Positions 1 to 64,000 of a stretch of 64,000 nt of DNA are shown here, in pieces (within the stretch, counting starts at the first letter, position 1; every line of letters begins with the position of its first letter). Position numbers and translations under genes: made by a program. Below the pieces are notes generated by a model. It did no database searches. It was not told where the DNA came from and saw only the letters and a program-made list of their open reading frames with translations. The DNA is from an uncultured Mediterraneibacter sp. (GTDB lineage: Bacteria > Bacillota > Clostridia > Lachnospirales > Lachnospiraceae): the NCBI GenBank assembly GCA_944381495.1, contig CALWLJ010000011.1, positions 1 to 64,000 on the forward strand. Direction: 5' to 3'.

Positions 1-426
1 ACAATGATCGTTGAACTGATTCCGGAAGAGCCGACAGATCCTGAAGATCCTGACGATCCGTCAACACCGGTAGATCCGGAGGATCCGACAGACCCGACAG
101 ATCCTGAGGACCCGACAGAGCCGACAGACCCCGAGGATCCGACAGATCCGGAAGACCCGACAGATCCGGAAGACCCGACAGAGCCGACAGATCCCGAGGA
201 TCCGACAACACCGGAAGATCCGACAACTGAGACACCGGATAACACAGATAAGACAGATGACACAACGAAAGCCGACAATACAAAGGCTGATACAACAAAA
301 GCTGAGTCTAACGAGGACAAGGCTCCGAAGACCGGAGATACAACTTCTGTTATGACAGCAGTTATCCCGATGGGCTTCAGCCTGGCAGCTGTTCTTGCTG
401 TATTAAGAAGAAAATTCAGCAAATAA
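1..426 (+). CDS. C-terminal part of a wall-anchored surface protein (partial)
   Basis: The reading frame is open from the first base, so the gene starts outside the window. What is visible is a long Asp/Pro/Glu/Thr repeat (PTDPEDP-type units, about 70 residues), a Lys/Thr/Asp-rich stretch, and a sorting signal: APKTGD, a hydrophobic segment (MTAVIPMGFSLAAVLAVL) and the basic tail RRKFSK. That is the layout of a sortase substrate, with A in place of L in LPXTG, a form common in Clostridia. The acidic proline-rich repeat would span the cell wall and present an unseen N-terminal domain outside. Its repetitive DNA could vary in copy number. Nothing here tells the function of the missing part. A terminator follows at 460-499. 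Confidence 0.85.
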   Translation, partial: TMIVELIPEEPTDPEDPDDPSTPVDPEDPTDPTDPEDPTEPTDPEDPTDPEDPTDPEDPTEPTDPEDPTTPEDPTTETPDNTDKTDDTTKADNTKADTTKAESNEDKAPKTGDTTSVMTAVIPMGFSLAAVLAVLRRKFSK

Positions 427-459
427 TACATAATATTTGATTGGATTTGACTAAAATGG

Positions 460-499
460 ATATTGCCCAAAATGTACATCATTTTGGGCAATATTTTTT
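460..499 (+). terminator. Rho-independent terminator after the surface protein gene
   Basis: A perfect 15-bp inverted repeat (460-474 and 480-494, arm ATATTGCCCAAAATG) with a 5-nt loop is followed by a run of T. It ends the transcript of the sortase substrate gene. Confidence 0.88.
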
Positions 500-550
500 G
501 AAGACTGATGCTGTGAATGAAGTTCGAAAAGTGAGGAATGAATTTACGTT

Positions 551-1102
551 ATGAAAAAATATATGAAATTTCTTCTTCTTTTTTGTTTCGCTGCAGTAAT
601 AGCATGCGGATGCTCGAATAATGAGGAAGAAACTGAAACCCGTACAATCTCGATTACTCCGTATATGTTTGATGAAGTTGAGAAATCAGATGAACCATGT
701 TCAGATGAGGACGTGGCGAAGATCCAGGAAGGAATCAATAACTGGGCGGGATCTTTTCTGATTACAAGCAGTGATGTTGAAGATGAAGATAAAGAAATTA
801 TCGATGAAGCACTATACAACAGCATTGTTTCAGATGATGAAAGAGAAAAAGTTCAGGCAGACCGGGAGGAACTTTACAAGGACAACAGCGAAGTTGTAGT
901 TGATTCTGTGGAGACAACGGTTAATTCCGCATATCCGGCTACTTATGAGGACACCAATATGGGATATGTGGAGTGTAATGTAGACATAAAAGGAACGAAA
1001 AATGAAGAGGCGTTCGAGCGGAATTATACAATGACACTTCTGGTAAGCTATGAGACCAATACAGTGTCTGTCTATGAAGTGGGCGAGATCTCCTGGGAAT
1101 AA
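551..1102 (+). CDS. small secreted lipoprotein, function unknown
   Basis: A 183-residue protein begins with a lipoprotein signal peptide: MKKYMK, a hydrophobic core, then VIACGC, so lipidation is at Cys19 or Cys21. The mature part is strongly acidic at first (EEETE, then many D/E) and has no domain I recognise. The end, with alternating hydrophobic residues (YTMTLLVSYETNTVSVYEV), looks like beta strands. It sits alone between two terminators, so it is probably a single-gene unit. It would be tethered to the outer face of the membrane. No function is proposed. Confidence 0.75.
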   Translation: MKKYMKFLLLFCFAAVIACGCSNNEEETETRTISITPYMFDEVEKSDEPCSDEDVAKIQEGINNWAGSFLITSSDVEDEDKEIIDEALYNSIVSDDEREKVQADREELYKDNSEVVVDSVETTVNSAYPATYEDTNMGYVECNVDIKGTKNEEAFERNYTMTLLVSYETNTVSVYEVGEISWE

Positions 1103-1158
1103 ACCTGTGAAAAGTATATAAAGGCGGGCCTGAGCTAAGGCCGGTGTTTGTTTATATG

Positions 1159-1198
1159 ATGCGTCGATCCATCTGGTGTGGGTCAGGCGCATTTTTTT
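1159..1198 (+). terminator. terminator after the lipoprotein gene
   Basis: ATGCG at 1159-1163 pairs with CGCAT at 1188-1192. An inner GATCCA/TGGGTC stem lies between, and T7 follows at once. This separates the lipoprotein gene from the MutS-like gene. Confidence 0.75.
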
Positions 1199-1200
1199 AG

Positions 1201-1236
1201 ATACAGAAAAGATTCCGGCTCACTGGTTTTCTGTAT
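1201..1236. promoter_or_regulatory. 10-bp inverted repeat upstream of the MutS-like gene promoter
   Basis: ATACAGAAAA (1201-1210) and TTTTCTGTAT (1227-1236) are perfect inverted repeats separated by 16 nt, just upstream of the promoter at 1254. It could be a regulator-binding site or the second half of the preceding terminator region. Confidence 0.4.
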
Positions 1237-1253
1237 ATACGAGCAAAACAAGA

Positions 1254-1300
1254 TTGACATTTCTCACTCACTGGATTATTGTATTATACAAATAATACAA
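1254..1300 (+). promoter_or_regulatory. promoter of the MutS-like gene with an overlapping operator-like dyad
   Basis: TTGACA (1254-1259), a 17-bp spacer and TATTGT (1277-1282) form a good sigma-A promoter. The dyad TTGTATTA (1279-1286) / TAATACAA (1293-1300) with a 6-bp centre overlaps the -10 box and the start point. That is the place where a repressor would block initiation. The half site resembles the one in front of the rhamnosidase gene (3654-3670). Confidence 0.6.
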
Positions 1301-1313
1301 TCGGAGGGGTGTT

Positions 1314-2942
1314 ATGATGGAAGCGATTCTTACTGTTGTCGTTATTGTTGTATTTCTTGAAGTTATATTGATCCTTTCCTGGCAGGATGTGAAGCGGAAG
1401 CGAAAAGCTTATTTACATAATAAGTTCGGTATTGTTCCGGAGGAGGCGGCGGATAACTGGAACGAGAACCGAAGGAATTATTATGATCTGTTTGCGCAGG
1501 CAGATGACGTAGATGACATTACATGGAATGATCTGTCTATGAACGAGATATTTGTCCGGGTGAATAACTGTGATACATCGGTGGGCGAGGAAGTCTTGTA
1601 CTGGCGCCTCCGGAAGTGCGGGATGAGCGAGGCGGATCGGGATGCATTTGAGAAAAGTGCAGCTGCTTTTGACCGGGATGAAGATCTGAGGGTGGCTGCA
1701 GAGGAACAGTTGGGAAACATCGGGAAAACGGCCTCCTCTTATTATATTCCGTCATATATGGATGCGATTGAGGAATACAGTATGAAACATGGCTGGATCT
1801 ATCGGGGACTCCAGATTATATTTATTGCTGCGCTGATACTGTTTCTTATATTCAGGACGGATGTATTTGGAATCTTACTGGCTGTGGTCAGTGCAGTTAA
1901 TGTGATACTGTATATGATTCTTAAGATGCGTTTCGAGATAGAGCTTGGACTGAGCGGCCCTGCGGTGAGTCTGCTCCACACGGCGGCGAAGCTGGCGGGA
2001 ATAAAGGAGATTCGGGAACTGTACCCGGAACTGAATGCAAAAATAACTGTTTTCGGCGGCCTTCAGCGCAAGGCAAAGCTGCTCCTGGGACAGAAAGCTA
2101 CAGCGGATTCCGGAGACCTGCTGGGAATCATTCTGGACTATATCCTTGGGATCACGCTGTGGCAGATTACCACATATAATACGGTGATGAGCAGGCTGTC
2201 CAGGCATTCGGAGGATTATCTTGCCATATATCAGATTGTTGGAGAAATAGATCTGGCGATCAATACAGCCTCTTTCCGGCGGAGCCTGCCGCTGTACTGT
2301 CTGCCGGAAGAAACGTCAGAACGGTATCTATATATGGATGATATTTACCATCCGCTGATCAGCAATCCGGTTGGGAATACGCTGGAGCTGAGCCGGGGCT
2401 GCCTGATCACCGGCTCCAACGCCTCTGGAAAGTCAACGTTTATAAAAGCGGTAGCGGTAAATGCAATCCTGGGACAGGCTATTAATACTTGTGCGGCGGC
2501 CCGCATGGTGATGCCTCCGGTGCATGTGATGACTTCCATGGCGGTGAAGGACGACCTGGTGGCGGGAGAAAGCTATTTCATCCGTGAGATCCGCTATCTG
2601 AAGAGAATACTGGACGGCCTGACAGAAGATAAAGTAACCCTCTGCGCCATTGATGAGATTCTGCGCGGAACAAATACAGGGGAAAGGATCCGGGCATCCA
2701 GAGCGATACTGGAATACCTGGCAGATCGAAACTGTATTCCCATGGTAGCGTCCCACGATAAAGAGCTGACAGAACTTCTGGCGGAAGATTATGATAATTA
2801 CCATTTCAGTGAGGAAATCGGTGAAAATGATATCACTTTCAGCTATAAGATCATGAAAGGACCGGCCACTTCCCAGAATGCGGTAAAACTTCTTGAGCTG
2901 GCGGGATTCCCCGGAGAGATTATTGCAGAAGCACAGAAATAA
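1314..2942 (+). CDS. membrane-anchored MutS-like ATPase (domains III/V only)
   Basis: A 542-residue protein whose C-terminal half is a MutS-type ABC ATPase: Walker A GSNASGKST at 367-375, Walker B AIDE with D447-E448, then the family motif LRGTNTGER. It lacks the N-terminal mismatch-recognition and connector domains of true MutS. Instead it has a hydrophobic N-terminal helix (about residues 3-22) and a second membrane region near 164-204. It is therefore probably bound to the membrane and not a canonical mismatch-repair protein; such short MutS relatives are known in Firmicutes and Bacteroidetes but poorly characterised. The GGAGGGG box at 1303-1309 serves ATG 1314 or, with better spacing, ATG 1317. 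It is a single-gene unit with its own promoter and a terminator at 2970. Confidence 0.8.
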   Translation: MMEAILTVVVIVVFLEVILILSWQDVKRKRKAYLHNKFGIVPEEAADNWNENRRNYYDLFAQADDVDDITWNDLSMNEIFVRVNNCDTSVGEEVLYWRLRKCGMSEADRDAFEKSAAAFDRDEDLRVAAEEQLGNIGKTASSYYIPSYMDAIEEYSMKHGWIYRGLQIIFIAALILFLIFRTDVFGILLAVVSAVNVILYMILKMRFEIELGLSGPAVSLLHTAAKLAGIKEIRELYPELNAKITVFGGLQRKAKLLLGQKATADSGDLLGIILDYILGITLWQITTYNTVMSRLSRHSEDYLAIYQIVGEIDLAINTASFRRSLPLYCLPEETSERYLYMDDIYHPLISNPVGNTLELSRGCLITGSNASGKSTFIKAVAVNAILGQAINTCAAARMVMPPVHVMTSMAVKDDLVAGESYFIREIRYLKRILDGLTEDKVTLCAIDEILRGTNTGERIRASRAILEYLADRNCIPMVASHDKELTELLAEDYDNYHFSEEIGENDITFSYKIMKGPATSQNAVKLLELAGFPGEIIAEAQK

Positions 2943-2969
2943 CTTTTGCTAAATCCTTTTAATGAGGAC

Positions 2970-3004
2970 AGCCGCCACTATTCGCAGTAGTTGGCGGCTA
3001 TTTC
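2970..3004 (+). terminator. terminator after the MutS-like gene
   Basis: AGCCGCCA (2970-2977) and TGGCGGCT (2992-2999) form a perfect 8-bp stem with further pairing in the loop, followed by a short T-rich tail. Confidence 0.7.
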
Positions 3005-3044
3005 AATTTATCCGGCAATATTCTTCTTGTTTCTCCATATCACT

Positions 3045-3221
3045 ATATCAGATGTGGGATGACTCCCGCCTCTACAGGCGGTGAGTGACAAATCAGTATC
3101 AGTGGCGGGTGTCAATCCCCCATCTGATATACGCTCCGCGAGGATGCGCAGGGATTCGGAGATGTATTATGTCAGCTAAAGCTGACCCGAATCCCGCGCC
3201 AAGACTCGCAAGCGAGTCTTG
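3045..3221. repeat. three-hairpin structured intergenic element
   Basis: Three consecutive foldable blocks occupy this gene-free stretch. Block 1 (3045-3130) has 10-bp perfect terminal arms (ATATCAGATG/CATCTGATAT), and the pairing continues inward through TGGGAT, GAC and TCCCGCC against GGCGGGT, GTC and AATCCC. Block 2 (3146-3199) pairs GGGATTCGG with CCGAATCCC and contains a perfect inner hairpin GTCAGC-TAAA-GCTGAC at 3171-3186. Block 3 (3200-3221) is a perfect 10-bp hairpin with a 2-nt loop (CAAGACTCGC-AA-GCGAGTCTTG). No open reading frame fits. It could be a non-coding RNA, a MITE-like repeat, or decayed mobile DNA; I cannot name a family. Confidence 0.6.
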
Positions 3222-3878
3222 AATGAAAGTGAAATAGACAGTGCGTTATGAGAATATTCTGACAAAAATATATCACTAAAATATGTCTGCAGGATTCCTG
3301 TTTTTAATGATTATATATGTAAACGTTATTCACTGTTATGTTCACTATAATCAACGTTATAAAAAGAACGTTGGATACTATATATAACACTTAAATATCT
3401 GTCTGAATTGTTTGAAATAAAGCAAATATTGAAATGTGTTTTCCCTTCGCGGTCGCTGATTTCCGTTTGGATTTCCATATTGACTCCTATATAGATTTAT
3501 CTGGCAAATCTGCCGAAAATTTCCAAAAGCAAAAATGCACAAAAAACAGAGCAAAATCAAAGGAAAACAACAAGAAAATAAAGCAAAACAAACAAAAATA
3601 ACGCAAAAAACAAATAAATGAAAAAGAATAGAAATTAAAATCAACATTCTGAATTGTATAATTTATACAAAAATGGAGGACGACAAATCGCGTCAAAAAA
3701 CATGCTGTTCACGTGCGTTTTGACTTCCGCGAACGGTTAAGTGTTATTATAGCTTCAGTGAGAAAATACTTCTGATGCATTGCTGATCCAAACTTTTGAA
3801 AAGGATTGAATGAGCTTTTAAATGAAGGAATGTAAGGAATGCAGCGGATGGAATGAGTGTATGGGAGGAGGAATAGAT
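3222..3878. promoter_or_regulatory. AT-rich leader region of the rhamnosidase cluster
   Basis: About 650 bp without a gene. Seen here are a LacI/CcpA-operator-like site around 3318-3332 (TGTAAACGTTATTCA), two further AACGTT cores near 3353 and 3368, a long A-rich purine tract (3520-3640) that would be intrinsically bent, and TATAAT at 3657-3662 inside the 17-bp dyad TTGTATAATTTATACAA (3654-3670). The layout suggests transcription of the sugar cluster controlled by a LacI- or GntR-type regulator. The sites are by eye only, and the -35 box is weak. Confidence 0.4.
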
Positions 3879-6452
3879 ATGCTGAAGATCAGCAGCCTGA
3901 CAGTGGAGCATCTGCCGGAGGGATGTGTGACGGATAATCCGCATCCGGGGATTTCGTTCCGGCTGGAGAGCGACAGGCAGAATGTGACATTGAAGCGGGC
4001 AAAGATCACAGTCGGGGACTGGACTACTGAGACAGATTCTCAGGTCCTTGTGCCTTATGAAGGAAAAGAACTGAAGCCGTTTACAAAATATAATGTAGCA
4101 GTGACAGCGGAAGATGACGCAGGAGAAACTGCAAAAGCTGTAACGGCGTTTGAGACCGGAAGAATGGGGATGGTCTGGAAGGAAAAATGGATCTCGGATC
4201 CGGGATACAGCTTTACAGAAAAGAAGGTTTCCCCCATACCGATGATGTTCCGGAAAAAGCTGAGCTTTCAGAAGAAAGTGAAACAGGCGAAGCTTTATGT
4301 TACAGCAATGGGGATATACGAGCTGATGATTGACGGCGCAAAAGTGGGGAATCAGTATTTTGCACCGGGATTTACCTCTTATAAGCATGAGATGCAGTAT
4401 CAGACATATGACGTCACAGAAATGTTGAACGGAAACGGCGGCGAACATACCCTGACCGCTGTTGTTGCCGGAGGCTGGGCGGTTGGATCCTTTGTATTTA
4501 CAAGGGTCAATCGGTTTGACGCGGACCGGCAGGCGCTTCTGGCAGAGCTTCGGATCACATATGAAGATGGTTCGGAAGAGGTCATCGGAACGGATGATAC
4601 ATGGGAAGTGACGGAAGACGGTCCCTACCGTATGGCGGATATTTATGACGGAGAGACATATGACGCTACAATAGACGAGACAAATATTTCCTGGAGAAAG
4701 GCAGCGCCGGAGCAGTTGAAGTTCACACCAAATCTTATCGCTGATTATGGGAGCCCGGTAAAGGCGCACGAGGAGATGAAACCCGTTTCCTGCAAAAAGC
4801 AGCCGGGCGGCACGTTCATTTACGATTTTGGACAGAACTTTGCCGGAGTTGTAAAGCTCAATATTAAGAAAGCTGCAAAGGGGCAGGTTATCATTGTAAA
4901 GCATGCGGAGATCCTGAACCGGGACGGCAGCCTGAATACAAAGTTCCTGCGGACGGCAAAGGCTGCGGCTGAGTATACATGCCGGGACGGAGGGCAGGAA
5001 TACAGTCCAAGGCTGACATATATGGGATTCCGGTATATCAGCATATCGGGGATTGATGAGGCAGATGTAGATGTAAGTGCGCTGGCGCTTTATTCCGATA
5101 TTGAGCGGACAGGGGATTTCACATGCTCCAATGAAATGCTCAACCGTCTGCAGCAGAACATTCTCTGGAGCAGCAAGTCCAATTTCGTGGATATCCCCAC
5201 GGACTGCCCGCAGAGAGATGAGAGAATGGGATGGACCGGAGATATTGCAGTGTTTGCGCCGACGGCTTGCTTTAACTTTGATATCAGCCGGTTCCTGGAT
5301 AAATGGCTCCTTGATGTGAAGTCCGAACAGCTGCCGACAGGTGGTCTTCCGAATACGGTTCCGGTGCAGGGATATGGATTTCCGGCAACCATGCCCTCCA
5401 TGGCAATCGACTGGTGGGGAGACGCCTGCGTGCTTGTTCCCTGGGCGCAGTACATGGCGAAGGGAAATGTGCAGGTCTTAAGAGACATGTATCCCACTAT
5501 GAAGAAGTATGTGAAAGCATGCCGCTTCTGGGCTGGATTCGGGATCGGAAAGCACAGATATATCTGGCACACCCCGTCCATGCTTCACTTCGGAGACTGG
5601 GTAGCGCCGGATGTACCGAAGATGTCCCAGTGGCAGGGACGCAGCAAGTGGACCGCTACCGCGAGTCTGTACAACACCAGCCGGCTGACCGGCATGATAG
5701 CAGATATTCTGGGTGAGAAGGAAGATGCAGAATATTTCAAAAATTTTTCGGAAAAGGTGGCAGACGCCTATGTTTCCGTATTTACAGACGGAAACGGCAA
5801 GATGAAAGAAGAGTTCCAGACAGCATACGTACTTCCGCTCTGGTTCCATATGTTCCCGGAAAATGTACAGGAAAAGGCGGCGGAGAATCTGGCGGCTCTG
5901 GTTAAGTCCTCAGATTACTGTATCGGCACAGGATTTCCGGGCACGCCTTATATCCTCTTCGCTCTGGCGGACAACGGACAGGCGGACACAGCATTTAAAA
6001 TGCTCATGAACACCAAATGCCCGTCCTGGCTCTATGAAGTCAAGTCCGGAGCGACAACCATCTGGGAGCGCTGGGACGGACTGGATGAAAATGGCGAATG
6101 CCCCATCGGAGATGACGGAACAGATATGATGATCTCATATAATCATTATGCATCCGGAGCTGTGGGAGCCTTCCTGTATCAGAGAGTGGCAGGTATTGAA
6201 GCAGCGGAGCCGGGATACCGGAGATTCAACATCCGGCCTCTTGTGGGAGGCGGACTTACCTCTGCGAAAGCCAGCACTATGACTTCCTACGGCAGGATCA
6301 CATCGGACTGGAAGATCGAAGGGGATACCTTCCTGCTGGATATCGAAGTTCCGGTGGGAACCAGATGTACGGTCACGCTTCCGGACGGAAGTAATTCTGA
6401 GTACGGCAGCGGGAAATATCATCTCAGCTGTACATATAAATCAATAATTTAA
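3879..6452 (+). CDS. alpha-L-rhamnosidase (GH78 family)
   Basis: An 857-residue enzyme predicted to remove terminal alpha-L-rhamnose from plant glycosides or polysaccharides. The N-terminal half is beta-rich (fibronectin-like and rhamnosidase N-type domains). The (alpha/alpha)6 catalytic domain carries the hallmark DCPQRDERMGWTGD at residues 442-455, which holds the acidic catalytic residues of the family. A later TTIWERWDG segment and a C-terminal beta domain are also typical. There is no signal peptide, so it acts in the cytoplasm on imported substrate. I chose ATG 3879, which follows GGAGGAGGA by about 7 nt; an in-frame ATG at 3822 has no such site. The GPH transporter gene lies 22 bp downstream and surely belongs to the same operon. 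Confidence 0.9.
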   Translation: MLKISSLTVEHLPEGCVTDNPHPGISFRLESDRQNVTLKRAKITVGDWTTETDSQVLVPYEGKELKPFTKYNVAVTAEDDAGETAKAVTAFETGRMGMVWKEKWISDPGYSFTEKKVSPIPMMFRKKLSFQKKVKQAKLYVTAMGIYELMIDGAKVGNQYFAPGFTSYKHEMQYQTYDVTEMLNGNGGEHTLTAVVAGGWAVGSFVFTRVNRFDADRQALLAELRITYEDGSEEVIGTDDTWEVTEDGPYRMADIYDGETYDATIDETNISWRKAAPEQLKFTPNLIADYGSPVKAHEEMKPVSCKKQPGGTFIYDFGQNFAGVVKLNIKKAAKGQVIIVKHAEILNRDGSLNTKFLRTAKAAAEYTCRDGGQEYSPRLTYMGFRYISISGIDEADVDVSALALYSDIERTGDFTCSNEMLNRLQQNILWSSKSNFVDIPTDCPQRDERMGWTGDIAVFAPTACFNFDISRFLDKWLLDVKSEQLPTGGLPNTVPVQGYGFPATMPSMAIDWWGDACVLVPWAQYMAKGNVQVLRDMYPTMKKYVKACRFWAGFGIGKHRYIWHTPSMLHFGDWVAPDVPKMSQWQGRSKWTATASLYNTSRLTGMIADILGEKEDAEYFKNFSEKVADAYVSVFTDGNGKMKEEFQTAYVLPLWFHMFPENVQEKAAENLAALVKSSDYCIGTGFPGTPYILFALADNGQADTAFKMLMNTKCPSWLYEVKSGATTIWERWDGLDENGECPIGDDGTDMMISYNHYASGAVGAFLYQRVAGIEAAEPGYRRFNIRPLVGGGLTSAKASTMTSYGRITSDWKIEGDTFLLDIEVPVGTRCTVTLPDGSNSEYGSGKYHLSCTYKSII

Positions 6453-6474
6453 AGAGGAAAGGAAGAGAGAAATT

Positions 6475-7950
6475 ATGAGTCAGCAAAAACAATCAAACTT
6501 CTGGAATACGCCGCTGACTTCCTCCCTGGTCAAAGGGAAGGACGTGAAACTGCCTGAGATGCTCCTGGGTTATTTCATCGGTCCGGTAGGCGGACTTCTG
6601 TCATCCGGAATATTTACCAGTATTCTGAACACCTATTTTACAGACGTGCTGAAGCTGGATCTGACGTTCCTGACAACACTTCAGCTTGCGTCAACGATCC
6701 TGATCGTTATCGCCAACCTTGTGGTAGGACAGCTGATCGAGAGGACGAGGGTGCTAGCAGGTAAGGCAAGACCGTGGATCCTGTTGTCAGCACTGACCCT
6801 GTCAGTAGCGTCCGTGCTGATGTTTATCGTTCCCTTTGAGGGCGTTATGAAGATGGTGTGGATCGCCATTGCCTACAACCTGTATTATTCAGTAGCGTAT
6901 CCAATTTACAATACGGCAAACTCCACACTGGTTGCAGTATCTACCAGAAATTCGGATCAGAGAGGCCAGCTGGCATCCTTTACAAATATTGCCGGCCTGG
7001 CAGCTATGGGAGCCGGATCCATGGTATTCCCGATTTTGGTATCATTTGCCCTGAAGGAAAATCAGGCGCTGTGGTTCGCTGCAATGCTCGCAGTTGGTAT
7101 CCTGACCGCTCTGACGGTATTCCTTCAGTATAAGTTCAGCCGTGAGCGTGTCACAGAAGAGCTGCTGGCAGGCGGAGCTGAAGAGGAGACGGAAGATAAG
7201 CCTAAGGCAGCTTCCATGGGAACTCAGTTTAAAGCGGTAGCATCTGAAAAGTGGTGGTGGGTAGTCATGATCTTCTACATGCTTTTCCAGTTCGCAGGCG
7301 CTATCAAGAACGGTTCCATGTCTTATTTCTGCAGATGGGTGCTGGATAACTCGGCTATGGGAGCGGACGCATGGGGAACATACCAGTCCATCCTGGCTAT
7401 CATGGGAGCAATCCCCATGGCGGTGGCAATGCTTTTTGTAAATCCGCTGTGTCAGAAGTTCGGCAAACGAATTACGGTCAGCGCATTTCTTGTGCTTGGC
7501 GTGATCGGCGGTGTGATCGCCGGAATGGGCGGAAGCAATATCGTTCCCGTTGCAGTAGGTGTTGCCCTGAAATGTCTGGGATCTTCCCCGGCATGCTATA
7601 TGATCCTTGCCATGCTGGCAGATGTGATCGACCACATTGAGTGGAAGACAGGACTCCGGACGGATGGTCTGACCATGTCTATCTACAGCTCGCTGATGGT
7701 TGCTGCCTCACCGGTCATGAACGCGGTATTTTCCGCAATCCTGAATATAGTAGGATATGACCAGAACCTGGTTGTGGGAGCCGGAATGCAGAGCACGCTG
7801 GCACAGACCGGAATCTCTGTCAGCTATATCTGGATCGAGACAATCTCATATGCAGTATGTGCTGTACTCCTGTTCCTGTTCTTCCATGTGGAGGATAACC
7901 TGAAAGAAGAGCAGGCTGAGATCGAGAAGAGAAATAAAGCGGCAGAATAA
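6475..7950 (+). CDS. GPH-family (MelB-like) sugar:cation symporter
   Basis: A 491-residue polytopic membrane protein with about 12 hydrophobic segments. The N-terminal EMLLGYFIGPVGG and the LIERTRVLAGKARPWILLS loop match the glycoside-pentoside-hexuronide:cation symporter family within the MFS. The loop between the halves is charged (EEETEDKPKA). It probably imports rhamnosides or related oligosaccharides with H+ or Na+ for the rhamnosidase encoded 22 bp upstream. The RBS is AGGAAAGGAAG before ATG 6475. Substrate is inferred from context only. Confidence 0.85.
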   Translation: MSQQKQSNFWNTPLTSSLVKGKDVKLPEMLLGYFIGPVGGLLSSGIFTSILNTYFTDVLKLDLTFLTTLQLASTILIVIANLVVGQLIERTRVLAGKARPWILLSALTLSVASVLMFIVPFEGVMKMVWIAIAYNLYYSVAYPIYNTANSTLVAVSTRNSDQRGQLASFTNIAGLAAMGAGSMVFPILVSFALKENQALWFAAMLAVGILTALTVFLQYKFSRERVTEELLAGGAEEETEDKPKAASMGTQFKAVASEKWWWVVMIFYMLFQFAGAIKNGSMSYFCRWVLDNSAMGADAWGTYQSILAIMGAIPMAVAMLFVNPLCQKFGKRITVSAFLVLGVIGGVIAGMGGSNIVPVAVGVALKCLGSSPACYMILAMLADVIDHIEWKTGLRTDGLTMSIYSSLMVAASPVMNAVFSAILNIVGYDQNLVVGAGMQSTLAQTGISVSYIWIETISYAVCAVLLFLFFHVEDNLKEEQAEIEKRNKAAE

Positions 7951-8092
7951 GCTGCTGTATAAACTCCGTGAAAAGGAAATGAACACCAATAAACAGATAA
8001 TTCAGAATAACAGAAAATATTTTTAAAATGTATCTTTCAGTCAGGGCCCGGCTGATGAGATAGATAAGAAAGTTTATCTGGAGGAGGATACT

Positions 8093-11000
8093 ATGGAAGA
8101 GAAAAAGAACAAAACGAAACGCCGCCTGTGGCGTGGCCTTACCACGACGACGGCGTCACTGCTGGCACTCTCCCTGTCGGCATCAATGGTAATTGATACA
8201 TTCCGAACAGACATTGATAAGTTCCTGGGGACGCAGAGCTCGCAGATGATTACAGAGAGCCAGAGTGAAGGTGATTATGTATTTCAGTCAGATTACAGCA
8301 GCACAACGGAACTGCTGGATGCGATTGAAGACCTGGGAGAGCGTATGAACGAAGAAGGTTCCGTTCTTCTGAAAAATGAGAACCATGCACTTCCCCTGAC
8401 GGAAGAAGAGACTCAGAAGGTGTCTCTGCTCGGATTCAGCAGTTATTATCCGGTGCAGGGCGGTGATTTCGGAAGTACACTTTCGGTAAATACAGGGACG
8501 GATGCTGATACGGTAGATTTTGTGCAGGCACTTGCTGCAAAAGGATACAGCATTAATCCGACAGTGCAGAACCTGTATGAAAATCTGAAAGGAGAATATG
8601 AATCTCTCCTGACCAGCCTTTGGGGAACATCGGAGAATGTGAACCGTATTACAGCTCCGGCGATTGACGGAACATTCAGCAGCAGAGAACTCTCCACCGA
8701 TACAATGGATTCTACAGATTCCACCTGGCGGGACAGCATGAATGACTACAATGTTATGATCGTAACACTTGCCCGTGCGGCAGGAGAAAATAAGAACTAT
8801 ATGCCTGGCGAGGCAGGCGTAGATCCGGAGCAGAATCTGAATCAGTCAGATCCGCTGGGACTTTCGGATACAGAGCGCCAGATCATCAATGCCGCAGTAG
8901 ATGCAAAGGCAGAAAATGGCGGAAAGGTAATCGTGCTTCTGAATAATGCAAGTGCTATGGAGATTGAAGAGATCAAAGATAACACAGGCGTAGATGCGAT
9001 CCTTGAGATTGGTCTTCCGGGAGGTTATGGATTCTATGGTGTCGCTGATGTGCTGAGCGGGGAGGCTAATCCGTCCGGTCATCTGTCCGATACATATGCG
9101 GTTGATAACTCTGCTTCACCGGCAGCGCAGAACTATGGAAATTATTCCTGGACAAATCCGGATTCTGCTTATTCCATCAACTCTGAAGTGGTCTATGCAG
9201 AGAGTATTTATGCAGGCTATAAATATTATGAGACAAGATACGCAGATGTTGTTATGGGACAGGGAAATGCCGATGATGCTGTGGGAAGCAGCACAGGCGG
9301 CGCATGGTCCTATGATGAGGAAGTTTCCTATCCTTTCGGATACGGACTCTCTTATACAACATTTTCACAGACACTGGACAGCCTGGAAGTAAATCTGGAA
9401 GACCGTACAGTTACCGCTCAGGTGACAGTGACAAATACAGGAGATGTAGCAGGAAAAGATGTAGTACAGCTTTATGTCTCTGTACCATATACAGATTATG
9501 ACCGAGCAAATCTTGTAGAAAAATCTGAGGTTCAGCTGCTGGATTACGGCAAGACGGAGGAACTTCAGCCGGGAGAATCTGTGACGCTTACACTGACCGC
9601 GGATGCACAGGATATGGCAAGCTGGGACAGCACATGTGCAAATGAGGCGGGAACAACAGGAAATTATATCCTGGATGCAGGCGATTACTATTTTACCATT
9701 GGAAACGGTTCCCATGAAGCAGTTAACAATGTACTTGCCGCAAAGGGATACACAGAGGCTGACGGCATGACAGATGCAGGCAACAGCGCCAATGTTCAGA
9801 CATGGACTCTGAATGCCATGGATACAGCGTCATTTGCATACACTGTAAATGGTACGGCTGTGGAAAATCAGCTGGCAGATATGGATCTGAACTACTATAT
9901 GCCGGGAACAGTGACATATCTGACAAGAGCAGACTGGAGCGGAACATGGCCGAAGACTTATGAGAACCTGACCGCTACAGATGAAATGCTTGATATCATG
10001 GATAACGATACTTATGAGATTACTGCCCAGGGCGACACAGATGCTATCACATGGGGCGCAGATAACGGACTGACACTTTCCGAACTGAAAGGCGCCGATT
10101 ATGATGATGAACAGTGGGATGAGCTGATGGATCAGCTGAACCTTGAGGATGCAATGATCCGTACCGGATTCGGCGGAACAAGTACAAAGGCAATAGAATC
10201 TATTTCCTCACCGGAAGTCATTCAGAATGACGGACCGAACGGAATCAATTCTTATACACTGGGACAGTATGCTAATACAGATGAGAACTCTTCTGACCCA
10301 TATGTGGTAAGTGAAGATGATCCGAACCTGAACTATAAGTTTGGAACAATGTGTAATGAAACTGTGATCGGACAGACTTTCAGCAAGGAACTGGCGGCAG
10401 AGTACGGCCGGGTAATTGGAAATTATTCGATCTGGTCCAACCTGACGATCTTCTGGGGCGCTGGAACCAACCTTCACCGTACACCATACAATGCACGTAA
10501 CCATGAGTATTATTCAGAGGATCCGGTGCTGACTGCTTATCAGGCTGCAAGTTATATTGCGGCAGGCAAAGAATATGGCGTTATTATTGCACCGAAGCAC
10601 TATGCATTTAACGATACAGAGATCAACCGTTCCGGTATTGCTACATTTATGACTGAGCAGACGGCACGTGAGAACGGGCTTCGCGGAATCCAGGCAGCAG
10701 TAGAAGATGCAGAGACACTGGGAGTAATGACAACATACAACAGAATCGGAATTACAGCAGGAAATGCACATTATGGCCTCCTTATGAATATCCTTCGCGG
10801 TGAGTGGGGATTCAAAGGACTGATGAGTGAAGACTTTATCCAGGATGCAAACTACAGTGTTCTGAAAGAAGCGGTACACTGCGGTGTTACAATGACATGT
10901 AATACAGGCGACAGTACGATGGAGGCCATCAGTGCGAAATGGGATTACTGGACAACCGACAATGTAAGTCAGGATGCTGTCCTTATGCAGGATCTGAAAA

Positions 11001-11188
11001 ACGTAATGAAATGGCAGTATTACGCAATTGCAAACTCCAATGCAATGGACGGTCTGAATGAGACTTCTAAGATCGTAGAAGTCCGCACTTGGTATGATAA
11101 TGCGCTGACAGCAGCTCAGGTGGTATTTGCAGTGCTGACAATTGCGGGAATTGTAATGTATATCAGAAACATGAAGAAAGAGAAATAA
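8093..11188 (+). CDS. domain-permuted GH3 glycosidase with two membrane anchors
   Basis: A 1031-residue glycoside hydrolase family 3 protein in swapped order. The alpha/beta sandwich (GSVLLKNENHALPL near 83-97) and a fibronectin-III-like domain (about 440-515) come first. The TIM-barrel catalytic domain comes last (QNDGPNGIN near 706; PKHYAFND near 833; GLMSEDF with Asp914 as the expected nucleophile). Permuted GH3 enzymes are known from Butyrivibrio and Ruminococcus. A hydrophobic N-terminal helix (about 15-33) and a C-terminal one (about 1002-1023, followed by NMKKEK) would hold the enzyme at the outer face of the membrane at both ends. The RBS is GGAGGAGG, 6-7 nt before ATG. It precedes a small 4-TM protein gene by 15 bp. 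Likely beta-glucosidase/xylosidase-type activity; exact sugar unknown. Confidence 0.85.
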   Translation: MEEKKNKTKRRLWRGLTTTTASLLALSLSASMVIDTFRTDIDKFLGTQSSQMITESQSEGDYVFQSDYSSTTELLDAIEDLGERMNEEGSVLLKNENHALPLTEEETQKVSLLGFSSYYPVQGGDFGSTLSVNTGTDADTVDFVQALAAKGYSINPTVQNLYENLKGEYESLLTSLWGTSENVNRITAPAIDGTFSSRELSTDTMDSTDSTWRDSMNDYNVMIVTLARAAGENKNYMPGEAGVDPEQNLNQSDPLGLSDTERQIINAAVDAKAENGGKVIVLLNNASAMEIEEIKDNTGVDAILEIGLPGGYGFYGVADVLSGEANPSGHLSDTYAVDNSASPAAQNYGNYSWTNPDSAYSINSEVVYAESIYAGYKYYETRYADVVMGQGNADDAVGSSTGGAWSYDEEVSYPFGYGLSYTTFSQTLDSLEVNLEDRTVTAQVTVTNTGDVAGKDVVQLYVSVPYTDYDRANLVEKSEVQLLDYGKTEELQPGESVTLTLTADAQDMASWDSTCANEAGTTGNYILDAGDYYFTIGNGSHEAVNNVLAAKGYTEADGMTDAGNSANVQTWTLNAMDTASFAYTVNGTAVENQLADMDLNYYMPGTVTYLTRADWSGTWPKTYENLTATDEMLDIMDNDTYEITAQGDTDAITWGADNGLTLSELKGADYDDEQWDELMDQLNLEDAMIRTGFGGTSTKAIESISSPEVIQNDGPNGINSYTLGQYANTDENSSDPYVVSEDDPNLNYKFGTMCNETVIGQTFSKELAAEYGRVIGNYSIWSNLTIFWGAGTNLHRTPYNARNHEYYSEDPVLTAYQAASYIAAGKEYGVIIAPKHYAFNDTEINRSGIATFMTEQTARENGLRGIQAAVEDAETLGVMTTYNRIGITAGNAHYGLLMNILRGEWGFKGLMSEDFIQDANYSVLKEAVHCGVTMTCNTGDSTMEAISAKWDYWTTDNVSQDAVLMQDLKNVMKWQYYAIANSNAMDGLNETSKIVEVRTWYDNALTAAQVVFAVLTIAGIVMYIRNMKKEK

Positions 11189-11203
11189 AGGGGGTTTTAC
11201 ATT

Positions 11204-11629
11204 ATGAAAAATAAGTCCGCGGGATTTTATATGATGATCCTTACCGCTGTCCTTGCGGTAATCGGGGTGGTCTTCTATCTGATCAACTGTAATACGTCCT
11301 ATTTTTCCAATCTGGGCGTAAATACCGGCCTTGTAGCGTGCATGGTTATTGCGGTGATCCTGGAACTGGTATATGTCTTTGGTTATAAGGCGCCGGTGAG
11401 CAGAGTGCTGGATCTGATCCCGGTTGTGTGCGGCGTGCTGATGATGGTGGCGTTTGTCCTGTTTATCAGTGTCCGTGCCAACAGTATTGCATCTATCCTG
11501 ACTTTTGAAAATAACGCACAGACGATGTCGGATCTGATGAGTGCAATCGTGGGTATGGTCTTCTGCCTCCTGGCAGTAATCTTTAACATCGTGGCATCAT
11601 TCTTCAAGGTAGTGAAAGACGAGAAATAA
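11204..11629 (+). CDS. small 4-TM membrane protein, partner of the GH3 enzyme
   Basis: A 141-residue hydrophobic protein with four predicted membrane helices (about 8-27, 41-60, 69-88, 111-135) and a lysine-rich end (KVVKDEK). No domain recognised. It starts 15 bp after the GH3 gene, with its own GGGGG-type RBS, and a strong terminator follows, so it is the last gene of that operon. A role in holding or placing the anchored glycosidase, or in moving the released sugar, is guesswork from position. Confidence 0.7.
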   Translation: MKNKSAGFYMMILTAVLAVIGVVFYLINCNTSYFSNLGVNTGLVACMVIAVILELVYVFGYKAPVSRVLDLIPVVCGVLMMVAFVLFISVRANSIASILTFENNAQTMSDLMSAIVGMVFCLLAVIFNIVASFFKVVKDEK

Positions 11630-11653
11630 ATTTAAGAAAAAGTGATGTGGCAT

Positions 11654-11706
11654 CAGGCAATGCTGAGATGTTTCCCGAGGGGAAAGATCCGGCATTGCCT
11701 GTTTTT
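11654..11706 (+). terminator. terminator of the GH3 operon
   Basis: Perfect 10-bp outer arms CAGGCAATGC (11654-11663) / GCATTGCCTG (11692-11701), an inner TTTCCC-GAGG-GGAAA stem, and T5 at 11702-11706. Confidence 0.9.
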
Positions 11707-11823
11707 GTTATAAGCTGGTAATATGCTGATTTTGAGGAAATAATATCAGGCAGGGGACTGATATTGGTACATGTTCTATGATGATATACATGAATCCGTA
11801 AAGTGCCGATTAATGATGGGTTT

Positions 11824-11984
11824 ATCCGACTGAAAGTTGAAAATCTCACGGAATGAATATTTGAAATATCACGGAATAAAAAATGATAATTTAACGGGAT
11901 AAAAATATAAAAATTCACGGAATAGAAAATGAAAATCTCACGGAATGAAATTGCAAAATCTTACGGAATGATTTAAAATAGATG
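11824..11984. repeat. seven 23-bp tandem repeats (iteron-like) before the ATPase gene
   Basis: The core CACGGAAT recurs with an exact 23-bp step at 11847, 11870, 11893 (AACGGGAT), 11916, 11939 and 11962 (TACGGAAT), with a degenerate copy at 11824. The 15-bp spacers are A-rich and similar (for example GAAATTGCAAAATCT). The array ends 16 bp before the start codon, so it lies in the promoter/leader of the downstream gene. The phasing of about two helical turns suggests a series of binding sites for one protein. It is not CRISPR: the spacers are as alike as the cores. Confidence 0.85.
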
Positions 11985-12000
11985 TCAGGAGGGATGCCAA

Positions 12001-13278
12001 ATGTTAAGAGACGAATATAGACCTCGATTAATTGATAAAAGGATTGAAGAATACCTGAAAATATTTGGTGCAGTCTGTATAGAGGGACCGAAATGGTGCG
12101 GTAAGACATGGACATCTGCATATCACAGTAAGAGCGAGATTTATCTTGGCGATCCGGAAGGAAATTTTCAGAACAGAAACCTGGCACAGCTAAGTCCGTC
12201 TCTTGTTTTGGAAGGAGAGAAGCCGCGGCTTATTGATGAATGGCAGGAAGTCCCGCCTCTCTGGGATGCTGTTCGATATCAGGTGGATAAGACAGCGGAG
12301 AAGGGAATGTTTATTCTGACAGGTTCTTCGACTCCCAATCACAAGGGCATCCTGCACAGCGGAGCCGGGCGTATAGCCAGACTGCGTATGAGGCCGATGT
12401 CGCTGTTCGAATCAGGAGACTCCAGCGGTAAGGTATCGCTGCAGAAGTTGTGCGGCGATTACCTGGAACCTTCTATGACCGGTGAGGTGGATCTCAGACA
12501 CCTGATCTATCTGATCATCCGGGGGGGATGGCCGGCCAGCCTGTCTGTTTCTGAGTCTGAAGCACAGCGTCTTCCACTGGAATATCTGGATGCAGTGATA
12601 GAAGACGACATGTACCGTATCGATGATGTGAAACGAGATTCCAGGAAGATCAGGCTGCTGCTTCGTTCGCTGGCCAGAAATGAAAGCACAACAGTGACGA
12701 ACCGGTCTCTGAAAAATGATGTGAAAGAAAAGGACGATGAGGATATTGATGTGGATACGATAGCCTCTTATCTGGATGTGTTTTCAAGGCTTTTCCTTAT
12801 TGACGATCAACTTCCGTTTTCATCAAAGATACGCTCCTCAGTACGGGTGAAACAGTCCGTGAAACGTCATTTTTCAGATCCGTCACTGGCTTGTGCACTG
12901 TTGAAAGCAACTCCGGAAAAACTGCTGGGGGATCTGGAGACATTAGGATTTTTGTTCGAAGCTTTGTGCGAGAGAGATCTGAAAATATATGCAGAGTCCT
13001 TTGGCGGGCAGTTGTATCATTATCAGGATTATCAAAACAGAGAAATTGATGCCGTGATCGAACTGCCGGATGGAGAATGGTGCGCATTTGAAATAAAGCT
13101 TGGCGCAAACCAGATTGACGGAGCGGCAGACGGTCTTCTGAAGCTGAAATCAGCAATAGAGAAAGAAAAGGGCGGCAGACCGCCGAAAGTGATGGGTGTG
13201 ATCTGCGGACTCTCAAATGCGGCTTACCGCAGGCCAGACGGTGTATATGTGATCCCGGTGACTGCGCTCAGAGAGTGA
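12001..13278 (+). CDS. AAA-type ATPase with C-terminal DUF4143 domain
   Basis: A 425-residue member of the widespread prokaryotic AAA_14/DUF4143 ATPases. Walker A is GPKWCGKT (residues 29-36), Walker B region is PRLIDEWQEV, and sensor LTGSST follows. The C-terminal part carries REIDAVIELPDGEWCAFEIK, the DUF4143 region that resembles the PD-(D/E)XK nuclease core. The biological role of the family is unsettled. The gene stands alone, with RBS CAGGAGGG before ATG 12001, and is preceded by the 23-bp tandem array. No clear terminator follows. Confidence 0.85.
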   Translation: MLRDEYRPRLIDKRIEEYLKIFGAVCIEGPKWCGKTWTSAYHSKSEIYLGDPEGNFQNRNLAQLSPSLVLEGEKPRLIDEWQEVPPLWDAVRYQVDKTAEKGMFILTGSSTPNHKGILHSGAGRIARLRMRPMSLFESGDSSGKVSLQKLCGDYLEPSMTGEVDLRHLIYLIIRGGWPASLSVSESEAQRLPLEYLDAVIEDDMYRIDDVKRDSRKIRLLLRSLARNESTTVTNRSLKNDVKEKDDEDIDVDTIASYLDVFSRLFLIDDQLPFSSKIRSSVRVKQSVKRHFSDPSLACALLKATPEKLLGDLETLGFLFEALCERDLKIYAESFGGQLYHYQDYQNREIDAVIELPDGEWCAFEIKLGANQIDGAADGLLKLKSAIEKEKGGRPPKVMGVICGLSNAAYRRPDGVYVIPVTALRE

Positions 13279-13337
13279 GAAGCTCATGCGGTGAGGTGAA
13301 AAAGGGATGTGTAAAACCTGGAGCACAGCCTCGTTCT

Positions 13338-13412
13338 TGTTGTTATGAATAAGGGGATGGTGGTATAATAAGAACACTTGGAGAGGTGTTTCCTGGCCTG
13401 ATGACCAGGAAA
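13338..13412 (+). promoter_or_regulatory. promoter and leader hairpin of the LytTR two-component operon
   Basis: An extended -10 box, TGG-TATAAT (13361-13369), has TTGTTA at 13340-13345 as a likely -35 with an 18-bp spacer. Downstream, TTTCCTGG (13389-13396) and CCAGGAAA (13405-13412) form a perfect 8-bp hairpin in the leader. A possible 21-codon reading frame starts at ATG 13415 and ends just before the RBS of the regulator gene. Confidence 0.55.
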
Positions 13413-13499
13413 CGATGATTGAACAAAGTGCAGAATCTTACAGGGGCAGTGTGGTTGTCAGCGCTGCCTGTATCACTTGATAGGAAGGAGGAAAGGCGG

Positions 13500-14210
13500 A
13501 TGCTTCATATTGCAGTAGTTGAGGATGACAAGAATTACGCGGCGCAGCTCAAGGAATATCTGGAACGGTATGAGAACGAGACGAAGCGGAAGCTGACGGT
13601 GTCGGTTTTTTCAGACGGGGAGGATATCGTGACCGATTACCGGGCAGATTTCGACATCATCCTGATGGATGTGGAGATGAAGTTCATGGACGGCATGACA
13701 GCGGCGGAGAAGATCCGGGAGAAGGATGACGAAGTCATTATCATCTTTATCACCAATATGCCTCAGTACGCCATCCAGGGATACAAAGTGGACGCGCTGG
13801 ACTATGTGCTGAAACCAATCTCTTACTTTGCTTTCTCTCAGAGGATCGACCGGGCGCTGACAAGGATATCGAAGAAGAAGACAACGTTTGTCACGATCCA
13901 GATGAAGGGAGGCAAGGGCCGCCTGGACGTGTCTCTGCTCTGCTATGTGGAGGTGCGTGATCATGATCTGATCTATCATACGGTAGACGGCGATATTGAG
14001 GCCAAGGGAACTATGAAAGACGCAGAGGAGATACTGGCAGGGGAACATTTCTTCCGCTGTAGCCGCTGTTATCTGGTGAATCTGGAATATGTGGATAATT
14101 TCCAGGGCAGCGACGCCACTGTGAACGGGGATGTGATCCAGATCAGCCGGCCCAGGAAAAAGGCATTTCTGGATGCGTTGAATCAATACATGAACGAGGT
14201 GGGAAAATGA
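13500..14210 (+). CDS. LytTR-family response regulator
   Basis: A 236-residue AgrA/LytR-type regulator. The receiver domain has the acidic pair in VVEDDKNY, the phospho-acceptor Asp57 in ILMDVEM, and the conserved Lys of YVLKPIS. The C-terminal LytTR DNA-binding domain contains the typical FFRCSRCYLVNLEYV segment. ATG 13500 follows AGGAGG by 8-9 nt and gives the normal family length; an in-frame ATG at 13419 would add residues unlike the family. It overlaps the kinase gene by ATGA, so the two are translationally coupled. The target genes are unknown. Confidence 0.9.
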   Translation: MLHIAVVEDDKNYAAQLKEYLERYENETKRKLTVSVFSDGEDIVTDYRADFDIILMDVEMKFMDGMTAAEKIREKDDEVIIIFITNMPQYAIQGYKVDALDYVLKPISYFAFSQRIDRALTRISKKKTTFVTIQMKGGKGRLDVSLLCYVEVRDHDLIYHTVDGDIEAKGTMKDAEEILAGEHFFRCSRCYLVNLEYVDNFQGSDATVNGDVIQISRPRKKAFLDALNQYMNEVGK

Positions 14211-15532
14211 GCGGAATGGAGATCGTCAATACCCCGGGATATTATTATTCCATTGCATATGTTCTGGCTGCGTTTATCGTAACATGTACGAATAGAAAGA
14301 GAGTCACGGGAATGGGACGATATGCTGTTCATATCGTCTTTCTTGTGGCTCTGATCACTTTTATGACAGTAACGGATGGAGTGCGGCAGGTGTTTTTCCT
14401 CCCGTGTATGATGGTGGCGATCCTGCTGATCCTGGCCTACATTTATATATGCTGTGATTTTACTCTGGCGGAGGCAGGATACTATTGCGCCCGTTCTTTT
14501 ATCAGCGGAGAATTTTCTGCTTCCCTGTGCTGGCAGATCTACTTTTATCTGCTGATCAGAGGAAATATAGAAGGAAAATGGTTCTTGGAGTGTGCGCTTC
14601 TGCTGGTTGTGTACGCTGCTATCTATGGAGTTATATTTGCTCTGGAAAAATATCTGCAGGGAGAAGGCGACAGCATCCGGATCACCAGCCGGGAACTGAT
14701 TACAGTGATTATTATCACAGCTGCGGTGTATACAGTGAGTAATCTGAGCTATATTGATCAGGATGCCCTGTTCGGAAGCCGCTTTGCGGGAGAGATGTTT
14801 ACCATCCGTACCCTTGTGGATCTCAGCGGCATGGCAGTACTCTATGCTTACCATATTATGGTGCGGGAGCTGCAGATGAAGTTCGAGGTGGACGCACTGG
14901 AAAATATACTGGAGATGCAGTATAAGAATTATCAGCTGTCGCAGGAGAGCATTGATATTGTGAATCAGAAATATCACGATCTGAAGCACCAGATCAATCT
15001 GCTGAAAGCCGAGGCGGGAAGTGGAAAGTCTGTAGAGTATCTGGAACAGATGGAGAAGGAGATCCGTTCCTATGAGGCTCAGAACAAGACGGGAAACAAG
15101 GTGCTGGACGCAGTGCTGACAAGCAAGAGTCTCTACTGCCAGAACAGGGGGATCGGCTTTACCTGTGTCGCAGACGGGACACTGCTGGATTTCATGCATG
15201 AGATGGATATCAGCGCGCTGTTCGGAAATTTGCTGGACAATGCCATTGAGAGCGTGGAGAAGCTGGAGGAACCGGAGAAAAGACTGATCCACCTGTCCAT
15301 TGCCCGGCAGAAGAATTTCCTTCGGATCCGGGTGGAAAACTACTGTGAGGAGAAGATATCCTTCCGGGACGGCATGCCGCTGACCACGAAGAAGGACAAA
15401 CATCTTCACGGATTCGGCATGAAGAGCATTCAGAGTACCGTGAGAAAATATGGGGGATCAGTCAGGGCAGGACTGAGGGACAACTGGTTCGAGGTCAGTA
15501 TCCTGATTCCGCTGAAAGAACGGAAGAGCTGA
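14207..15532 (+). CDS. GHKL-domain sensor histidine kinase (AgrC-like)
   Basis: A 441-residue kinase with about six N-terminal membrane segments (to about residue 220), a coiled-coil linker, the phospho-acceptor block YHDLKHQI (His257), and a GHKL ATPase domain with the N box FGNLLDNAIES and a glycine loop near HGFGMKS. This is the class of kinases that usually senses peptides or cell-envelope stress with a LytTR partner, here encoded just upstream with a 4-bp overlap. No AgrB/AgrD-type genes are visible next to it, so a peptide signal is not supported by context. Confidence 0.88.
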   Translation: MSGMEIVNTPGYYYSIAYVLAAFIVTCTNRKRVTGMGRYAVHIVFLVALITFMTVTDGVRQVFFLPCMMVAILLILAYIYICCDFTLAEAGYYCARSFISGEFSASLCWQIYFYLLIRGNIEGKWFLECALLLVVYAAIYGVIFALEKYLQGEGDSIRITSRELITVIIITAAVYTVSNLSYIDQDALFGSRFAGEMFTIRTLVDLSGMAVLYAYHIMVRELQMKFEVDALENILEMQYKNYQLSQESIDIVNQKYHDLKHQINLLKAEAGSGKSVEYLEQMEKEIRSYEAQNKTGNKVLDAVLTSKSLYCQNRGIGFTCVADGTLLDFMHEMDISALFGNLLDNAIESVEKLEEPEKRLIHLSIARQKNFLRIRVENYCEEKISFRDGMPLTTKKDKHLHGFGMKSIQSTVRKYGGSVRAGLRDNWFEVSILIPLKERKS

Positions 15533-15563
15533 GATTACAGAAAGACATGAAAAATAGGAAGGA

Positions 15564-16838
15564 ATGGAAAACAGGATGGATGAATCGTTGAGAAACAAAA
15601 TGATAGAGACTGCGGATTTTATTTTCAGGCATCCGGAAGTTTCTCTGCAGGAGAGGGAATCTTCCCGCGCGCTGGCAGAGATGCTTGAAGGAGAAGGATT
15701 TACAGTGGAGTGGAATACGGCGGGATTTGAGACGGCATTTACCGCACAGTGGGGCAGCGGGAAGCCTGTTATCGGCTTCCTTGCGGAATATGACGCTCTT
15801 CCGGGAATGGGTCAGGATCCGGTCAGTCATCAGCAGAGTCAGAACGGTCCCGGACATGCCTGCGGACATAATCTGCTGGGAACCGGATGCGCGGGGGCAG
15901 CGGTTATGCTCAAGATCAGAATGGAGGCGGAAGGCCTGCCGGGGACGATACGGGTATATGGCTGCCCGGCCGAGGAGATTGTAGTGGGCAAGATCCGGAT
16001 GAATGAGGCGGGTGTGTTTGACGATCTGTCGGCGGCTGTCACATGGCATCCCTTTGACCGGAACCGTGTCAGCTATGACATCTGGCAGGCGCAGGATATT
16101 AAGAACTATAAGTTCTACGGGACAGCGGCTCATGCGTCAAAGCATCCGGAAATGGGACGGAGCGCCTTAGATGCGGCAGAGCTGATGAATGTCGGTGTGA
16201 ATTATCTGAGAGAACATGTGGCGGATGATGTACGGATGCATTATACCTATACGAACACAGACGGGCCGGCCAACATTGTGCCTGCATTTGCATCTACCAA
16301 TTACTTTATCCGGTCTTCGAAATGGGAGAGGACCTGTGACGCATCGGAGCGGGTGGACGACTGTGCCCGGGGAGCGGCTACCATGACCGGGACCCGGGTT
16401 GAGATTGAAAGGGTTACATGTAATAAGGAAATGAAAGTCAACCGGGCGCTGGCTGAAACATTTTATGAGGAGATGGAGAAAATTCCGGTTCCTTCCTATA
16501 CAGAAGAGGAGATCCGGTTTGCCGGAGAAGTATCGGAGAATGCCGGGTTCGATAATGAGGGAGTATATTTCACAGGGCTGGAGCCGCTGGAGGATGAACC
16601 GGTGCCCCTTTCCATCGGAACCGACGTATCTGATGTGAGCCATACAGTGCCAACTGTCATGCTGAGCGCGGCCGCCATGTGCAAGGGGACGCCGCTCCAT
16701 CACTGGGCCGCGGCTGCCCAGGCGGGGATGAGCATCGGGCAGAAGGGAATGATGTACGCGGCGGAGTGTATGGCCGCCGGTGCGTACCGGCTGGTGAAGG
16801 AGCCAGAGATCCTGGAGAGAGCATGGAAGGAAATGTGA
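15564..16838 (+). CDS. M20-family amidohydrolase (AbgB-like)
   Basis: A 424-residue M20 metallohydrolase. It has the zinc-binding GHACGHN at residues 97-103, the catalytic CPAEE motif that provides the general base, and the dimerisation-domain sequence TAAHASKHPEMGRSALDA. The sequence is closest in kind to p-aminobenzoyl-glutamate hydrolase subunit B and related aminoacylases. An exact substrate cannot be read from it. The start is uncertain: ATG 15564 lies too close to AGGAAGG, and ATG 15576 has a long spacing. It follows the kinase gene by about 30 bp and may be cotranscribed with it. Confidence 0.82.
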   Translation: MENRMDESLRNKMIETADFIFRHPEVSLQERESSRALAEMLEGEGFTVEWNTAGFETAFTAQWGSGKPVIGFLAEYDALPGMGQDPVSHQQSQNGPGHACGHNLLGTGCAGAAVMLKIRMEAEGLPGTIRVYGCPAEEIVVGKIRMNEAGVFDDLSAAVTWHPFDRNRVSYDIWQAQDIKNYKFYGTAAHASKHPEMGRSALDAAELMNVGVNYLREHVADDVRMHYTYTNTDGPANIVPAFASTNYFIRSSKWERTCDASERVDDCARGAATMTGTRVEIERVTCNKEMKVNRALAETFYEEMEKIPVPSYTEEEIRFAGEVSENAGFDNEGVYFTGLEPLEDEPVPLSIGTDVSDVSHTVPTVMLSAAAMCKGTPLHHWAAAAQAGMSIGQKGMMYAAECMAAGAYRLVKEPEILERAWKEM

Positions 16839-16907
16839 ATTGAAACAAGATTTACAGAGGATTTACAGAAAATCTGCAGGGGCGGACTGGACAGGGCGCC
16901 CTGGGAA

Positions 16908-17543
16908 ATGGAGAGTGACACAGTGAAGAAAAAGATTATACTTGCCTCCGCGTCACCCCGCCGGCGGGAGCTGCTGGCTCAGATCGGCGCGGAGTTCGAA
17001 GTGCGGGTCAGCGATAAGGAAGAAATATACCACAGCAGCAGACCGGAAGAAATTGTGAAAGAGCTGGCTCTGATGAAAGCGGAAAATGTGGCCGCAGACC
17101 TGGCGGAAGAGATGAGAGCTGCCGGGGCAGGAAACGGCGAGCTGAGAGATATTGTTGTTATCGGCGCCGATACCGTGGTAGTGCTGGACGGACAGATCCT
17201 GGGGAAACCAAAGGACGAGGAAGACGCTGCGGATATGCTGAGCAGGCTCCAGGGCAGAGCCCATGAAGTCTATACAGGCACCGCCATACTGGACTACGAT
17301 GAGCAGGGACATCAGAGCGTTGTGAATCAGGCGGTGCGTACAGAAGTACACGTACATGCCATGGAGAAAGCGGAGATCCACCGGTATATTGCCACCGGCG
17401 AACCTATGGATAAGGCCGGCGCCTACGGGATCCAGGGAAGGTTCGCCGCATTTATCGACCGGATCGAGGGGGACTACTATAATGTAGTCGGACTGCCGGT
17501 TTCCAGCGTGTATCAGGAGCTTAAGAAAGCGGGCGCGCTGTAA
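16908..17543 (+). CDS. maf: Maf-like nucleoside triphosphate pyrophosphatase
   Basis: A 211-residue Maf/YhdE-type house-cleaning enzyme that hydrolyses non-canonical or excess NTPs (typically dTTP/UTP) to monophosphates. Motifs seen are SASPRRRELL near the N-terminus, GADTVVVLDG with the catalytic acid, LGKPKDEEDA, and GEPMDKAGAYGIQG. GTG 16923 is an alternative start that fits the GGAGAG box better than ATG 16908. The gene ends immediately before a cluster of palindromic repeats and faces the metallopeptidase gene on the other strand. Confidence 0.9.
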   Translation: MESDTVKKKIILASASPRRRELLAQIGAEFEVRVSDKEEIYHSSRPEEIVKELALMKAENVAADLAEEMRAAGAGNGELRDIVVIGADTVVVLDGQILGKPKDEEDAADMLSRLQGRAHEVYTGTAILDYDEQGHQSVVNQAVRTEVHVHAMEKAEIHRYIATGEPMDKAGAYGIQGRFAAFIDRIEGDYYNVVGLPVSSVYQELKKAGAL

Positions 17544-17545
17544 AA

Positions 17546-17665
17546 AGTTCGATTTGGGACACAGTGAATTTCGATTTGGGACACAGTGAAACTCGATTGG
17601 GGACGTAGCAAAATCGCATTTTGCTACGTCCCCAATCGAGTTTTGCCCTGTCCCCAAATGCACAA
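17546..17665. repeat. GGGGACGTAG palindromic repeat, half element
   Basis: Two direct copies of TTCGATTTGGGACACAGTGAA-like sequence (17548-17590) lead into a perfect 26-bp inverted repeat (17589-17614 and 17618-17643, 3-nt loop) with the core GGGGACGTAGCAAAAT. GCCCTGTCCCC and then TGCACAATTA follow. It lies between convergent genes, where it can also act as a two-way terminator. The same modules recur at 37128-37365 and 60742-60992. Confidence 0.88.
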
Positions 17666-18238
17666 TTACACTGCATCCCACAGTGTCTGCCCATTCTCTT
17701 TCAGCCATTTCCGGGCCTTTTGGTAGTCCGGCAGCACTGATTCTACTACGGCGTAGAAGGCGGGGGAGTGGTTCATTTCTTTTCGGTGAGCCAGTTCATG
17801 GACGACTACATAGTCCAGTACGCTTTCTGGCGCCAGGATGAGCCGCCAGTTGAAGTTCAGGTTGCCCTTACTGCTGCAGCTTCCCCAGCGGGTCTTTTGT
17901 TCCCGGATGGTGATGCGGCCGTAGGTGACGCCCATGATCCGGGCGTAATATGCGGTTTTCTGGGAGAAAATATCTCTGGCGGTGCGGATATAGCGGTTCC
18001 GGGCCTCGTCCGACAGGGGCGGACGTCCGGCCCGGGCTTCCTCTGATCGTTTCTTCTGTTCCTGCGCCTGCTGCAGATGTTTCAGGATCCAGTCCTCGTG
18101 CTCTGTGAGAAATGTCTCGATAAAGGAGCGGGAACATCTGCGGGGAGCTCTTACCCGGACTTCCCCGTCCCGGGTGACCTGAACGGCCACGGTTTTCCTG
18201 CTGCTGTATATGATCTCATAATTAAAAGGGTGTTTCAT
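17666..18238 (-). CDS. YgjP-like (DUF45) metallopeptidase-fold protein
   Basis: A 190-residue member of the YgjP/DUF45 family. The signature TRWGSCSSKGNLNFNWRL is followed by the zinc motif HELAH and then MNHSPAFY, where the later His completes the metal site. Family members are annotated as metal-dependent hydrolases; the physiological role is unclear. The RBS GGGGAGGCGG precedes ATG 18238. It reads toward maf, and its TAA stop lies just outside the repeat cluster. Confidence 0.88.
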   Translation of the reverse strand: MKHPFNYEIIYSSRKTVAVQVTRDGEVRVRAPRRCSRSFIETFLTEHEDWILKHLQQAQEQKKRSEEARAGRPPLSDEARNRYIRTARDIFSQKTAYYARIMGVTYGRITIREQKTRWGSCSSKGNLNFNWRLILAPESVLDYVVVHELAHRKEMNHSPAFYAVVESVLPDYQKARKWLKENGQTLWDAV

Positions 18239-18353
18239 GATATGCTGCCGCCTCCCCGGAATACATGCTGAAAATATCTGTTCAAAGTCTGGTTCTGTCT
18301 GACTCTGACAGTGTAGCAGAAAAGGGCGATATATAGCAAGAATAAAAAGAGCA

Positions 18354-18383
18354 TGGACATTCCCTGAGTGACAATGTTACAAT
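18354..18383 (+). promoter_or_regulatory. putative promoter of the membrane protein gene at 18441
   Basis: TGGACA (18354-18359), an 18-bp spacer and TACAAT (18378-18383), about 58 bp upstream of the chosen start codon. Confidence 0.5.
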
Positions 18384-18440
18384 GGGAACATCACGCTTTG
18401 CAACATGTCAAATGAGATTCAACGGGAAAGGACAAGATAT

Positions 18441-19484
18441 ATGACGGGAAATACCGGACAGGAAAAGGAGAAACAGTATAATAGCAGCCGGGAAAACACC
18501 GGCGGACGGCAGGATGAGAAACCGGAAGAACAGAGGGAAGAGCAGGGGCAGGAGCCACGGAAGAACGGCTATTTTCGTAATCTGGGAACGGCGCTTCACA
18601 TGGAGCTGCGGGAACATAAGAGCTCGTTTATCGTATATTTCACTCTGCGGCTGCTGGTGATCGTAATGATGATCCTGCAGCTTCTGAACCGGAATTATGA
18701 AAATGTCTTCCTGTGCGTGCTGACGCTGGTGCTGCTGGTCATGCCCAGTATCGTGCAGATCACGTTTAAGGTGGAGCTGCCGACGACTCTGGAGATCATT
18801 ATATTATTCTTCATATTTGCCGCGGAGATCCTGGGAGAGATCAGCGAGTTTTATCTGGTGTTTCCCTTCTGGGATACAGTACTGCACACGCTCAACGGGT
18901 TCCTGGCGGCGGCCATCGGTCTGTCTCTGGTGGATCTGCTGAATCGGAGTGAGCGGACGGTGTTCAATCTGTCTCCGCTGTTTACAGCTATCGTGGCTTT
19001 TTGTTTTTCCATGACGATCGGTGTGATCTGGGAGTTCTTCGAGTTCGGGATGGATCAGCTCATCGGCTATGATATGCAGAAAGATACTGTGATCCATGCC
19101 ATCCGGTCTGTGACGCTGGATCCTGCAGGGAGAAATGTGCCCTATGCCATAACGGGAATCACGGAAACGATCGTCAACGGTCAGGAACTGGGAGTGGGCG
19201 GTTATCTGGATATCGGTCTGATGGATACCATGGAGGATCTGATCGTAAACTTCATCGGAGCGGCGGTCTTTTCCGTGATCGGGTTCTTCTATGTAAGGAG
19301 CCGGGGAAAATCTCCGGTGGCAGGCAGATTTATCCCCAGGCGGAAGGCTGCCGACCGGGATTTCCTACGTATTGTGGAGGAGAATGCGATAGATTTCAGA
19401 CCAAAGCGCCGCAAGAAGAAAGGCTCCGGTCATCGTGGCGGCAATGTAGATCAGGATGCCGGGGATATTTCCGGTGATCAGTGA
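18441..19484 (+). CDS. multi-pass membrane protein (YjdF/DUF2238-like)
   Basis: A 347-residue protein. The first about 45 residues are charged and low in complexity. A block of about seven membrane helices follows with polar signatures WDTVLHTLNGFL, GVIWEFFEFGMD and MDTMEDLIVNFIGA, which resemble the YjdF/DUF2238 membrane family. A basic, glycine-rich tail (RRKKKGSGHRGGN) ends it. ATG 18441 follows AAAGGA by 8 nt; ATG 18405 upstream has no RBS. The last 120 bp overlap the end of the minus-strand gene at 19365, so the basic tail is encoded inside a neighbour. Function unknown. Confidence 0.65.
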   Translation: MTGNTGQEKEKQYNSSRENTGGRQDEKPEEQREEQGQEPRKNGYFRNLGTALHMELREHKSSFIVYFTLRLLVIVMMILQLLNRNYENVFLCVLTLVLLVMPSIVQITFKVELPTTLEIIILFFIFAAEILGEISEFYLVFPFWDTVLHTLNGFLAAAIGLSLVDLLNRSERTVFNLSPLFTAIVAFCFSMTIGVIWEFFEFGMDQLIGYDMQKDTVIHAIRSVTLDPAGRNVPYAITGITETIVNGQELGVGGYLDIGLMDTMEDLIVNFIGAAVFSVIGFFYVRSRGKSPVAGRFIPRRKAADRDFLRIVEENAIDFRPKRRKKKGSGHRGGNVDQDAGDISGDQ

Positions 19485-20123
19485 GATATCATGGAAGATG
19501 ACCTGCTGCATCTGATAGTCCGGATTGATGTAGAACATATTGATCGTTCCCAGATGATCCAGAGACAGGTTGAGAAACTCTGCGATCAGGCAGCAGGCCA
19601 GGTAGAGGCCGGTGCTTCCGGCGAAGGGGCGGAGCATGTGTGTCAGGAGTGGAAAAGGCTTCCTCTGGGCTTTTCGCCGGGATCCTGATCCGGTGTGAAC
19701 CTCTGGCTTTCCCGGCCGGACGAAACCGCGGAAGAACACCCATCCAGCCAGGAGGCCGATGCCGATCAGCAGGATATGCCACAGGTAAGAGTGGACCGTA
19801 AGCGGAAAATATGGGTAATGCAGGCCGCTGGTATCGGCAAAGACCGCGATGCCGCCCAGGAGAGTATAGCACATGAGAAATACGAGGAGCGTCTGCCGGA
19901 CGCTCCTTTTCTGCAGCCAGGGGTATGCCAGGAGGACGTGCATGGGGATGCTGCACAGTTGAAATGGAAAATACCACCAGTTATACTGACCGCCGCCGAT
20001 GTAAAATGTCAGAGTCAGCTGTTTCCATATTTCGCTGACAAGCATCAGGACTCCCAGGAGAAAAAAGAGCCGCTCATGCCAGGTAGAAAAATATTTATCT
20101 CTAAAGAAATTAAATGATTTCAT
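19365..20123 (-). CDS. YwaF/TIGR02206-like integral membrane protein
   Basis: A 252-residue protein with about six or seven membrane helices and conserved polar spots: WHERLFFLLG, the YNWWYFPFQLCSIPMH segment and a late INMFYINPDYQM. These fit the YwaF (TIGR02206) family of unknown function found in Firmicutes. The RBS AAAGGAG is well placed before ATG 20123. Its 3' end overlaps the convergent gene by 120 bp. Confidence 0.75.
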   Translation of the reverse strand: MKSFNFFRDKYFSTWHERLFFLLGVLMLVSEIWKQLTLTFYIGGGQYNWWYFPFQLCSIPMHVLLAYPWLQKRSVRQTLLVFLMCYTLLGGIAVFADTSGLHYPYFPLTVHSYLWHILLIGIGLLAGWVFFRGFVRPGKPEVHTGSGSRRKAQRKPFPLLTHMLRPFAGSTGLYLACCLIAEFLNLSLDHLGTINMFYINPDYQMQQVIFHDISLITGNIPGILIYIAATMTGAFLLAALWSEIYRILLHNT

Positions 20124-20572
20124 ATAAAAACTCCTTTAAATCTGTTTTATCTGTATCTTTCTTCAGATTTGTTTTATTTACATTATTTTACCACGAAATG
20201 AAGATCTGATCGCAGTTTCTGTTTTCATATTCGGGAAAATGCATTTACTTTGATTACGAACGGTATCATTTCATTATTTACAAATTGTATTATGGATATA
20301 GTCGCACATTTTCGTAAATAGTCCTTTACAATGTCCAATACTCATATATGATTGTTAAAAAAAAGACAGATGGATATACAAAATATATAAATATTTTCGA
20401 AAAAATTGACGGATTTTATACGAAACAATCCGCCGGCGTGAAAAAAAGAATATCTGCATTCAAAAAGATAGATAAAAAATGAATAAAAAACAAAAAAATG
20501 GGGAACGGAAAGAGGGCAAAATGAAGTAAAAAAAGTCCTGAAAATCTGATGAATACGGCAAGAACAGAAATG
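20124..20572. other. gene-free AT-rich region upstream of the atp operon
   Basis: About 450 bp with runs of A and no plausible gene. It holds divergent promoter space for the YwaF-like gene (minus) and the atp operon (plus). No RNA gene or riboswitch was recognised. No atpI gene is present upstream of atpB. Confidence 0.6.
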
Positions 20573-20601
20573 TTGACAAACCAAAAAAATGGGCGTAATA
20601 T
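20573..20601 (+). promoter_or_regulatory. promoter of the F-type ATP synthase operon
   Basis: TTGACA (20573-20578), exactly 17 bp, then TAATAT (20596-20601): a near-consensus sigma-A promoter. The leader to atpB would be about 155 nt or longer. Confidence 0.8.
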
Positions 20602-20786
20602 TTACTCAACTTTTCGGGAAACATCATATCTCCCATAAAGGGGTAAACAGTACAGGGGGTTCAAAGGGGAACAACTCTTTTTTTTATGCCTAAAATCCTC
20701 ATATCAGGATCCTGTGGAGCTGGTTTACAAAAGAAAAGACAAGGAGAAAAGGAGGGAGCAATACGGGAAATCTTACAGACACATTA

Positions 20787-21446
20787 ATGGAAGAACTGAA
20801 CTGTGAAACAGTCTTTACACTTCCGGTCATCGGCGGGATTTCGGAATCAGTGGTAGTAACATGGATCATTATGGCGGTGCTTGTGCTGCTGTCTGTTATC
20901 CTGGTACGGAACCTGAGAGTTGAAAATCCCGGCAAAGTACAGCTGGCGCTGGAAGCAGCTATCGGCTGGGCGCAGGATTTCTTCGAGGGAATACTCGGAA
21001 AAGAAAACAGAAGATATTTTCCTTATCTTATTACTGTTCTTCTGTTCCTTGGAGCGTCAAATACCATAGCGCCATTGTGTGGCTTCAAGCCGCCGACAAA
21101 AGATCTGAATGTGACGGCAGCCCTTGCAGTAATGAGCATGTGCCTGATCGAGTATTCCGGAATCCGGAAGAACGGTCTGAAGCACTGGGCGAAGCATTTT
21201 GCTCAGCCGGTGCCTGTGGTAGCACCGATCATGATACTGGAGGTCGTGATTCGTCCGCTGTCGCTGTGTATGCGACTTTTTGGAAACATGCTTGCCGGAT
21301 TCGTGGTCATGGAACTTTTAAAGACGGTCGTACCTGTCCTGGTACCTATTCCGGTCAGCTTTTATTTCGACATCTTCGACGGACTGCTTCAGGCATACGT
21401 ATTTGTATTCCTGACGGCTCTGTTCATGAATGAGGAGATGGAGTAA
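20787..21446 (+). CDS. atpB: F-type ATP synthase subunit a
   Basis: Membrane stator subunit that forms the ion half-channels against the c-ring. The essential arginine lies in CMRLFGNMLAG (Arg163 counted from ATG 20787), and the late GLLQAYVFVFLTALFM helix is typical. The start is the odd point. AGGAGG at 20750-20755 is 31 nt from ATG 20787 but only 7 nt from an in-frame ACG at 20763, and the extra frame reads (M)GNLTDTL before MEEL, which looks like the true N-terminus of relatives. Translation may begin at ACG. First gene of the operon atpBEFHAGDC; no atpI precedes it. Confidence 0.93.
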   Translation: MEELNCETVFTLPVIGGISESVVVTWIIMAVLVLLSVILVRNLRVENPGKVQLALEAAIGWAQDFFEGILGKENRRYFPYLITVLLFLGASNTIAPLCGFKPPTKDLNVTAALAVMSMCLIEYSGIRKNGLKHWAKHFAQPVPVVAPIMILEVVIRPLSLCMRLFGNMLAGFVVMELLKTVVPVLVPIPVSFYFDIFDGLLQAYVFVFLTALFMNEEME

Positions 21447-21562
21447 CCTGACAGGGCTGCGCAGACAGGACGCGGCACATATCCGGAGTTATTTCCGGGC
21501 AACTACAGAAAATATCATTATTTAATAGAAAGAAATTTATTTAGAAAAGGAGATCAAAGATT

Positions 21563-21787
21563 ATGGAAACACTTATCGCAATCGGAGCAGGAATCGCTGT
21601 ATTGACAGGTATTGGAGCAGGAATCGGTATCGGACTTGCAACAGCAAAGGCTACAGAGGCAATTGCAAGACAGCCTGAGGCTGAGGGAAAGATCAGCAAG
21701 ACACTGATTCTTGGATGTGCGCTGGCAGAGGCAACTGCTATTTACGGATTCATCATCGGCCTTCTTATCATCTTCTTCTTACAGTAA
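21563..21787 (+). CDS. atpE: F-type ATP synthase subunit c
   Basis: A 74-residue hairpin proteolipid; the loop RQPEAEGK joins two helices. Glu56 in LAEATAIYG is the ion-binding carboxylate. Compared with the Na+ c-ring of Ilyobacter tartaricus, the Gln32 position is Ile23 and the Ser66 position is Ala57, while Thr58 and Tyr61 are kept. Loss of two Na+ ligands predicts H+ coupling. The RBS is AAAAGGAGATC before ATG. The 116-bp gap from atpB may allow the higher c-subunit expression the ring needs. Confidence 0.95.
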
Positions 21788-21820
21788 TGGATATGAGAAC
21801 AGAAATGACAGGAAAGGCGG

Positions 21821-22330
21821 GTGGTAGACGTGCTGCAGCTTAATTTGAATCTTGTCTGGGAGATGATAAATCTTATTGTTCTCTTCCTCCTGCTGAGACA
21901 TTTCCTGATCCGTCCGGTTACGGATATCATGGAAAAGAGGAAGAAACTCATCGCCGACGGCCTTCAGAATGCGCAGGACGCCCAGAACGATGCAATGAAA
22001 ATGAAACAGGAATATGAGGACGCGCTGAAAGGGGCAAAGCAGGAGTCAGTCAAGATTCTGGAAAATGCCCGGACAGAAGCAAAATCCGAGTATGACCGGA
22101 TCGTGGGAGAAGCCGGAGAACGCGCCGGCAGTATTATAGAGTCTGCGAAGGAGACTGTGCGCATGGAGCGCGAGAAGACCATGAATGAACTCAGATCAGA
22201 GATCGCTGGTCTTGCTGTCGCTTCGGCAGGAAAGATCCTCGGACGCCAGGCAGGCAGCGGGGATGACCAGAACTTATATGATCAGTTTCTCGAAGAAGTA
22301 GGTGAAGCGCATGAAGACACAGACAAGTAA
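21821..22330 (+). CDS. atpF: F-type ATP synthase subunit b
   Basis: A 169-residue peripheral stalk subunit: one N-terminal membrane helix (about residues 8-27, WEMINLIVLFLLLRHFLI) then a long charged coiled coil. It starts with GTG; 21821 is used here, but GTG 21830 (three codons later) has better distance from AGGAAAGG. The end overlaps atpH. Confidence 0.92.
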   Translation: MVDVLQLNLNLVWEMINLIVLFLLLRHFLIRPVTDIMEKRKKLIADGLQNAQDAQNDAMKMKQEYEDALKGAKQESVKILENARTEAKSEYDRIVGEAGERAGSIIESAKETVRMEREKTMNELRSEIAGLAVASAGKILGRQAGSGDDQNLYDQFLEEVGEAHEDTDK

Positions 22331-22847
22331 CCGTCAGATGTACTGCCCTGCGGCGGCGCTGAGATACGCACGTGTCCTCTTCGAGCTGAAAGTGCCGGAA
22401 GAAGCCGTGGAGACGGCGAAAGCCATGTTTGAGGAAGTGCCTCAGCTTCACGACATATTTGTCAATCCGACACTTCCGCTGAAAAAGAAACTGGATGTGA
22501 TAGACAGGGTATTTCCTCAGGAGATCAGAAATTTCCTGAAGGTTGTGTGCAAATATCAGAGGATGGATCTTATCAAGGATATATTTGACGCATATGACAG
22601 ATACTGCGCCGAACAGAAGAAAGTCCTGAATGCCGTGCTGACATGCACGATGCCCCCCAGTGAGGAACAGAAACAGGGGATGGAAGCATTCCTCTGCAAG
22701 AAATACGGCGCTTCGGAAGCGCATATCGAAGTCTGCAGGGACGAGGACCTGCTGGGAGGATTTGTCCTCCGGGTGGGAAGCGACGAGTACGACTGGAGTA
22801 TGAAAGGCCGTCTTGACAGACTGAAAGAAAAATTAACCTGGAGGTGA
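22311..22847 (+). CDS. atpH: F-type ATP synthase subunit delta
   Basis: A 178-residue OSCP/delta subunit that links the top of F1 to the b stalk. The N-terminal helical bundle ([31 protein letters not shown]) and the C-terminal [32 protein letters not shown] are the family hallmarks. ATG 22311 is favoured over GTG 22302. Either start overlaps atpF by 20-29 bp, which implies coupled translation. Confidence 0.92.
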
Positions 22848-22852
22848 ACAAG

Positions 22853-24358
22853 GTGAGTTCAATCAGTTCAGATGAGATTATCTCGATCCTCAGGGAAGAG
22901 ATAGAGAATTTTGATGAGATGAGCAAGGACAGTGAAGTCGGTACTGTCGTTGCTGTTGGCGATGGGATCGCCACGATCTACGGGATTGATCACGCCATGT
23001 ACGGGGAGATCGTTACATTTGATACCGGACTGAAGGGAATGGTCCAGGATATCAAGAAGAATGAGATCGGATGTATTCTGTTCGGAAGCGATACGGAGAT
23101 CCGCGAGGGTACCAAGGTTACCCGTACAGGAAAGAAGGCGGGCGTCCCGGTTGGAGACGCGTTCATCGGAAGAGTTGTAAATGCTCTTGGTGAACCTATT
23201 GACGGAAAGGGAGAAATCCCCTCAGACGATTATCGTCCGGTGGAGAATGAAGCGCCGGGAATCATTGACCGTAAATCGGTCAGTGTACCAATGGAGACAG
23301 GTATCCTGTCCATTGACGCCATGTTCCCGATCGGAAGGGGACAGCGTGAGCTGATCATCGGAGACCGTCAGACAGGAAAGACATCCATTGCTATGGATAC
23401 GATCCTGAATCAGAAAGGAAAAGATGTTATCTGTATCTATGTTGCTATCGGACAGAAGGCATCTACAGTTGCAAAAGTAGTAAATACACTGAAGACACAC
23501 GGAGCTATGGATTATACGATCGTAATGTCTTCGACGGCAAGTGACTGCGCGTCACTTCAGTATATTGCTCCCTACGCGGGAACCGCTATGGCGGAGTACT
23601 TCATGTACAGGGGCCAGGATGTACTGATCATCTATGATGATCTGTCCAAACATGCGGTTGCATATCGTGCCCTTTCCCTTTTGCTGGGACGTTCTCCGGG
23701 ACGTGAGGCTTATCCGGGAGACGTATTCTATCTTCACTCAAGACTTCTGGAGAGATCCAGCCGTCTGAGCGATGAGAAGGGCGGCGGCTCTATTACAGCA
23801 CTGCCTATCATTGAGACACAGGCCGGAGACGTTTCCGCGTATATTCCGACCAACGTGATCTCTATCACAGACGGACAAATCTTCCTGGAGAGCGGTCTGT
23901 TTGCATCTGGTATGAGACCTGCAGTTAATGTCGGTCTTTCCGTATCCCGTGTTGGTGGTGCGGCACAGACCAAGGCGATGAAGAAAGCGGCAGGAAGTAT
24001 CCGTATCGATCTGGCTCAGTACCGTGAAATGGAAGTGTTTACCCAGTTCAGTTCTGATCTGGATGCGGCAACCAAGGAGCAGCTGGAATACGGAAGCGGC
24101 CTGATGGAACTTCTGAAACAGCCTCTTTATCATCCGCTCAGTCTGCATGAGAAGGTGATCACACTCTGCGCGGCAACCCACAAGGTGCTGCTGGGAGTAG
24201 AAAAATCTCAGATAAAGCAATTCCAGATGGATATGCTCCGCTATTTTGATTCTACATGCCCGGAAGTCGGCAGAGAGATAGAGGAGAAAAAGGTACTGAC
24301 AGACGAGCTGATCGAGAAGATCGTGGAGACAGCGAAGGAATTCAAGAAGAGCAGGTGA
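22853..24358 (+). CDS. atpA: F-type ATP synthase subunit alpha
   Basis: A 501-residue non-catalytic F1 subunit. The P-loop is GDRQTGKTS (residues 170-178), and [10 protein letters not shown] carries the arginine finger reaching the catalytic site of beta. GTG 22853 ([17 protein letters not shown]) lies 8 nt from GGAGG and matches the usual N-terminus; GTG 22844 sits on the RBS itself. Confidence 0.96.
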
Positions 24359-24362
24359 TAAT

Positions 24363-26694
<2,332 letters not shown>

Positions 26695-26708
26695 TAGGAG
26701 TTGATGAG

Positions 26709-27125
26709 ATGGAGACATTTGGTCTGAAAATCATTGCAAGCGATAAAGTCTTTTATGAAGGCCGCTGCAGAAATCTGATCATTCCTGCGCCGGACGGAGA
26801 AAAAGGAATCCTTCCCAATCATGAAAATATGGTTATTGCCATTGCGGTTGGAATTGCCCGCATGGAAGTGGAAGAAGGAAAATGGACAGAGGTTGCGGTG
26901 GGAACGGGATTTGCCGAGATCGTCAACAACCGTGTCACTCTTCTGGTCGACACAGCGGAACGGCCGGAGGATATCGACGTCCGCCGGGCGGAAGAGCAGC
27001 GGGAGCGCGCGGAGGAGCAGATGCGCCAGAAACAGAGTACCCAGGAGTATTATCACACCCGGGCTTCTCTGGCAAGGGCCATGAACCGACTGCGCCTTGC
27101 ACAGGATAAGAAGTGGAATATATAA
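26709..27125 (+). CDS. atpC: F-type ATP synthase subunit epsilon
   Basis: A 138-residue subunit with the N-terminal beta sandwich (IIPAPDGEKGILPNHENMV) and the two-helix C-terminal domain rich in Arg/Glu that can inhibit ATP hydrolysis. Last gene of the operon, followed by a strong terminator. Confidence 0.94.
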   Translation: METFGLKIIASDKVFYEGRCRNLIIPAPDGEKGILPNHENMVIAIAVGIARMEVEEGKWTEVAVGTGFAEIVNNRVTLLVDTAERPEDIDVRRAEEQRERAEEQMRQKQSTQEYYHTRASLARAMNRLRLAQDKKWNI

Positions 27126-27156
27126 AAGGCTGGCCGGGCGATGCCCGGTATATGAG

Positions 27157-27189
27157 GACCCCGCCGGTCTGGACCGGTCGGGGTTTTTT
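27157..27189 (+). terminator. terminator of the F-ATPase operon
   Basis: ACCCCGCCGGT (27158-27168), loop CTGG, ACCGGTCGGGGT and T6. A smaller CCGGGC-GAT-GCCCGG hairpin stands just before it (about 27134-27148). Confidence 0.9.
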
Positions 27190-27380
27190 CCTTGCAATTT
27201 AATGCCGAGTATACTACAATATTCATGATACAGGGTCAAAAGTTCGTGCGCTTTGTTTTGGGTAAAAAGCAGGGAACAGGATCCTGATATTATATTTATG
27301 TCTGAATTTTGTGCATGGTACGGACTGGTCCGGCCTTTTGCAGGTTCGACAGCGAGAAATCCTACAGGGGAGAGAGTTTC

Positions 27381-29000
27381 ATGAGTGAAAGTTTTACACT
27401 GCGTTCTCTGACTGATACGATCAACGGTATTCTGAGCACCGTGAGGGATTATTATGATTCAGAGTATGTTTATTATATTGAAAAGGAGCAGGATGATATT
27501 GAGACTGTGTACGAGTGGTGCGCGGAAAACGTGCCCTGGCAGCGCGACCGTATCAAGCTCCTGGGCAGTGACCAGCAGCCGAAGTGGATGCGTCAGGAGA
27601 TCACAGATACGACGGCAGACAGCTACAGTGTATTTTATCAGCTGACTGATGATACGACTGCAGTGCTTGCTGCAGTGGGTGTACACCGGGGGGGATGTGA
27701 TCTGGCCCTTCTCCGGGCGCTTGTGCCGTATATACCGCAGGCGATCGCTTTGCAGAAAATGCAGAAGCAGCAGGAGTATCTGAGTTATCATGATGATCTG
27801 ACCGGACTGCTGAACCGGAACAGTTTTGTGGATTATACGGGAAATGTAAATACAGAAGAGCTGCAGTCTCTGGGCGCAGTGTCAGTTGACATTAACGGAC
27901 TGAAAAATTTCAATAAAGAATTCGGCCGAGCCTACGGAGACGAGGTTGTAACCCGGGTGGGTGAGGTCCTGGGGGAATATTTCCACAGCGGTTCTGTCTA
28001 CAGAATGACCGGAGACGAGTATCTGGTCCTTTCTGAGAATACCACATATGAAGAATTTACAAAGCAGGTCGATGCCGCACATACGAAGCTTGACAATATC
28101 AGTCTGGGACTGGTATCCATGGGATATGCCTGGGAGAAACTGGATATCCAGATAGAGAAGCTTGTTGGCAGCGCTGAGAACATGATGCGGGAGGAGAAGA
28201 GAAAGTATTACAAGAATCTCCGCAAGGGCCATCATGAGCCGATCATTAAACAGGATCTTCTGAATGATCTGGAAGAAGGAAACTTTATCGTCTGCCTTGT
28301 GCCGAAGATTGATGTGAGGACAGGAAAGATATCTGGAGCAGAGGCAGTTGTGCGTTATCACCACAAGGACATCGGAATTGTTAATCCGGGCAGGTATCTG
28401 AATCTTCTGGAGGAGACCAGACTGTCCCATTACCTGGATCTTTATGTATTTGAAGAGGTATGCAGGACGCTTCACCGCTGGGAGGTAGAGGATGTGCCAA
28501 TGATCCCTGTGTCGGTGAACTTTGCGGGTGCAACGCTCCGGCAGGAAGGGATTGCTGAAAAGATGCTATTCCTTATAGAGAAGTATCATGTATTCTGTGA
28601 ATACCTGGAAGTGGAAGTGTCCGAGTCCGGTTCGGATATGAACCAGGAGATGCTGGCGGAGACGAGCAGCAAGATACGGAAAGGAAATGTCCGGGTGATC
28701 CTTGATCATTTCGGCGCAAAAGATTCCAGTTTTTCCATTCTTTCGCTGATGGAGTTTGACGGACTGAAGCTTGACAAGAGTCTGACCAGCAATATTGTGG
28801 CGAATACGCGGAGCCAGATCGTGGCGAAGGCGGTCATCGATATCTGCCGCCAGCTTGGAGCTTATGTGATCGCCTCAGGCGTTGAGACACAGGATCAGCT
28901 CAATGTGCTGGAGGAGCTGGGATGTGATTATGCTCAGGGGACACTATTTAATAAACCCATCACGATCGAGACATTTGAAGTGAGATATTTAAAAGAGTAA
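27381..29000 (+). CDS. GGDEF-EAL protein with degenerate active sites
   Basis: A 539-residue protein: an N-terminal sensory-like domain (about 1-130), a GGDEF domain beginning at YHDDLTGLLNRNSF, and an EAL domain. The GGDEF signature reads TGDEY. In the EAL domain EAL is EAV, the DDFG motif reads DHFG, and AEGVE reads ASGVE, while VSVNF and LKLDKS are kept. Loss of several metal ligands suggests weak or no c-di-GMP phosphodiesterase activity and a role as c-di-GMP sensor or scaffold. ATG 27381 follows GGGGAGAG; an in-frame ATG at 27309 has none. The phosphopantetheinyl transferase gene starts 17 bp later. Confidence 0.85.
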   Translation: MSESFTLRSLTDTINGILSTVRDYYDSEYVYYIEKEQDDIETVYEWCAENVPWQRDRIKLLGSDQQPKWMRQEITDTTADSYSVFYQLTDDTTAVLAAVGVHRGGCDLALLRALVPYIPQAIALQKMQKQQEYLSYHDDLTGLLNRNSFVDYTGNVNTEELQSLGAVSVDINGLKNFNKEFGRAYGDEVVTRVGEVLGEYFHSGSVYRMTGDEYLVLSENTTYEEFTKQVDAAHTKLDNISLGLVSMGYAWEKLDIQIEKLVGSAENMMREEKRKYYKNLRKGHHEPIIKQDLLNDLEEGNFIVCLVPKIDVRTGKISGAEAVVRYHHKDIGIVNPGRYLNLLEETRLSHYLDLYVFEEVCRTLHRWEVEDVPMIPVSVNFAGATLRQEGIAEKMLFLIEKYHVFCEYLEVEVSESGSDMNQEMLAETSSKIRKGNVRVILDHFGAKDSSFSILSLMEFDGLKLDKSLTSNIVANTRSQIVAKAVIDICRQLGAYVIASGVETQDQLNVLEELGCDYAQGTLFNKPITIETFEVRYLKE

Positions 29001-29017
29001 ATGAAAAGGAAAGCAGC

Positions 29018-29677
29018 ATGGTCAGAGCATGGATTGCAGATGTAACGCCTCTTATGGAAGAAGCGTGCTATAGAAAATATTATGAGAGGGTTCCGCAGTT
29101 CCGGAGGGAGAAAGCGGATGCTCTCCGGAATAGGAAGACAAAGGCCCAGAGCATCGGGGCCTGGAGTCTGTGGGAAAAGATTCGGGCAGAATACGATCTG
29201 CCTGAATCTTCTTTATTTAATATTTCTCATTCGGATGTATATGTTATGTGTGCCGCACATTTCAATCTGAGTGATGAGAAAAGGCGGAAAAAACAGCCGA
29301 AAGACGTCTGTCAGCTGGGATGCGATCTGGAACGGATCAACAGTCTGCGGATGAATATAGCGAAACGTTTTTTCTGCAGGGAGGAATATGAGACAATTCT
29401 TTCAGGAAAGAGCGAGAAAGAACAAACAGAACGGTTCTACCGCTATTGGGTACTGAAAGAGAGCTTTATGAAGGCTACACGAGAGGGAATGGCGCTGCCG
29501 CTGGATTCTTTCTGTATTAGGCTGGGAGATCCGCCTGTATTGATCAGACAGCCGGAAAACTATCCTTCACGATATTATTACAGAGAGTATTTTGTTGAAG
29601 GGATCCCTTGCAGGATGGCAGTGTGTTCGACAGATGAGGAAATTGATACAGAGATACATATGGAGCTGAGTTTATGA
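29018..29677 (+). CDS. 4'-phosphopantetheinyl transferase (Sfp-type)
   Basis: A 219-residue enzyme that transfers phosphopantetheine from CoA to carrier-protein serines. The Mg2+-binding GCDLERI and the catalytic FYRYWVLKESFMKA (WxxKES) are clear, as is FNISHSD upstream. The size and layout fit Sfp-type enzymes that serve secondary-metabolite or fatty-acid carrier proteins. No NRPS or PKS gene is in the window, so its partner lies elsewhere. It overlaps the next gene by ATGA. Confidence 0.9.
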   Translation: MVRAWIADVTPLMEEACYRKYYERVPQFRREKADALRNRKTKAQSIGAWSLWEKIRAEYDLPESSLFNISHSDVYVMCAAHFNLSDEKRRKKQPKDVCQLGCDLERINSLRMNIAKRFFCREEYETILSGKSEKEQTERFYRYWVLKESFMKATREGMALPLDSFCIRLGDPPVLIRQPENYPSRYYYREYFVEGIPCRMAVCSTDEEIDTEIHMELSL

Positions 29678-30693
29678 ACCGTACGGAGGATATCCTTACA
29701 TATATGAAAAAGTTTTTACATAAGATTCGGGAAATACTGAGGTACACCGGGAAACAGATAAAGATAATACCGATCCGGGTGAGACACTATTGTCGAAAAG
29801 TTGGATTGTCAAAAGTTGTTTTTAATACAAAAAAAGTATATGAGAAACAATTTGATGAACAGAAATCCGGAAATGTACAGAAAAAAGGTTCGTTAGTAAG
29901 AGGAATCGGAGCCGGGATCCTGACCGGAATTCTGGCAGCGGCGGCGATATCTGCAGCAATATTTCATTCTTATGCGGAAGATACTGCTGATCGTGAAGCG
30001 GAACTGAAGTCTGAGATTGCGGAACTGGAGTCAGAAAAGAAATCACTGGAGGATAAAAATGCAATCTTGCAGATTGAGGGAGATAAGTCGGAGATTGCGC
30101 GTAAAAACGCAGAAATTCTGGCAAGTGATGAGGCGGGATGGTCTCTTGTCCTTGTAAATGAGGAGCATCCGCTGGCAACAGATTATGAGCCTCCCCAGCT
30201 CGTTGCCATTGATTCGGAACGCTCTGTGGATTCAAGGATCGCGGCTGATCTGCAGCAGATGATGTCAGACGGCGCTGCTCAGGGGCTTGACATGTATGTT
30301 ACTTCGGCTTACCGTTCTTATGAACGGCAGAGGGAAGTATTCAGCGCCGGGATGCAGGAAAGACTGAACAGCGGCCTGGCTCCGCTGGAAGCATATGAGG
30401 ATACAAGTACCTCTATTGCCTTCCCTGGAACCAGCGAACATGCCACGGGGCTGGCTGTTGATATCATAGCAAACGGTTATTCGGAACTGGATGAGAAACA
30501 GGCCTCCACTCCGGAGCAGCAGTGGCTGATGGCCCACTGCTGGGAGTATGGCTTCATCCTTCGCTATCCCCAGGATACCGGGGACATAACAGGTATCATT
30601 TACGAGCCGTGGCATTATCGATATGTAGGAAAAGAAGCAGCAAAAGAGATTACAGAGCAGGGGATTACCCTGGAAGAATACCTGGGGGAATGA
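29674..30693 (+). CDS. VanY-like D-Ala-D-Ala carboxypeptidase (M15B)
   Basis: A 339-residue membrane-bound peptidase. A basic cytoplasmic part (1-75) precedes one membrane helix (about 76-98), a coiled coil (ELKSEIAELESEKKSLE, about 105-150), and the M15B domain with the zinc motif FPGTSEHATGLAVDI and EPWHYRYVG. It trims the terminal D-Ala of peptidoglycan stem peptides outside the cell. Start codon overlaps the transferase stop (ATGA). The long basic N-terminal part is unusual for the family. Confidence 0.88.
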   Translation: MNRTEDILTYMKKFLHKIREILRYTGKQIKIIPIRVRHYCRKVGLSKVVFNTKKVYEKQFDEQKSGNVQKKGSLVRGIGAGILTGILAAAAISAAIFHSYAEDTADREAELKSEIAELESEKKSLEDKNAILQIEGDKSEIARKNAEILASDEAGWSLVLVNEEHPLATDYEPPQLVAIDSERSVDSRIAADLQQMMSDGAAQGLDMYVTSAYRSYERQREVFSAGMQERLNSGLAPLEAYEDTSTSIAFPGTSEHATGLAVDIIANGYSELDEKQASTPEQQWLMAHCWEYGFILRYPQDTGDITGIIYEPWHYRYVGKEAAKEITEQGITLEEYLGE

Positions 30694-30720
30694 TGATTGT
30701 TCACTCGGTCCCGGGTGTCC

Positions 30721-30789
30721 GCTATAAAGGAGCTGTGTTGTCCCGGCGCGCCACTACGGGCCTTCGTGACAACACAGCTCCTTTATAGC
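30721..30789. terminator. perfect 22-bp inverted repeat after the carboxypeptidase gene
   Basis: Arms at 30721-30742 and 30768-30789 (GCTATAAAGGAGCTGTG...) are perfect, with an inner CCCG/CGGG stem in the loop. The arm ends in CTTTATAGC and no longer T run follows. It probably ends transcription, yet its length is more than a terminator needs. Confidence 0.6.
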
Positions 30790-30843
30790 TGGATACCGAG
30801 ATACGGCTGAACAGTGGCAACCGGATTTTTGTCTACTTTTTTA

Positions 30844-30872
30844 TTGACTGGAAATTGTTGATTTGCTAGAAT
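30844..30872 (+). promoter_or_regulatory. promoter of the HTH protein gene
   Basis: TTGACT (30844-30849), 17 bp, TAGAAT (30867-30872) with a TGC extension before the -10 box. Confidence 0.7.
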
Positions 30873-30962
30873 GAAAAGAGGGAAAAATACAGATATATTA
30901 AGAAACTATAATGTTTCCAAAGAACTATCTGGGAGTATGGATTTTACATAAGGAGGAAAGTC

Positions 30963-32099
30963 ATGGAAGATTTGACATTTGGTGAACAGGTGAAGATTAT
31001 CCTTGGGAGAAAAGGAATGACGATCAAGCAGCTTGCGGAGCAGATCGAGGAGAAGACCGGGAAGAAGATGTCCCGTCAGAATCTGACGCAGAGACTTGGC
31101 CGGGATAATTTTCAGGAACAGGATATGAGGATGATCGCATCCATTCTGGAGTGTCCGTTTTATCTCAGTATCATGGGTGAGGTTCAGCATAAGAGTATTG
31201 TGAAGGCAGAGAGGCCGACGGCTGAGCACGAAGTGCCGGAGCAGGCGGCGGCTGCCGCAATGCCGGAGATAGCAGCTGCGGCTGTGGTAAATGAACAGGT
31301 GCAGTCCGGCATGGATACGGCAGTTTCGGAAAGTATAGAAGATATGTCTGCAGAAAATGAATATGATAATGCAGCGGAAGAAGCCGAAGCGCAGGAAGAG
31401 GCGGCTATGTCCGGAGAAACAGAAGCAAATGTACAGGCGGAAGGCTCAGACGTGTCCGGAGCAGAAGAGCAGTCTGCGGCATCTGAAGAGCTGGAAAGCG
31501 CCTACGAGGCAGCAGTGTCTCAGCCTTCTGAACAGGTACAGTCGGATGAAGTTGATATGACGATCGGAGAACTGTATGATATACACGAGGAGCTGTCCGA
31601 ACTGGAAGAGAATGCCAGAGCGGGAGAGCCGGTAGAGGCTATTAAAGAAGAGCTGGAGAAACCGAAGAAAGAGAGATTCAGTTTCTTCCGGAGAAAACGT
31701 TCAGAACCTGTCAGGGAGAAAGAGGAGACAAAGCAGAAGCAGATATTCGGGCAGTCTGCGGATAAACCGGAGATAAAGGAAGAAACGTCAGACAGCCAGG
31801 TACAGATGTCAGAGGCAGGACATGTGAGCAGCCGGCGGGAAGAGGAGGATTTTGAACCTGTGATTTCCCGAGAGGATTCGGATGAGGATGTGACTGTGGG
31901 TGATGTAAATCCATACACCGGCAGGGAATATCAGTCCAACAGTGTGCGGATGCATCCTACAAGAATCGGATATGTCCAGGTCTATGACCGCAACATTCAT
32001 AAATGGACAGATATGACAGAATGGGCGTTCCTGGGTTATCAGGAGCGTAAGAAAGCCCTTCTTGGCAAGGCTTACGAGCCGCCGATCTATCTTGACTGA
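30963..32099 (+). CDS. HTH-domain protein with acidic linker and conserved-looking C-terminus
   Basis: A 378-residue protein in three parts. Residues 1-75 form an XRE-like helix-turn-helix (FGEQVKIILGRKGMTIKQLAEQI, SRQNLTQRLGRDNF). Residues about 80-300 are a long Ala/Glu-rich acidic and then Lys-rich low-complexity linker. The end (PYTGREY, PTRIGYVQVYDRNIHKWTD, MTEWAFLGYQERKKALL) looks folded and reads like a small domain of its own. There is no membrane helix. It may bind DNA and recruit another protein; function unknown. RBS AAGGAGG is ideal. Confidence 0.7.
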   Translation: MEDLTFGEQVKIILGRKGMTIKQLAEQIEEKTGKKMSRQNLTQRLGRDNFQEQDMRMIASILECPFYLSIMGEVQHKSIVKAERPTAEHEVPEQAAAAAMPEIAAAAVVNEQVQSGMDTAVSESIEDMSAENEYDNAAEEAEAQEEAAMSGETEANVQAEGSDVSGAEEQSAASEELESAYEAAVSQPSEQVQSDEVDMTIGELYDIHEELSELEENARAGEPVEAIKEELEKPKKERFSFFRRKRSEPVREKEETKQKQIFGQSADKPEIKEETSDSQVQMSEAGHVSSRREEEDFEPVISREDSDEDVTVGDVNPYTGREYQSNSVRMHPTRIGYVQVYDRNIHKWTDMTEWAFLGYQERKKALLGKAYEPPIYLD

Positions 32100-32127
32100 C
32101 GGTATTGGGAAGGACGTCGGTTTTTCA

Positions 32128-32157
32128 TGTGCCCCGCAGTTAAATCTGCGGGGCACA
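32128..32157. terminator. GC-rich hairpin after the HTH gene
   Basis: Perfect 12-bp arms TGTGCCCCGCAG (32128-32139) / CTGCGGGGCACA (32146-32157) with a 6-nt loop, but no T run on the plus strand. On the minus strand it is followed by a run of A, so transcription stop is likely but not certain. Confidence 0.5.
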
Positions 32158-32260
32158 GTTATACCCGCTAAAATATATCTGTGAAAATGTACCGGTGAAA
32201 GCTTTCTCTGAAGTCCGGAGGCAGATATAAGAGACACAGACGGTAAAGGAGGAGTTTCTA

Positions 32261-33676
32261 TTGGATTGGAAGACGTTATTGTCCCCGAGGCGCGAACGGG
32301 AGTATACAGGCGGGAAAAAGTCCGGAGATCTCAGAAGCGAGTTTGAAAAAGATTATCACAGGATCATTGGCAGTGCGTCATTTCGGCGGCTGCAGGACAA
32401 GACTCAGGTTTTCCCGCTGGATAAAAGTGATTTTATAAGGACCAGACTGACCCATTCTCTGGAAGTATCCTCTCTTGGAAAATCTCTGGGACAGAATGTG
32501 GGAGAAAATATCATTAAGTGCGGGAAGGACCCTCAGTTCACTATGCAGATGAAATCAGATATTTCCCATATTCTGGAGTGTGCGGGGCTGATTCATGACA
32601 TCGGGAATCCGCCGTTTGGACATTTTGGAGAAAATGCGATCCGGGAGTGGTTCGTAAAGAACCTGCCGGGGCTTTCCTTTGGAGAGAGAAGAGTAATGGA
32701 TATGCTGACCGATCAGATGAAAGAGGATTTCTTTCACTTTGAGGGAAATGCACAGGCGCTCCGTCTTGTGACGAAGCTGCATTATCTTGTGGATGAATAC
32801 GGGATGAATCTGACTTATGCGCTTCTCAATACGATTATAAAATATCCGGTTCCGTCCACGCAGATCGATCCGGCAAGCGGAGATATCCGAGAGAAGAAGA
32901 TGGGATACTATTATGCAGATGAAGGCATTTTCCGAAAGGTTACAGAAGCAACCGGAACAGAAAACCGCAGGCATCCGCTGACATTTCTGCTGGAGGCGGC
33001 GGATGATCTTGCCTATAAGACGGCAGATATCGAGGACGCATTTGTAAAAGGATTCCTCACATATTATACTCTTGAAAAGGAACTGGCGCCTCTGGAGAAA
33101 AGCTGTCCGGAGATGTCCTTTAAACCGCTGGAAAAGCTTCACAGGCTGTATGAGCGGGGAAAGGAAAAAGGAATCTCAAGCCCGGAATCTTATGCTGTGA
33201 AAAACTGGATCGTCAGCGCCCAGGGATTTCTGATCGGCTGTGCCACATCAGGTTTTACCACAAATTACGAAGCAATTATGTCCGGAATGTGGAAAAAAGA
33301 TATTTTTGCAGGGACGGAGGGGGAAAACCTGATGGATCTGCTTGGGGATATCGCATATCGGTATGTGTTTTCTTCCAGGGCAATATATAAAATGGAAGTT
33401 ACAGAGTCCGCGATACTGGATTTTCTGATGGAACGTCTTGTTCATGCGGTGTTGTACTATGATACCAGTGAAGCGGAGGAGAAGATGGACTCCATGGATA
33501 TCAGAGTGATTTCCTTTATATCGGATAATTATAAGAATGCATACCGCCTGCACGCAGCGGGCAGGAAAGAGGAGGAGAAATTGTATCTCCGCCTCCTTCT
33601 TGTAACCGACTATGTGTGCGGAATGACTGACAGTTATGCGAAACGTCTTTATCAGGAAATGAACGGGATCATTTAG
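32261..33676 (+). CDS. dgt: dGTPase-like deoxynucleotide triphosphohydrolase
   Basis: A 471-residue HD-domain enzyme that splits dNTPs to deoxynucleosides and triphosphate. Metal ligands are in TRLTHSLEVSS and in GLIHDIGNPPFGH (His112-Asp113), with a later EAADDLAYKTADIEDA. N-terminal ASFRRLQDKTQVFPL is typical of the family. The start is TTG 32261 behind a perfect AAGGAGG box. The last 8 bp overlap the end of the convergent gene. Confidence 0.9.
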   Translation: MDWKTLLSPRREREYTGGKKSGDLRSEFEKDYHRIIGSASFRRLQDKTQVFPLDKSDFIRTRLTHSLEVSSLGKSLGQNVGENIIKCGKDPQFTMQMKSDISHILECAGLIHDIGNPPFGHFGENAIREWFVKNLPGLSFGERRVMDMLTDQMKEDFFHFEGNAQALRLVTKLHYLVDEYGMNLTYALLNTIIKYPVPSTQIDPASGDIREKKMGYYYADEGIFRKVTEATGTENRRHPLTFLLEAADDLAYKTADIEDAFVKGFLTYYTLEKELAPLEKSCPEMSFKPLEKLHRLYERGKEKGISSPESYAVKNWIVSAQGFLIGCATSGFTTNYEAIMSGMWKKDIFAGTEGENLMDLLGDIAYRYVFSSRAIYKMEVTESAILDFLMERLVHAVLYYDTSEAEEKMDSMDIRVISFISDNYKNAYRLHAAGRKEEEKLYLRLLLVTDYVCGMTDSYAKRLYQEMNGII

Positions 33677-34835
33677 TGTCCCGGGAACGGCTGTCGTCAG
33701 AGCTGGATTCGCACTGGCTGATATAACGGCACCAGTGTCCGAAGTCGGCGCTGTCGTTCCGCTCATCCTCTGACAGATTCAGCAGGGGGACGTATTCCCG
33801 TGTAAACTGAGGGAATCCAAAGAGATCGGCGGCTCTGGCTTCCCGGGGATCGTAGATACCCGGAACTCCCAGCCACAGATGTCCTTCTTCTTTCACAAGG
33901 AGAAGATGACTGTAATTGTGATAGCCGTGGAGCAGAAAACTGTTATTTGCCAGAAACCAGTATTTGCGGGGCAGGAGAGAAATTTCCCGCCGGGTGATCT
34001 TCCTGGCTGTGGGCGCAGAAGCGGACCGGGAGCCGCGGGAAGTGCTTTCCTGTTGCATTACGGATGTTTCCTCCTGCGTGGAAACCGGATCTTCCGGGGG
34101 TTCTTCCATGGGACTGTTGTCTTCCTGAGGGGGAGGCATTATGCCGGGCTGTGTCTGAGAATCAGCAGCAGCCGGATCATCAGGGGGAATGCGTTCCTCT
34201 GACGAGGACCCGGGCCCGTTATCAGAAGGCAAGGTGTTTTCCGGAGCCGTTTCGTTGTCGGGGAAAGCGGTATTGTCCGCGTCGTCTGGGACGCCGGGGC
34301 GGGAAGCATGATCTTCTGAAGATTCCTTATCAGGAATGATGGATTCCTCCGGGAAAATGTCCGGTTCAGCATCTGAAGAGAAATCAGGCTCTATTTCCTT
34401 CCCATCGGAGGCGGAAGGATCTGATGTGTCAGGTGCGGCAGCTTCTTCCGGTGACTGCATGTTTGCGAGATTTACATCAAAAAATGCAGTCGATGCCATC
34501 CAGAAAACAGGCATCCCATCTGCTGGAAACCGGAGCAGAAATCCGTCAATCTGCTGCAGACTGCGGCCCTCCGGAAAATGAGATTCGGTTACCGGAAGCC
34601 GGATGGATATCATGTGGGAAAAACAGGTCAGGGATGCAATCTGGCTTGCAATCATCCTGCCGTTGTCCAGATAAAAAGCGTAAAGCTCCAGCGCGGCGCC
34701 ATTTCCGGCACGGATTCCTCTGGCGTGGATCTGAAGAATACAGGACTGATAGTGGCGGGCGATTTTCAGGAAACCTACATTGCGTTTCCTCTGGTTATTT
34801 TCATATTCATATAAATAGCAGATGCCAGGATTCAT
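33669..34835 (-). CDS. hypothetical protein with proline/acid-rich linker (DUF6128-like)
   Basis: A 388-residue protein in three parts. An N-terminal beta-rich domain (about 1-125: CYLYEYENNQRKRNVGFLK, LELYAFYLDNGRM) is followed by a disordered Pro/Asp/Glu/Ser linker (about 130-275). A C-terminal domain contains RKYWFLANNSFLLHGYHNYSHLLL, LWLGVPGIYD and FGHWCRYI, which reminds me of DUF6128 proteins of Lachnospiraceae (tentative). No signal peptide or membrane helix. Role unknown. RBS AGAGG before ATG 34835. Confidence 0.65.
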   Translation of the reverse strand: MNPGICYLYEYENNQRKRNVGFLKIARHYQSCILQIHARGIRAGNGAALELYAFYLDNGRMIASQIASLTCFSHMISIRLPVTESHFPEGRSLQQIDGFLLRFPADGMPVFWMASTAFFDVNLANMQSPEEAAAPDTSDPSASDGKEIEPDFSSDAEPDIFPEESIIPDKESSEDHASRPGVPDDADNTAFPDNETAPENTLPSDNGPGSSSEERIPPDDPAAADSQTQPGIMPPPQEDNSPMEEPPEDPVSTQEETSVMQQESTSRGSRSASAPTARKITRREISLLPRKYWFLANNSFLLHGYHNYSHLLLVKEEGHLWLGVPGIYDPREARAADLFGFPQFTREYVPLLNLSEDERNDSADFGHWCRYISQCESSSDDSRSRDTK

Positions 34836-35001
34836 AGATTACCTCTGGTCTTGTCTTTTCAAGTCTATTTTATTCGTTGGAGGAGAGAAAAAGAACCGGC
34901 TTTGAAAAGCACTGGCCGGCAGGCGGAAGACGACGGGAAAGAGGAGAAGGGATCCGAGGAGAAAATACCGTATTAAAGCGACAGGACAGGAAAGGATTTT
35001 T

Positions 35002-35607
35002 ATGACAGAAATCAGGAAAACAGATACAACGTTACAAGCCGCGCAGGAGAAAGCAAAGAGAAATATTCTGCAGAAAAGCGGGCATGATTCTGCGGCGGCG
35101 CAGGCTGAGACAGACCGGAAATATATGAAGGAAGCTCTGAAACAGGCCAGGAAAGCTTATGCTCTGGAAGAGACGCCCATCGGCTGCGTGATCGTGTACG
35201 AGGGAAAGATCATCGGCAGAGGCTACAATCGTCGTAATACGGACAAAAGCCCTCTGGCACATGCGGAGATCACTGCAATCCGGAAAGCCAGCAAAAAGCT
35301 GGGGGACTGGCGGCTGGAGGGCTGTACCATGTATGTGACGCTGGAGCCGTGTCAGATGTGTGCCGGAGCTATCGTGCAGTCTCGTCTGACCCGGGTGGTG
35401 GCGGGATGTATGAATCCCAAGGCGGGATGCGCCGGTTCTGTACTGAACCTGCTTCAGATGGAACAGTTTAATCACCAGGTGGAATTAGTGACTGGAGTTA
35501 TGGAAGAAGAGTGCAGCGCCCTGATGAAGCAGTTTTTCCGGGAACTGCGGGAGAAGAATAAGATGAGAAAGAAGTCTGCAGCCGGGGAAAGGAGCGGGAA
35601 TCAGTGA
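35002..35607 (+). CDS. tadA: tRNA adenosine(34) deaminase TadA
   Basis: Converts A34 to inosine in tRNA-Arg(ACG). The zinc site is HAE (His87, Glu89) and PCQMC (Cys117, Cys120). The N-terminus has about 40 extra charged residues before the core starts (KYMKEALKQARKAY), and the C-terminus has a basic extension. Stop codon overlaps the GTG start of moaA (GTGA), so the two are coupled. Confidence 0.92.
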   Translation: MTEIRKTDTTLQAAQEKAKRNILQKSGHDSAAAQAETDRKYMKEALKQARKAYALEETPIGCVIVYEGKIIGRGYNRRNTDKSPLAHAEITAIRKASKKLGDWRLEGCTMYVTLEPCQMCAGAIVQSRLTRVVAGCMNPKAGCAGSVLNLLQMEQFNHQVELVTGVMEEECSALMKQFFRELREKNKMRKKSAAGERSGNQ

Positions 35608-36575
35608 AGGACAGCTTTGGCAGAGAGATAAATTATATGAGAATATCTATCACCGACCGGTGTAACCTCAGGTGCAGATACTGCATGCCGGAAGGAATCT
35701 GTCTTACCTCTATGAGCGAGATCCTTACCTTTGAGGAGATTGAACAGGTCTGCCGTGCTGCCGTAGGAGTGGGGATTACCCGTTTTAAGATCACCGGCGG
35801 CGAACCGCTTGTCAGAATTGGATGTCCGCAGCTGGTGGGCATGATCAAAAGCATCCCCGGTGTGGAACAGGTGACTCTTACGACAAATGGCGTCCTGCTG
35901 GAAAAATACCTGGATGAACTGATCAGGAATGGGCTGGATGCGGTGAATATCAGTCTGGATACAATGAATGCTGACGTCTATAGACAGATCACAGGGTTTG
36001 ATTCTCTGACGGCAGTGGAAAAAAGTATTGCCCGGTCCCTTGAAAAGGGCATGAGGGTAAAGATCAACTGCGTTCCTCAGACGGGAATAAACGATGTAGA
36101 ATGGAACGATTTTGCCCGGCTGACTTTGAAGGAACATCTGGATGTGCGGTTCATTGAGATGATGCCCATTGGCTGGGGAAAGAGATGCGCCGGAGTATCC
36201 GGGGATGCGCTTTTAGAAAGGCTGAAAGCGGAGTATCCAGGAATGGAGAAAGATAAGAGTTTACATGGAAACGGACCAGCTGTATATTATCGGCTGCCGG
36301 GAGCGCTGGGAAGCGTAGGATTTATCAGTGCTATCCATGGAAAATTCTGCAATTCCTGCAACCGGATCCGTATGACTGCGGAGGGAGAACTCAAGCCCTG
36401 TCTCTGTTATAGAGAAAGTGTGGATATCAGGAAGGTGCTTAGAGCTCCTGACAGCAGCATGGAGCGTCTGGAGTCAGCCATCCGTGAGGCAGTGAGCCAG
36501 AAGCCGCAGATGCATTGCTTCGGAATCGGAGACGGAGGGGACGAAAGCAGACAAATGGTTCAGATCGGCGGGTAA
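35604..36575 (+). CDS. moaA: GTP 3',8-cyclase MoaA
   Basis: A 323-residue radical SAM enzyme for the first step of molybdenum cofactor synthesis. The N-terminal 4Fe-4S cysteines are C20, C24 and C27 (CNLRCRYC). The C-terminal cluster is FCNSCNR plus CLC, and the chain ends in the conserved double glycine (QIGG). GTG start inside the tadA stop. No other moa/moe gene or molybdoenzyme lies in the window, so the rest of the pathway must be elsewhere if it exists. Confidence 0.93.
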   Translation: MKDSFGREINYMRISITDRCNLRCRYCMPEGICLTSMSEILTFEEIEQVCRAAVGVGITRFKITGGEPLVRIGCPQLVGMIKSIPGVEQVTLTTNGVLLEKYLDELIRNGLDAVNISLDTMNADVYRQITGFDSLTAVEKSIARSLEKGMRVKINCVPQTGINDVEWNDFARLTLKEHLDVRFIEMMPIGWGKRCAGVSGDALLERLKAEYPGMEKDKSLHGNGPAVYYRLPGALGSVGFISAIHGKFCNSCNRIRMTAEGELKPCLCYRESVDIRKVLRAPDSSMERLESAIREAVSQKPQMHCFGIGDGGDESRQMVQIGG

Positions 36576-36657
36576 GGGGAGCACCTTTTACTGCTGTTTT
36601 CTGCACATATGATGCGTGCCGTGCGGCGCCTGTAATTATGGTTAAGAATGTAAGAGA

Positions 36658-36721
36658 CGAAAATCCCGGATGGAATACCGTACGACATGTATCTGTCACG
36701 GTACCCCATCCGGGATTTTCG
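36658..36721. terminator. two-way terminator between moaA and the SRP RNA gene
   Basis: Perfect 16-bp arms (36658-36673 / 36706-36721, core AAAATCCCGGATGG) with an inner TACCGT/ACGGTA stem. T-rich ends on both strands suit the convergent moaA and SRP RNA transcripts. Confidence 0.6.
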
Positions 36722-36778
36722 GTGTGCGGGTTAAATGTACTGTCCAACAATCAGGAAGACAGTAACGATTTATATTCT

Positions 36779-37043
36779 TTTTACGTGCATTGCGCTTCGA
36801 ACATGACCAACAGACGTTACCCCAGTAGTTAACTCAGCCCAGGCACCCTCACGGCACCCGGGAGCTCCTGCTTAGTGCTGCTCCGTTCCCGGCCTGACAC
36901 GGTTCACAGGTTCCCGTCGCGTGAGACCCAGACATCAACGCCACTTTCCGGGGGCAGCTCTGCCAGCTGCCGCCCTCTGCGCAATATCACCCCTGCTATA
37001 GCGGATTGCAGGTACAAGGTACCGCTAACACCCCGGCTGCACA
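36779..37043 (-). ncRNA. ffs: signal recognition particle RNA, large (Bacillus) type
   Basis: On the minus strand the sequence closely follows Bacillus scRNA. The 5' part reads GTACCTGCAATCCGCTATAG. In the middle, GTGTCAGGCCGGGAACGG is the Ffh-binding helix 8 with a GGAA tetraloop, followed by AGCAGCACTAAG. Then comes GGTGCCTGGGCTGAGTTAACT, and TGCACG lies at the 3' end. About 265 nt, so it contains the Alu domain missing from the short 4.5S form. It pairs with Ffh for cotranslational membrane targeting. Ends are estimated from the promoter and from alignment with Bacillus by memory. Confidence 0.92.
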
Positions 37044-37050
37044 AATCATA

Positions 37051-37079
37051 ATTTTACAGGTTTTTTGTTGAAATGTCAA
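37051..37079 (-). promoter_or_regulatory. promoter of the SRP RNA gene
   Basis: On the minus strand TTGACA (37079-37074), 17 bp, TAAAAT (37056-37051). Start point expected near 37043. Confidence 0.8.
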
Positions 37080-37127
37080 TGGATAGTCCCCGTTTTCGTT
37101 TACTTAAAAAAGAAAATGTAGTAAAAT

Positions 37128-37365
37128 TCCTGATTGGGGACGTAGCAAAATGCAGTTTTGCTACGTCCCCAATCAGGATTCAGTGTGTCCCAAATTGAAA
37201 ATCAGTGTGTCCCCTCTTGAAAAGTTCACAATTTTATGGGATTTTTTATGTTAAATTGGAGTACTAAATTGTGCAGTATTACTATAGGGGACAGGGCAAA
37301 ATGCAAAAAGGGACAGGGCAAAGTTCAATTGGGGACGTAGTGAAATTCGATTTTACTACGTCCCC
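37128..37365. repeat. composite palindromic repeat element, copy 1
   Basis: 238 bp made of a left palindrome (perfect 23-bp arms 37128-37150 / 37156-37178, core GGGGACGTAGCAAAA), two GTGTCCC units, GAAAAGTTCACAATTTT, a unique core, then in opposite sense GGGGACAGGGC and GGGACAGGGC, and a right palindrome 37331-37365 (16-bp arms, one mismatch). The right palindrome touches the RBS of the next gene. The order is the same as at 60742-60992. Confidence 0.88.
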
Positions 37366-37378
37366 GAAGGAGGAGAAG

Positions 37379-39115
37379 ATGAAGATTATTCTTGCTGCGG
37401 TAAACGCTAAATATATCCATTCTAATCTGGCGGTGTACAGTCTGCGGGCCTACGCCCGGCGCTACAGCCGCGACATTATGATAAAGGAATACACCATCAA
37501 TCAGCAGCCGGATTCGATCCTGATGGATCTTTATACAGAGGCGCCTGACGTGATATGTTTTTCCTGTTATCTGTGGAACATACTGTATGTGGAGCAGATC
37601 ATGACAGAGCTGCCGAAGATCCTGCCAAAGGCGAGGATCTGGCTGGGCGGACCGGAGGTTTCCTATGATGCTCCGGAGATGTTGCGCCGTTATCCTATGG
37701 TTGAGGGGATCATGTGCGGGGAAGGGGAAGAGACTTTTCTGGAACTGGCCGAATATTTTCATGAGGAGGCGGGAAAAAGCCTGAAAAATATCCGGGGGAT
37801 CGCATACCGGGATGACGAAGGAAGTATACAGGTAAATGAATCCCGTCCGGTACTGGACCTGAGCACGGTTCCTTTTATATATGGCAGGGAGTACAACGAT
37901 ATGGAAACATTCCGCAACCGGATCATCTATTATGAGTCCAGCAGAGGATGTCCCTTCTCCTGCAGCTACTGTCTCTCATCCATAGACAAATGCCTGCGGT
38001 TCCGTGATATAGATCTTGTCAGGGAAGAACTGCAGTTTTTTCTCGATCACAGGGTTCCGCAGGTGAAATTTGTGGACCGGACGTTTAACTGCCGGCACGA
38101 CCATGCTATGGCGGTGTGGTCCTATCTTGCCGAACATGACAATGGGATAACGAATTTCCATTTTGAAGTATCGGCGGATCTGCTCAATGATGCTGAGATC
38201 ACTTTGATCCAGACTATGCGTCCAGGTCTGATCCAGCTGGAGATTGGCGTACAGTCTGCCAATGACCGGACAATACGCGAAATACGACGGACCATGAATC
38301 TGGATGAGGTGAGGCGGAAGACGGCTCTGATCCGGGAAGCGGGGAATGTACACCAGCACCTTGATCTGATCGCCGGACTTCCATGGGAGGATTATGAAAG
38401 CTTTGCCAGATCATTTGATGTAGTATATGCCATGAAGCCGGATCAGCTTCAGCTGGGCTTCCTGAAGGTCCTGAAAGGTTCGATGATGTACGAAAAGGCA
38501 GAGGAGTACGGGCTTCAGTATCAGAGCCGTCCTCCCTATGAAGTGCTGTCTACAAAATGGCTGCCTTACAGGGATGTGATCCGTCTGAAGAAAGTGGAAG
38601 AGATGGTTGAGGTGTATTATAACAGCGGCCAGTTTCGCCATACCCTGGAACATCTGGAGACAGCAGAGAAGAAAAACGGAGCGGGGCGCTGCTTCCCCAC
38701 TGCATTTTCCTTGTTTGAGGCTCTTGCCGTCTTCTATGACAGCAGAGGGTTAAATGGAATCAGTCATTCAAGGATCGCCAGGTATGAGATCCTCTATGAG
38801 TTTATACAGGAGTCAGATGTCTGTGGAGGAGACGGCTGGCGGGAGTGGCTGGCTCTGGACATATATCTCCGTGAAAATGTAAAGAACCGCCCGGAATTCC
38901 TGGGGGAAAGTAAAGTATTGAAAGAGGAAGCGGCGGAATTTTACAGAAGGGAAGAAGAGGAACGCCGTTTCCTGAAGGAGTATGAGGGATATGACTACAG
39001 GCAGATGAGAAAGATGACTCATCTGGAGCGGATTGAAGATAAGTTGCTGCTCTTTGATTATAGAAACAGAAATCCGCTGAACGGGGATGCGATGGTGTAC
39101 GAAGTGCAACGATAA
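37379..39115 (+). CDS. B12-binding-domain radical SAM protein (DUF4080-like)
   Basis: A 578-residue enzyme. The N-terminal cobalamin-binding-type domain (MKIILAAVNAKYIHSNLAVY; LGGPEVSYD) is followed by the radical SAM core with CPFSCSYC (Cys191, Cys195, Cys198) and a C-terminal helical region typical of the DUF4080 group. Substrate unknown; relatives include methyltransferases. ATG 37379 follows AAGGAGGAG. The frame is open another 36 codons upstream, but that part is repeat DNA (VKFDFTTSP) and should not be counted. Confidence 0.85.
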   Translation: MKIILAAVNAKYIHSNLAVYSLRAYARRYSRDIMIKEYTINQQPDSILMDLYTEAPDVICFSCYLWNILYVEQIMTELPKILPKARIWLGGPEVSYDAPEMLRRYPMVEGIMCGEGEETFLELAEYFHEEAGKSLKNIRGIAYRDDEGSIQVNESRPVLDLSTVPFIYGREYNDMETFRNRIIYYESSRGCPFSCSYCLSSIDKCLRFRDIDLVREELQFFLDHRVPQVKFVDRTFNCRHDHAMAVWSYLAEHDNGITNFHFEVSADLLNDAEITLIQTMRPGLIQLEIGVQSANDRTIREIRRTMNLDEVRRKTALIREAGNVHQHLDLIAGLPWEDYESFARSFDVVYAMKPDQLQLGFLKVLKGSMMYEKAEEYGLQYQSRPPYEVLSTKWLPYRDVIRLKKVEEMVEVYYNSGQFRHTLEHLETAEKKNGAGRCFPTAFSLFEALAVFYDSRGLNGISHSRIARYEILYEFIQESDVCGGDGWREWLALDIYLRENVKNRPEFLGESKVLKEEAAEFYRREEEERRFLKEYEGYDYRQMRKMTHLERIEDKLLLFDYRNRNPLNGDAMVYEVQR

Positions 39116-39210
39116 AAATCTTCCTCGTCTTGCAAAAACCATATAAAGAGTATAAAATGTAAACAATTGCACTCTGAGAAGATCAGAGGCGTATGGAAAG
39201 GAGAAGCCGG

Positions 39211-39312
39211 ATGAATTTTTATGATAAACGGTTCAGACGGATCATATCTATTATTATTATCGTTCTGATTGTTGCCATGGTGGCAACGATGGTGATCCCT
39301 TATCTGGCATAA
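39211..39312 (+). CDS. 33-residue single-helix membrane protein
   Basis: Reads MNFYDKRFRR, then a hydrophobic helix (IISIIIIVLIVAMVATMVI) and PYLA. It is preceded by AAAGGAGAAG at a good distance and shows the positive-inside pattern expected for a real membrane peptide. Similar tiny one-helix proteins are common in Firmicutes. It lies 95 bp after the radical SAM gene. Function unknown. Confidence 0.6.
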   Translation: MNFYDKRFRRIISIIIIVLIVAMVATMVIPYLA

Positions 39313-39469
39313 GGGGAATACAGGAAAGAATCACTGGCAGAGCTGATTCGCGGAGAAACAGACTGCGGGAGGGGAACGGATCTGAACAGCGGTCTGCATG
39401 AAACGATAAAAAAGAGAAACGATCAGCTGCAGACAGGACAATAAACGGAAAGGCAGGACGGCAGAAATC

Positions 39470-40582
39470 ATGAGAGAGGGCAAGATATCCCGGACAGTCT
39501 GGAACCGGTATATCAGGAAACAACTGCATAGAGAGAGAGAAGAAGTACTTGGAACGCCTTCCTGGACAGAGGACTGTTCAGCCATCAGTGGGGAAAGGGC
39601 TGACACATTTATGTGGACAGAGGCGTCGGCCTCCGGAACCGGAGGGCAGATCGGATATTATGCTGCTATGAAGGCGGCAGGGGATCTGGCTGCCCATGGC
39701 GCCAGGCCTGCAGGCGTCTCGGTGAATTTCCTTCTGCCTCCGGATATCCCGGAGGAACTGACAGGAGAACTGACAGCAGGTGTAGAAGAGGCCTGCGCAA
39801 ATGCGGATATGCAGATATCCAGGGTGACGGGAGAGGTCAGCAGGGCTGTCGCCTGTCCCATTGTCTCTGTCACGGCAGCAGGGTTTATGGAAACGAAAGC
39901 TGCATCCGCTGTCAGTCCTGGGGTCCGAAACGACGCTTTGGCAGTAAAAGGCAGCGCCGCTGCAGCACAGAGTGTCTGCCATTCAGCGCAGATGCGGGAA
40001 AACCGTATTCGGCCCGGGCAGGAGATCCTGCTTTGCGGTTATGCAGGACTGGAGGGAACACTGCGAGTCCTGGATGAGGCGAGAAAAGAGCTGAGCGAGA
40101 GATTTGTCCCGGCTTTTCTGAGAAAAGCAGCAGATTTAAAACAGGATATAGTCCCACCTGGAATTCTGCTGGAAGCGTGCGCAGAGGCGGGATGGAATCA
40201 TATTTCTGCCATCTGGCAGATCGGCAGCGGCGGAATCTTCGGAGCGTTGTGGGAGATGGCAGAAGCAGCCGATGTTGGTCTGGATCTGGATCTACGTGCC
40301 ATATCTCTGAAACAGGAGACAGTGGAGATCTGTGAGTTTTTCCGGATCAATCCTTATCTGCTCACCTCAGCAGGAAGTTTCCTGATCGCAACAGATCATG
40401 CGGGACGAGTGATTGAAGTACTGGAGAAGGCGGGGGCGCGAGCCGGAAGGCTTGGGGTTGCCACAGCGCAGAAGGCGCGGGTGATCACAAGCGGAGAAGA
40501 GATAAGATATATGGACAGGCCTGCAGCCGATGAGTTGCTGAGATGGCAGGATGAACGGATAACAGGCGGGCGGGAAAACTGA
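39470..40582 (+). CDS. AIR synthase-related (HypE/PurM-like) protein
   Basis: A 370-residue protein of the PurM/HypE superfamily. The N-terminal ATP-binding domain has the Asp/Glu-rich TEDCSAISG and GDLAAHGARPAGVSVNFLLP. The C-terminal domain begins around LLCGYAGLEGTLRVL and includes IGSGGIFGALWEM. True HypE ends in a Cys used for cyanation; this protein ends in GGREN, so it is not HypE. No hydrogenase genes are near. Role unknown; an ATP-dependent step is likely. The RBS is weak, so the start is uncertain. Confidence 0.75.
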   Translation: MREGKISRTVWNRYIRKQLHREREEVLGTPSWTEDCSAISGERADTFMWTEASASGTGGQIGYYAAMKAAGDLAAHGARPAGVSVNFLLPPDIPEELTGELTAGVEEACANADMQISRVTGEVSRAVACPIVSVTAAGFMETKAASAVSPGVRNDALAVKGSAAAAQSVCHSAQMRENRIRPGQEILLCGYAGLEGTLRVLDEARKELSERFVPAFLRKAADLKQDIVPPGILLEACAEAGWNHISAIWQIGSGGIFGALWEMAEAADVGLDLDLRAISLKQETVEICEFFRINPYLLTSAGSFLIATDHAGRVIEVLEKAGARAGRLGVATAQKARVITSGEEIRYMDRPAADELLRWQDERITGGREN

Positions 40583-40696
40583 ATATTCAGACAGACTTTT
40601 CTCAGAAGGCGGCTTTTGTCTGCTCTCCGGGAAAAGAGAAAATAGATAAGGAAACGTCAGATATATGAAATATATGACATGGCAGGAGGTAATCTT

Positions 40697-41200
40697 ATGA
40701 ATGAAAAGAAAGAGCAGCTGAGAATTGAGATATTAAAGTATATCGAGAAAAACAGCCGTGTAAACCTGGGAGAACTGGCTGTCCTTCTCGGTGTGGAAGA
40801 GACGGACGTCGCAAACGAGATGGCGGAGATGGAAAAGGAGAAGATCATCTGTGGATATCACACACTGATCGACTGGGACAAAGCAGGCGTAGAGATGGTG
40901 ACTGCTCTGATCGAGGTGCGCGTGACACCTCAGAGGGACAGAGGGTTTGACCGGATTGCAGAGAGAATATACAACTATCCGGAAGTGTATGCGGTTTATC
41001 TGATTTCGGGAAGCTATGATCTGCTGGTCACTCTGGAAGGAAAAACATTGAAGGAAGTATCGAGATTCGTGTCGGAAAAACTGTCGCCCATCGACGAGGT
41101 GCTGAGCACTGCTACTCATTTCATCCTGAAAAAATATAAAGATCACGGAACGATCATGGGGGCAAAAAAAGAGTCGGAAAGGATGCTGGTGACACCATGA
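40697..41200 (+). CDS. Lrp/AsnC-family regulator
   Basis: A 167-residue protein with an N-terminal winged-helix DNA-binding region (RIEILKYIEKNSRVNLGELAVLLGV) and a C-terminal RAM/effector domain (YAVYLISGSYDLLVTLEG). Such proteins bind amino acids and control amino-acid metabolism. ATG 40697 lies 6 nt after AGGAGGT. Its stop overlaps the start of an aminotransferase gene (ATGA), so it probably regulates or is coexpressed with that enzyme. Confidence 0.9.
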   Translation: MNEKKEQLRIEILKYIEKNSRVNLGELAVLLGVEETDVANEMAEMEKEKIICGYHTLIDWDKAGVEMVTALIEVRVTPQRDRGFDRIAERIYNYPEVYAVYLISGSYDLLVTLEGKTLKEVSRFVSEKLSPIDEVLSTATHFILKKYKDHGTIMGAKKESERMLVTP

Positions 41201-42369
41201 CAAGAAATCCATTATCAAAAAAGATTATTGATATACAGCCGTCAGGAATCCGAAAATTCTTCGATGTAGCAAATGAGATGAAGGATGCCATTTCACTGGG
41301 TGTAGGTGAGCCGGATTTTGATACTCCATGGCGTATCCGTGAAGAAGGAATATTTTCCCTTGAAAAAGGAAGAACATTTTATACATCGAATGCAGGACTC
41401 CAGGAACTGCGGAATGAGATATGCAAATATCTCGAAAGAAAGATTCACGTTTCTTACGATCCCAAAAAAGAAACCCTTGTTACGGTGGGAGGCAGTGAGG
41501 CTATTGACGTTGGACTGAGATGTATGCTGGATCCGGGAGATGAGGTCCTGATTCCCCAGCCCTGTTATGTATCCTATCTGCCATGTACCGTAATGGCGGA
41601 CGGGGTTCCGGTGACTGTACCTCTTCAGCATGAAAATGAATTTAAGCTGACGGTAGAGGATCTGGAGAAATATACAACGCCGAAAACGAAAGTACTGATC
41701 ATGCCTTTCCCCAACAATCCGACAGGATCTGTAATGACGAAGGAAGATCTGGAGCCGGTTGCAGAGTTTGTGAAGGAACACGACCTGTTTGTACTATCAG
41801 ATGAGATTTATTCAGAGCTTACGTATGGAAGCGAACATGTTTCTATTGCTTCTCTTCCGGGAATGAGAGAGAGGACCATAGTGATCAACGGATTTTCCAA
41901 AGGATTCGCCATGACTGGATGGCGTCTTGGTTTCTGCTGCGGACCGGAGGTCATCATCGAGCAGATGGTCAAGCTGCATCAGTTTGCGATCATGTGTGCG
42001 CCAACTATAAGCCAGTATGCGGCGGTGGAAGGCCTGAGAAACTGCGATGACGAAGTGCAGGAAATGAGAAAATCCTACGATCAGAGAAGGCGTTTCCTTA
42101 TGAATGAGTTCAAACGGATGGGCCTGGAATGTTTTGAGCCTCACGGTGCATTTTATGTGTTCCCGAGTATCCGGGAATTCGGGATGACTTCGGAAGAGTT
42201 TGCGACCCGTCTGCTTAATGAGGAGAAGGTTGCGGTAGTACCCGGAACTGCATTTGGTGACTGCGGAGAGGGATTTCTCCGGATTTCATACGCATATTCC
42301 CTGGAAGATCTGAAAGAGGCTCTGGGCAGAGTGGAGAACTTCATCCGCCGGCTCAGGGGGGAGGAGTAA
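41197..42369 (+). CDS. PLP-dependent class I/II aminotransferase
   Basis: A 390-residue fold-type I aminotransferase. PLP-binding Lys235 is in NGFSKGFAMTGWRLGF, the cofactor Asp/Tyr motif is SDEIYSELTYG, and PFPNNPTG is the usual substrate-site loop. Probably an aromatic or aspartate-type enzyme; the sequence alone does not fix the substrate. Coupled to the Lrp-type regulator upstream and 2 bp from trmL downstream. Confidence 0.92.
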   Translation: MTRNPLSKKIIDIQPSGIRKFFDVANEMKDAISLGVGEPDFDTPWRIREEGIFSLEKGRTFYTSNAGLQELRNEICKYLERKIHVSYDPKKETLVTVGGSEAIDVGLRCMLDPGDEVLIPQPCYVSYLPCTVMADGVPVTVPLQHENEFKLTVEDLEKYTTPKTKVLIMPFPNNPTGSVMTKEDLEPVAEFVKEHDLFVLSDEIYSELTYGSEHVSIASLPGMRERTIVINGFSKGFAMTGWRLGFCCGPEVIIEQMVKLHQFAIMCAPTISQYAAVEGLRNCDDEVQEMRKSYDQRRRFLMNEFKRMGLECFEPHGAFYVFPSIREFGMTSEEFATRLLNEEKVAVVPGTAFGDCGEGFLRISYAYSLEDLKEALGRVENFIRRLRGEE

Positions 42370-42371
42370 GG

Positions 42372-42869
42372 ATGCTCAATATTGTATTGCTGGAGCCGGA
42401 GATCCCGGCAAATACAGGGAATATCGGACGTACCTGCGTGGCTTCAGGAACGCGGCTCCACCTGATTGAGCCGCTGGGATTCAGCCTCAGTGAGAAAGCG
42501 CTGAAGCGGGCAGGGATGGATTACTGGAAAGATCTGGATGTGACAACGTATATCGACTATCAAGATTTTTTGGAACAGAATCCGGGAGCAAAAATCTACA
42601 TGGCTACAACAAAAGCACGGAAAGTGTACACAGAAGTAGCATATGAGCCGGACTGTTATATCATGTTCGGAAAGGAAAGTGCCGGAATCCCAGAGGAGAT
42701 ACTTGTGGAAAATCAGGAAAACTGTGTCAGGATCCCCATGATGGGAGATATCCGTTCTCTGAACCTGGGAAATTCCGTGGCTGTAGTTCTGTATGAAGCG
42801 CTGCGGCAAAACGGATTTCCGGGGATGAACCTGGAGGGACAGCTGCATAGACTGCAGTGGAAAGAATAA
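42372..42869 (+). CDS. trmL: tRNA (cytidine(34)-2'-O)-methyltransferase TrmL
   Basis: A 165-residue SPOUT enzyme that methylates the wobble ribose of tRNA-Leu. N-terminal LLEPEIPANTGNIGRTC and C-terminal knot motifs FGKESAGIPEEI and IRSLNLGNSVAVVLYEALRQ are diagnostic. Last gene of the Lrp-aminotransferase unit. Confidence 0.94.
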   Translation: MLNIVLLEPEIPANTGNIGRTCVASGTRLHLIEPLGFSLSEKALKRAGMDYWKDLDVTTYIDYQDFLEQNPGAKIYMATTKARKVYTEVAYEPDCYIMFGKESAGIPEEILVENQENCVRIPMMGDIRSLNLGNSVAVVLYEALRQNGFPGMNLEGQLHRLQWKE

Positions 42870-42886
42870 ATGAATCAATATAACAG

Positions 42887-42927
42887 AAAGCGTACAGAGG
42901 AAAATGGATCCTCTGTGCGCTTTTTTT
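42887..42927 (+). terminator. terminator after trmL
   Basis: AAAGCGTACAGAGGA (42887-42901) pairs with TCCTCTGTGCGCTTT, followed by T-rich sequence. Confidence 0.88.
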
Positions 42928-43064
42928 ACGTGAGATAACAGCTGTTAACGCTGTAATGGATTTGGATTTTTGACATTTTTGATAATTGATTAGGGCTCTG
43001 AAAAGATATTTTAAGATATATTAGATATACTAATAATTTCTTCAAAGTTATAATCATAAATGAT

Positions 43065-43094
43065 TTGAATGAATTTACCAATTTGGTATATAAT
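43065..43094 (+). promoter_or_regulatory. promoter of the V-type ATPase operon
   Basis: TTGAAT (43065-43070), 18 bp, TATAAT (43089-43094), about 110 bp before the first gene. The upstream 42930-43064 stretch is very AT-rich and holds no gene. Confidence 0.7.
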
Positions 43095-43206
43095 AGCAAC
43101 AAACTATTTATATAATATGCACAAAATACGAAAAGTGCATGAAGCTGACCATATTGGAAAAGCTATGAAGGCAGAAAATGTTCGATGAAAGGCGGTGTGT
43201 GAAAAT

Positions 43207-43515
43207 ATGGTTGAAGAGACGATCCAGACGATCCGTGAGACGGAACGGGAGGCGGATGAAAGGATTCGGCTGGCCGGGGAGCAGGGAAGACAGATGATCG
43301 ACGAAGCCCGGAGCCGGGGACAGCAGATCCGTGAGGAAGCTATGGAAGCTGCCCGCAGCCGGACAGAACAGATACGAAAGGCCGCAGAGGACAAGGCGGC
43401 AGAGATGAGAGACAGAGCGGCCGGAGAACTGTCGGAGGAGACTGACAGATTGAAGGCCGAGGCGAGGAAACGGGAAGATGAGGCCGTAGATCTGGTTATT
43501 TCTCGTCTTATATAA
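43207..43515 (+). CDS. ntpF: V-type ATPase stalk subunit G/H
   Basis: A 102-residue, almost wholly helical and charged protein (EREADERIRLAGEQGRQMIDEARSRG...) of the peripheral-stalk subunit family that pairs with subunit E. Called ntpF in Enterococcus, where it also comes first in the operon. ATG 43207 is preferred; GTG 43195 sits on the RBS. Confidence 0.8.
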   Translation: MVEETIQTIRETEREADERIRLAGEQGRQMIDEARSRGQQIREEAMEAARSRTEQIRKAAEDKAAEMRDRAAGELSEETDRLKAEARKREDEAVDLVISRLI

Positions 43516-43575
43516 GTATCGTATAACGAATATAAGCAGGATATAAAAGTATTTCAGAAAAGGAGGGGATAGATC

Positions 43576-46070
<2,495 letters not shown>

Positions 46071-46106
46071 ACAGGCAGAGAAGAGCAGGAGAAGGAGATC
46101 GGGAAT

Positions 46107-46727
46107 ATGAGTGGACTTGATAAGATGAAAGCCCGGATCCTGGAAGAGGCGGAAGGGTCCGCCAGGGAAATCCTGGATAATGCCTGCAGAGAGGCTGACG
46201 GGATCCTGGAGACGGCTGAGAAAGAAGCTCAGACCGGAGCGGACGCCTTGATCGCAAAAGCACAGCGGGAAGCGGACGATTATGAGAAACGGACGGTTTC
46301 CGCGGCGGATATGGAGCGGAAACGGCAGCTCCTCGCTGCCCGTCAGGAGATCATAAATGAAATCCTGGACAGAGCTTATGAAAAGGTTCGGGATCTGGAT
46401 GAAAAAGAATATTTTGAGATTATGGGAAAGCTTCTGGAAAAATATGTCCAGCCTGAGGCAGGCGTGATCTGTTTCTCCGGGAAGGATCTGAAGAGAATGC
46501 CGGAGGAGTTCCGGGAGAAGATCCGGAAGACCGCCGGAGAAAAGGGCGGCAGTCTGACTTTATCGGAAGAGCCGGGACAGATGGAAGCCGGGTTCCTTCT
46601 GATTTATGGAGGAATCGAGGAGAACTGTACTCTCAAGGCTGTGTTCCGGGAAAAGAGAGAGGTGCTGTCAGATCTGGTGAACGGGATCCTTTTCGGAAAC
46701 GGGACCCATAAGGAGGGACGGAGTTGA
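46107..46727 (+). CDS. ntpE: V-type ATPase subunit E
   Basis: A 206-residue peripheral-stalk protein with a long charged N-terminal helix (to about residue 95) and a small C-terminal domain. Its stop overlaps the TTG start of ntpC. Confidence 0.88.
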   Translation: MSGLDKMKARILEEAEGSAREILDNACREADGILETAEKEAQTGADALIAKAQREADDYEKRTVSAADMERKRQLLAARQEIINEILDRAYEKVRDLDEKEYFEIMGKLLEKYVQPEAGVICFSGKDLKRMPEEFREKIRKTAGEKGGSLTLSEEPGQMEAGFLLIYGGIEENCTLKAVFREKREVLSDLVNGILFGNGTHKEGRS

Positions 46728-47695
46728 GCAATACAAAATATACCTATGCCGTTGCCCGCATCCGTGCTCTTGAGACTTCGCTGTTGACAGACGGGGTCAT
46801 TGGACAGATGCTGGGATGTCCGACTGTGGAACAGGCTATGCAGCTTTTGATGGAGAAAGGCTGGGGCAGCGGCACTTCTGAAGAAAAGATAGAAGATATG
46901 CTTGCGTGTGAGGAGCAGAAAGCATGGCGGGTGATCCAGGATACGGCTCCGGATATGAAAGTATTTGACGTGCTGTCCTGCCCCAGGCTGTATCATAACC
47001 TGAAGGCGGCAGTGAAAGCTGTCTGTACGGGCTCTCATGTGAAAGATATATTTTATGACGGCTGTTCTGTTTCGGGGGAAGAGATGATGCGGATCGTGGA
47101 GAATAAAGAATTCGACCGACTGCCTGGACGGATGCCCGGAATAGCCAGAGAAGCTTTTGAGACATTGCTCCACACCGGAGACGGCCAGCTTTGCGATGTT
47201 ATGATCGACCGGGCGGCACTGGAGGCTGTGCAGGAGGCAGGCAGACAGTCGGGGGAAACGATTATCCGGGAGTATGCGGATACGACGGTTTCCATTGCGG
47301 ATATCAAGATTGCAGTAAGATGCAGCCGGACAGGCAAATCGGCCGAGTTTATGCGAAGTGCCATGGCAGAATGTGAAGGAGTCAGTGTGGATCAGCTGAT
47401 CCGGGCGGCTCTGTCCGGAGAGGATGAGATCATAAAGTATCTGGAGGGCACTTCCTATGCAGGCGGAGCGGCGGCACTTGCCGAGTCGCCTTCTGCGTTT
47501 GAACGGTGGTGCGACGACAGAATGACGGAGTCCATGAAACCGCAGAAATACGAGACATTTTCCGTAGGGCCGCTGTTGGCGTATCTGCTTGCCCGGGAAA
47601 ATGAGATTAAAACAGTGCGGATCATCCTGACCGGAAAGCAGAACAGCTTTCCGGATGATGCGATCCGGGAAAGGGTAAGGGAGATGTATGTATAA
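46724..47695 (+). CDS. ntpC: V-type ATPase subunit C (d)
   Basis: A 323-residue helical protein (YTYAVARIRALETSLL at the start) that forms the socket joining the central shaft to the membrane ring. TTG 46724 follows AGGAGGGACGGAG. Overlaps the next gene by 8 bp. Confidence 0.9.
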   Translation: MSNTKYTYAVARIRALETSLLTDGVIGQMLGCPTVEQAMQLLMEKGWGSGTSEEKIEDMLACEEQKAWRVIQDTAPDMKVFDVLSCPRLYHNLKAAVKAVCTGSHVKDIFYDGCSVSGEEMMRIVENKEFDRLPGRMPGIAREAFETLLHTGDGQLCDVMIDRAALEAVQEAGRQSGETIIREYADTTVSIADIKIAVRCSRTGKSAEFMRSAMAECEGVSVDQLIRAALSGEDEIIKYLEGTSYAGGAAALAESPSAFERWCDDRMTESMKPQKYETFSVGPLLAYLLARENEIKTVRIILTGKQNSFPDDAIRERVREMYV

Positions 47696-48011
47696 AATAG
47701 CAGTAATCGGCGATTACGACAGTATATACGGCTTCGCCACTTTGGGACTGAGCATCTGCCCTGTCAGGAACCGGGAAGAAACGCGGAGGAAACTGAAGGA
47801 GCTGGCGGACGGTGATTATGGGATCATCTATATCACGGAAGCGGCTGCGGCTCAGGTGCAGAGAGAAATTGAGGAATACCGGGAGACACCGCTTCCTGCC
47901 ATTATCCTGATCCCCGGCGTGTCGGGCAATACCGGCGCAGGAGTAGAAGGAGTCAGAAAGACAGTGGAACAGGCTGTAGGATCGGATATTCTGTTTGGAG
48001 GAGTAAGCTAA
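47688..48011 (+). CDS. ntpG: V-type ATPase subunit F
   Basis: A 107-residue Rossmann-like protein ([41 protein letters not shown]) of the central shaft. Named ntpG in Enterococcus, atpF or subunit F in general V-ATPase naming. Its stop shares one base with the next start (TAATG). Confidence 0.92.
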
Positions 48012-49777
48012 TGAGCACAGGAGTGATTAAGAAAGTCGCAGGCCCTCTGGTCATTGCGGAGGGAATGCGTGATGCAAATATGTTTGACGTGGTCCGCGTG
48101 AGCAGGCAGCGTCTGATCGGTGAGATCATCGAGATGCACGGAGATGAAGCGTCTATTCAGGTATATGAGGAGACTTCAGGACTGGGACCGGGTGAACCCG
48201 TAGAGTCTATGGAAGTTCCCATGTCGGTAGAGCTGGGGCCCGGTCTGATCACCAGTATTTATGACGGGATCCAGAGACCGCTGGATGACATTATGAAGAT
48301 TTCCGGCAACAACCTGAAAAGAGGTGTGGAAGTTCCGTCTCTGAAAAGGAATCTGAAATGGGAGTTTGTACCTACAATGCAGGCAGGCGATGCAGTGGAG
48401 CCGGGAGACGTGATCGGTACGGTACAGGAGACGGTGCTGGTACAGCAGAAGATCATGGTGCCTTATGGAGTTTCAGGAACCGTAAAAGAGATCCGGGGAG
48501 GAACATTTACTGTAGAAGAGACAGTGGCCGTGGTAGAGACGGAAAATGGCGAAAAGGAACTGACTCTGATGCAGCGTTGGCCGGTGCGCCAGGGGAGACC
48601 CTACAAGAAGAAGCTGCCGCCGGAGATGCCCCTGGTCACCGGACAGCGGGTCATTGATACTTTCTTCCCCATTGCCAAAGGCGGTGTGGCAGCGGTGCCG
48701 GGCCCTTTTGGAAGCGGAAAGACAGTAATTCAGCATCAGCTGGCTAAATGGGCGGAAGCAGATATTGTAGTCTATATCGGATGTGGTGAGCGCGGTAATG
48801 AAATGACAGATGTGCTTAACGAGTTCCCGGAGCTGAAGGACCCGAAGACAGGACAGCCGCTGATGCAGCGGACGGTCCTTATTGCCAATACTTCGGATAT
48901 GCCGGTGGCTGCCCGGGAGGCATCCATTTATACAGGAATTACCATTGCGGAATATTTCCGGGATATGGGGTATTCGGTTGCGCTGATGGCAGACTCCACA
49001 TCCCGCTGGGCAGAGGCTCTCAGGGAGATGTCGGGCCGGCTGGAAGAGATGCCCGGAGAAGAAGGATATCCCGCTTATCTGGGAAGCCGTCTGGCTCAGT
49101 TCTATGAGCGGGCAGGGCATGTGATCTCTCTTGGAAAGGAAGGCCGGGAAGGCGCTCTCTCCGTGATCGGTGCAGTATCTCCGCCGGGAGGCGACACATC
49201 AGAACCTGTATCGCAGGCGACCCTTCGTATCGTAAAGGTATTCTGGGGACTGGATTCGGAACTGGCGTATAAGAGGCATTTCCCGGCTATTAACTGGCTG
49301 AACAGTTATTCCTTGTATCTGGATGATATGGAAAAATGGTTTAATGCGGAGGTGGCTCCTGACTGGATGGAGGGACGTCAGAAGATGATGAGCCTGCTCC
49401 AGGAGGAAGCAGAATTGGAAGAAATCGTGAAGATGGTAGGTATGGACGCGCTGTCTCCCGGTGACCGGCTGAAGATGGAGGCTGCCAGATCGATCCGTGA
49501 GGATTTCCTGCATCAGAACTCTTTCCATGAAATTGACACCTATACGTCTCTGAAGAAGCAGTATATGATGATGCGTCTGGTCAATGCATTTTATGAAAAA
49601 TCCAGGGATGCGCTGGAAAAGGGCGCTCCTCTGAACCGGCTGATCTCCATGCCGGTACGGGAGCAGATCGGACGTTTCAAATATGTGACAGAGGATGCCT
49701 TGGATGAGTCCTATGCAAAAGTAGAAGAAGAATTGGCTGCGCAGATTGCGGAGGCGCTTAGAAAGGGGGAACGCTAA
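48011..49777 (+). CDS. ntpA: V-type ATPase catalytic subunit A
   Basis: A 588-residue catalytic subunit. The P-loop is GPFGSGKT (231-238, Lys237), the catalytic Glu is in GCGERGNEM, and the non-homologous insert (about 100-190) marks it as V/A-type and not F-type beta. ntpB follows with no gap. Confidence 0.97.
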
Positions 49778-51160
49778 ATGCCGAAAGAATACAGAACCAT
49801 ACAGGAAGTGGCCGGGCCGCTGATGCTGGTCCGCGGCGTGGAGGGCGTGACCTATGACGAACTGGGGGAGATCGAGCTTGCCAGCGGTGAGACGAGACGG
49901 TGCAAGGTGCTGGAAGTAAACGGAAGTGATGTGCTGGTCCAGCTTTTTGAGAGTTCCACCGGAATCAATCTTTCTAACAGCAAAGTCCGTTTCCTGGGAA
50001 GAAGCATGGAACTGGGAGTGTCCGAGGATATGCTGGGCCGTGTCTTCGACGGCCTGGGCCGCCCCATCGATGAGGGGCCGGAGATCCTTCCGGAAGCCCG
50101 CATGGATATAAACGGCCTGCCTATGAATCCGGCAGCCAGAAGCTATCCGGAGGAGTTTATCCAGACTGGAGTATCCGCCATCGACGGGCTGAACACACTG
50201 GTCCGCGGCCAGAAGCTGCCCATCTTCTCCGCTTCCGGCCTTCCGCACGCCCAGCTGGCGGCACAGATCGCCAGACAGGCGAAGGTACTGGGAAAGAATG
50301 AAAACTTTGCCGTTGTATTTGCTGCTATGGGAATCACCTTCGAGGAGTCCAACTTCTTTATTGAGAGCTTCCGCGAGACCGGAGCTCTGGACAGGACCGT
50401 CCTTTTTGTAAACCTGGCAAATGACCCTGCTATCGAGCGTATTGCCACACCGAAAATGGCCCTGACTGCGGCAGAATATCTTGCCTTTGAAAAAGATATG
50501 CACGTGCTGGTCATCCTGACCGATATCACTAACTATGCGGACGCGCTCCGCGAGGTTTCCGCAGCACGTAAGGAGGTGCCGGGACGCCGGGGATATCCGG
50601 GGTATATGTATACAGATTTGGCTTCCATTTACGAGAGAGCAGGAAGACAGCGGGGCAAAAAAGGAAGTATCACCATGATTCCTATCCTGACTATGCCCGA
50701 GGATGACAAGACCCACCCGATACCGGACCTGACCGGATATATCACCGAGGGACAGATCATCCTGAGCCGTGAACTCTACCGCAAAGGGATCACGCCGCCC
50801 ATCGATGTGCTGCCGTCTCTGTCGCGATTGAAGGACAAGGGAATCGGCGAGGGGAAGACCCGGGCTGATCATTCCAATACGATGAACCAGCTCTTCTCTG
50901 CCTATGCCCGCGGAAAAGATGCAAAAGAACTGATGGTGATCCTGGGGGAGGCAGCCCTCACCGAGATCGATCTGATGTATGCCAGATTCGCCGACGCCTT
51001 CGAGAAAGAATACGTCTCCCAGGGCTATAACACAGACCGCAGCATCGAAGAGACTCTGAACATCGGCTGGAAACTGCTCCGCATGCTCCCCCGCGCCGAA
51101 CTCAAACGAATCGACGACAAATATCTGGATCAATACTACGGGACTGTCCCCGAAGCGTAG
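49778..51160 (+). CDS. ntpB: V-type ATPase subunit B
   Basis: A 460-residue nucleotide-binding, non-catalytic subunit without a P-loop lysine. [22 protein letters not shown] and [19 protein letters not shown] are family signatures. The natural end appears to be [12 protein letters not shown]; the last residues GTVPEA and the TAG stop are encoded by a GGGACTGTCCCC-type repeat that begins within the gene. Confidence 0.96.
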
Positions 51161-51284
51161 CGCAGCGGGACTGTCCCAGAAGCCCTGAAAAGGGCAGAAA
51201 ATCGACTGTCCCCGAAGCGCAAGCGTAGTGGGACTGTCCCGGAAGCCCTGGAAGGGCGGGAAATAGACTGTCCCCGAAGCGTAG
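51139..51284. repeat. 62-bp tandem repeat between ntpB and ntpD
   Basis: GACTGTCCCCGAAGCG recurs at 51142, 51204 and 51266, an exact 62-bp step (two units plus a partial). Each full unit also holds GGGACTGTCCC and AGCCCTGAAAAGGGC-type hairpins. It covers the ntpB stop codon and ends about 10 bp before the RBS of ntpD. Confidence 0.88.
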
Positions 51285-51308
51285 AAATTCAACAAGGAGG
51301 TGGCGGAT

Positions 51309-51971
51309 TTGGCTGGAAAGCATGTGAATCCGACCCGGATGGAACTGACCCGTCTGAAGAAAAAAAGGGTCACGGCGATCCGCGGCCACAAGCTGTTAAA
51401 AGACAAAAGGGATGAACTGATGCGTCAGTATCTGGATCTGGTGCGGGAAAACATGGAACTGCGGAAGAGAGTGGAAGCAGGGATCCGCTCCGCTAACCGG
51501 AATTTTGTTATTGCGAAAGCAGGCATGTCGGCAGCGGCTCTGAACACGGCTCTTATGGCGCCGAAGCAGGAAGTAAGCCTGGAGGCCGTGGAGAAGAATG
51601 TTATGAGCGTGGATATTCCTGTTTTTAAATATAAGACAAGAACTGCCGATGAAAATGATATTTATTCTTATGGTTTTGCCTTTACTTCCTCGGATCTGGA
51701 CGGGGCTGTGAAATCGCTGGCAGATATCCTGCCTGACATGATACGGCTGGCGGAGTGTGAGAAGGCCTGCCAGCTCATGGCGGCAGAGATCGAGAAGACG
51801 AGAAGAAGAGTAAATGCACTGGAACATGTGATCATCCCGGAGACGGAGGAAAATATCCGTTATATTACAATGAAGCTGGATGAAAATGAGCGGAGTACCC
51901 AGATCCGTCTGATGAAGGTGAAGGATATGATGCTGGAAGAGGCGCATCATTATGACTGTTTAGTGCACTAA
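51309..51971 (+). CDS. ntpD: V-type ATPase subunit D
   Basis: A 220-residue central shaft: two long helices at the ends (PTRMELTRLKKKRVTAIRGH and RRRVNALEHVIIPETEENI). TTG 51309 lies 8 nt after AAGGAGG; GTG 51300 overlaps the RBS. It is separated from ntpB by the 62-bp repeats, but as a needed subunit it must be read through them. Confidence 0.93.
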   Translation: MAGKHVNPTRMELTRLKKKRVTAIRGHKLLKDKRDELMRQYLDLVRENMELRKRVEAGIRSANRNFVIAKAGMSAAALNTALMAPKQEVSLEAVEKNVMSVDIPVFKYKTRTADENDIYSYGFAFTSSDLDGAVKSLADILPDMIRLAECEKACQLMAAEIEKTRRRVNALEHVIIPETEENIRYITMKLDENERSTQIRLMKVKDMMLEEAHHYDCLVH

Positions 51972-51990
51972 CTTTGCTGATTAAACATCC

Positions 51991-52085
51991 GAAAACAGAG
52001 GTATCTCTAAAATGTATTCTGCGGGGCGGGAGGATGCGTTCGGGCTCCGCTCCGCAGAAAGGTTTTCGAGATCAGCTCTGTTTTC
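51991..52085 (+). terminator. large branched hairpin after the V-ATPase operon
   Basis: Outer arms GAAAACAGAG (51991-52000) / CTCTGTTTTC (52076-52085), a second helix TCTCTAAAA / TTTTCGAGA, and an inner TTCTGCGG (52017-52024) / CCGCAGAA (52052-52059) stem over a GC-rich loop. It lies 20 bp after the ntpD stop. It may end the operon, or be an RNA element in the long leader of glgC. Confidence 0.5.
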
Positions 52086-52377
52086 TGGTCTATTTAAGAC
52101 GGAAGTTAGTGGCTAAACAGCCGACCTCATACCTGCACATGTTCACACTTTTGGGACATCTGCTGCGGAAATGGAGGGAAAAACAGTCGTTTTGAACAAA
52201 CGCTCATGGAAAATGGGAAAACAGGTAAGATTTTTGTAAAAAGTTTGTATTTTTTGCATAAAAAACTTCAAATTTCGAAGGAAATGAGTTACAATTTGTA
52301 CATAAGTCATTGTGGCTTTGCGGCATTTTATAAAATGTCGGATTAACGCAAAATAAGTTTAGAATAGGGGAAGAATT
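52086..52377 (+). promoter_or_regulatory. glgCD promoter and leader
   Basis: AT-rich stretch with TTCAAA (52267-52272), 17 bp, TACAAT (52290-52295) as the best promoter. A 20-bp dyad CGGCATTTTATAAAATGTCG (52321-52340) lies in the leader and could be an operator or a weak hairpin. No gene is seen. Confidence 0.45.
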
Positions 52378-53586
52378 ATGGCAAAAGAAATGATTGCAAT
52401 GCTTCTTGCCGGAGGACAGGGCTCACGTCTGTATGCCCTGACACAGAATCTGGCAAAACCTGCAGTTCCTTTCGGCGGCAAATATCGTATCATCGATTTC
52501 CCGCTGTCGAACTGCGTAAATTCCGGTATTGACACAGTAGGAATCCTGACTCAGTATCAGCCTCTTGTGCTGAACGAATACATAGGAAACGGACAGCCCT
52601 GGGATCTGGACCGTCTCCATGGCGGAGTTCATGTGCTCCCGCCGTATCAGAGAGCTTCTGGATCAGACTGGTATAAGGGAACCGCGAATGCGATCTATCA
52701 GAATATCTCATTTATAGAGCGTTATGATCCCGAATATGTAATCATTCTTTCCGGAGATCAGATCTGCAAACAGGACTACAGTGATTTCCTGAAGTTCCAC
52801 AAGGAGAAAGGTGCAGAGTTCAGCGTAGCTGTCATGGAAGTGCCGTGGGAAGAGGCGTCCCGTTTCGGACTTATGGTAACAGATGAGAATGACAAGATCA
52901 CAGAATTCCAGGAGAAGCCGAAGAATCCCAAGTCCAACCTGGCATCTATGGGAATCTACATTTTTAATTGGGATATTCTGAAGAAATATCTGGAAGAGGA
53001 CGAGGCAGATCCTGAATCCGAAAATGACTTTGGAAACAATATTATTCCTAATCTCCTCCGGGATGAGAGAAAAATGTATGCTTACAGGTTTAGCGGTTAC
53101 TGGAAGGACGTAGGAACGATTTCTTCTCTCTGGGAAGCAAATATGGAAGTGCTGGATCCGGAACATAGCGGAATTGATCTGTTTGATGAGGAGTGGAAGA
53201 TTTACAGCAGGAACAGTGGTAAGACAGGGCATAAGATCGGTCCCGATGCAGTGGTGGAAAACTCTATGATCACAGATGGATGCCGGATCAACGGAAATGT
53301 CAAGCATTCGATTTTGTTCTCGGGTGTGAAAGTTGAAGCGGGTGCAGAGGTAGAAGATGCAGTGGTAATGGGCGGCACGACTATCAAGGCAGGCGCTGTT
53401 GTGAAACATTGTATTGTAGCTGAGAACGTAACTATCGGAGAAAATGCAGTTGTAGGCGCAATGCCGGATGGCGAGAACAGCGGAGTGGCAACAGTCGGCA
53501 GCGGTGTATATGTAGGCGATGGAGCCAAGGTCGGACCAAACGCAATGGTCAGCAATAATGTAAAGGACGGTGAAGAACAATGGTAA
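52378..53586 (+). CDS. glgC: glucose-1-phosphate adenylyltransferase, catalytic subunit
   Basis: A 402-residue ADP-glucose pyrophosphorylase, the committed step of glycogen synthesis. N-terminal nucleotide-binding [31 protein letters not shown]-type region is intact, as is the [11 protein letters not shown] substrate motif, with a left-handed beta-helix at the end. Overlaps glgD by 7 bp. Confidence 0.96.
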
Positions 53587-54722
53587 ATTCGAATATTGAT
53601 GCATTGGGAATCATTTTCCCGAACAGTTATGACGATCTGGTGCCGGAACTGGTGGCTGACCGGCTGATGGCGTCCATTCCATTTGCGGGACGTTACAGAA
53701 TGATTGATTTTATACTTTCCAGCATGGTGAACTGTGGAATTGATAATGTTTCTGTGATCGTACGAAAGAATTATCATTCTCTCCTGGATCATCTTGGAGC
53801 AGGAAGAGAATGGGATCTGACACGCAAGAACGGCGGCCTTAATATCGTTCCTCCTTTTGCAGAGAAGACGGTCAAGGTGTATAACGGCCGTGTTGAGGCG
53901 CTGGCAAGCATCCTTGGTTTTCTTAAGAGCCAGAAAGAAAAATATGTCATCATGGCGGATGCCAATGTTGCGGCTAGCTTTGATTTCGGGGCATTCCTGG
54001 AGCAGCATATCGAAAGCGGTGCGGATGTGACAGTGGCATATACCGAGGAAGAGCTTCCGGAAAGCTTTAAGAATACGGAGATTAACAGTAAGTCTTTGTA
54101 CTATACTCTGGATCTGGACGGACAGAGAGTGACGAATATTAAGATCAACTCGAAAGCATCGGGTGTACAGAACTTCTCCATGAACATTTATGCGATTGAA
54201 AGGGAGACTCTGATCGACCAGATCAGCCAGGCGTTTGTGCGGGGATATGTATACTATGAGAGAGATATTCTGTCACCCCACCTGGTGACACTGAATGTAC
54301 AGGGATTTAAGTTTGAAGGATACAGTGCGCGGATTTCGGATATGAAGAGCTATTTCGATGAGAACATGAAGCTGCTGGATGAGAATAATCTGGATGCTCT
54401 TTTTGACAAGGGGCAGATTTATACAAAGATCCGTGACGACAATCCGACCAGGTACAAGACAGGCTCACGCGTAAAAAATGTCATGGCGGCAGACGGCTGT
54501 GTGATCGAAGGTGATGTGGAGAACTGTATCCTGTTCAGGGGCGTTAAGATCAAGAGCGGTGCGAAAGTCCGTAACTGTGTGCTCATGCAGGATACAGTAG
54601 TTGAGTCTGGAGCGGATATCGATTATGTGATCACAGACAAAAACGTAGTGATCAGTGAAAATCAGAAACTGCAGGGAACAGACTCTTTCCAGGTATTTGT
54701 AGAAAAAGGAAAAAGAGTATAA
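53580..54722 (+). CDS. glgD: glucose-1-phosphate adenylyltransferase subunit GlgD
   Basis: A 380-residue GlgC-like protein that lacks the GGxGxRL catalytic loop: the equivalent segment reads [14 protein letters not shown]. GlgD is the modulatory partner of GlgC in Firmicutes and makes the GlgCD heterotetramer more active. No glgA, glgB or glgP follows here, so the rest of glycogen synthesis is elsewhere. Confidence 0.94.
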
Positions 54723-54814
54723 AAGCAAAAAAGCACTGCGGATCATCGAACCTCCTGACAGATATGCCGGGAATTAATGTGGTAATCAGAAAATTATAAT
54801 AAGGAAAAGCCGGA

Positions 54815-54862
54815 AGAAGCCGGAGCTGAAGGGAAGATCCCAGGATGCTCCGGCTTCTTTCA
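54815..54862 (+). terminator. terminator of glgCD
   Basis: Perfect 12-bp arms AGAAGCCGGAGC (54815-54826) / GCTCCGGCTTCT (54847-54858), then TTTC. Confidence 0.85.
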
Positions 54863-55064
54863 TTATATGAAGATGTCGAAAAGGAATGAAGGGCTGGGGG
54901 TTGAAGCATATTCCGCTGCGTGTTAGAATAAAGAAACGCAACAGAGAATAATTGTGCAGCCGTTCTGGCGTACGCCCTTATTATATAAATAAAATGTGAA
55001 TGGGACGGTATACGGAAAAAGAGACGGTTGCATTTTCGGCATTATGCAGAAGCAGGAGGAGTTT

Positions 55065-56261
55065 ATGAATCTTGACCGAGAAAACATGAGGAAAATAAGG
55101 CAGCTGATCCTGTTTACGATCATCGTATTGATCGCGCTGTGGAACTATGCGATCATCCTGGGGGCTGTCAGATATGCGCTGGGAATCATATTTCCATTTA
55201 TCCTGGGCGGAGGAATCGCGTTCGTTCTGAATGTTCCCATGTGCTTCCTTGAGGAGTTGATCTTCTACAATAAGAAGTTGAAGGATAAAAAGATAGCGAA
55301 CCGTCTGGCGCGGCCTGTCAGTCTGGTGCTTACCATTGTGATCGTGATCGGAGTCGTAGTACTGGTCATGTTTGTTGTGATTCCTGAACTGACCCGGACG
55401 CTTATGTCTCTTGGAAGGACGATCCAGATATTTATACCGGAGGCTCAGAGATTTCTGGAGGATCTGTTTACAAATAACAGTGACATGAGAGCCTGGCTGA
55501 ATAGTCTGGACCTGAATGTGGATACGATCATGAGAAACGCGATGGAGTTCTTTCAGAATGGTGCGGGAAATGTGCTGAACTCGACTATGTCCGCAATCGG
55601 TTCTATTGTGAGCGGAGTGACTACATTTGTTATTGCTTTTGTTTTTGCCTGCTACATCCTGCTGCAGAAAGAGAAGCTGAGAGTGCAGGTGAAGAAGGTA
55701 CTGGATGCCTTCCTCAAACCGGAGCGTGTGGAATGGGTTACAGAGGTGTGCTCTCTGACGGCAAAGACTTTTTCCAACTTTCTGGCAGGCCAGTGCCTTG
55801 AGGCCCTGATCCTGGGGGGCATGTTCTTTGTGGTGATGACCATTTTCAGTATGCCATATACGCTGCTGATCAGCGTCCTGATCGCCTTTACCGCACTGAT
55901 TCCCATATTCGGCGCCTTCATCGGATGTATCGTGGGAGCATTTCTCATCCTGATGGTAGATCCGCTGCAGGCACTGGGCTTTGTGATCATGTTCCTTGTC
56001 CTTCAGCAGATTGAAGGCAATATGATCTATCCCAAGGTTGTAGGTAAGTCCGTGGGCCTTCCATCCATCTGGGTCCTGGCAGCAGTCACCGTGGGCGGCA
56101 GTCTCATGGGAGTGATAGGAATGCTGGTATTCATTCCTATTGTATCGGTTATCTATGCTCTGTTCCGTGCCAGCGTGTATAAAAGGCTGAAAAAGAAAAA
56201 AATTCTGGCAGAGACTGAGGAGAGTCGGAAGCCGGAGGCTGAGACGGCGACAAAAGACTGA
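55065..56261 (+). CDS. AI-2E/PerM family membrane protein
   Basis: A 398-residue protein with about eight membrane helices and an extracytoplasmic/central helical domain (about 110-190). C-terminal signatures LIPIFGAFIGCIVGAFL, QQIEGNMIYPKVVGKSVGLP and GVIGMLVFIPIVSVIY are those of the PerM/AI-2E transporter superfamily. Members do varied export or antiport jobs; no specific role is assigned. ATG 55065 follows AGGAGGA; the frame is open upstream to 54996 without an RBS. Confidence 0.9.
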   Translation: MNLDRENMRKIRQLILFTIIVLIALWNYAIILGAVRYALGIIFPFILGGGIAFVLNVPMCFLEELIFYNKKLKDKKIANRLARPVSLVLTIVIVIGVVVLVMFVVIPELTRTLMSLGRTIQIFIPEAQRFLEDLFTNNSDMRAWLNSLDLNVDTIMRNAMEFFQNGAGNVLNSTMSAIGSIVSGVTTFVIAFVFACYILLQKEKLRVQVKKVLDAFLKPERVEWVTEVCSLTAKTFSNFLAGQCLEALILGGMFFVVMTIFSMPYTLLISVLIAFTALIPIFGAFIGCIVGAFLILMVDPLQALGFVIMFLVLQQIEGNMIYPKVVGKSVGLPSIWVLAAVTVGGSLMGVIGMLVFIPIVSVIYALFRASVYKRLKKKKILAETEESRKPEAETATKD

Positions 56262-56302
56262 CGAAATTATAGAGAAGTGAAACAGGATATGCAATAAAGG
56301 GC

Positions 56303-56332
56303 TTGACTTCCATCGGGCCGGCATGGTACAAT
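56303..56332 (+). promoter_or_regulatory. promoter of rpmG-secE-nusG-rplK-rplA
   Basis: TTGACT (56303-56308), 18 bp, TACAAT (56327-56332) with a TGG just upstream of the -10. Confidence 0.75.
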
Positions 56333-56434
56333 GTCATGGCGAATGGAAGTAGGCCTTTTTTTTATGCCTAAAAACAGATGGCTTCGCAACCATCAGTAAC
56401 ACGTAGTGAATATGTTAAAAGCGAGGTGGAAGTT

Positions 56435-56584
56435 GTGCGCACAAGAATTACACTGGAGTGTACGGAATGCAAGAACCGTAACTACAACATGACAAAGGAT
56501 AAGAAAGCTCATCCGGAACGCATGGAGACCAAGAAGTACTGCAGATTCTGCAAATCACACACACTGCACAAGGAAACGAAGTAG
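56435..56584 (+). CDS. rpmG: 50S ribosomal protein L33
   Basis: A 49-residue protein starting at GTG 56435 ([18 protein letters not shown]). It has the zinc-ribbon cysteines CTEC and CRFC, so it is the zinc-binding (C+) form. Frame open upstream to 56378 is leader, not protein. Confidence 0.95.
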
Positions 56585-56606
56585 TCGCCGGAAGGAAGTG
56601 GATACC

Positions 56607-56804
56607 ATGGGTGAGAAGACCAAAACTCAGAAAAAGAGCTGGTTCAAAGGACTTCAGGCTGAGTTCAAGAAGATCATTTGGCCAGATAGGAAGACACTTG
56701 CGAAACAGACCACGGCAGTCGTTGCTGTTTCCGTTGTTCTCGGGGTGATCATCGCTGTGGTTGATGTGATTCTGAGATACGGAATTGATTTACTGGTGAA
56801 ATAG
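56607..56804 (+). CDS. secE: preprotein translocase subunit SecE
   Basis: A 65-residue protein with an amphipathic part (WFKGLQAEFKKIIWPDRKTL) and one membrane helix (VVAVSVVLGVIIAVVDVIL). ATG 56607 chosen; GTG 56598 is too near the RBS. Standard position before nusG. Confidence 0.94.
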   Translation: MGEKTKTQKKSWFKGLQAEFKKIIWPDRKTLAKQTTAVVAVSVVLGVIIAVVDVILRYGIDLLVK

Positions 56805-56829
56805 TTGACAGCGGCAGAAAGGTGATTTT

Positions 56830-57348
56830 ATGTCAGAGGCAAAATGGTATGTTGTTCATACTTATTCAGGGTATGAGAACAAAGTAAAGGCTAATATTGA
56901 CAAGGCGATCGAGAACCGTCATCTGGAAGACCAGATCCTTGAAGTACGCGTGCCTCTTGAAGAGGTGGTGGAGCTTAAGAACGGCGTTCAGAGAACGGTT
57001 CAGAGGAAGATGTTTCCGGGCTATGTCATGCTTCACATGATCATGAATGATGACACCTGGTACGTGGTGCGGAACACCCGCGGCGTTACCGGATTTGTCG
57101 GACCGGGATCCAAGCCGGTTCCGCTGGAGGACAGCGAGATGGAGAACATGGGGATCAAACGGGACGACGTGGTTGTTGACTTTGGCGTTGGTGATACAGT
57201 CACTGTGCTCAGCGGAGCCTGGGAAGGCACTGTGGGAGTAATCCAGAGCATGAATGAGCAGAAGAAGAGCCTGTCGATCAATGTTGAACTGTTTGGCCGA
57301 GAGACTCCGGTTGAACTCAGCTTTTCAGAAGTGAAGAAAATGGATTAA
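56830..57348 (+). CDS. nusG: transcription termination/antitermination factor NusG
   Basis: A 172-residue protein with the NGN domain (KWYVVHTYSGYENKVKANI) and a C-terminal KOW domain (FGVGDTVTVLSGAWEGTVGVIQSMNEQKK). Links RNA polymerase pausing with the ribosome. Confidence 0.97.
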   Translation: MSEAKWYVVHTYSGYENKVKANIDKAIENRHLEDQILEVRVPLEEVVELKNGVQRTVQRKMFPGYVMLHMIMNDDTWYVVRNTRGVTGFVGPGSKPVPLEDSEMENMGIKRDDVVVDFGVGDTVTVLSGAWEGTVGVIQSMNEQKKSLSINVELFGRETPVELSFSEVKKMD

Positions 57349-57354
57349 AAAAAC

Positions 57355-57394
57355 GTGGGAGGGAGTAATCCCGCCAATACCACAAGGAGGTTAT
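57355..57394 (+). promoter_or_regulatory. L1-type mRNA motif before rplK
   Basis: GTGG-GA-GGG-AGTAAT-CCC-GCCAATA-CCAC (57355-57383) folds into a stem with a GA / GCCAATA internal loop and leads straight into AAGGAGG. The same structure stands before rplA (57947). It resembles the rRNA site bound by L1, which would let L1 repress its own operon. Confidence 0.65.
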
Positions 57395-57399
57395 TTAAA

Positions 57400-57825
57400 A
57401 TGGCAAAAAAAGTAGAAGGATATATCAAATTACAGATTCCTGCCGGCAAGGCAACTCCGGCACCGCCGGTTGGACCTGCACTTGGACAGCATGGTGTAAA
57501 TATTGTTGAATTTACAAAACAGTTCAATGCAAGAACAGCAGATCAGGGAGATCTGATCATCCCTGTTGTTATTACCGTATATAATGACAGAAGCTTCAGC
57601 TTCATCACAAAGACACCTCCGGCAGCAGTTCTGATCAAGAAAGCATGCAAGATCAAATCTGGATCAGGCGTGCCGAACAAGAACAAAGTTGCTACGATCA
57701 CAAAGGATCAGGTAAAAGAAATCGCTGAGATGAAGATGCCTGACCTGAACGCTGCATCTATCGAGACAGCGATCAGCATGATCGAGGGAACATGCCGTTC
57801 CATGGGTGTTGTAGTAGCAGACTAA
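57400..57825 (+). CDS. rplK: 50S ribosomal protein L11
   Basis: A 141-residue protein with the full L11 sequence pattern ([30 protein letters not shown]). ATG 57400 follows AAGGAGG; the frame upstream to 57355 is the regulatory hairpin. Confidence 0.97.
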
Positions 57826-57946
57826 GACCGGAGCAGAAGTAATTCGGATTTATCAGACAGTGCCGCTTCGTGAGCTGGCCGGGTCCCGGGGAGGGGCGGG
57901 CCGGATGCACGGAACGGACCGGATATGCAGTAAATTCACGAAACAA

Positions 57947-57990
57947 GTGGGAGGGGATATTCCCGCTAATACCACAAGGAGGTTATTTTT
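57947..57990 (+). promoter_or_regulatory. L1-type mRNA motif before rplA
   Basis: GTGG-GA-GGG-GATATT-CCC-GCTAATA-CCAC (57947-57975), followed by AAGGAGG. Helix-flanking and internal-loop bases are the same as at 57355 while the hairpin loop differs, as expected for a conserved protein site. Confidence 0.68.
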
Positions 57991-57993
57991 AAA

Positions 57994-58686
57994 ATGAAAC
58001 GAGGAAAAAAATATATTGAAGCTGCAAAACTGATCCAGAGAGGAAACCTCTACGACAAAGATGAGGCAATCGCCCTGGTAAAGAAAGCAGCAGTGGCTAA
58101 ATTTGACGAGACAATCGAAGCTCATATCAGAACCGGATGTGACGGACGTCACGCTGACCAGCAGATCCGTGGTGCGGTTGTTCTTCCGCACGGAACAGGT
58201 AAGAAAGTCCGCATCCTTGTATTTGCAAAGGACGCTAAGGCTGAGGAAGCTAAGGCAGCAGGCGCTGACTTCGTTGGCGGAGACGAGCTGATCCCGAAGA
58301 TCCAGAACGAGGGATGGCTTGACTTTGACGTTGTAGTTGCTACACCGGATATGATGGGTGTTGTTGGTCGTCTTGGACGTGTACTTGGACCGAAGGGTCT
58401 CATGCCGAACCCGAAGGCTGGTACCGTTACAATGGACGTTACAAAGGCAATCAACGATATCAAAGCCGGTAAGATTGAGTACAGACTGGACAAGACAAAT
58501 ATTATCCACGTGCCGATCGGTAAAGCATCCTTTACTGAGGAGCAGTTAGCGGACAACTTCCAGACGCTTATCGATGCAATCAACAAAGCAAGACCGGCAG
58601 CTGTTAAGGGACAGTATCTGAAGAGTGTAACTCTTACATCAACAATGGGCCCTGGCGTGAAGATCAACCCGATGAAACTTGCGTAA
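57994..58686 (+). CDS. rplA: 50S ribosomal protein L1
   Basis: A 230-residue protein, complete ([31 protein letters not shown]). It is the probable ligand of the two leader motifs. Followed by a strong terminator; rplJ/rplL are not next. Confidence 0.97.
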
Positions 58687-58703
58687 TTAATTGCGATAAA
58701 ATG

Positions 58704-58741
58704 AAAAGCCATGTGCAGGACGGACTGTACATGGCTTTTTC
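58704..58741 (+). terminator. terminator after rplA
   Basis: AAAAGCCATGT (58704-58714) / ACATGGCTTTT (58729-58739) and T run. Confidence 0.88.
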
Positions 58742-58846
58742 TGTTAAGCACAGAGCGTGCGCGTTAAGGCAGAGTAAAGCGGCTGCGGCGCTTATATGAA
58801 CAGCTTCAAGTCAGCGCTTCGCCGACTGTGTGGGCCGCGGCGCCCG

Positions 58847-58877
58847 CAGGCAAATGACACGCGGCGCCATTTGCCTG
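58847..58877. repeat. 10-bp inverted repeat upstream of the MBL gene
   Basis: CAGGCAAATG (58847-58856) / CATTTGCCTG (58868-58877), 11-nt GC-rich loop, in the leader of the MBL-fold gene. Possible regulatory hairpin. Confidence 0.4.
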
Positions 58878-58919
58878 GAGATGAACAGCAAATAGTATGA
58901 ACAGGGGGAGTATATTAAG

Positions 58920-59756
58920 ATGGAACTGACTATCACTACCTTGATCGAAAACGGAGAAGATGAAGAGAAATGCCTGAACAGCGAACATGGACTCGCTCTT
59001 TATCTGGAGTATGACGGGGAAAAGATTCTTTTTGACACCGGGCAGACAGGAAATTTTGTGGATAATGCGGCCGTACTGGGGAAATCTCTGAACGATCTGG
59101 ACTATGTTGTTCTCAGTCACGGACATTATGACCATGGAGGCGGAGTGAAACGTCTGCTCCCTCTGATGAGCAGCGAGACAAAGATCGTTCTGGGAGACGG
59201 ATATTTTCGCTCGAAATATAAAAGAACAGCTCAGGGATATCGTTTCAATGGCGTGTCGTTTTCCGAAGAAGATCTGATCCGGGGAGAAAATCAGATTATA
59301 ACAGTACGAGGAAAAATGGAGCGGATCGGAAAGCGGCTTCTGGTCTTCCGCGATTTTACATATCGTACAAAGTTTGAAAAAGTCAATCCCAACATGTGTA
59401 TAAAGGTGGAAGAGTCATTTGTCCCGGATGAGTTCAGAGATGAGATCGTGCTTGGTGTGGAAATGGAGGCAGGTCTGGTTGTTATAGCGGGATGCTCTCA
59501 TGCGGGGATCGTTAATATCCTGGAGGATATTCGAGAAAGGAGCGGGCAGAGGATATTTGCTGTTATAGGCGGGACGCATCTGGTGGGAGCGGAGGATGAA
59601 CGGATCCGGCTTACCGCGGAGAGACTGAGAAATATGGACATACAGATGCTGGCGGTCTCTCACTGTACAGGAGAAAAGGGTGTTGAGAAGCTGAGAGAAG
59701 TGTTTGGCGACAGGTTTATTGTGAATAATACGGGAAATGTGATCACTGTGAAGTGA
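58920..59756 (+). CDS. MBL-fold metallohydrolase
   Basis: A 278-residue metallo-beta-lactamase-fold protein. HGHYDHGG gives His67, His69, Asp71 and His72; later AGCSHAGIVN and SHCTGEKG complete the site. The pattern is that of the group annotated as dihydropterin-ribofuranosyl-aminobenzene phosphate synthase-like enzymes in bacteria and archaea, where the true reaction is often unknown. Its stop overlaps the open frame of the next gene. Confidence 0.85.
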   Translation: MELTITTLIENGEDEEKCLNSEHGLALYLEYDGEKILFDTGQTGNFVDNAAVLGKSLNDLDYVVLSHGHYDHGGGVKRLLPLMSSETKIVLGDGYFRSKYKRTAQGYRFNGVSFSEEDLIRGENQIITVRGKMERIGKRLLVFRDFTYRTKFEKVNPNMCIKVEESFVPDEFRDEIVLGVEMEAGLVVIAGCSHAGIVNILEDIRERSGQRIFAVIGGTHLVGAEDERIRLTAERLRNMDIQMLAVSHCTGEKGVEKLREVFGDRFIVNNTGNVITVK

Positions 59757-59824
59757 GCGTTATTCTGAAATGCGGGATTTTAAGAAAACGTAGGTTTGGA
59801 AAATTTGTGCGAGGGACTGGTTTG

Positions 59825-60751
59825 ATGAAACATAAGATAATAAATAATTTGCTGCTTTTACTTACTGCATTGATATGGGGATGCGCTTTCGTCGCACAGA
59901 GCGTAGGGATGGAATACATCGGACCTTTTACATTTAACTGTATCAGGAGTATTATGGGCGGCTTGGTGCTTCTCCCAGTTATATGGGTTATGAGACACAG
60001 TAAAAATGAATGCAATTGCAGGACAGAGAAAGACAGGAAAACAGTTTCTTTCCCGGTTGATGAAAAGACCAGGGAGAATCGGAGAGAACTTGTTGTTGGA
60101 GGCATATGCTGCGGTGCAGCTCTGGCCGTGGCAAGCTCTCTTCAACAGATGGGACTTGTTTACACAAGTCCCGGGAAAGCGGGGTTTATCACAGCATTAT
60201 ATATTCTGATCGTTCCCTTTTTGGGGATTTTTCTAGGGAAAAAAGCCGGGATAAAAACATGGGTAGGTGTAGTGCTTGCAGTGATAGGTATGTATTTTCT
60301 CTGCATTACAGATCACTTTTCACTGTCAAGAGGGGATACCCTCGTGCTGCTGTGTGCGGTAGCTTTTGCTGTACATATTTTATTGGTCGATCATTTTTCT
60401 CCTAGAGTCAATGGGGTGTGCCTTTCATGTATTCAGTTTTTTGTATGCGGAGGAATATGTGCAGTGGCTATGATGTTGATAGAGCAGCCGCAGATTGAAA
60501 ACATAGTTGCAGTATGGAAGCCCCTTGCATATGCAGGAATTTTTTCCTGCGGTGTAGCATATACTCTGCAGATTATTGCTCAGAAAAATACAGATCCTAC
60601 CGTGGCTTCCCTGCTGCTGAGTCTGGAATCTGTATTCTCCGTAATCGCCGGATGGCTGATCCTGGGCGAAATGTTGTCGGGACGAGAATTGTTTGGATGC
60701 CTGCTGGTGTTCGCTGCAGTAGTACTGGCGCAACTACCTTCGGGGACGTAG
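59825..60751 (+). CDS. EamA-family (DMT) transporter
   Basis: A 308-residue protein with ten membrane helices in two EamA repeats (LLTALIWGCAFVAQSVGMEYIGPF; AYTLQIIAQKNTDPTVASLLLSLESVFSVIAGWL). Exporter of small metabolites or amino acids; substrate unknown. ATG 59825 follows GAGGG; GTG 59753 would be an overlap start. The last two codons and the stop (GGG ACG TAG) belong to the GGGGACGTAG repeat. Confidence 0.88.
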   Translation: MKHKIINNLLLLLTALIWGCAFVAQSVGMEYIGPFTFNCIRSIMGGLVLLPVIWVMRHSKNECNCRTEKDRKTVSFPVDEKTRENRRELVVGGICCGAALAVASSLQQMGLVYTSPGKAGFITALYILIVPFLGIFLGKKAGIKTWVGVVLAVIGMYFLCITDHFSLSRGDTLVLLCAVAFAVHILLVDHFSPRVNGVCLSCIQFFVCGGICAVAMMLIEQPQIENIVAVWKPLAYAGIFSCGVAYTLQIIAQKNTDPTVASLLLSLESVFSVIAGWLILGEMLSGRELFGCLLVFAAVVLAQLPSGT

Positions 60752-60992
60752 TGAAATCAGGTTTTGCTACGTCCCCATTTGAAAACAGCCCTGTCCCTTT
60801 TTGAGTTTTGCCCTGTCCCCTTTCGAAAAGTGCACAATTTTCCAGAAAATATTTGACGGATAAGATGCTGGATTTGTGCATGTTTCCGATAGGGGACAGG
60901 GCAAATTTTAAAAAGGGACAGGGTTATCTGCAAAAAGGGACAGGGCTATTTTCGATTTGGGACGTACTGAAATTCAATTTTACTACGTCCCC
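60742..60992. repeat. composite palindromic repeat element, copy 2
   Basis: 251 bp with the same order as 37128-37365: palindrome (60742-60776), two CCTGTCCC units, GAAAAGTGCACAATTTT, a unique core, three opposite GGGACAGGG units, and a second imperfect palindrome (60958-60992). It fills the whole gap between two convergent genes, and the stop codon of each lies in its outer GGGGACGTAG. Confidence 0.9.
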
Positions 60993-62359
60993 AAAACGGT
61001 AACGATCTCGGGGAATTCCATCCCGTGAGATGCCTTCACCAGTATGGTATCTCCTTCTTTCAGTACGGAATCTTTCTCCGCGAAGAACTCATCCTTCGTA
61101 TTATAATGATGAACTTCTGCGTGTTTCTCTGAAGAGACGGCTTCTTTGGCTCCGCGGGCTGTCTCGGCGGAGAGTTCTCCGATACAGATTACAACATCAA
61201 TGCCTTTGTTAACTGCATATTTTCCGGTCTCATAGTGCATTTCTTTTTCGGTTGGCCCCAGCTCGAACATATCGCCCATAATGGCTACTTTGCGGGTGTC
61301 AGCGCAGGAGAGCACATCCAGAGAGGCGCGCATGGAGGCCGGGTTGGCGTTGTAGCAGTCATCGATGATGGTATAACGGCCGGTCTCGATCAGGTTGTTG
61401 CGTCCGGCAATAGGGGTGAGGGCTTCGATCCCGCGGCTGATTTCTTCATCTGTCATCCCGAGAGCATAACCGACTGCGGTCCCGGCAAGGGCGTTGTAGA
61501 CCATGTGGTCTCCAGGGATGGAAATATGAGCGTGGAAGTGGGACGAAGGAGTTACAAACTCTGCATCTGTACCTTTCAGCCCCCGGTTCTGTACGCTTTC
61601 GGCATGGAAAGGACAGGTCTGATCCAGTCCGAAGAATATGGGAGCAATCCCGTTCTGGGGAGTGTATCCGCGCAGCTTGTCATCGTCGCCGTTTAAAATA
61701 ATAGATCCGTCCGGGTTCATATAATCGGTCATGGAGGTCTTTTCCTTTAAGATGCCGTCCCGGGATCCCATGTTTTCCAGGTGTGCATACCCGATATTCG
61801 TGATCACGCAGATGTCCGGGCGGGCGATCCTGGCCAGAGGCTCCATGTCTCCGAAGTGGCTGATCCCCATCTCAAGGACCGCGATTTCATGTTCTTCACG
61901 GATATTGAAGACTGTCAGAGGAAGGCCGATCTCATTGTTAAAATTCCCCTCTGTTTTCAGTACATTGTATTTCTGAGACAGCACAGATGCGATCATTTCC
62001 TTTGTGCTTGTCTTTCCTACGCTTCCGGTGATTCCTACGACTTTGATGTTAAGAGAACGGCGGTAGTGTTCGGCCAGATCTTTCAGCGCCTGCTCGCAGG
62101 ACTCTACCTTGATATAGGGATAGGAAACGTCGCCCAGATCTATCTCGGATACAGCGCAGAGAGCGCCTTTTTCCATGACCTGGGGAATGAAGGCGTGTCC
62201 GTCCACCCGGGCGCCTTTGATCGCTACAAAAACGTAATCCTTTTGAACCTTCCGGCTGTCGATGACTACGCCTTGTGCCTCGCGGTCTTTCAGGGAGGCA
62301 TCGCCGTGGTAAATGCCTCCGCAGGCCTGAGTCATTTCCTCAATTGACATATGTTTCAT
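60983..62359 (-). CDS. murF: UDP-N-acetylmuramoyl-tripeptide--D-alanyl-D-alanine ligase
   Basis: A 458-residue Mur ligase that adds D-Ala-D-Ala to the peptidoglycan precursor. P-loop GSVGKTSTKE, the LEMGISHFGDM and NAENMGSRDG-like regions (here HLENMGSRDG), and DDCYNANPASM are typical. It ends VLGT, with the last GT and stop made by repeat DNA. RBS AGGAGGAAC. It lies downstream of ddl, which makes its substrate. Confidence 0.94.
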   Translation of the reverse strand: MKHMSIEEMTQACGGIYHGDASLKDREAQGVVIDSRKVQKDYVFVAIKGARVDGHAFIPQVMEKGALCAVSEIDLGDVSYPYIKVESCEQALKDLAEHYRRSLNIKVVGITGSVGKTSTKEMIASVLSQKYNVLKTEGNFNNEIGLPLTVFNIREEHEIAVLEMGISHFGDMEPLARIARPDICVITNIGYAHLENMGSRDGILKEKTSMTDYMNPDGSIILNGDDDKLRGYTPQNGIAPIFFGLDQTCPFHAESVQNRGLKGTDAEFVTPSSHFHAHISIPGDHMVYNALAGTAVGYALGMTDEEISRGIEALTPIAGRNNLIETGRYTIIDDCYNANPASMRASLDVLSCADTRKVAIMGDMFELGPTEKEMHYETGKYAVNKGIDVVICIGELSAETARGAKEAVSSEKHAEVHHYNTKDEFFAEKDSVLKEGDTILVKASHGMEFPEIVTVLGT

Positions 62360-62395
62360 AACCTTATGTTCCTCCTGTAAAAATTATAAACTGAT

Positions 62396-62446
62396 AAAAG
62401 AAAAGCCGCTGTACAGGATCCGTCTGATTTTCATCTGTACAGCGGC
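62396..62446 (-). terminator. terminator between ddl and murF (minus strand)
   Basis: GCCGCTGTACA (62405-62415) and TGTACAGCGGC (62436-62446) pair; on the minus strand the stem is followed by TTTTC TTTT. It would reduce read-through from ddl into murF. Confidence 0.75.
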
Positions 62447-62460
62447 GTATAAGTGTCCCT

Positions 62461-62597
62461 GCGCGCGTTCACGCTAAGCTCGTGAAGAACCTCGCTAAGC
62501 GTTCACATGGCACCCGGTCACTAGGCTCGAAAATACCTCGCCAAGTGTCCGTGCGCGCGTTCACGCTAAGCTCGAAAATACCTCGCTAAGCGTTCAC
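62461..62597. repeat. GTTCACGCTAAGC palindromic repeats between murF and ddl
   Basis: GCGCGCGTTCACGCTAAGCT plus CCTCGCTAAGCGTTCAC occurs twice (62461-62506 and 62553-62597), with a degenerate copy between (62516-62552). Each unit pairs GTGAACGCTTAGCG-type ends. The last unit includes the ddl stop codon. Confidence 0.85.
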
Positions 62598-63650
62598 AGC
62601 GTATCTTGCGTCCAGGGATTTCTGGATGATGAGTTCGCACAGGTCGCCGTATTCGATGCCGATGGCCCGGGCTTCTTTGGGAAGCAGGCTGGCGGCAGTC
62701 ATGCCGGGGAGCGTGTTCATCTCCAGACAGTACAGGTTTCCGTCTGCATCCAGCAGAAAATCAGCCCGGCTGTAGACATTCAGTTTCAGCGCGTAATAAG
62801 CTTTGGTAGTCAGTTCTTTCATACGGTCGGAGATTTCTTCGGGGATGTCCGCCGGGCAGACTTCCATGGTGGCTCCGTCCTGATATTTGTTAGCGTAGTC
62901 GAAGAATCCGGTCTTCGGGATGATCTCGATGGGCGGCAGCGCCTCGCCGTCGATGATGCCGCAGGCGAATTCCCGGCCTTTGATATAGGTTTCTATGACA
63001 AGTTCATCTTCGTAGCGGAAGGATTTCTCCAGCGCTTCCCGGTACTCTTCCTCGGTGCTGACGATATAGACGCCGATACTGGAGCCTCCGGAGCAGGGCT
63101 TGATAACGACCGGAAGGGACAGGCCCATGGATGCAAGACTTCTGTCCTTCTCGGACTTATGCAGGCTGACGCCCATTGGGGTGTCGATGCCGGACTGGAG
63201 AAAGATCTGTTTGGTCAGGCCTTTGTCCATGGCTACCGCGCAGCCCAGTGAAGAGGGGCCTGTATAGCGGATGCCCAGCAGGTCAAAGGTTGCCTGAAGT
63301 TTGCCGTTCTCTCCCTCTCCGCCGTGAAGTCCGATAAATGTAATGTCTGCCAGGCGGCAGAGCTCGATCACGTTGGGACCGAGGAAACAGTCTGACTGAT
63401 CCGGGCGGGAGGCTTTTACAGCCGCCAGATCCGGTTCTTCCTCGGAAATGTTGCCCGCGATCTCCAGGCCGTGTCCGGGGAGTGTGAATACATCTTCCAG
63501 ATTTTCCGGAGGATTCTCCAGTCCCATATATACATCCAGCAGATAGGCGTCATGTCCTTTCTCCAAGAGGGTTTTACAGATTCCGGCAGCGGAGACCAGA
63601 GAAACGTCACGCTCTGTGCTCAGTCCTCCTGCCAATACAATGATCTTCAT
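62586..63650 (-). CDS. ddl: D-alanine--D-alanine ligase
   Basis: A 354-residue ATP-grasp enzyme. VLAGGLSTERDVSL, GLHGGEGENGKLQ, VIKPCSGGSSIGV and the metal-binding CLEMNTLPGMT are all present. The final VNA and TAG come from the adjacent repeat. RBS AAGGAGC. Supplies the dipeptide used by MurF, encoded next to it. Confidence 0.95.
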   Translation of the reverse strand: MKIIVLAGGLSTERDVSLVSAAGICKTLLEKGHDAYLLDVYMGLENPPENLEDVFTLPGHGLEIAGNISEEEPDLAAVKASRPDQSDCFLGPNVIELCRLADITFIGLHGGEGENGKLQATFDLLGIRYTGPSSLGCAVAMDKGLTKQIFLQSGIDTPMGVSLHKSEKDRSLASMGLSLPVVIKPCSGGSSIGVYIVSTEEEYREALEKSFRYEDELVIETYIKGREFACGIIDGEALPPIEIIPKTGFFDYANKYQDGATMEVCPADIPEEISDRMKELTTKAYYALKLNVYSRADFLLDADGNLYCLEMNTLPGMTAASLLPKEARAIGIEYGDLCELIIQKSLDARYAVNA

Positions 63651-63711
63651 GATAATATTGCTCCTTTGATAATATATTTAGCAGATACAGAAATGTACAG
63701 GCTGAAAATGC

Positions 63712-64000
63712 CTATGCATCCTGTCTGTTGGCATTGTCCAGAAGTTCTTCCTTCGTGTCGTAGAGCTTCCTGGAGAGATCCACATAAACTCTGTGCGGAT
63801 TGAAGAGACGTTTTGTCTCATCCCACAGGGTTTCTTTTTCCTGACGGCAGAATTCAGCGATCTCTTTGACTGAGGGAGAAGGATACTTGCACTCTCCGTT
63901 GATGAACACCGGCTTCAGGATCTCTTTCATCGTGTATGTGCCGCCTTTGAGCTTTGTTTTCTTCCAGGTGGCCTTGGGATCGAAGAGGAGCAGATCCTCT
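63712..64000 (-). CDS. pncB: nicotinate phosphoribosyltransferase, C-terminal part (partial)
   Basis: The frame runs off the end of the window. The visible 95 residues (LLFDPKATWKKTKL; KPVFINGECKYPSPSVKEIAEF; LWDETKRLFNPHRVYVDLS) match the C-terminal region of nicotinate phosphoribosyltransferase, which makes nicotinate mononucleotide in NAD salvage. ddl follows after about 60 bp. Confidence 0.85.
   Translation of the reverse strand, partial: EDLLLFDPKATWKKTKLKGGTYTMKEILKPVFINGECKYPSPSVKEIAEFCRQEKETLWDETKRLFNPHRVYVDLSRKLYDTKEELLDNANRQDA

Follow-up and report, generated by a model that had tools for sequence, protein, structure and literature searches.

REP/BIME-like palindrome arrays in Mediterraneibacter and their probable link to a RAYT-like transposase gene at a fixed address

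The window analyzed here, a 64,000-nucleotide stretch of contig CALWLJ010000011.1 from an uncultured Mediterraneibacter sp. (assembly GCA_944381495.1), contains two full composite elements and one single-palindrome element (Table 1). They are built from a module that consists of a 35-bp palindrome, P (GGGGACGTAG..CTACGTCCCC), and tandem 22-bp units whose GGGAC heads are directed toward P. In both full elements a pair of inverted modules flanks a core of 72–73 bp. In the left-hand inward units the word is ACAC for copy 1 and AGGG for copy 2. The stop codons of EamA and murF (both TAG) fall within the palindromes of copy 2. A preliminary description had placed the two full elements correctly. 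The half element that it set at 17546–17665 is present between the convergent maf and YgjP-like genes, but it is really one P, flanked by a pair of units to one side and a single unit opposite. The block reported as GAAAAG(T/G)TCACAATTTT reads GAAAAGT(T/G)CACAATTTT and is not conserved, and the promoter-like TTGACGG, found at 60853 in copy 2, is missing from the full element that the closest relative, G029, has at the orthologous site. Both were discarded as family features, being absent from the G029 ortholog and, by eye, not visible in most of 18 close pairs of palindromes.

Table 1. Positions of the elements, their parts and the neighboring genes in the window
Feature	Position	Strand	Remarks
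Single-palindrome element	17556..17654	.	ACAG units 17556, 17578; P 17599-17633; opposite AGGG head 17650-17654
Large bacterial SRP RNA (RF01854)	36783..37044	-	neighbor of copy 1
Copy 1, full element, two inverted modules around core	37128..37365	.	
Copy 1, left P	37136..37170	.	perfect pairing reaches 37128-37178
Copy 1, two ACAC units pointing to left P	37187..37213	-	GTCCC heads 37187-37191, 37209-37213
Copy 1, 73-bp core	37214..37286	.	contains GAAAAGTTCACAATTTT and TTGTGCA
Copy 1, two AGGG units pointing to right P	37288..37330	+	heads at 37288, 37310
Copy 1, right P	37331..37365	.	adjoins GAAGGAGG of next gene
B12-binding/radical SAM/DUF4080 protein gene	37379..39115	+	neighbor of copy 1
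EamA gene	59753-60751	+	neighbor of copy 2
Copy 2, full element	60742..60992	.	between convergent EamA and murF genes
Copy 2, left P	60742..60776	.
Copy 2, two AGGG units	60793..60819	-	GTCCC heads 60793-60797, 60815-60819
Copy 2, 72-bp core	60820..60891	.	contains TGCACAATTTT and TTTGTGCA
Copy 2, three AGGG units	60893..60957	+	heads at 60893, 60915, 60937
Copy 2, right palindrome	60958..60992	.	left arm imperfect (TGGGACGTACTG)
murF	60983-62359	-	neighbor of copy 2

A search of the 3.19-Mb genome for the palindrome, as the preliminary description had proposed, gave 25+25 matches to GGGGACGTAG against 8+6 for the reversed control, and the 33-bp palindrome pattern matched 29+29 times against 0+0, which corresponds to 29 P in this genome. 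The spaced pattern GGGAC-N17-GGGAC occurred 35+27 times (control, 11+6). Alone, the word GGGACAGGG was no more frequent than its reversed version (32+35 each); it is the palindrome and the register that carry the signal, not that word. Measured from 189 distinct P sites, other exact GGGAC heads lie at 22 bp in 162 cases and at 23 bp in 4; further out there are 79 at 44, 5 at 45, 16 at 66 and 5 at 88 bp, and the remaining distances have counts of 1–2. Distances between palindromes in the 18 distinct close pairs are 151, 165, 172 (three, one of which, at L110, is a chance second match), 194 (four), 195 (four), 216 (two), 217, 223 and 325 bp. Apart from 165, 223 and 325, these mostly follow 22-bp steps. 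A GCACAA..TTGTGC pair recurs in only some cores of these pairs. With a few mismatches allowed, all 193 of the 193 palindromes examined pair GTAG with an internal CTAC, a count to which the search pattern contributes by itself requiring near-matches. In the P hairpin, the loop and flank pairs exceed the column-shuffle level.

P was found in 43 of 58 genomes of the same genus and also in some other Lachnospiraceae genera, and in none of 41 sampled genomes from other genera. The sites are intergenic in 128 of 140 placed cases, and only 5 of the 128 lie between divergent genes, as for known REPs. A copy between argJ and argB, whose arms hardly vary, is present in 22 of the 30 genomes examined. More generally, orthologous intergenic copies keep the arms and the 22-bp spacing but drift in their spacers and cores. 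The orthologous full element shared with G029 is 91–94% identical per segment in P and the units, and its core matches at 27/72 positions (ungapped). The elements are thus largely inherited vertically at fixed sites. At site 37128 the window has a full element and G029 a solo palindrome, and the difference between these two states can come down to precisely one P together with the interior. No target-site duplication was seen, and no polymorphic insertion was seen within a species.

The preliminary description had suggested looking for a Y1/RAYT transposase flanked by the same palindrome, and relatives of the window's genome contain one. It is a 255-residue HUH/Y1 REP-associated transposase (RAYT) at the fixed address glyS / RAYT / M18 aminopeptidase. 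The ends of the locus are arranged as P, mid unit and AGGG unit on one side of the gene and as AGGG unit, mid unit and P on the other. P stands on both sides in 29 of 32 loci of one type, picked from 30 relatives; of the other three, L281 and L303 reach contig ends and the second P of L301 is degenerate. A second RAYT type is bracketed by P in 0 of 8 loci. In 28 of 35 RAYT intervals the unit next to the gene is AGGG at either end, and the order of the tiers is common to the species and largely to other genera. On L281 and L280 the neighbors proved to be glycine--tRNA ligase and M18 aminopeptidase; by eye, the end of glyS is seen in 28/28 printed loci and the start of the aminopeptidase in 26/26 with a right flank. 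The 32 picked loci give one copy of the gene per genome, or two at most, in the same context. Solo-P scars occupy the address in G036, G050 and G038.

The RAYT protein matches Y1_Tnp. Against the REP-associated tyrosine transposase model NF047646, the type protein (L287) scores 74.7 bits, below the cut-off of 80, and the L220 protein scores 84.4; the match to TnpArep (PDB 4er8) has an E value of 0.003. Residues H60–H62 and YIHMNP, the HUH and Y---NP signature, are invariant in alignment A1. With a median omega of 0.13 (288 pairs, 27 genes), the gene is under purifying selection.

Neither RAYT, glyS nor the aminopeptidase gene was found in the window's own assembly, a MAG. Because the two neighbors are missing as well, its RAYT probably lies in an assembly gap. 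The Y1 genes that this genome does contain, two IS200-like loci of which one is in two pieces, were considered as movers and rejected, as neither is flanked by P. Genomes with RAYT contain 7–28 P and those without contain 0–13 (32 versus 21 genomes, p 6e-10); the argB element is present in 19/19 genomes with RAYT and 1/9 without (p 3e-6). As the genomes are related, both p values overstate independence. One genome without RAYT, G054, still has 13 P and the argB element.

We consider it likely, with a probability of about 0.8, that these REP/BIME-like elements are non-autonomous and belong to a domesticated HUH/Y1 transposase, the TIRYT-like RAYT. The RAYT-like gene probably made the copies and maintains them. 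RAYT would bind the single-stranded hairpin form of P, for which GTAG may be the guide and C|TAC the cut site, and the units, two helical turns apart, may be docking sites. New intergenic sites would be seeded through rare copying, a solo P could be left after excision or by recombination between palindromes, and copies would decay once RAYT is gone. Of the earlier proposal of a REP/BIME-like element perhaps moved by RAYT, the REP/BIME-like character and the link to the gene stand, the latter through its bracketing by P; movement, and any action on the palindrome foot, stays putative, with copies largely inherited at fixed sites, no target-site duplication seen and no P-flanked Y1 gene in the window's own assembly. 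Several observations count against our preferred explanation: target duplications and within-species polymorphic insertions were not seen, the type protein scores below the NF047646 cut-off, conservation at single sites lasts longer than a purely selfish element needs, and copies occur where RAYT is absent, in the window's assembly and in G054.

A more tentative reading, which we regard as rather unlikely, is that RAYT and some 20 phased arrays of hairpins, each at a conserved address, form a standing chromosomal system that serves the host and is lost as a set with RAYT. If true, the copies would be sites kept in working order (arms and 22-bp phase) while RAYT is present, not drifting relics, and the host might use them, for example, for programmed single-strand processing or as gene-boundary sites. 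Less probable again is that the elements are host regulatory RNA hairpins of their operons (3'- or 5'-end stabilizers or terminators), one of which merely encloses RAYT. Conservation at argJ/argB spans 22 species, P lies a median of 21 bp from stop codons with 31 of 87 neighboring starts at most 25 bp away, the RNA fold of copy 1 is strong (z -10.2) and a promoter-like site ends at 37127, just before copy 1. All this would suit such hairpins, but unit orientation is unbiased relative to transcription (21 versus 30, p 0.26) and terminator-like matches number 1 against 0.9 expected, on which grounds ordinary terminators were rejected. Moreover, P numbers track RAYT, and the same ends bracket that gene at its address across species.

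The order of the words could also record history, with AGGG, then ACAC/ACAG, then GTAG as past element ends and newer palindromes added outside as the specificity of the transposase changed. In 98 of 175 arrays the unit most distant from P is indeed AGGG, as against 27 of 109 positions that are not terminal (p 5e-7). However, the tier order shared around RAYT looks like a working layout, and no element was noticed, short of a genome-wide search, to end in a palindrome of AGGG or ACAC; we hold this the most improbable of the alternatives. A role in carrying genes was rejected. In the window's genome, pairs of P-unit modules surround an S8 protease gene (C1) and GNAT-argJ (C10), as they do RAYT in relatives, but the S8 gene also adjoins ylxM in L150 (65% identity) and L148 (45%), the order argC-argJ-argB is usual for this operon, and the words follow a different order on either side of argJ. 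The CACA motifs were also considered as putative DnaA boxes.

The extracts of the REP/RAYT literature used here deal mostly with Proteobacteria. The present system touches on the question of why bacteria retain a single-copy transposase for so long. The RAYT at its fixed address, the ends that bracket it, orthologous copies, losses and solo-P scars are all found across dozens of related gut species, including cultured ones, so that selfish, RAYT-serviced and host-useful roles can be tested by comparison and deletion. The exact 22-bp register points toward a measurable protein-DNA geometry.

Open-licence papers on RAYT, REPIN, TIRYT and Lachnospiraceae palindromes, in the parts used, contain no description of this family. 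With IS200/IS605 insertion sequences the system shares the HUH/Y1 transposase family, but its RAYT is fixed at one address, without multiple mobile gene copies bearing these ends. Like REP/BIME/REPIN sequences and RAYT (TnpAREP) of Proteobacteria (PMC2817692, PMC3116915, PMC8266576, PMC8049555), the copies are intergenic, palindromic, inversely paired and marked by GTAG, with one vertically inherited RAYT, more copies where it is present and few between divergent genes. In contrast to proteobacterial REPs, GTAG here pairs with CTAC within the palindrome instead of forming an unpaired 5' tag; units are repeated in the same direction at 22 bp; and the window's genome has about 29 palindromes where Proteobacteria have hundreds, the REP copy number usually being >100 (PMC2817692).

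The system, for which we infer transposition, is REP/BIME-like, RAYT-linked and nearest to the TIRYT/TIRtron branch. TIRYTs were described by Di Nocera 2013 (PMC3733652); they belong mostly to subclass 2.1 of Quentin 2018 and, as given there (PMC6006769), equal RAYT group 1 of Bertels 2017. Shared features are a single Y1/HUH transposase of ~255 residues with a C-terminal extension, flanking terminal inverted repeats (TIRs) and, for some TIRs, moderately abundant dispersed copies. The TIR motif GGGGWSAS fits the innermost units on both sides of the window's full elements (GGGGACAG, GGGGACAC) as well as the lone AGGG unit at 17654; many units beside RAYT have only GGG before ACAG. A C-terminal helix-turn-helix (Bac_DnaA_C, HTH_23 or HTH_28 like), a TIRYT feature, gave no Pfam match in RAYT here at E 0.01. 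For subclass 2.1 genes, the parts of Quentin et al. used here state that REP-like sequences were not found nearby (PMC6006769), whereas here the REP-like P lies beside RAYT on both sides. Unlike those of TIRYTs, the inverted repeats are ordered 22-bp arrays that end in a true palindrome with GTAG. The kind of system is already known, and its ordered, 22-base-stepped form looks new.

The window covers bases 1-64000 of contig 11; the genome to which it belongs is 3.19 Mb in 39 contigs and 91% complete. The palindrome, P, is 35 bp long and has the form GGGGACGTAG-N15-CTACGTCCCC. It is accompanied by 22-bp units, each made up of GGGAC, a four-base word and an AT-rich spacer, with the heads pointing at P. 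At least one unit is present at 157 of 189 distinct P sites, on one side only at 139 and on both sides at 18. At these 189 sites, exact heads lie 22 bp (162), 23 bp (4), 44 bp (79), 45 bp (5), 66 bp (16) and 88 bp (5) from P, and every other distance occurs once or twice. The loop and flank bases of P, fixed by no search pattern, pair more than column shuffles do (for example, innermost pair tested, 0.65 versus 0.43; six bases outside, 0.58 versus 0.38). At ten bases outside P, no pairing excess over column shuffles was found.

P elements in the window
Element	Coordinates	Arrangement
Full element, copy 1	37128-37365	pair of inverted modules with a 73-bp core between them
Full element, copy 2	60742-60992	pair of inverted modules with a 72-bp core between them
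Single-P element, previously described as a half element	17556-17654	units flank P on both sides

Other repeats also occur in the window. Positions 11838-11969 contain five tandem units of 23 bp that end in TCACGGAAT; G029, the closest relative, has a diverged counterpart. This is possibly another repeat family, with a period nearly identical to that of the 22-bp units. Two 30-bp copies of AAGGGC(A/G)G(A/G)AAAT(C/A)GACTGTCCCCGAAGCG, 62 bp apart at 51190-51281, have GTCCC heads without P. Between murF and the next gene (62451-62593) there is a local mosaic of the repeated blocks GTGCGCGCGTTCACGCTAAGCTCG and CTCGAAAATACCTCGC.

A PF01797 search of 58 genomes of the genus yielded short IS200-like proteins and REP-associated transposase (RAYT)-like proteins of ~250-300 residues, and 40 of the longer proteins were picked by length and score. 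P lies on both sides of the gene in 29 of 32 picked loci of one type; of the other three, L281 and L303 end at contig ends, and L301 has a degenerate second P. The locus runs P, mid unit(s), AGGG unit, Shine-Dalgarno sequence, RAYT, stop codon, AGGG unit, mid unit, P. Of 35 distinct RAYT intervals (three from other genera; one head mismatch allowed), 28 have AGGG as the word of the innermost unit on each side, and the mid units carry ACAG, ATAG, ACCC and other words. The neighbors are glyS on the left (28 of 28 printed loci by eye) and an M18 aminopeptidase gene on the right (26 of 26), with four loci outside the set read; family models confirm both on L281 and L280. The RAYT is 255 residues long in nearly all loci, and matches Y1_Tnp, PDB entry 4er8 and NF047646 (L220 above the cut-off, L287 below); its median omega is 0.13. 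The sequences show the architecture of the elements, the bracketing of the RAYT and its address, the association of P with the RAYT, the conservation of copies, and the full and solo states; binding, cutting and copying by the RAYT, and the role of the units, are inferred.

Three further genera of the family (L442, L443 and L444) have RAYT relatives of 49-51% identity enclosed by related ends. The L442 gene lies downstream of a glyS end, and the L443 gene lies upstream of an aminopeptidase start, with GGTAC units in place of GGGAC. Many RAYT relatives that are more distant still (L448-L467), from families elsewhere in the order, stand between other GGGAC-type inverted repeats, such as GGGGACGGTTCTTTT..GAACCGTCCCC and CCCTAGGGACGGAGGTT, which may mean that ends of this kind form a family spanning the order. 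P was found beside none of the eight picked loci of the second RAYT type. This type (MPRxxRxxSGTDVYHVVSRGNN; L311-L316 and L318, from other genomes of the genus, no P adjoining) carries inverted sequences like AAAAGGGGTCTGACCCCTTTTGTCG or AAAGTACACGGCACC, and a downstream gene start is common to the loci printed.

In the window's own assembly, no RAYT of the P-bracketed type was found, nothing better than an E 1e-5 match for glyS, and nothing better than a 32% match for the aminopeptidase. Since both address genes are missing too, the address probably falls in an assembly gap.

With up to two mismatches, P is present in 43 of 99 genomes, all within the 58 of the genus; because only 3 of the 41 other-genus genomes are from the same family, restriction to the genus is not claimed. 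Among the matches listed, named records with P are mostly Mediterraneibacter MAGs, and other genus names include Hespellia, Faecalimonas, Lachnoclostridium, Ruminococcus, Dorea and Tyzzerella. P numbers 7-28 in 32 genomes with the RAYT (in one of them the gene is cut short by a contig end) versus 0-13 in 21 without it (p 6e-10, although kinship of the species makes p-values overstate independence). In those 21, the assembly covers at least part of the region upstream of the aminopeptidase gene, not always from glyS, and in G009 only ~0.1 kb of it. The outlier is G054, with 13 P and no RAYT. Five genomes whose RAYT locus is missing were excluded (G000, 29 P; G005, 11; G017, 0; G019, 17; G021, 13), and only the score places the RAYT-like genes of P-free G041 and G048 in the second type. 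In three genomes, G036, G050 and G038, the RAYT address contains a single palindrome, decayed to varying degrees (by eye).

The elements are for the most part passed on vertically. Between argJ and argB, an element is present in 22 of the best-matching 30 of the 58 genomes, in most flush with the argB Shine-Dalgarno sequence. It is present in 19/19 RAYT genomes, 1/9 RAYT-less genomes (G054) and 2/2 of undetermined RAYT state. Seven of the eight genomes lacking it have short or ordinary junctions; the eighth, G036, reads CCCGAAGGAGG, which looks like a scar. Over the 22 rows, chosen by a pattern allowing six substitutions that conditions the counts, invariant columns number 17/18 in the P arms and 5/5 in the mid head, compared with 0/45 in the adjoining flank and 10/200 argB third positions. 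The unit words and spacers vary, and the inner AGGG head has an entropy of 0.24 with one divergent row (L323).

The window and G029 are collinear. At 60742 (P in 3/30 genomes), both hold a full element, with 91-94% identity by segment for P and units and 27/72 in the core. At 37128 (P in 4/30), the window has a full element and G029 a solo P with the window's flanks, CTGATTG on the left and CGAAGGAGG on the right, so that the states differ by one P plus interior. At 17556, the G029 element breaks off after the first unit, and beyond it lies ~1.1 kb of sequence containing an open frame of 329 residues (L470, G029:C67 about 11545-12693). The exchange point lies left of the P loop in G029 and right of it at the RAYT address of G036; both points are compatible with cutting at C|TAC in one strand or the other, and also with plain recombination between palindromes.

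By simple ORF calling, setting aside 12 sites that fall in ORFs and 12 at the edge of a locus, 128 element sites comprise 77 co-directional, 46 convergent and 5 divergent positions, whereas the gaps of these loci number 543, 115 and 112, respectively (p 1e-13). The elements lie a median of 21 bp from a stop codon, and 31/87 neighboring starts are within 25 bp. Unit orientation relative to transcription is without bias (21 versus 30). Copy 1 follows directly 3' of a promoter-like site ending at 37127 (9/12 matches; 5 such sites in the region versus 0.9 expected) and is therefore probably in a 5' UTR. Its RNA fold is strong (z -10.2), as that of any double palindrome must be. The palindromes of copy 2 (60742-60751, 60983-60992) supply the TAG stops of both convergent neighbors, EamA and murF.

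Published work describes RAYTs as single-copy and vertically inherited, with more REPINs in E. coli genomes that have a RAYT (PMC8049555), and REPs as lying mainly between co-directional and convergent genes (Di Nocera 2013, PMC3733652). The P system works like REP/RAYT and differs in the unpaired GTAG tag of the REP; cutting by TnpAREP is GTAG-dependent and occurs at C|T (PMC8266576). The nearest branch is the TIRYTs, which, with TIRtrons, were defined as having GGGGWSAS repeats, of which some are dispersed and self-complementary (Di Nocera 2013, PMC3733652). Most TIRYTs are of subclass 2.1, where Quentin 2018 (PMC6006769) found no REP-like sequences; the P system differs from them in having a REP-like palindrome. 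As it departs from each of the two by a single stated property, the P/RAYT system is a new variant in form of a kind already known.
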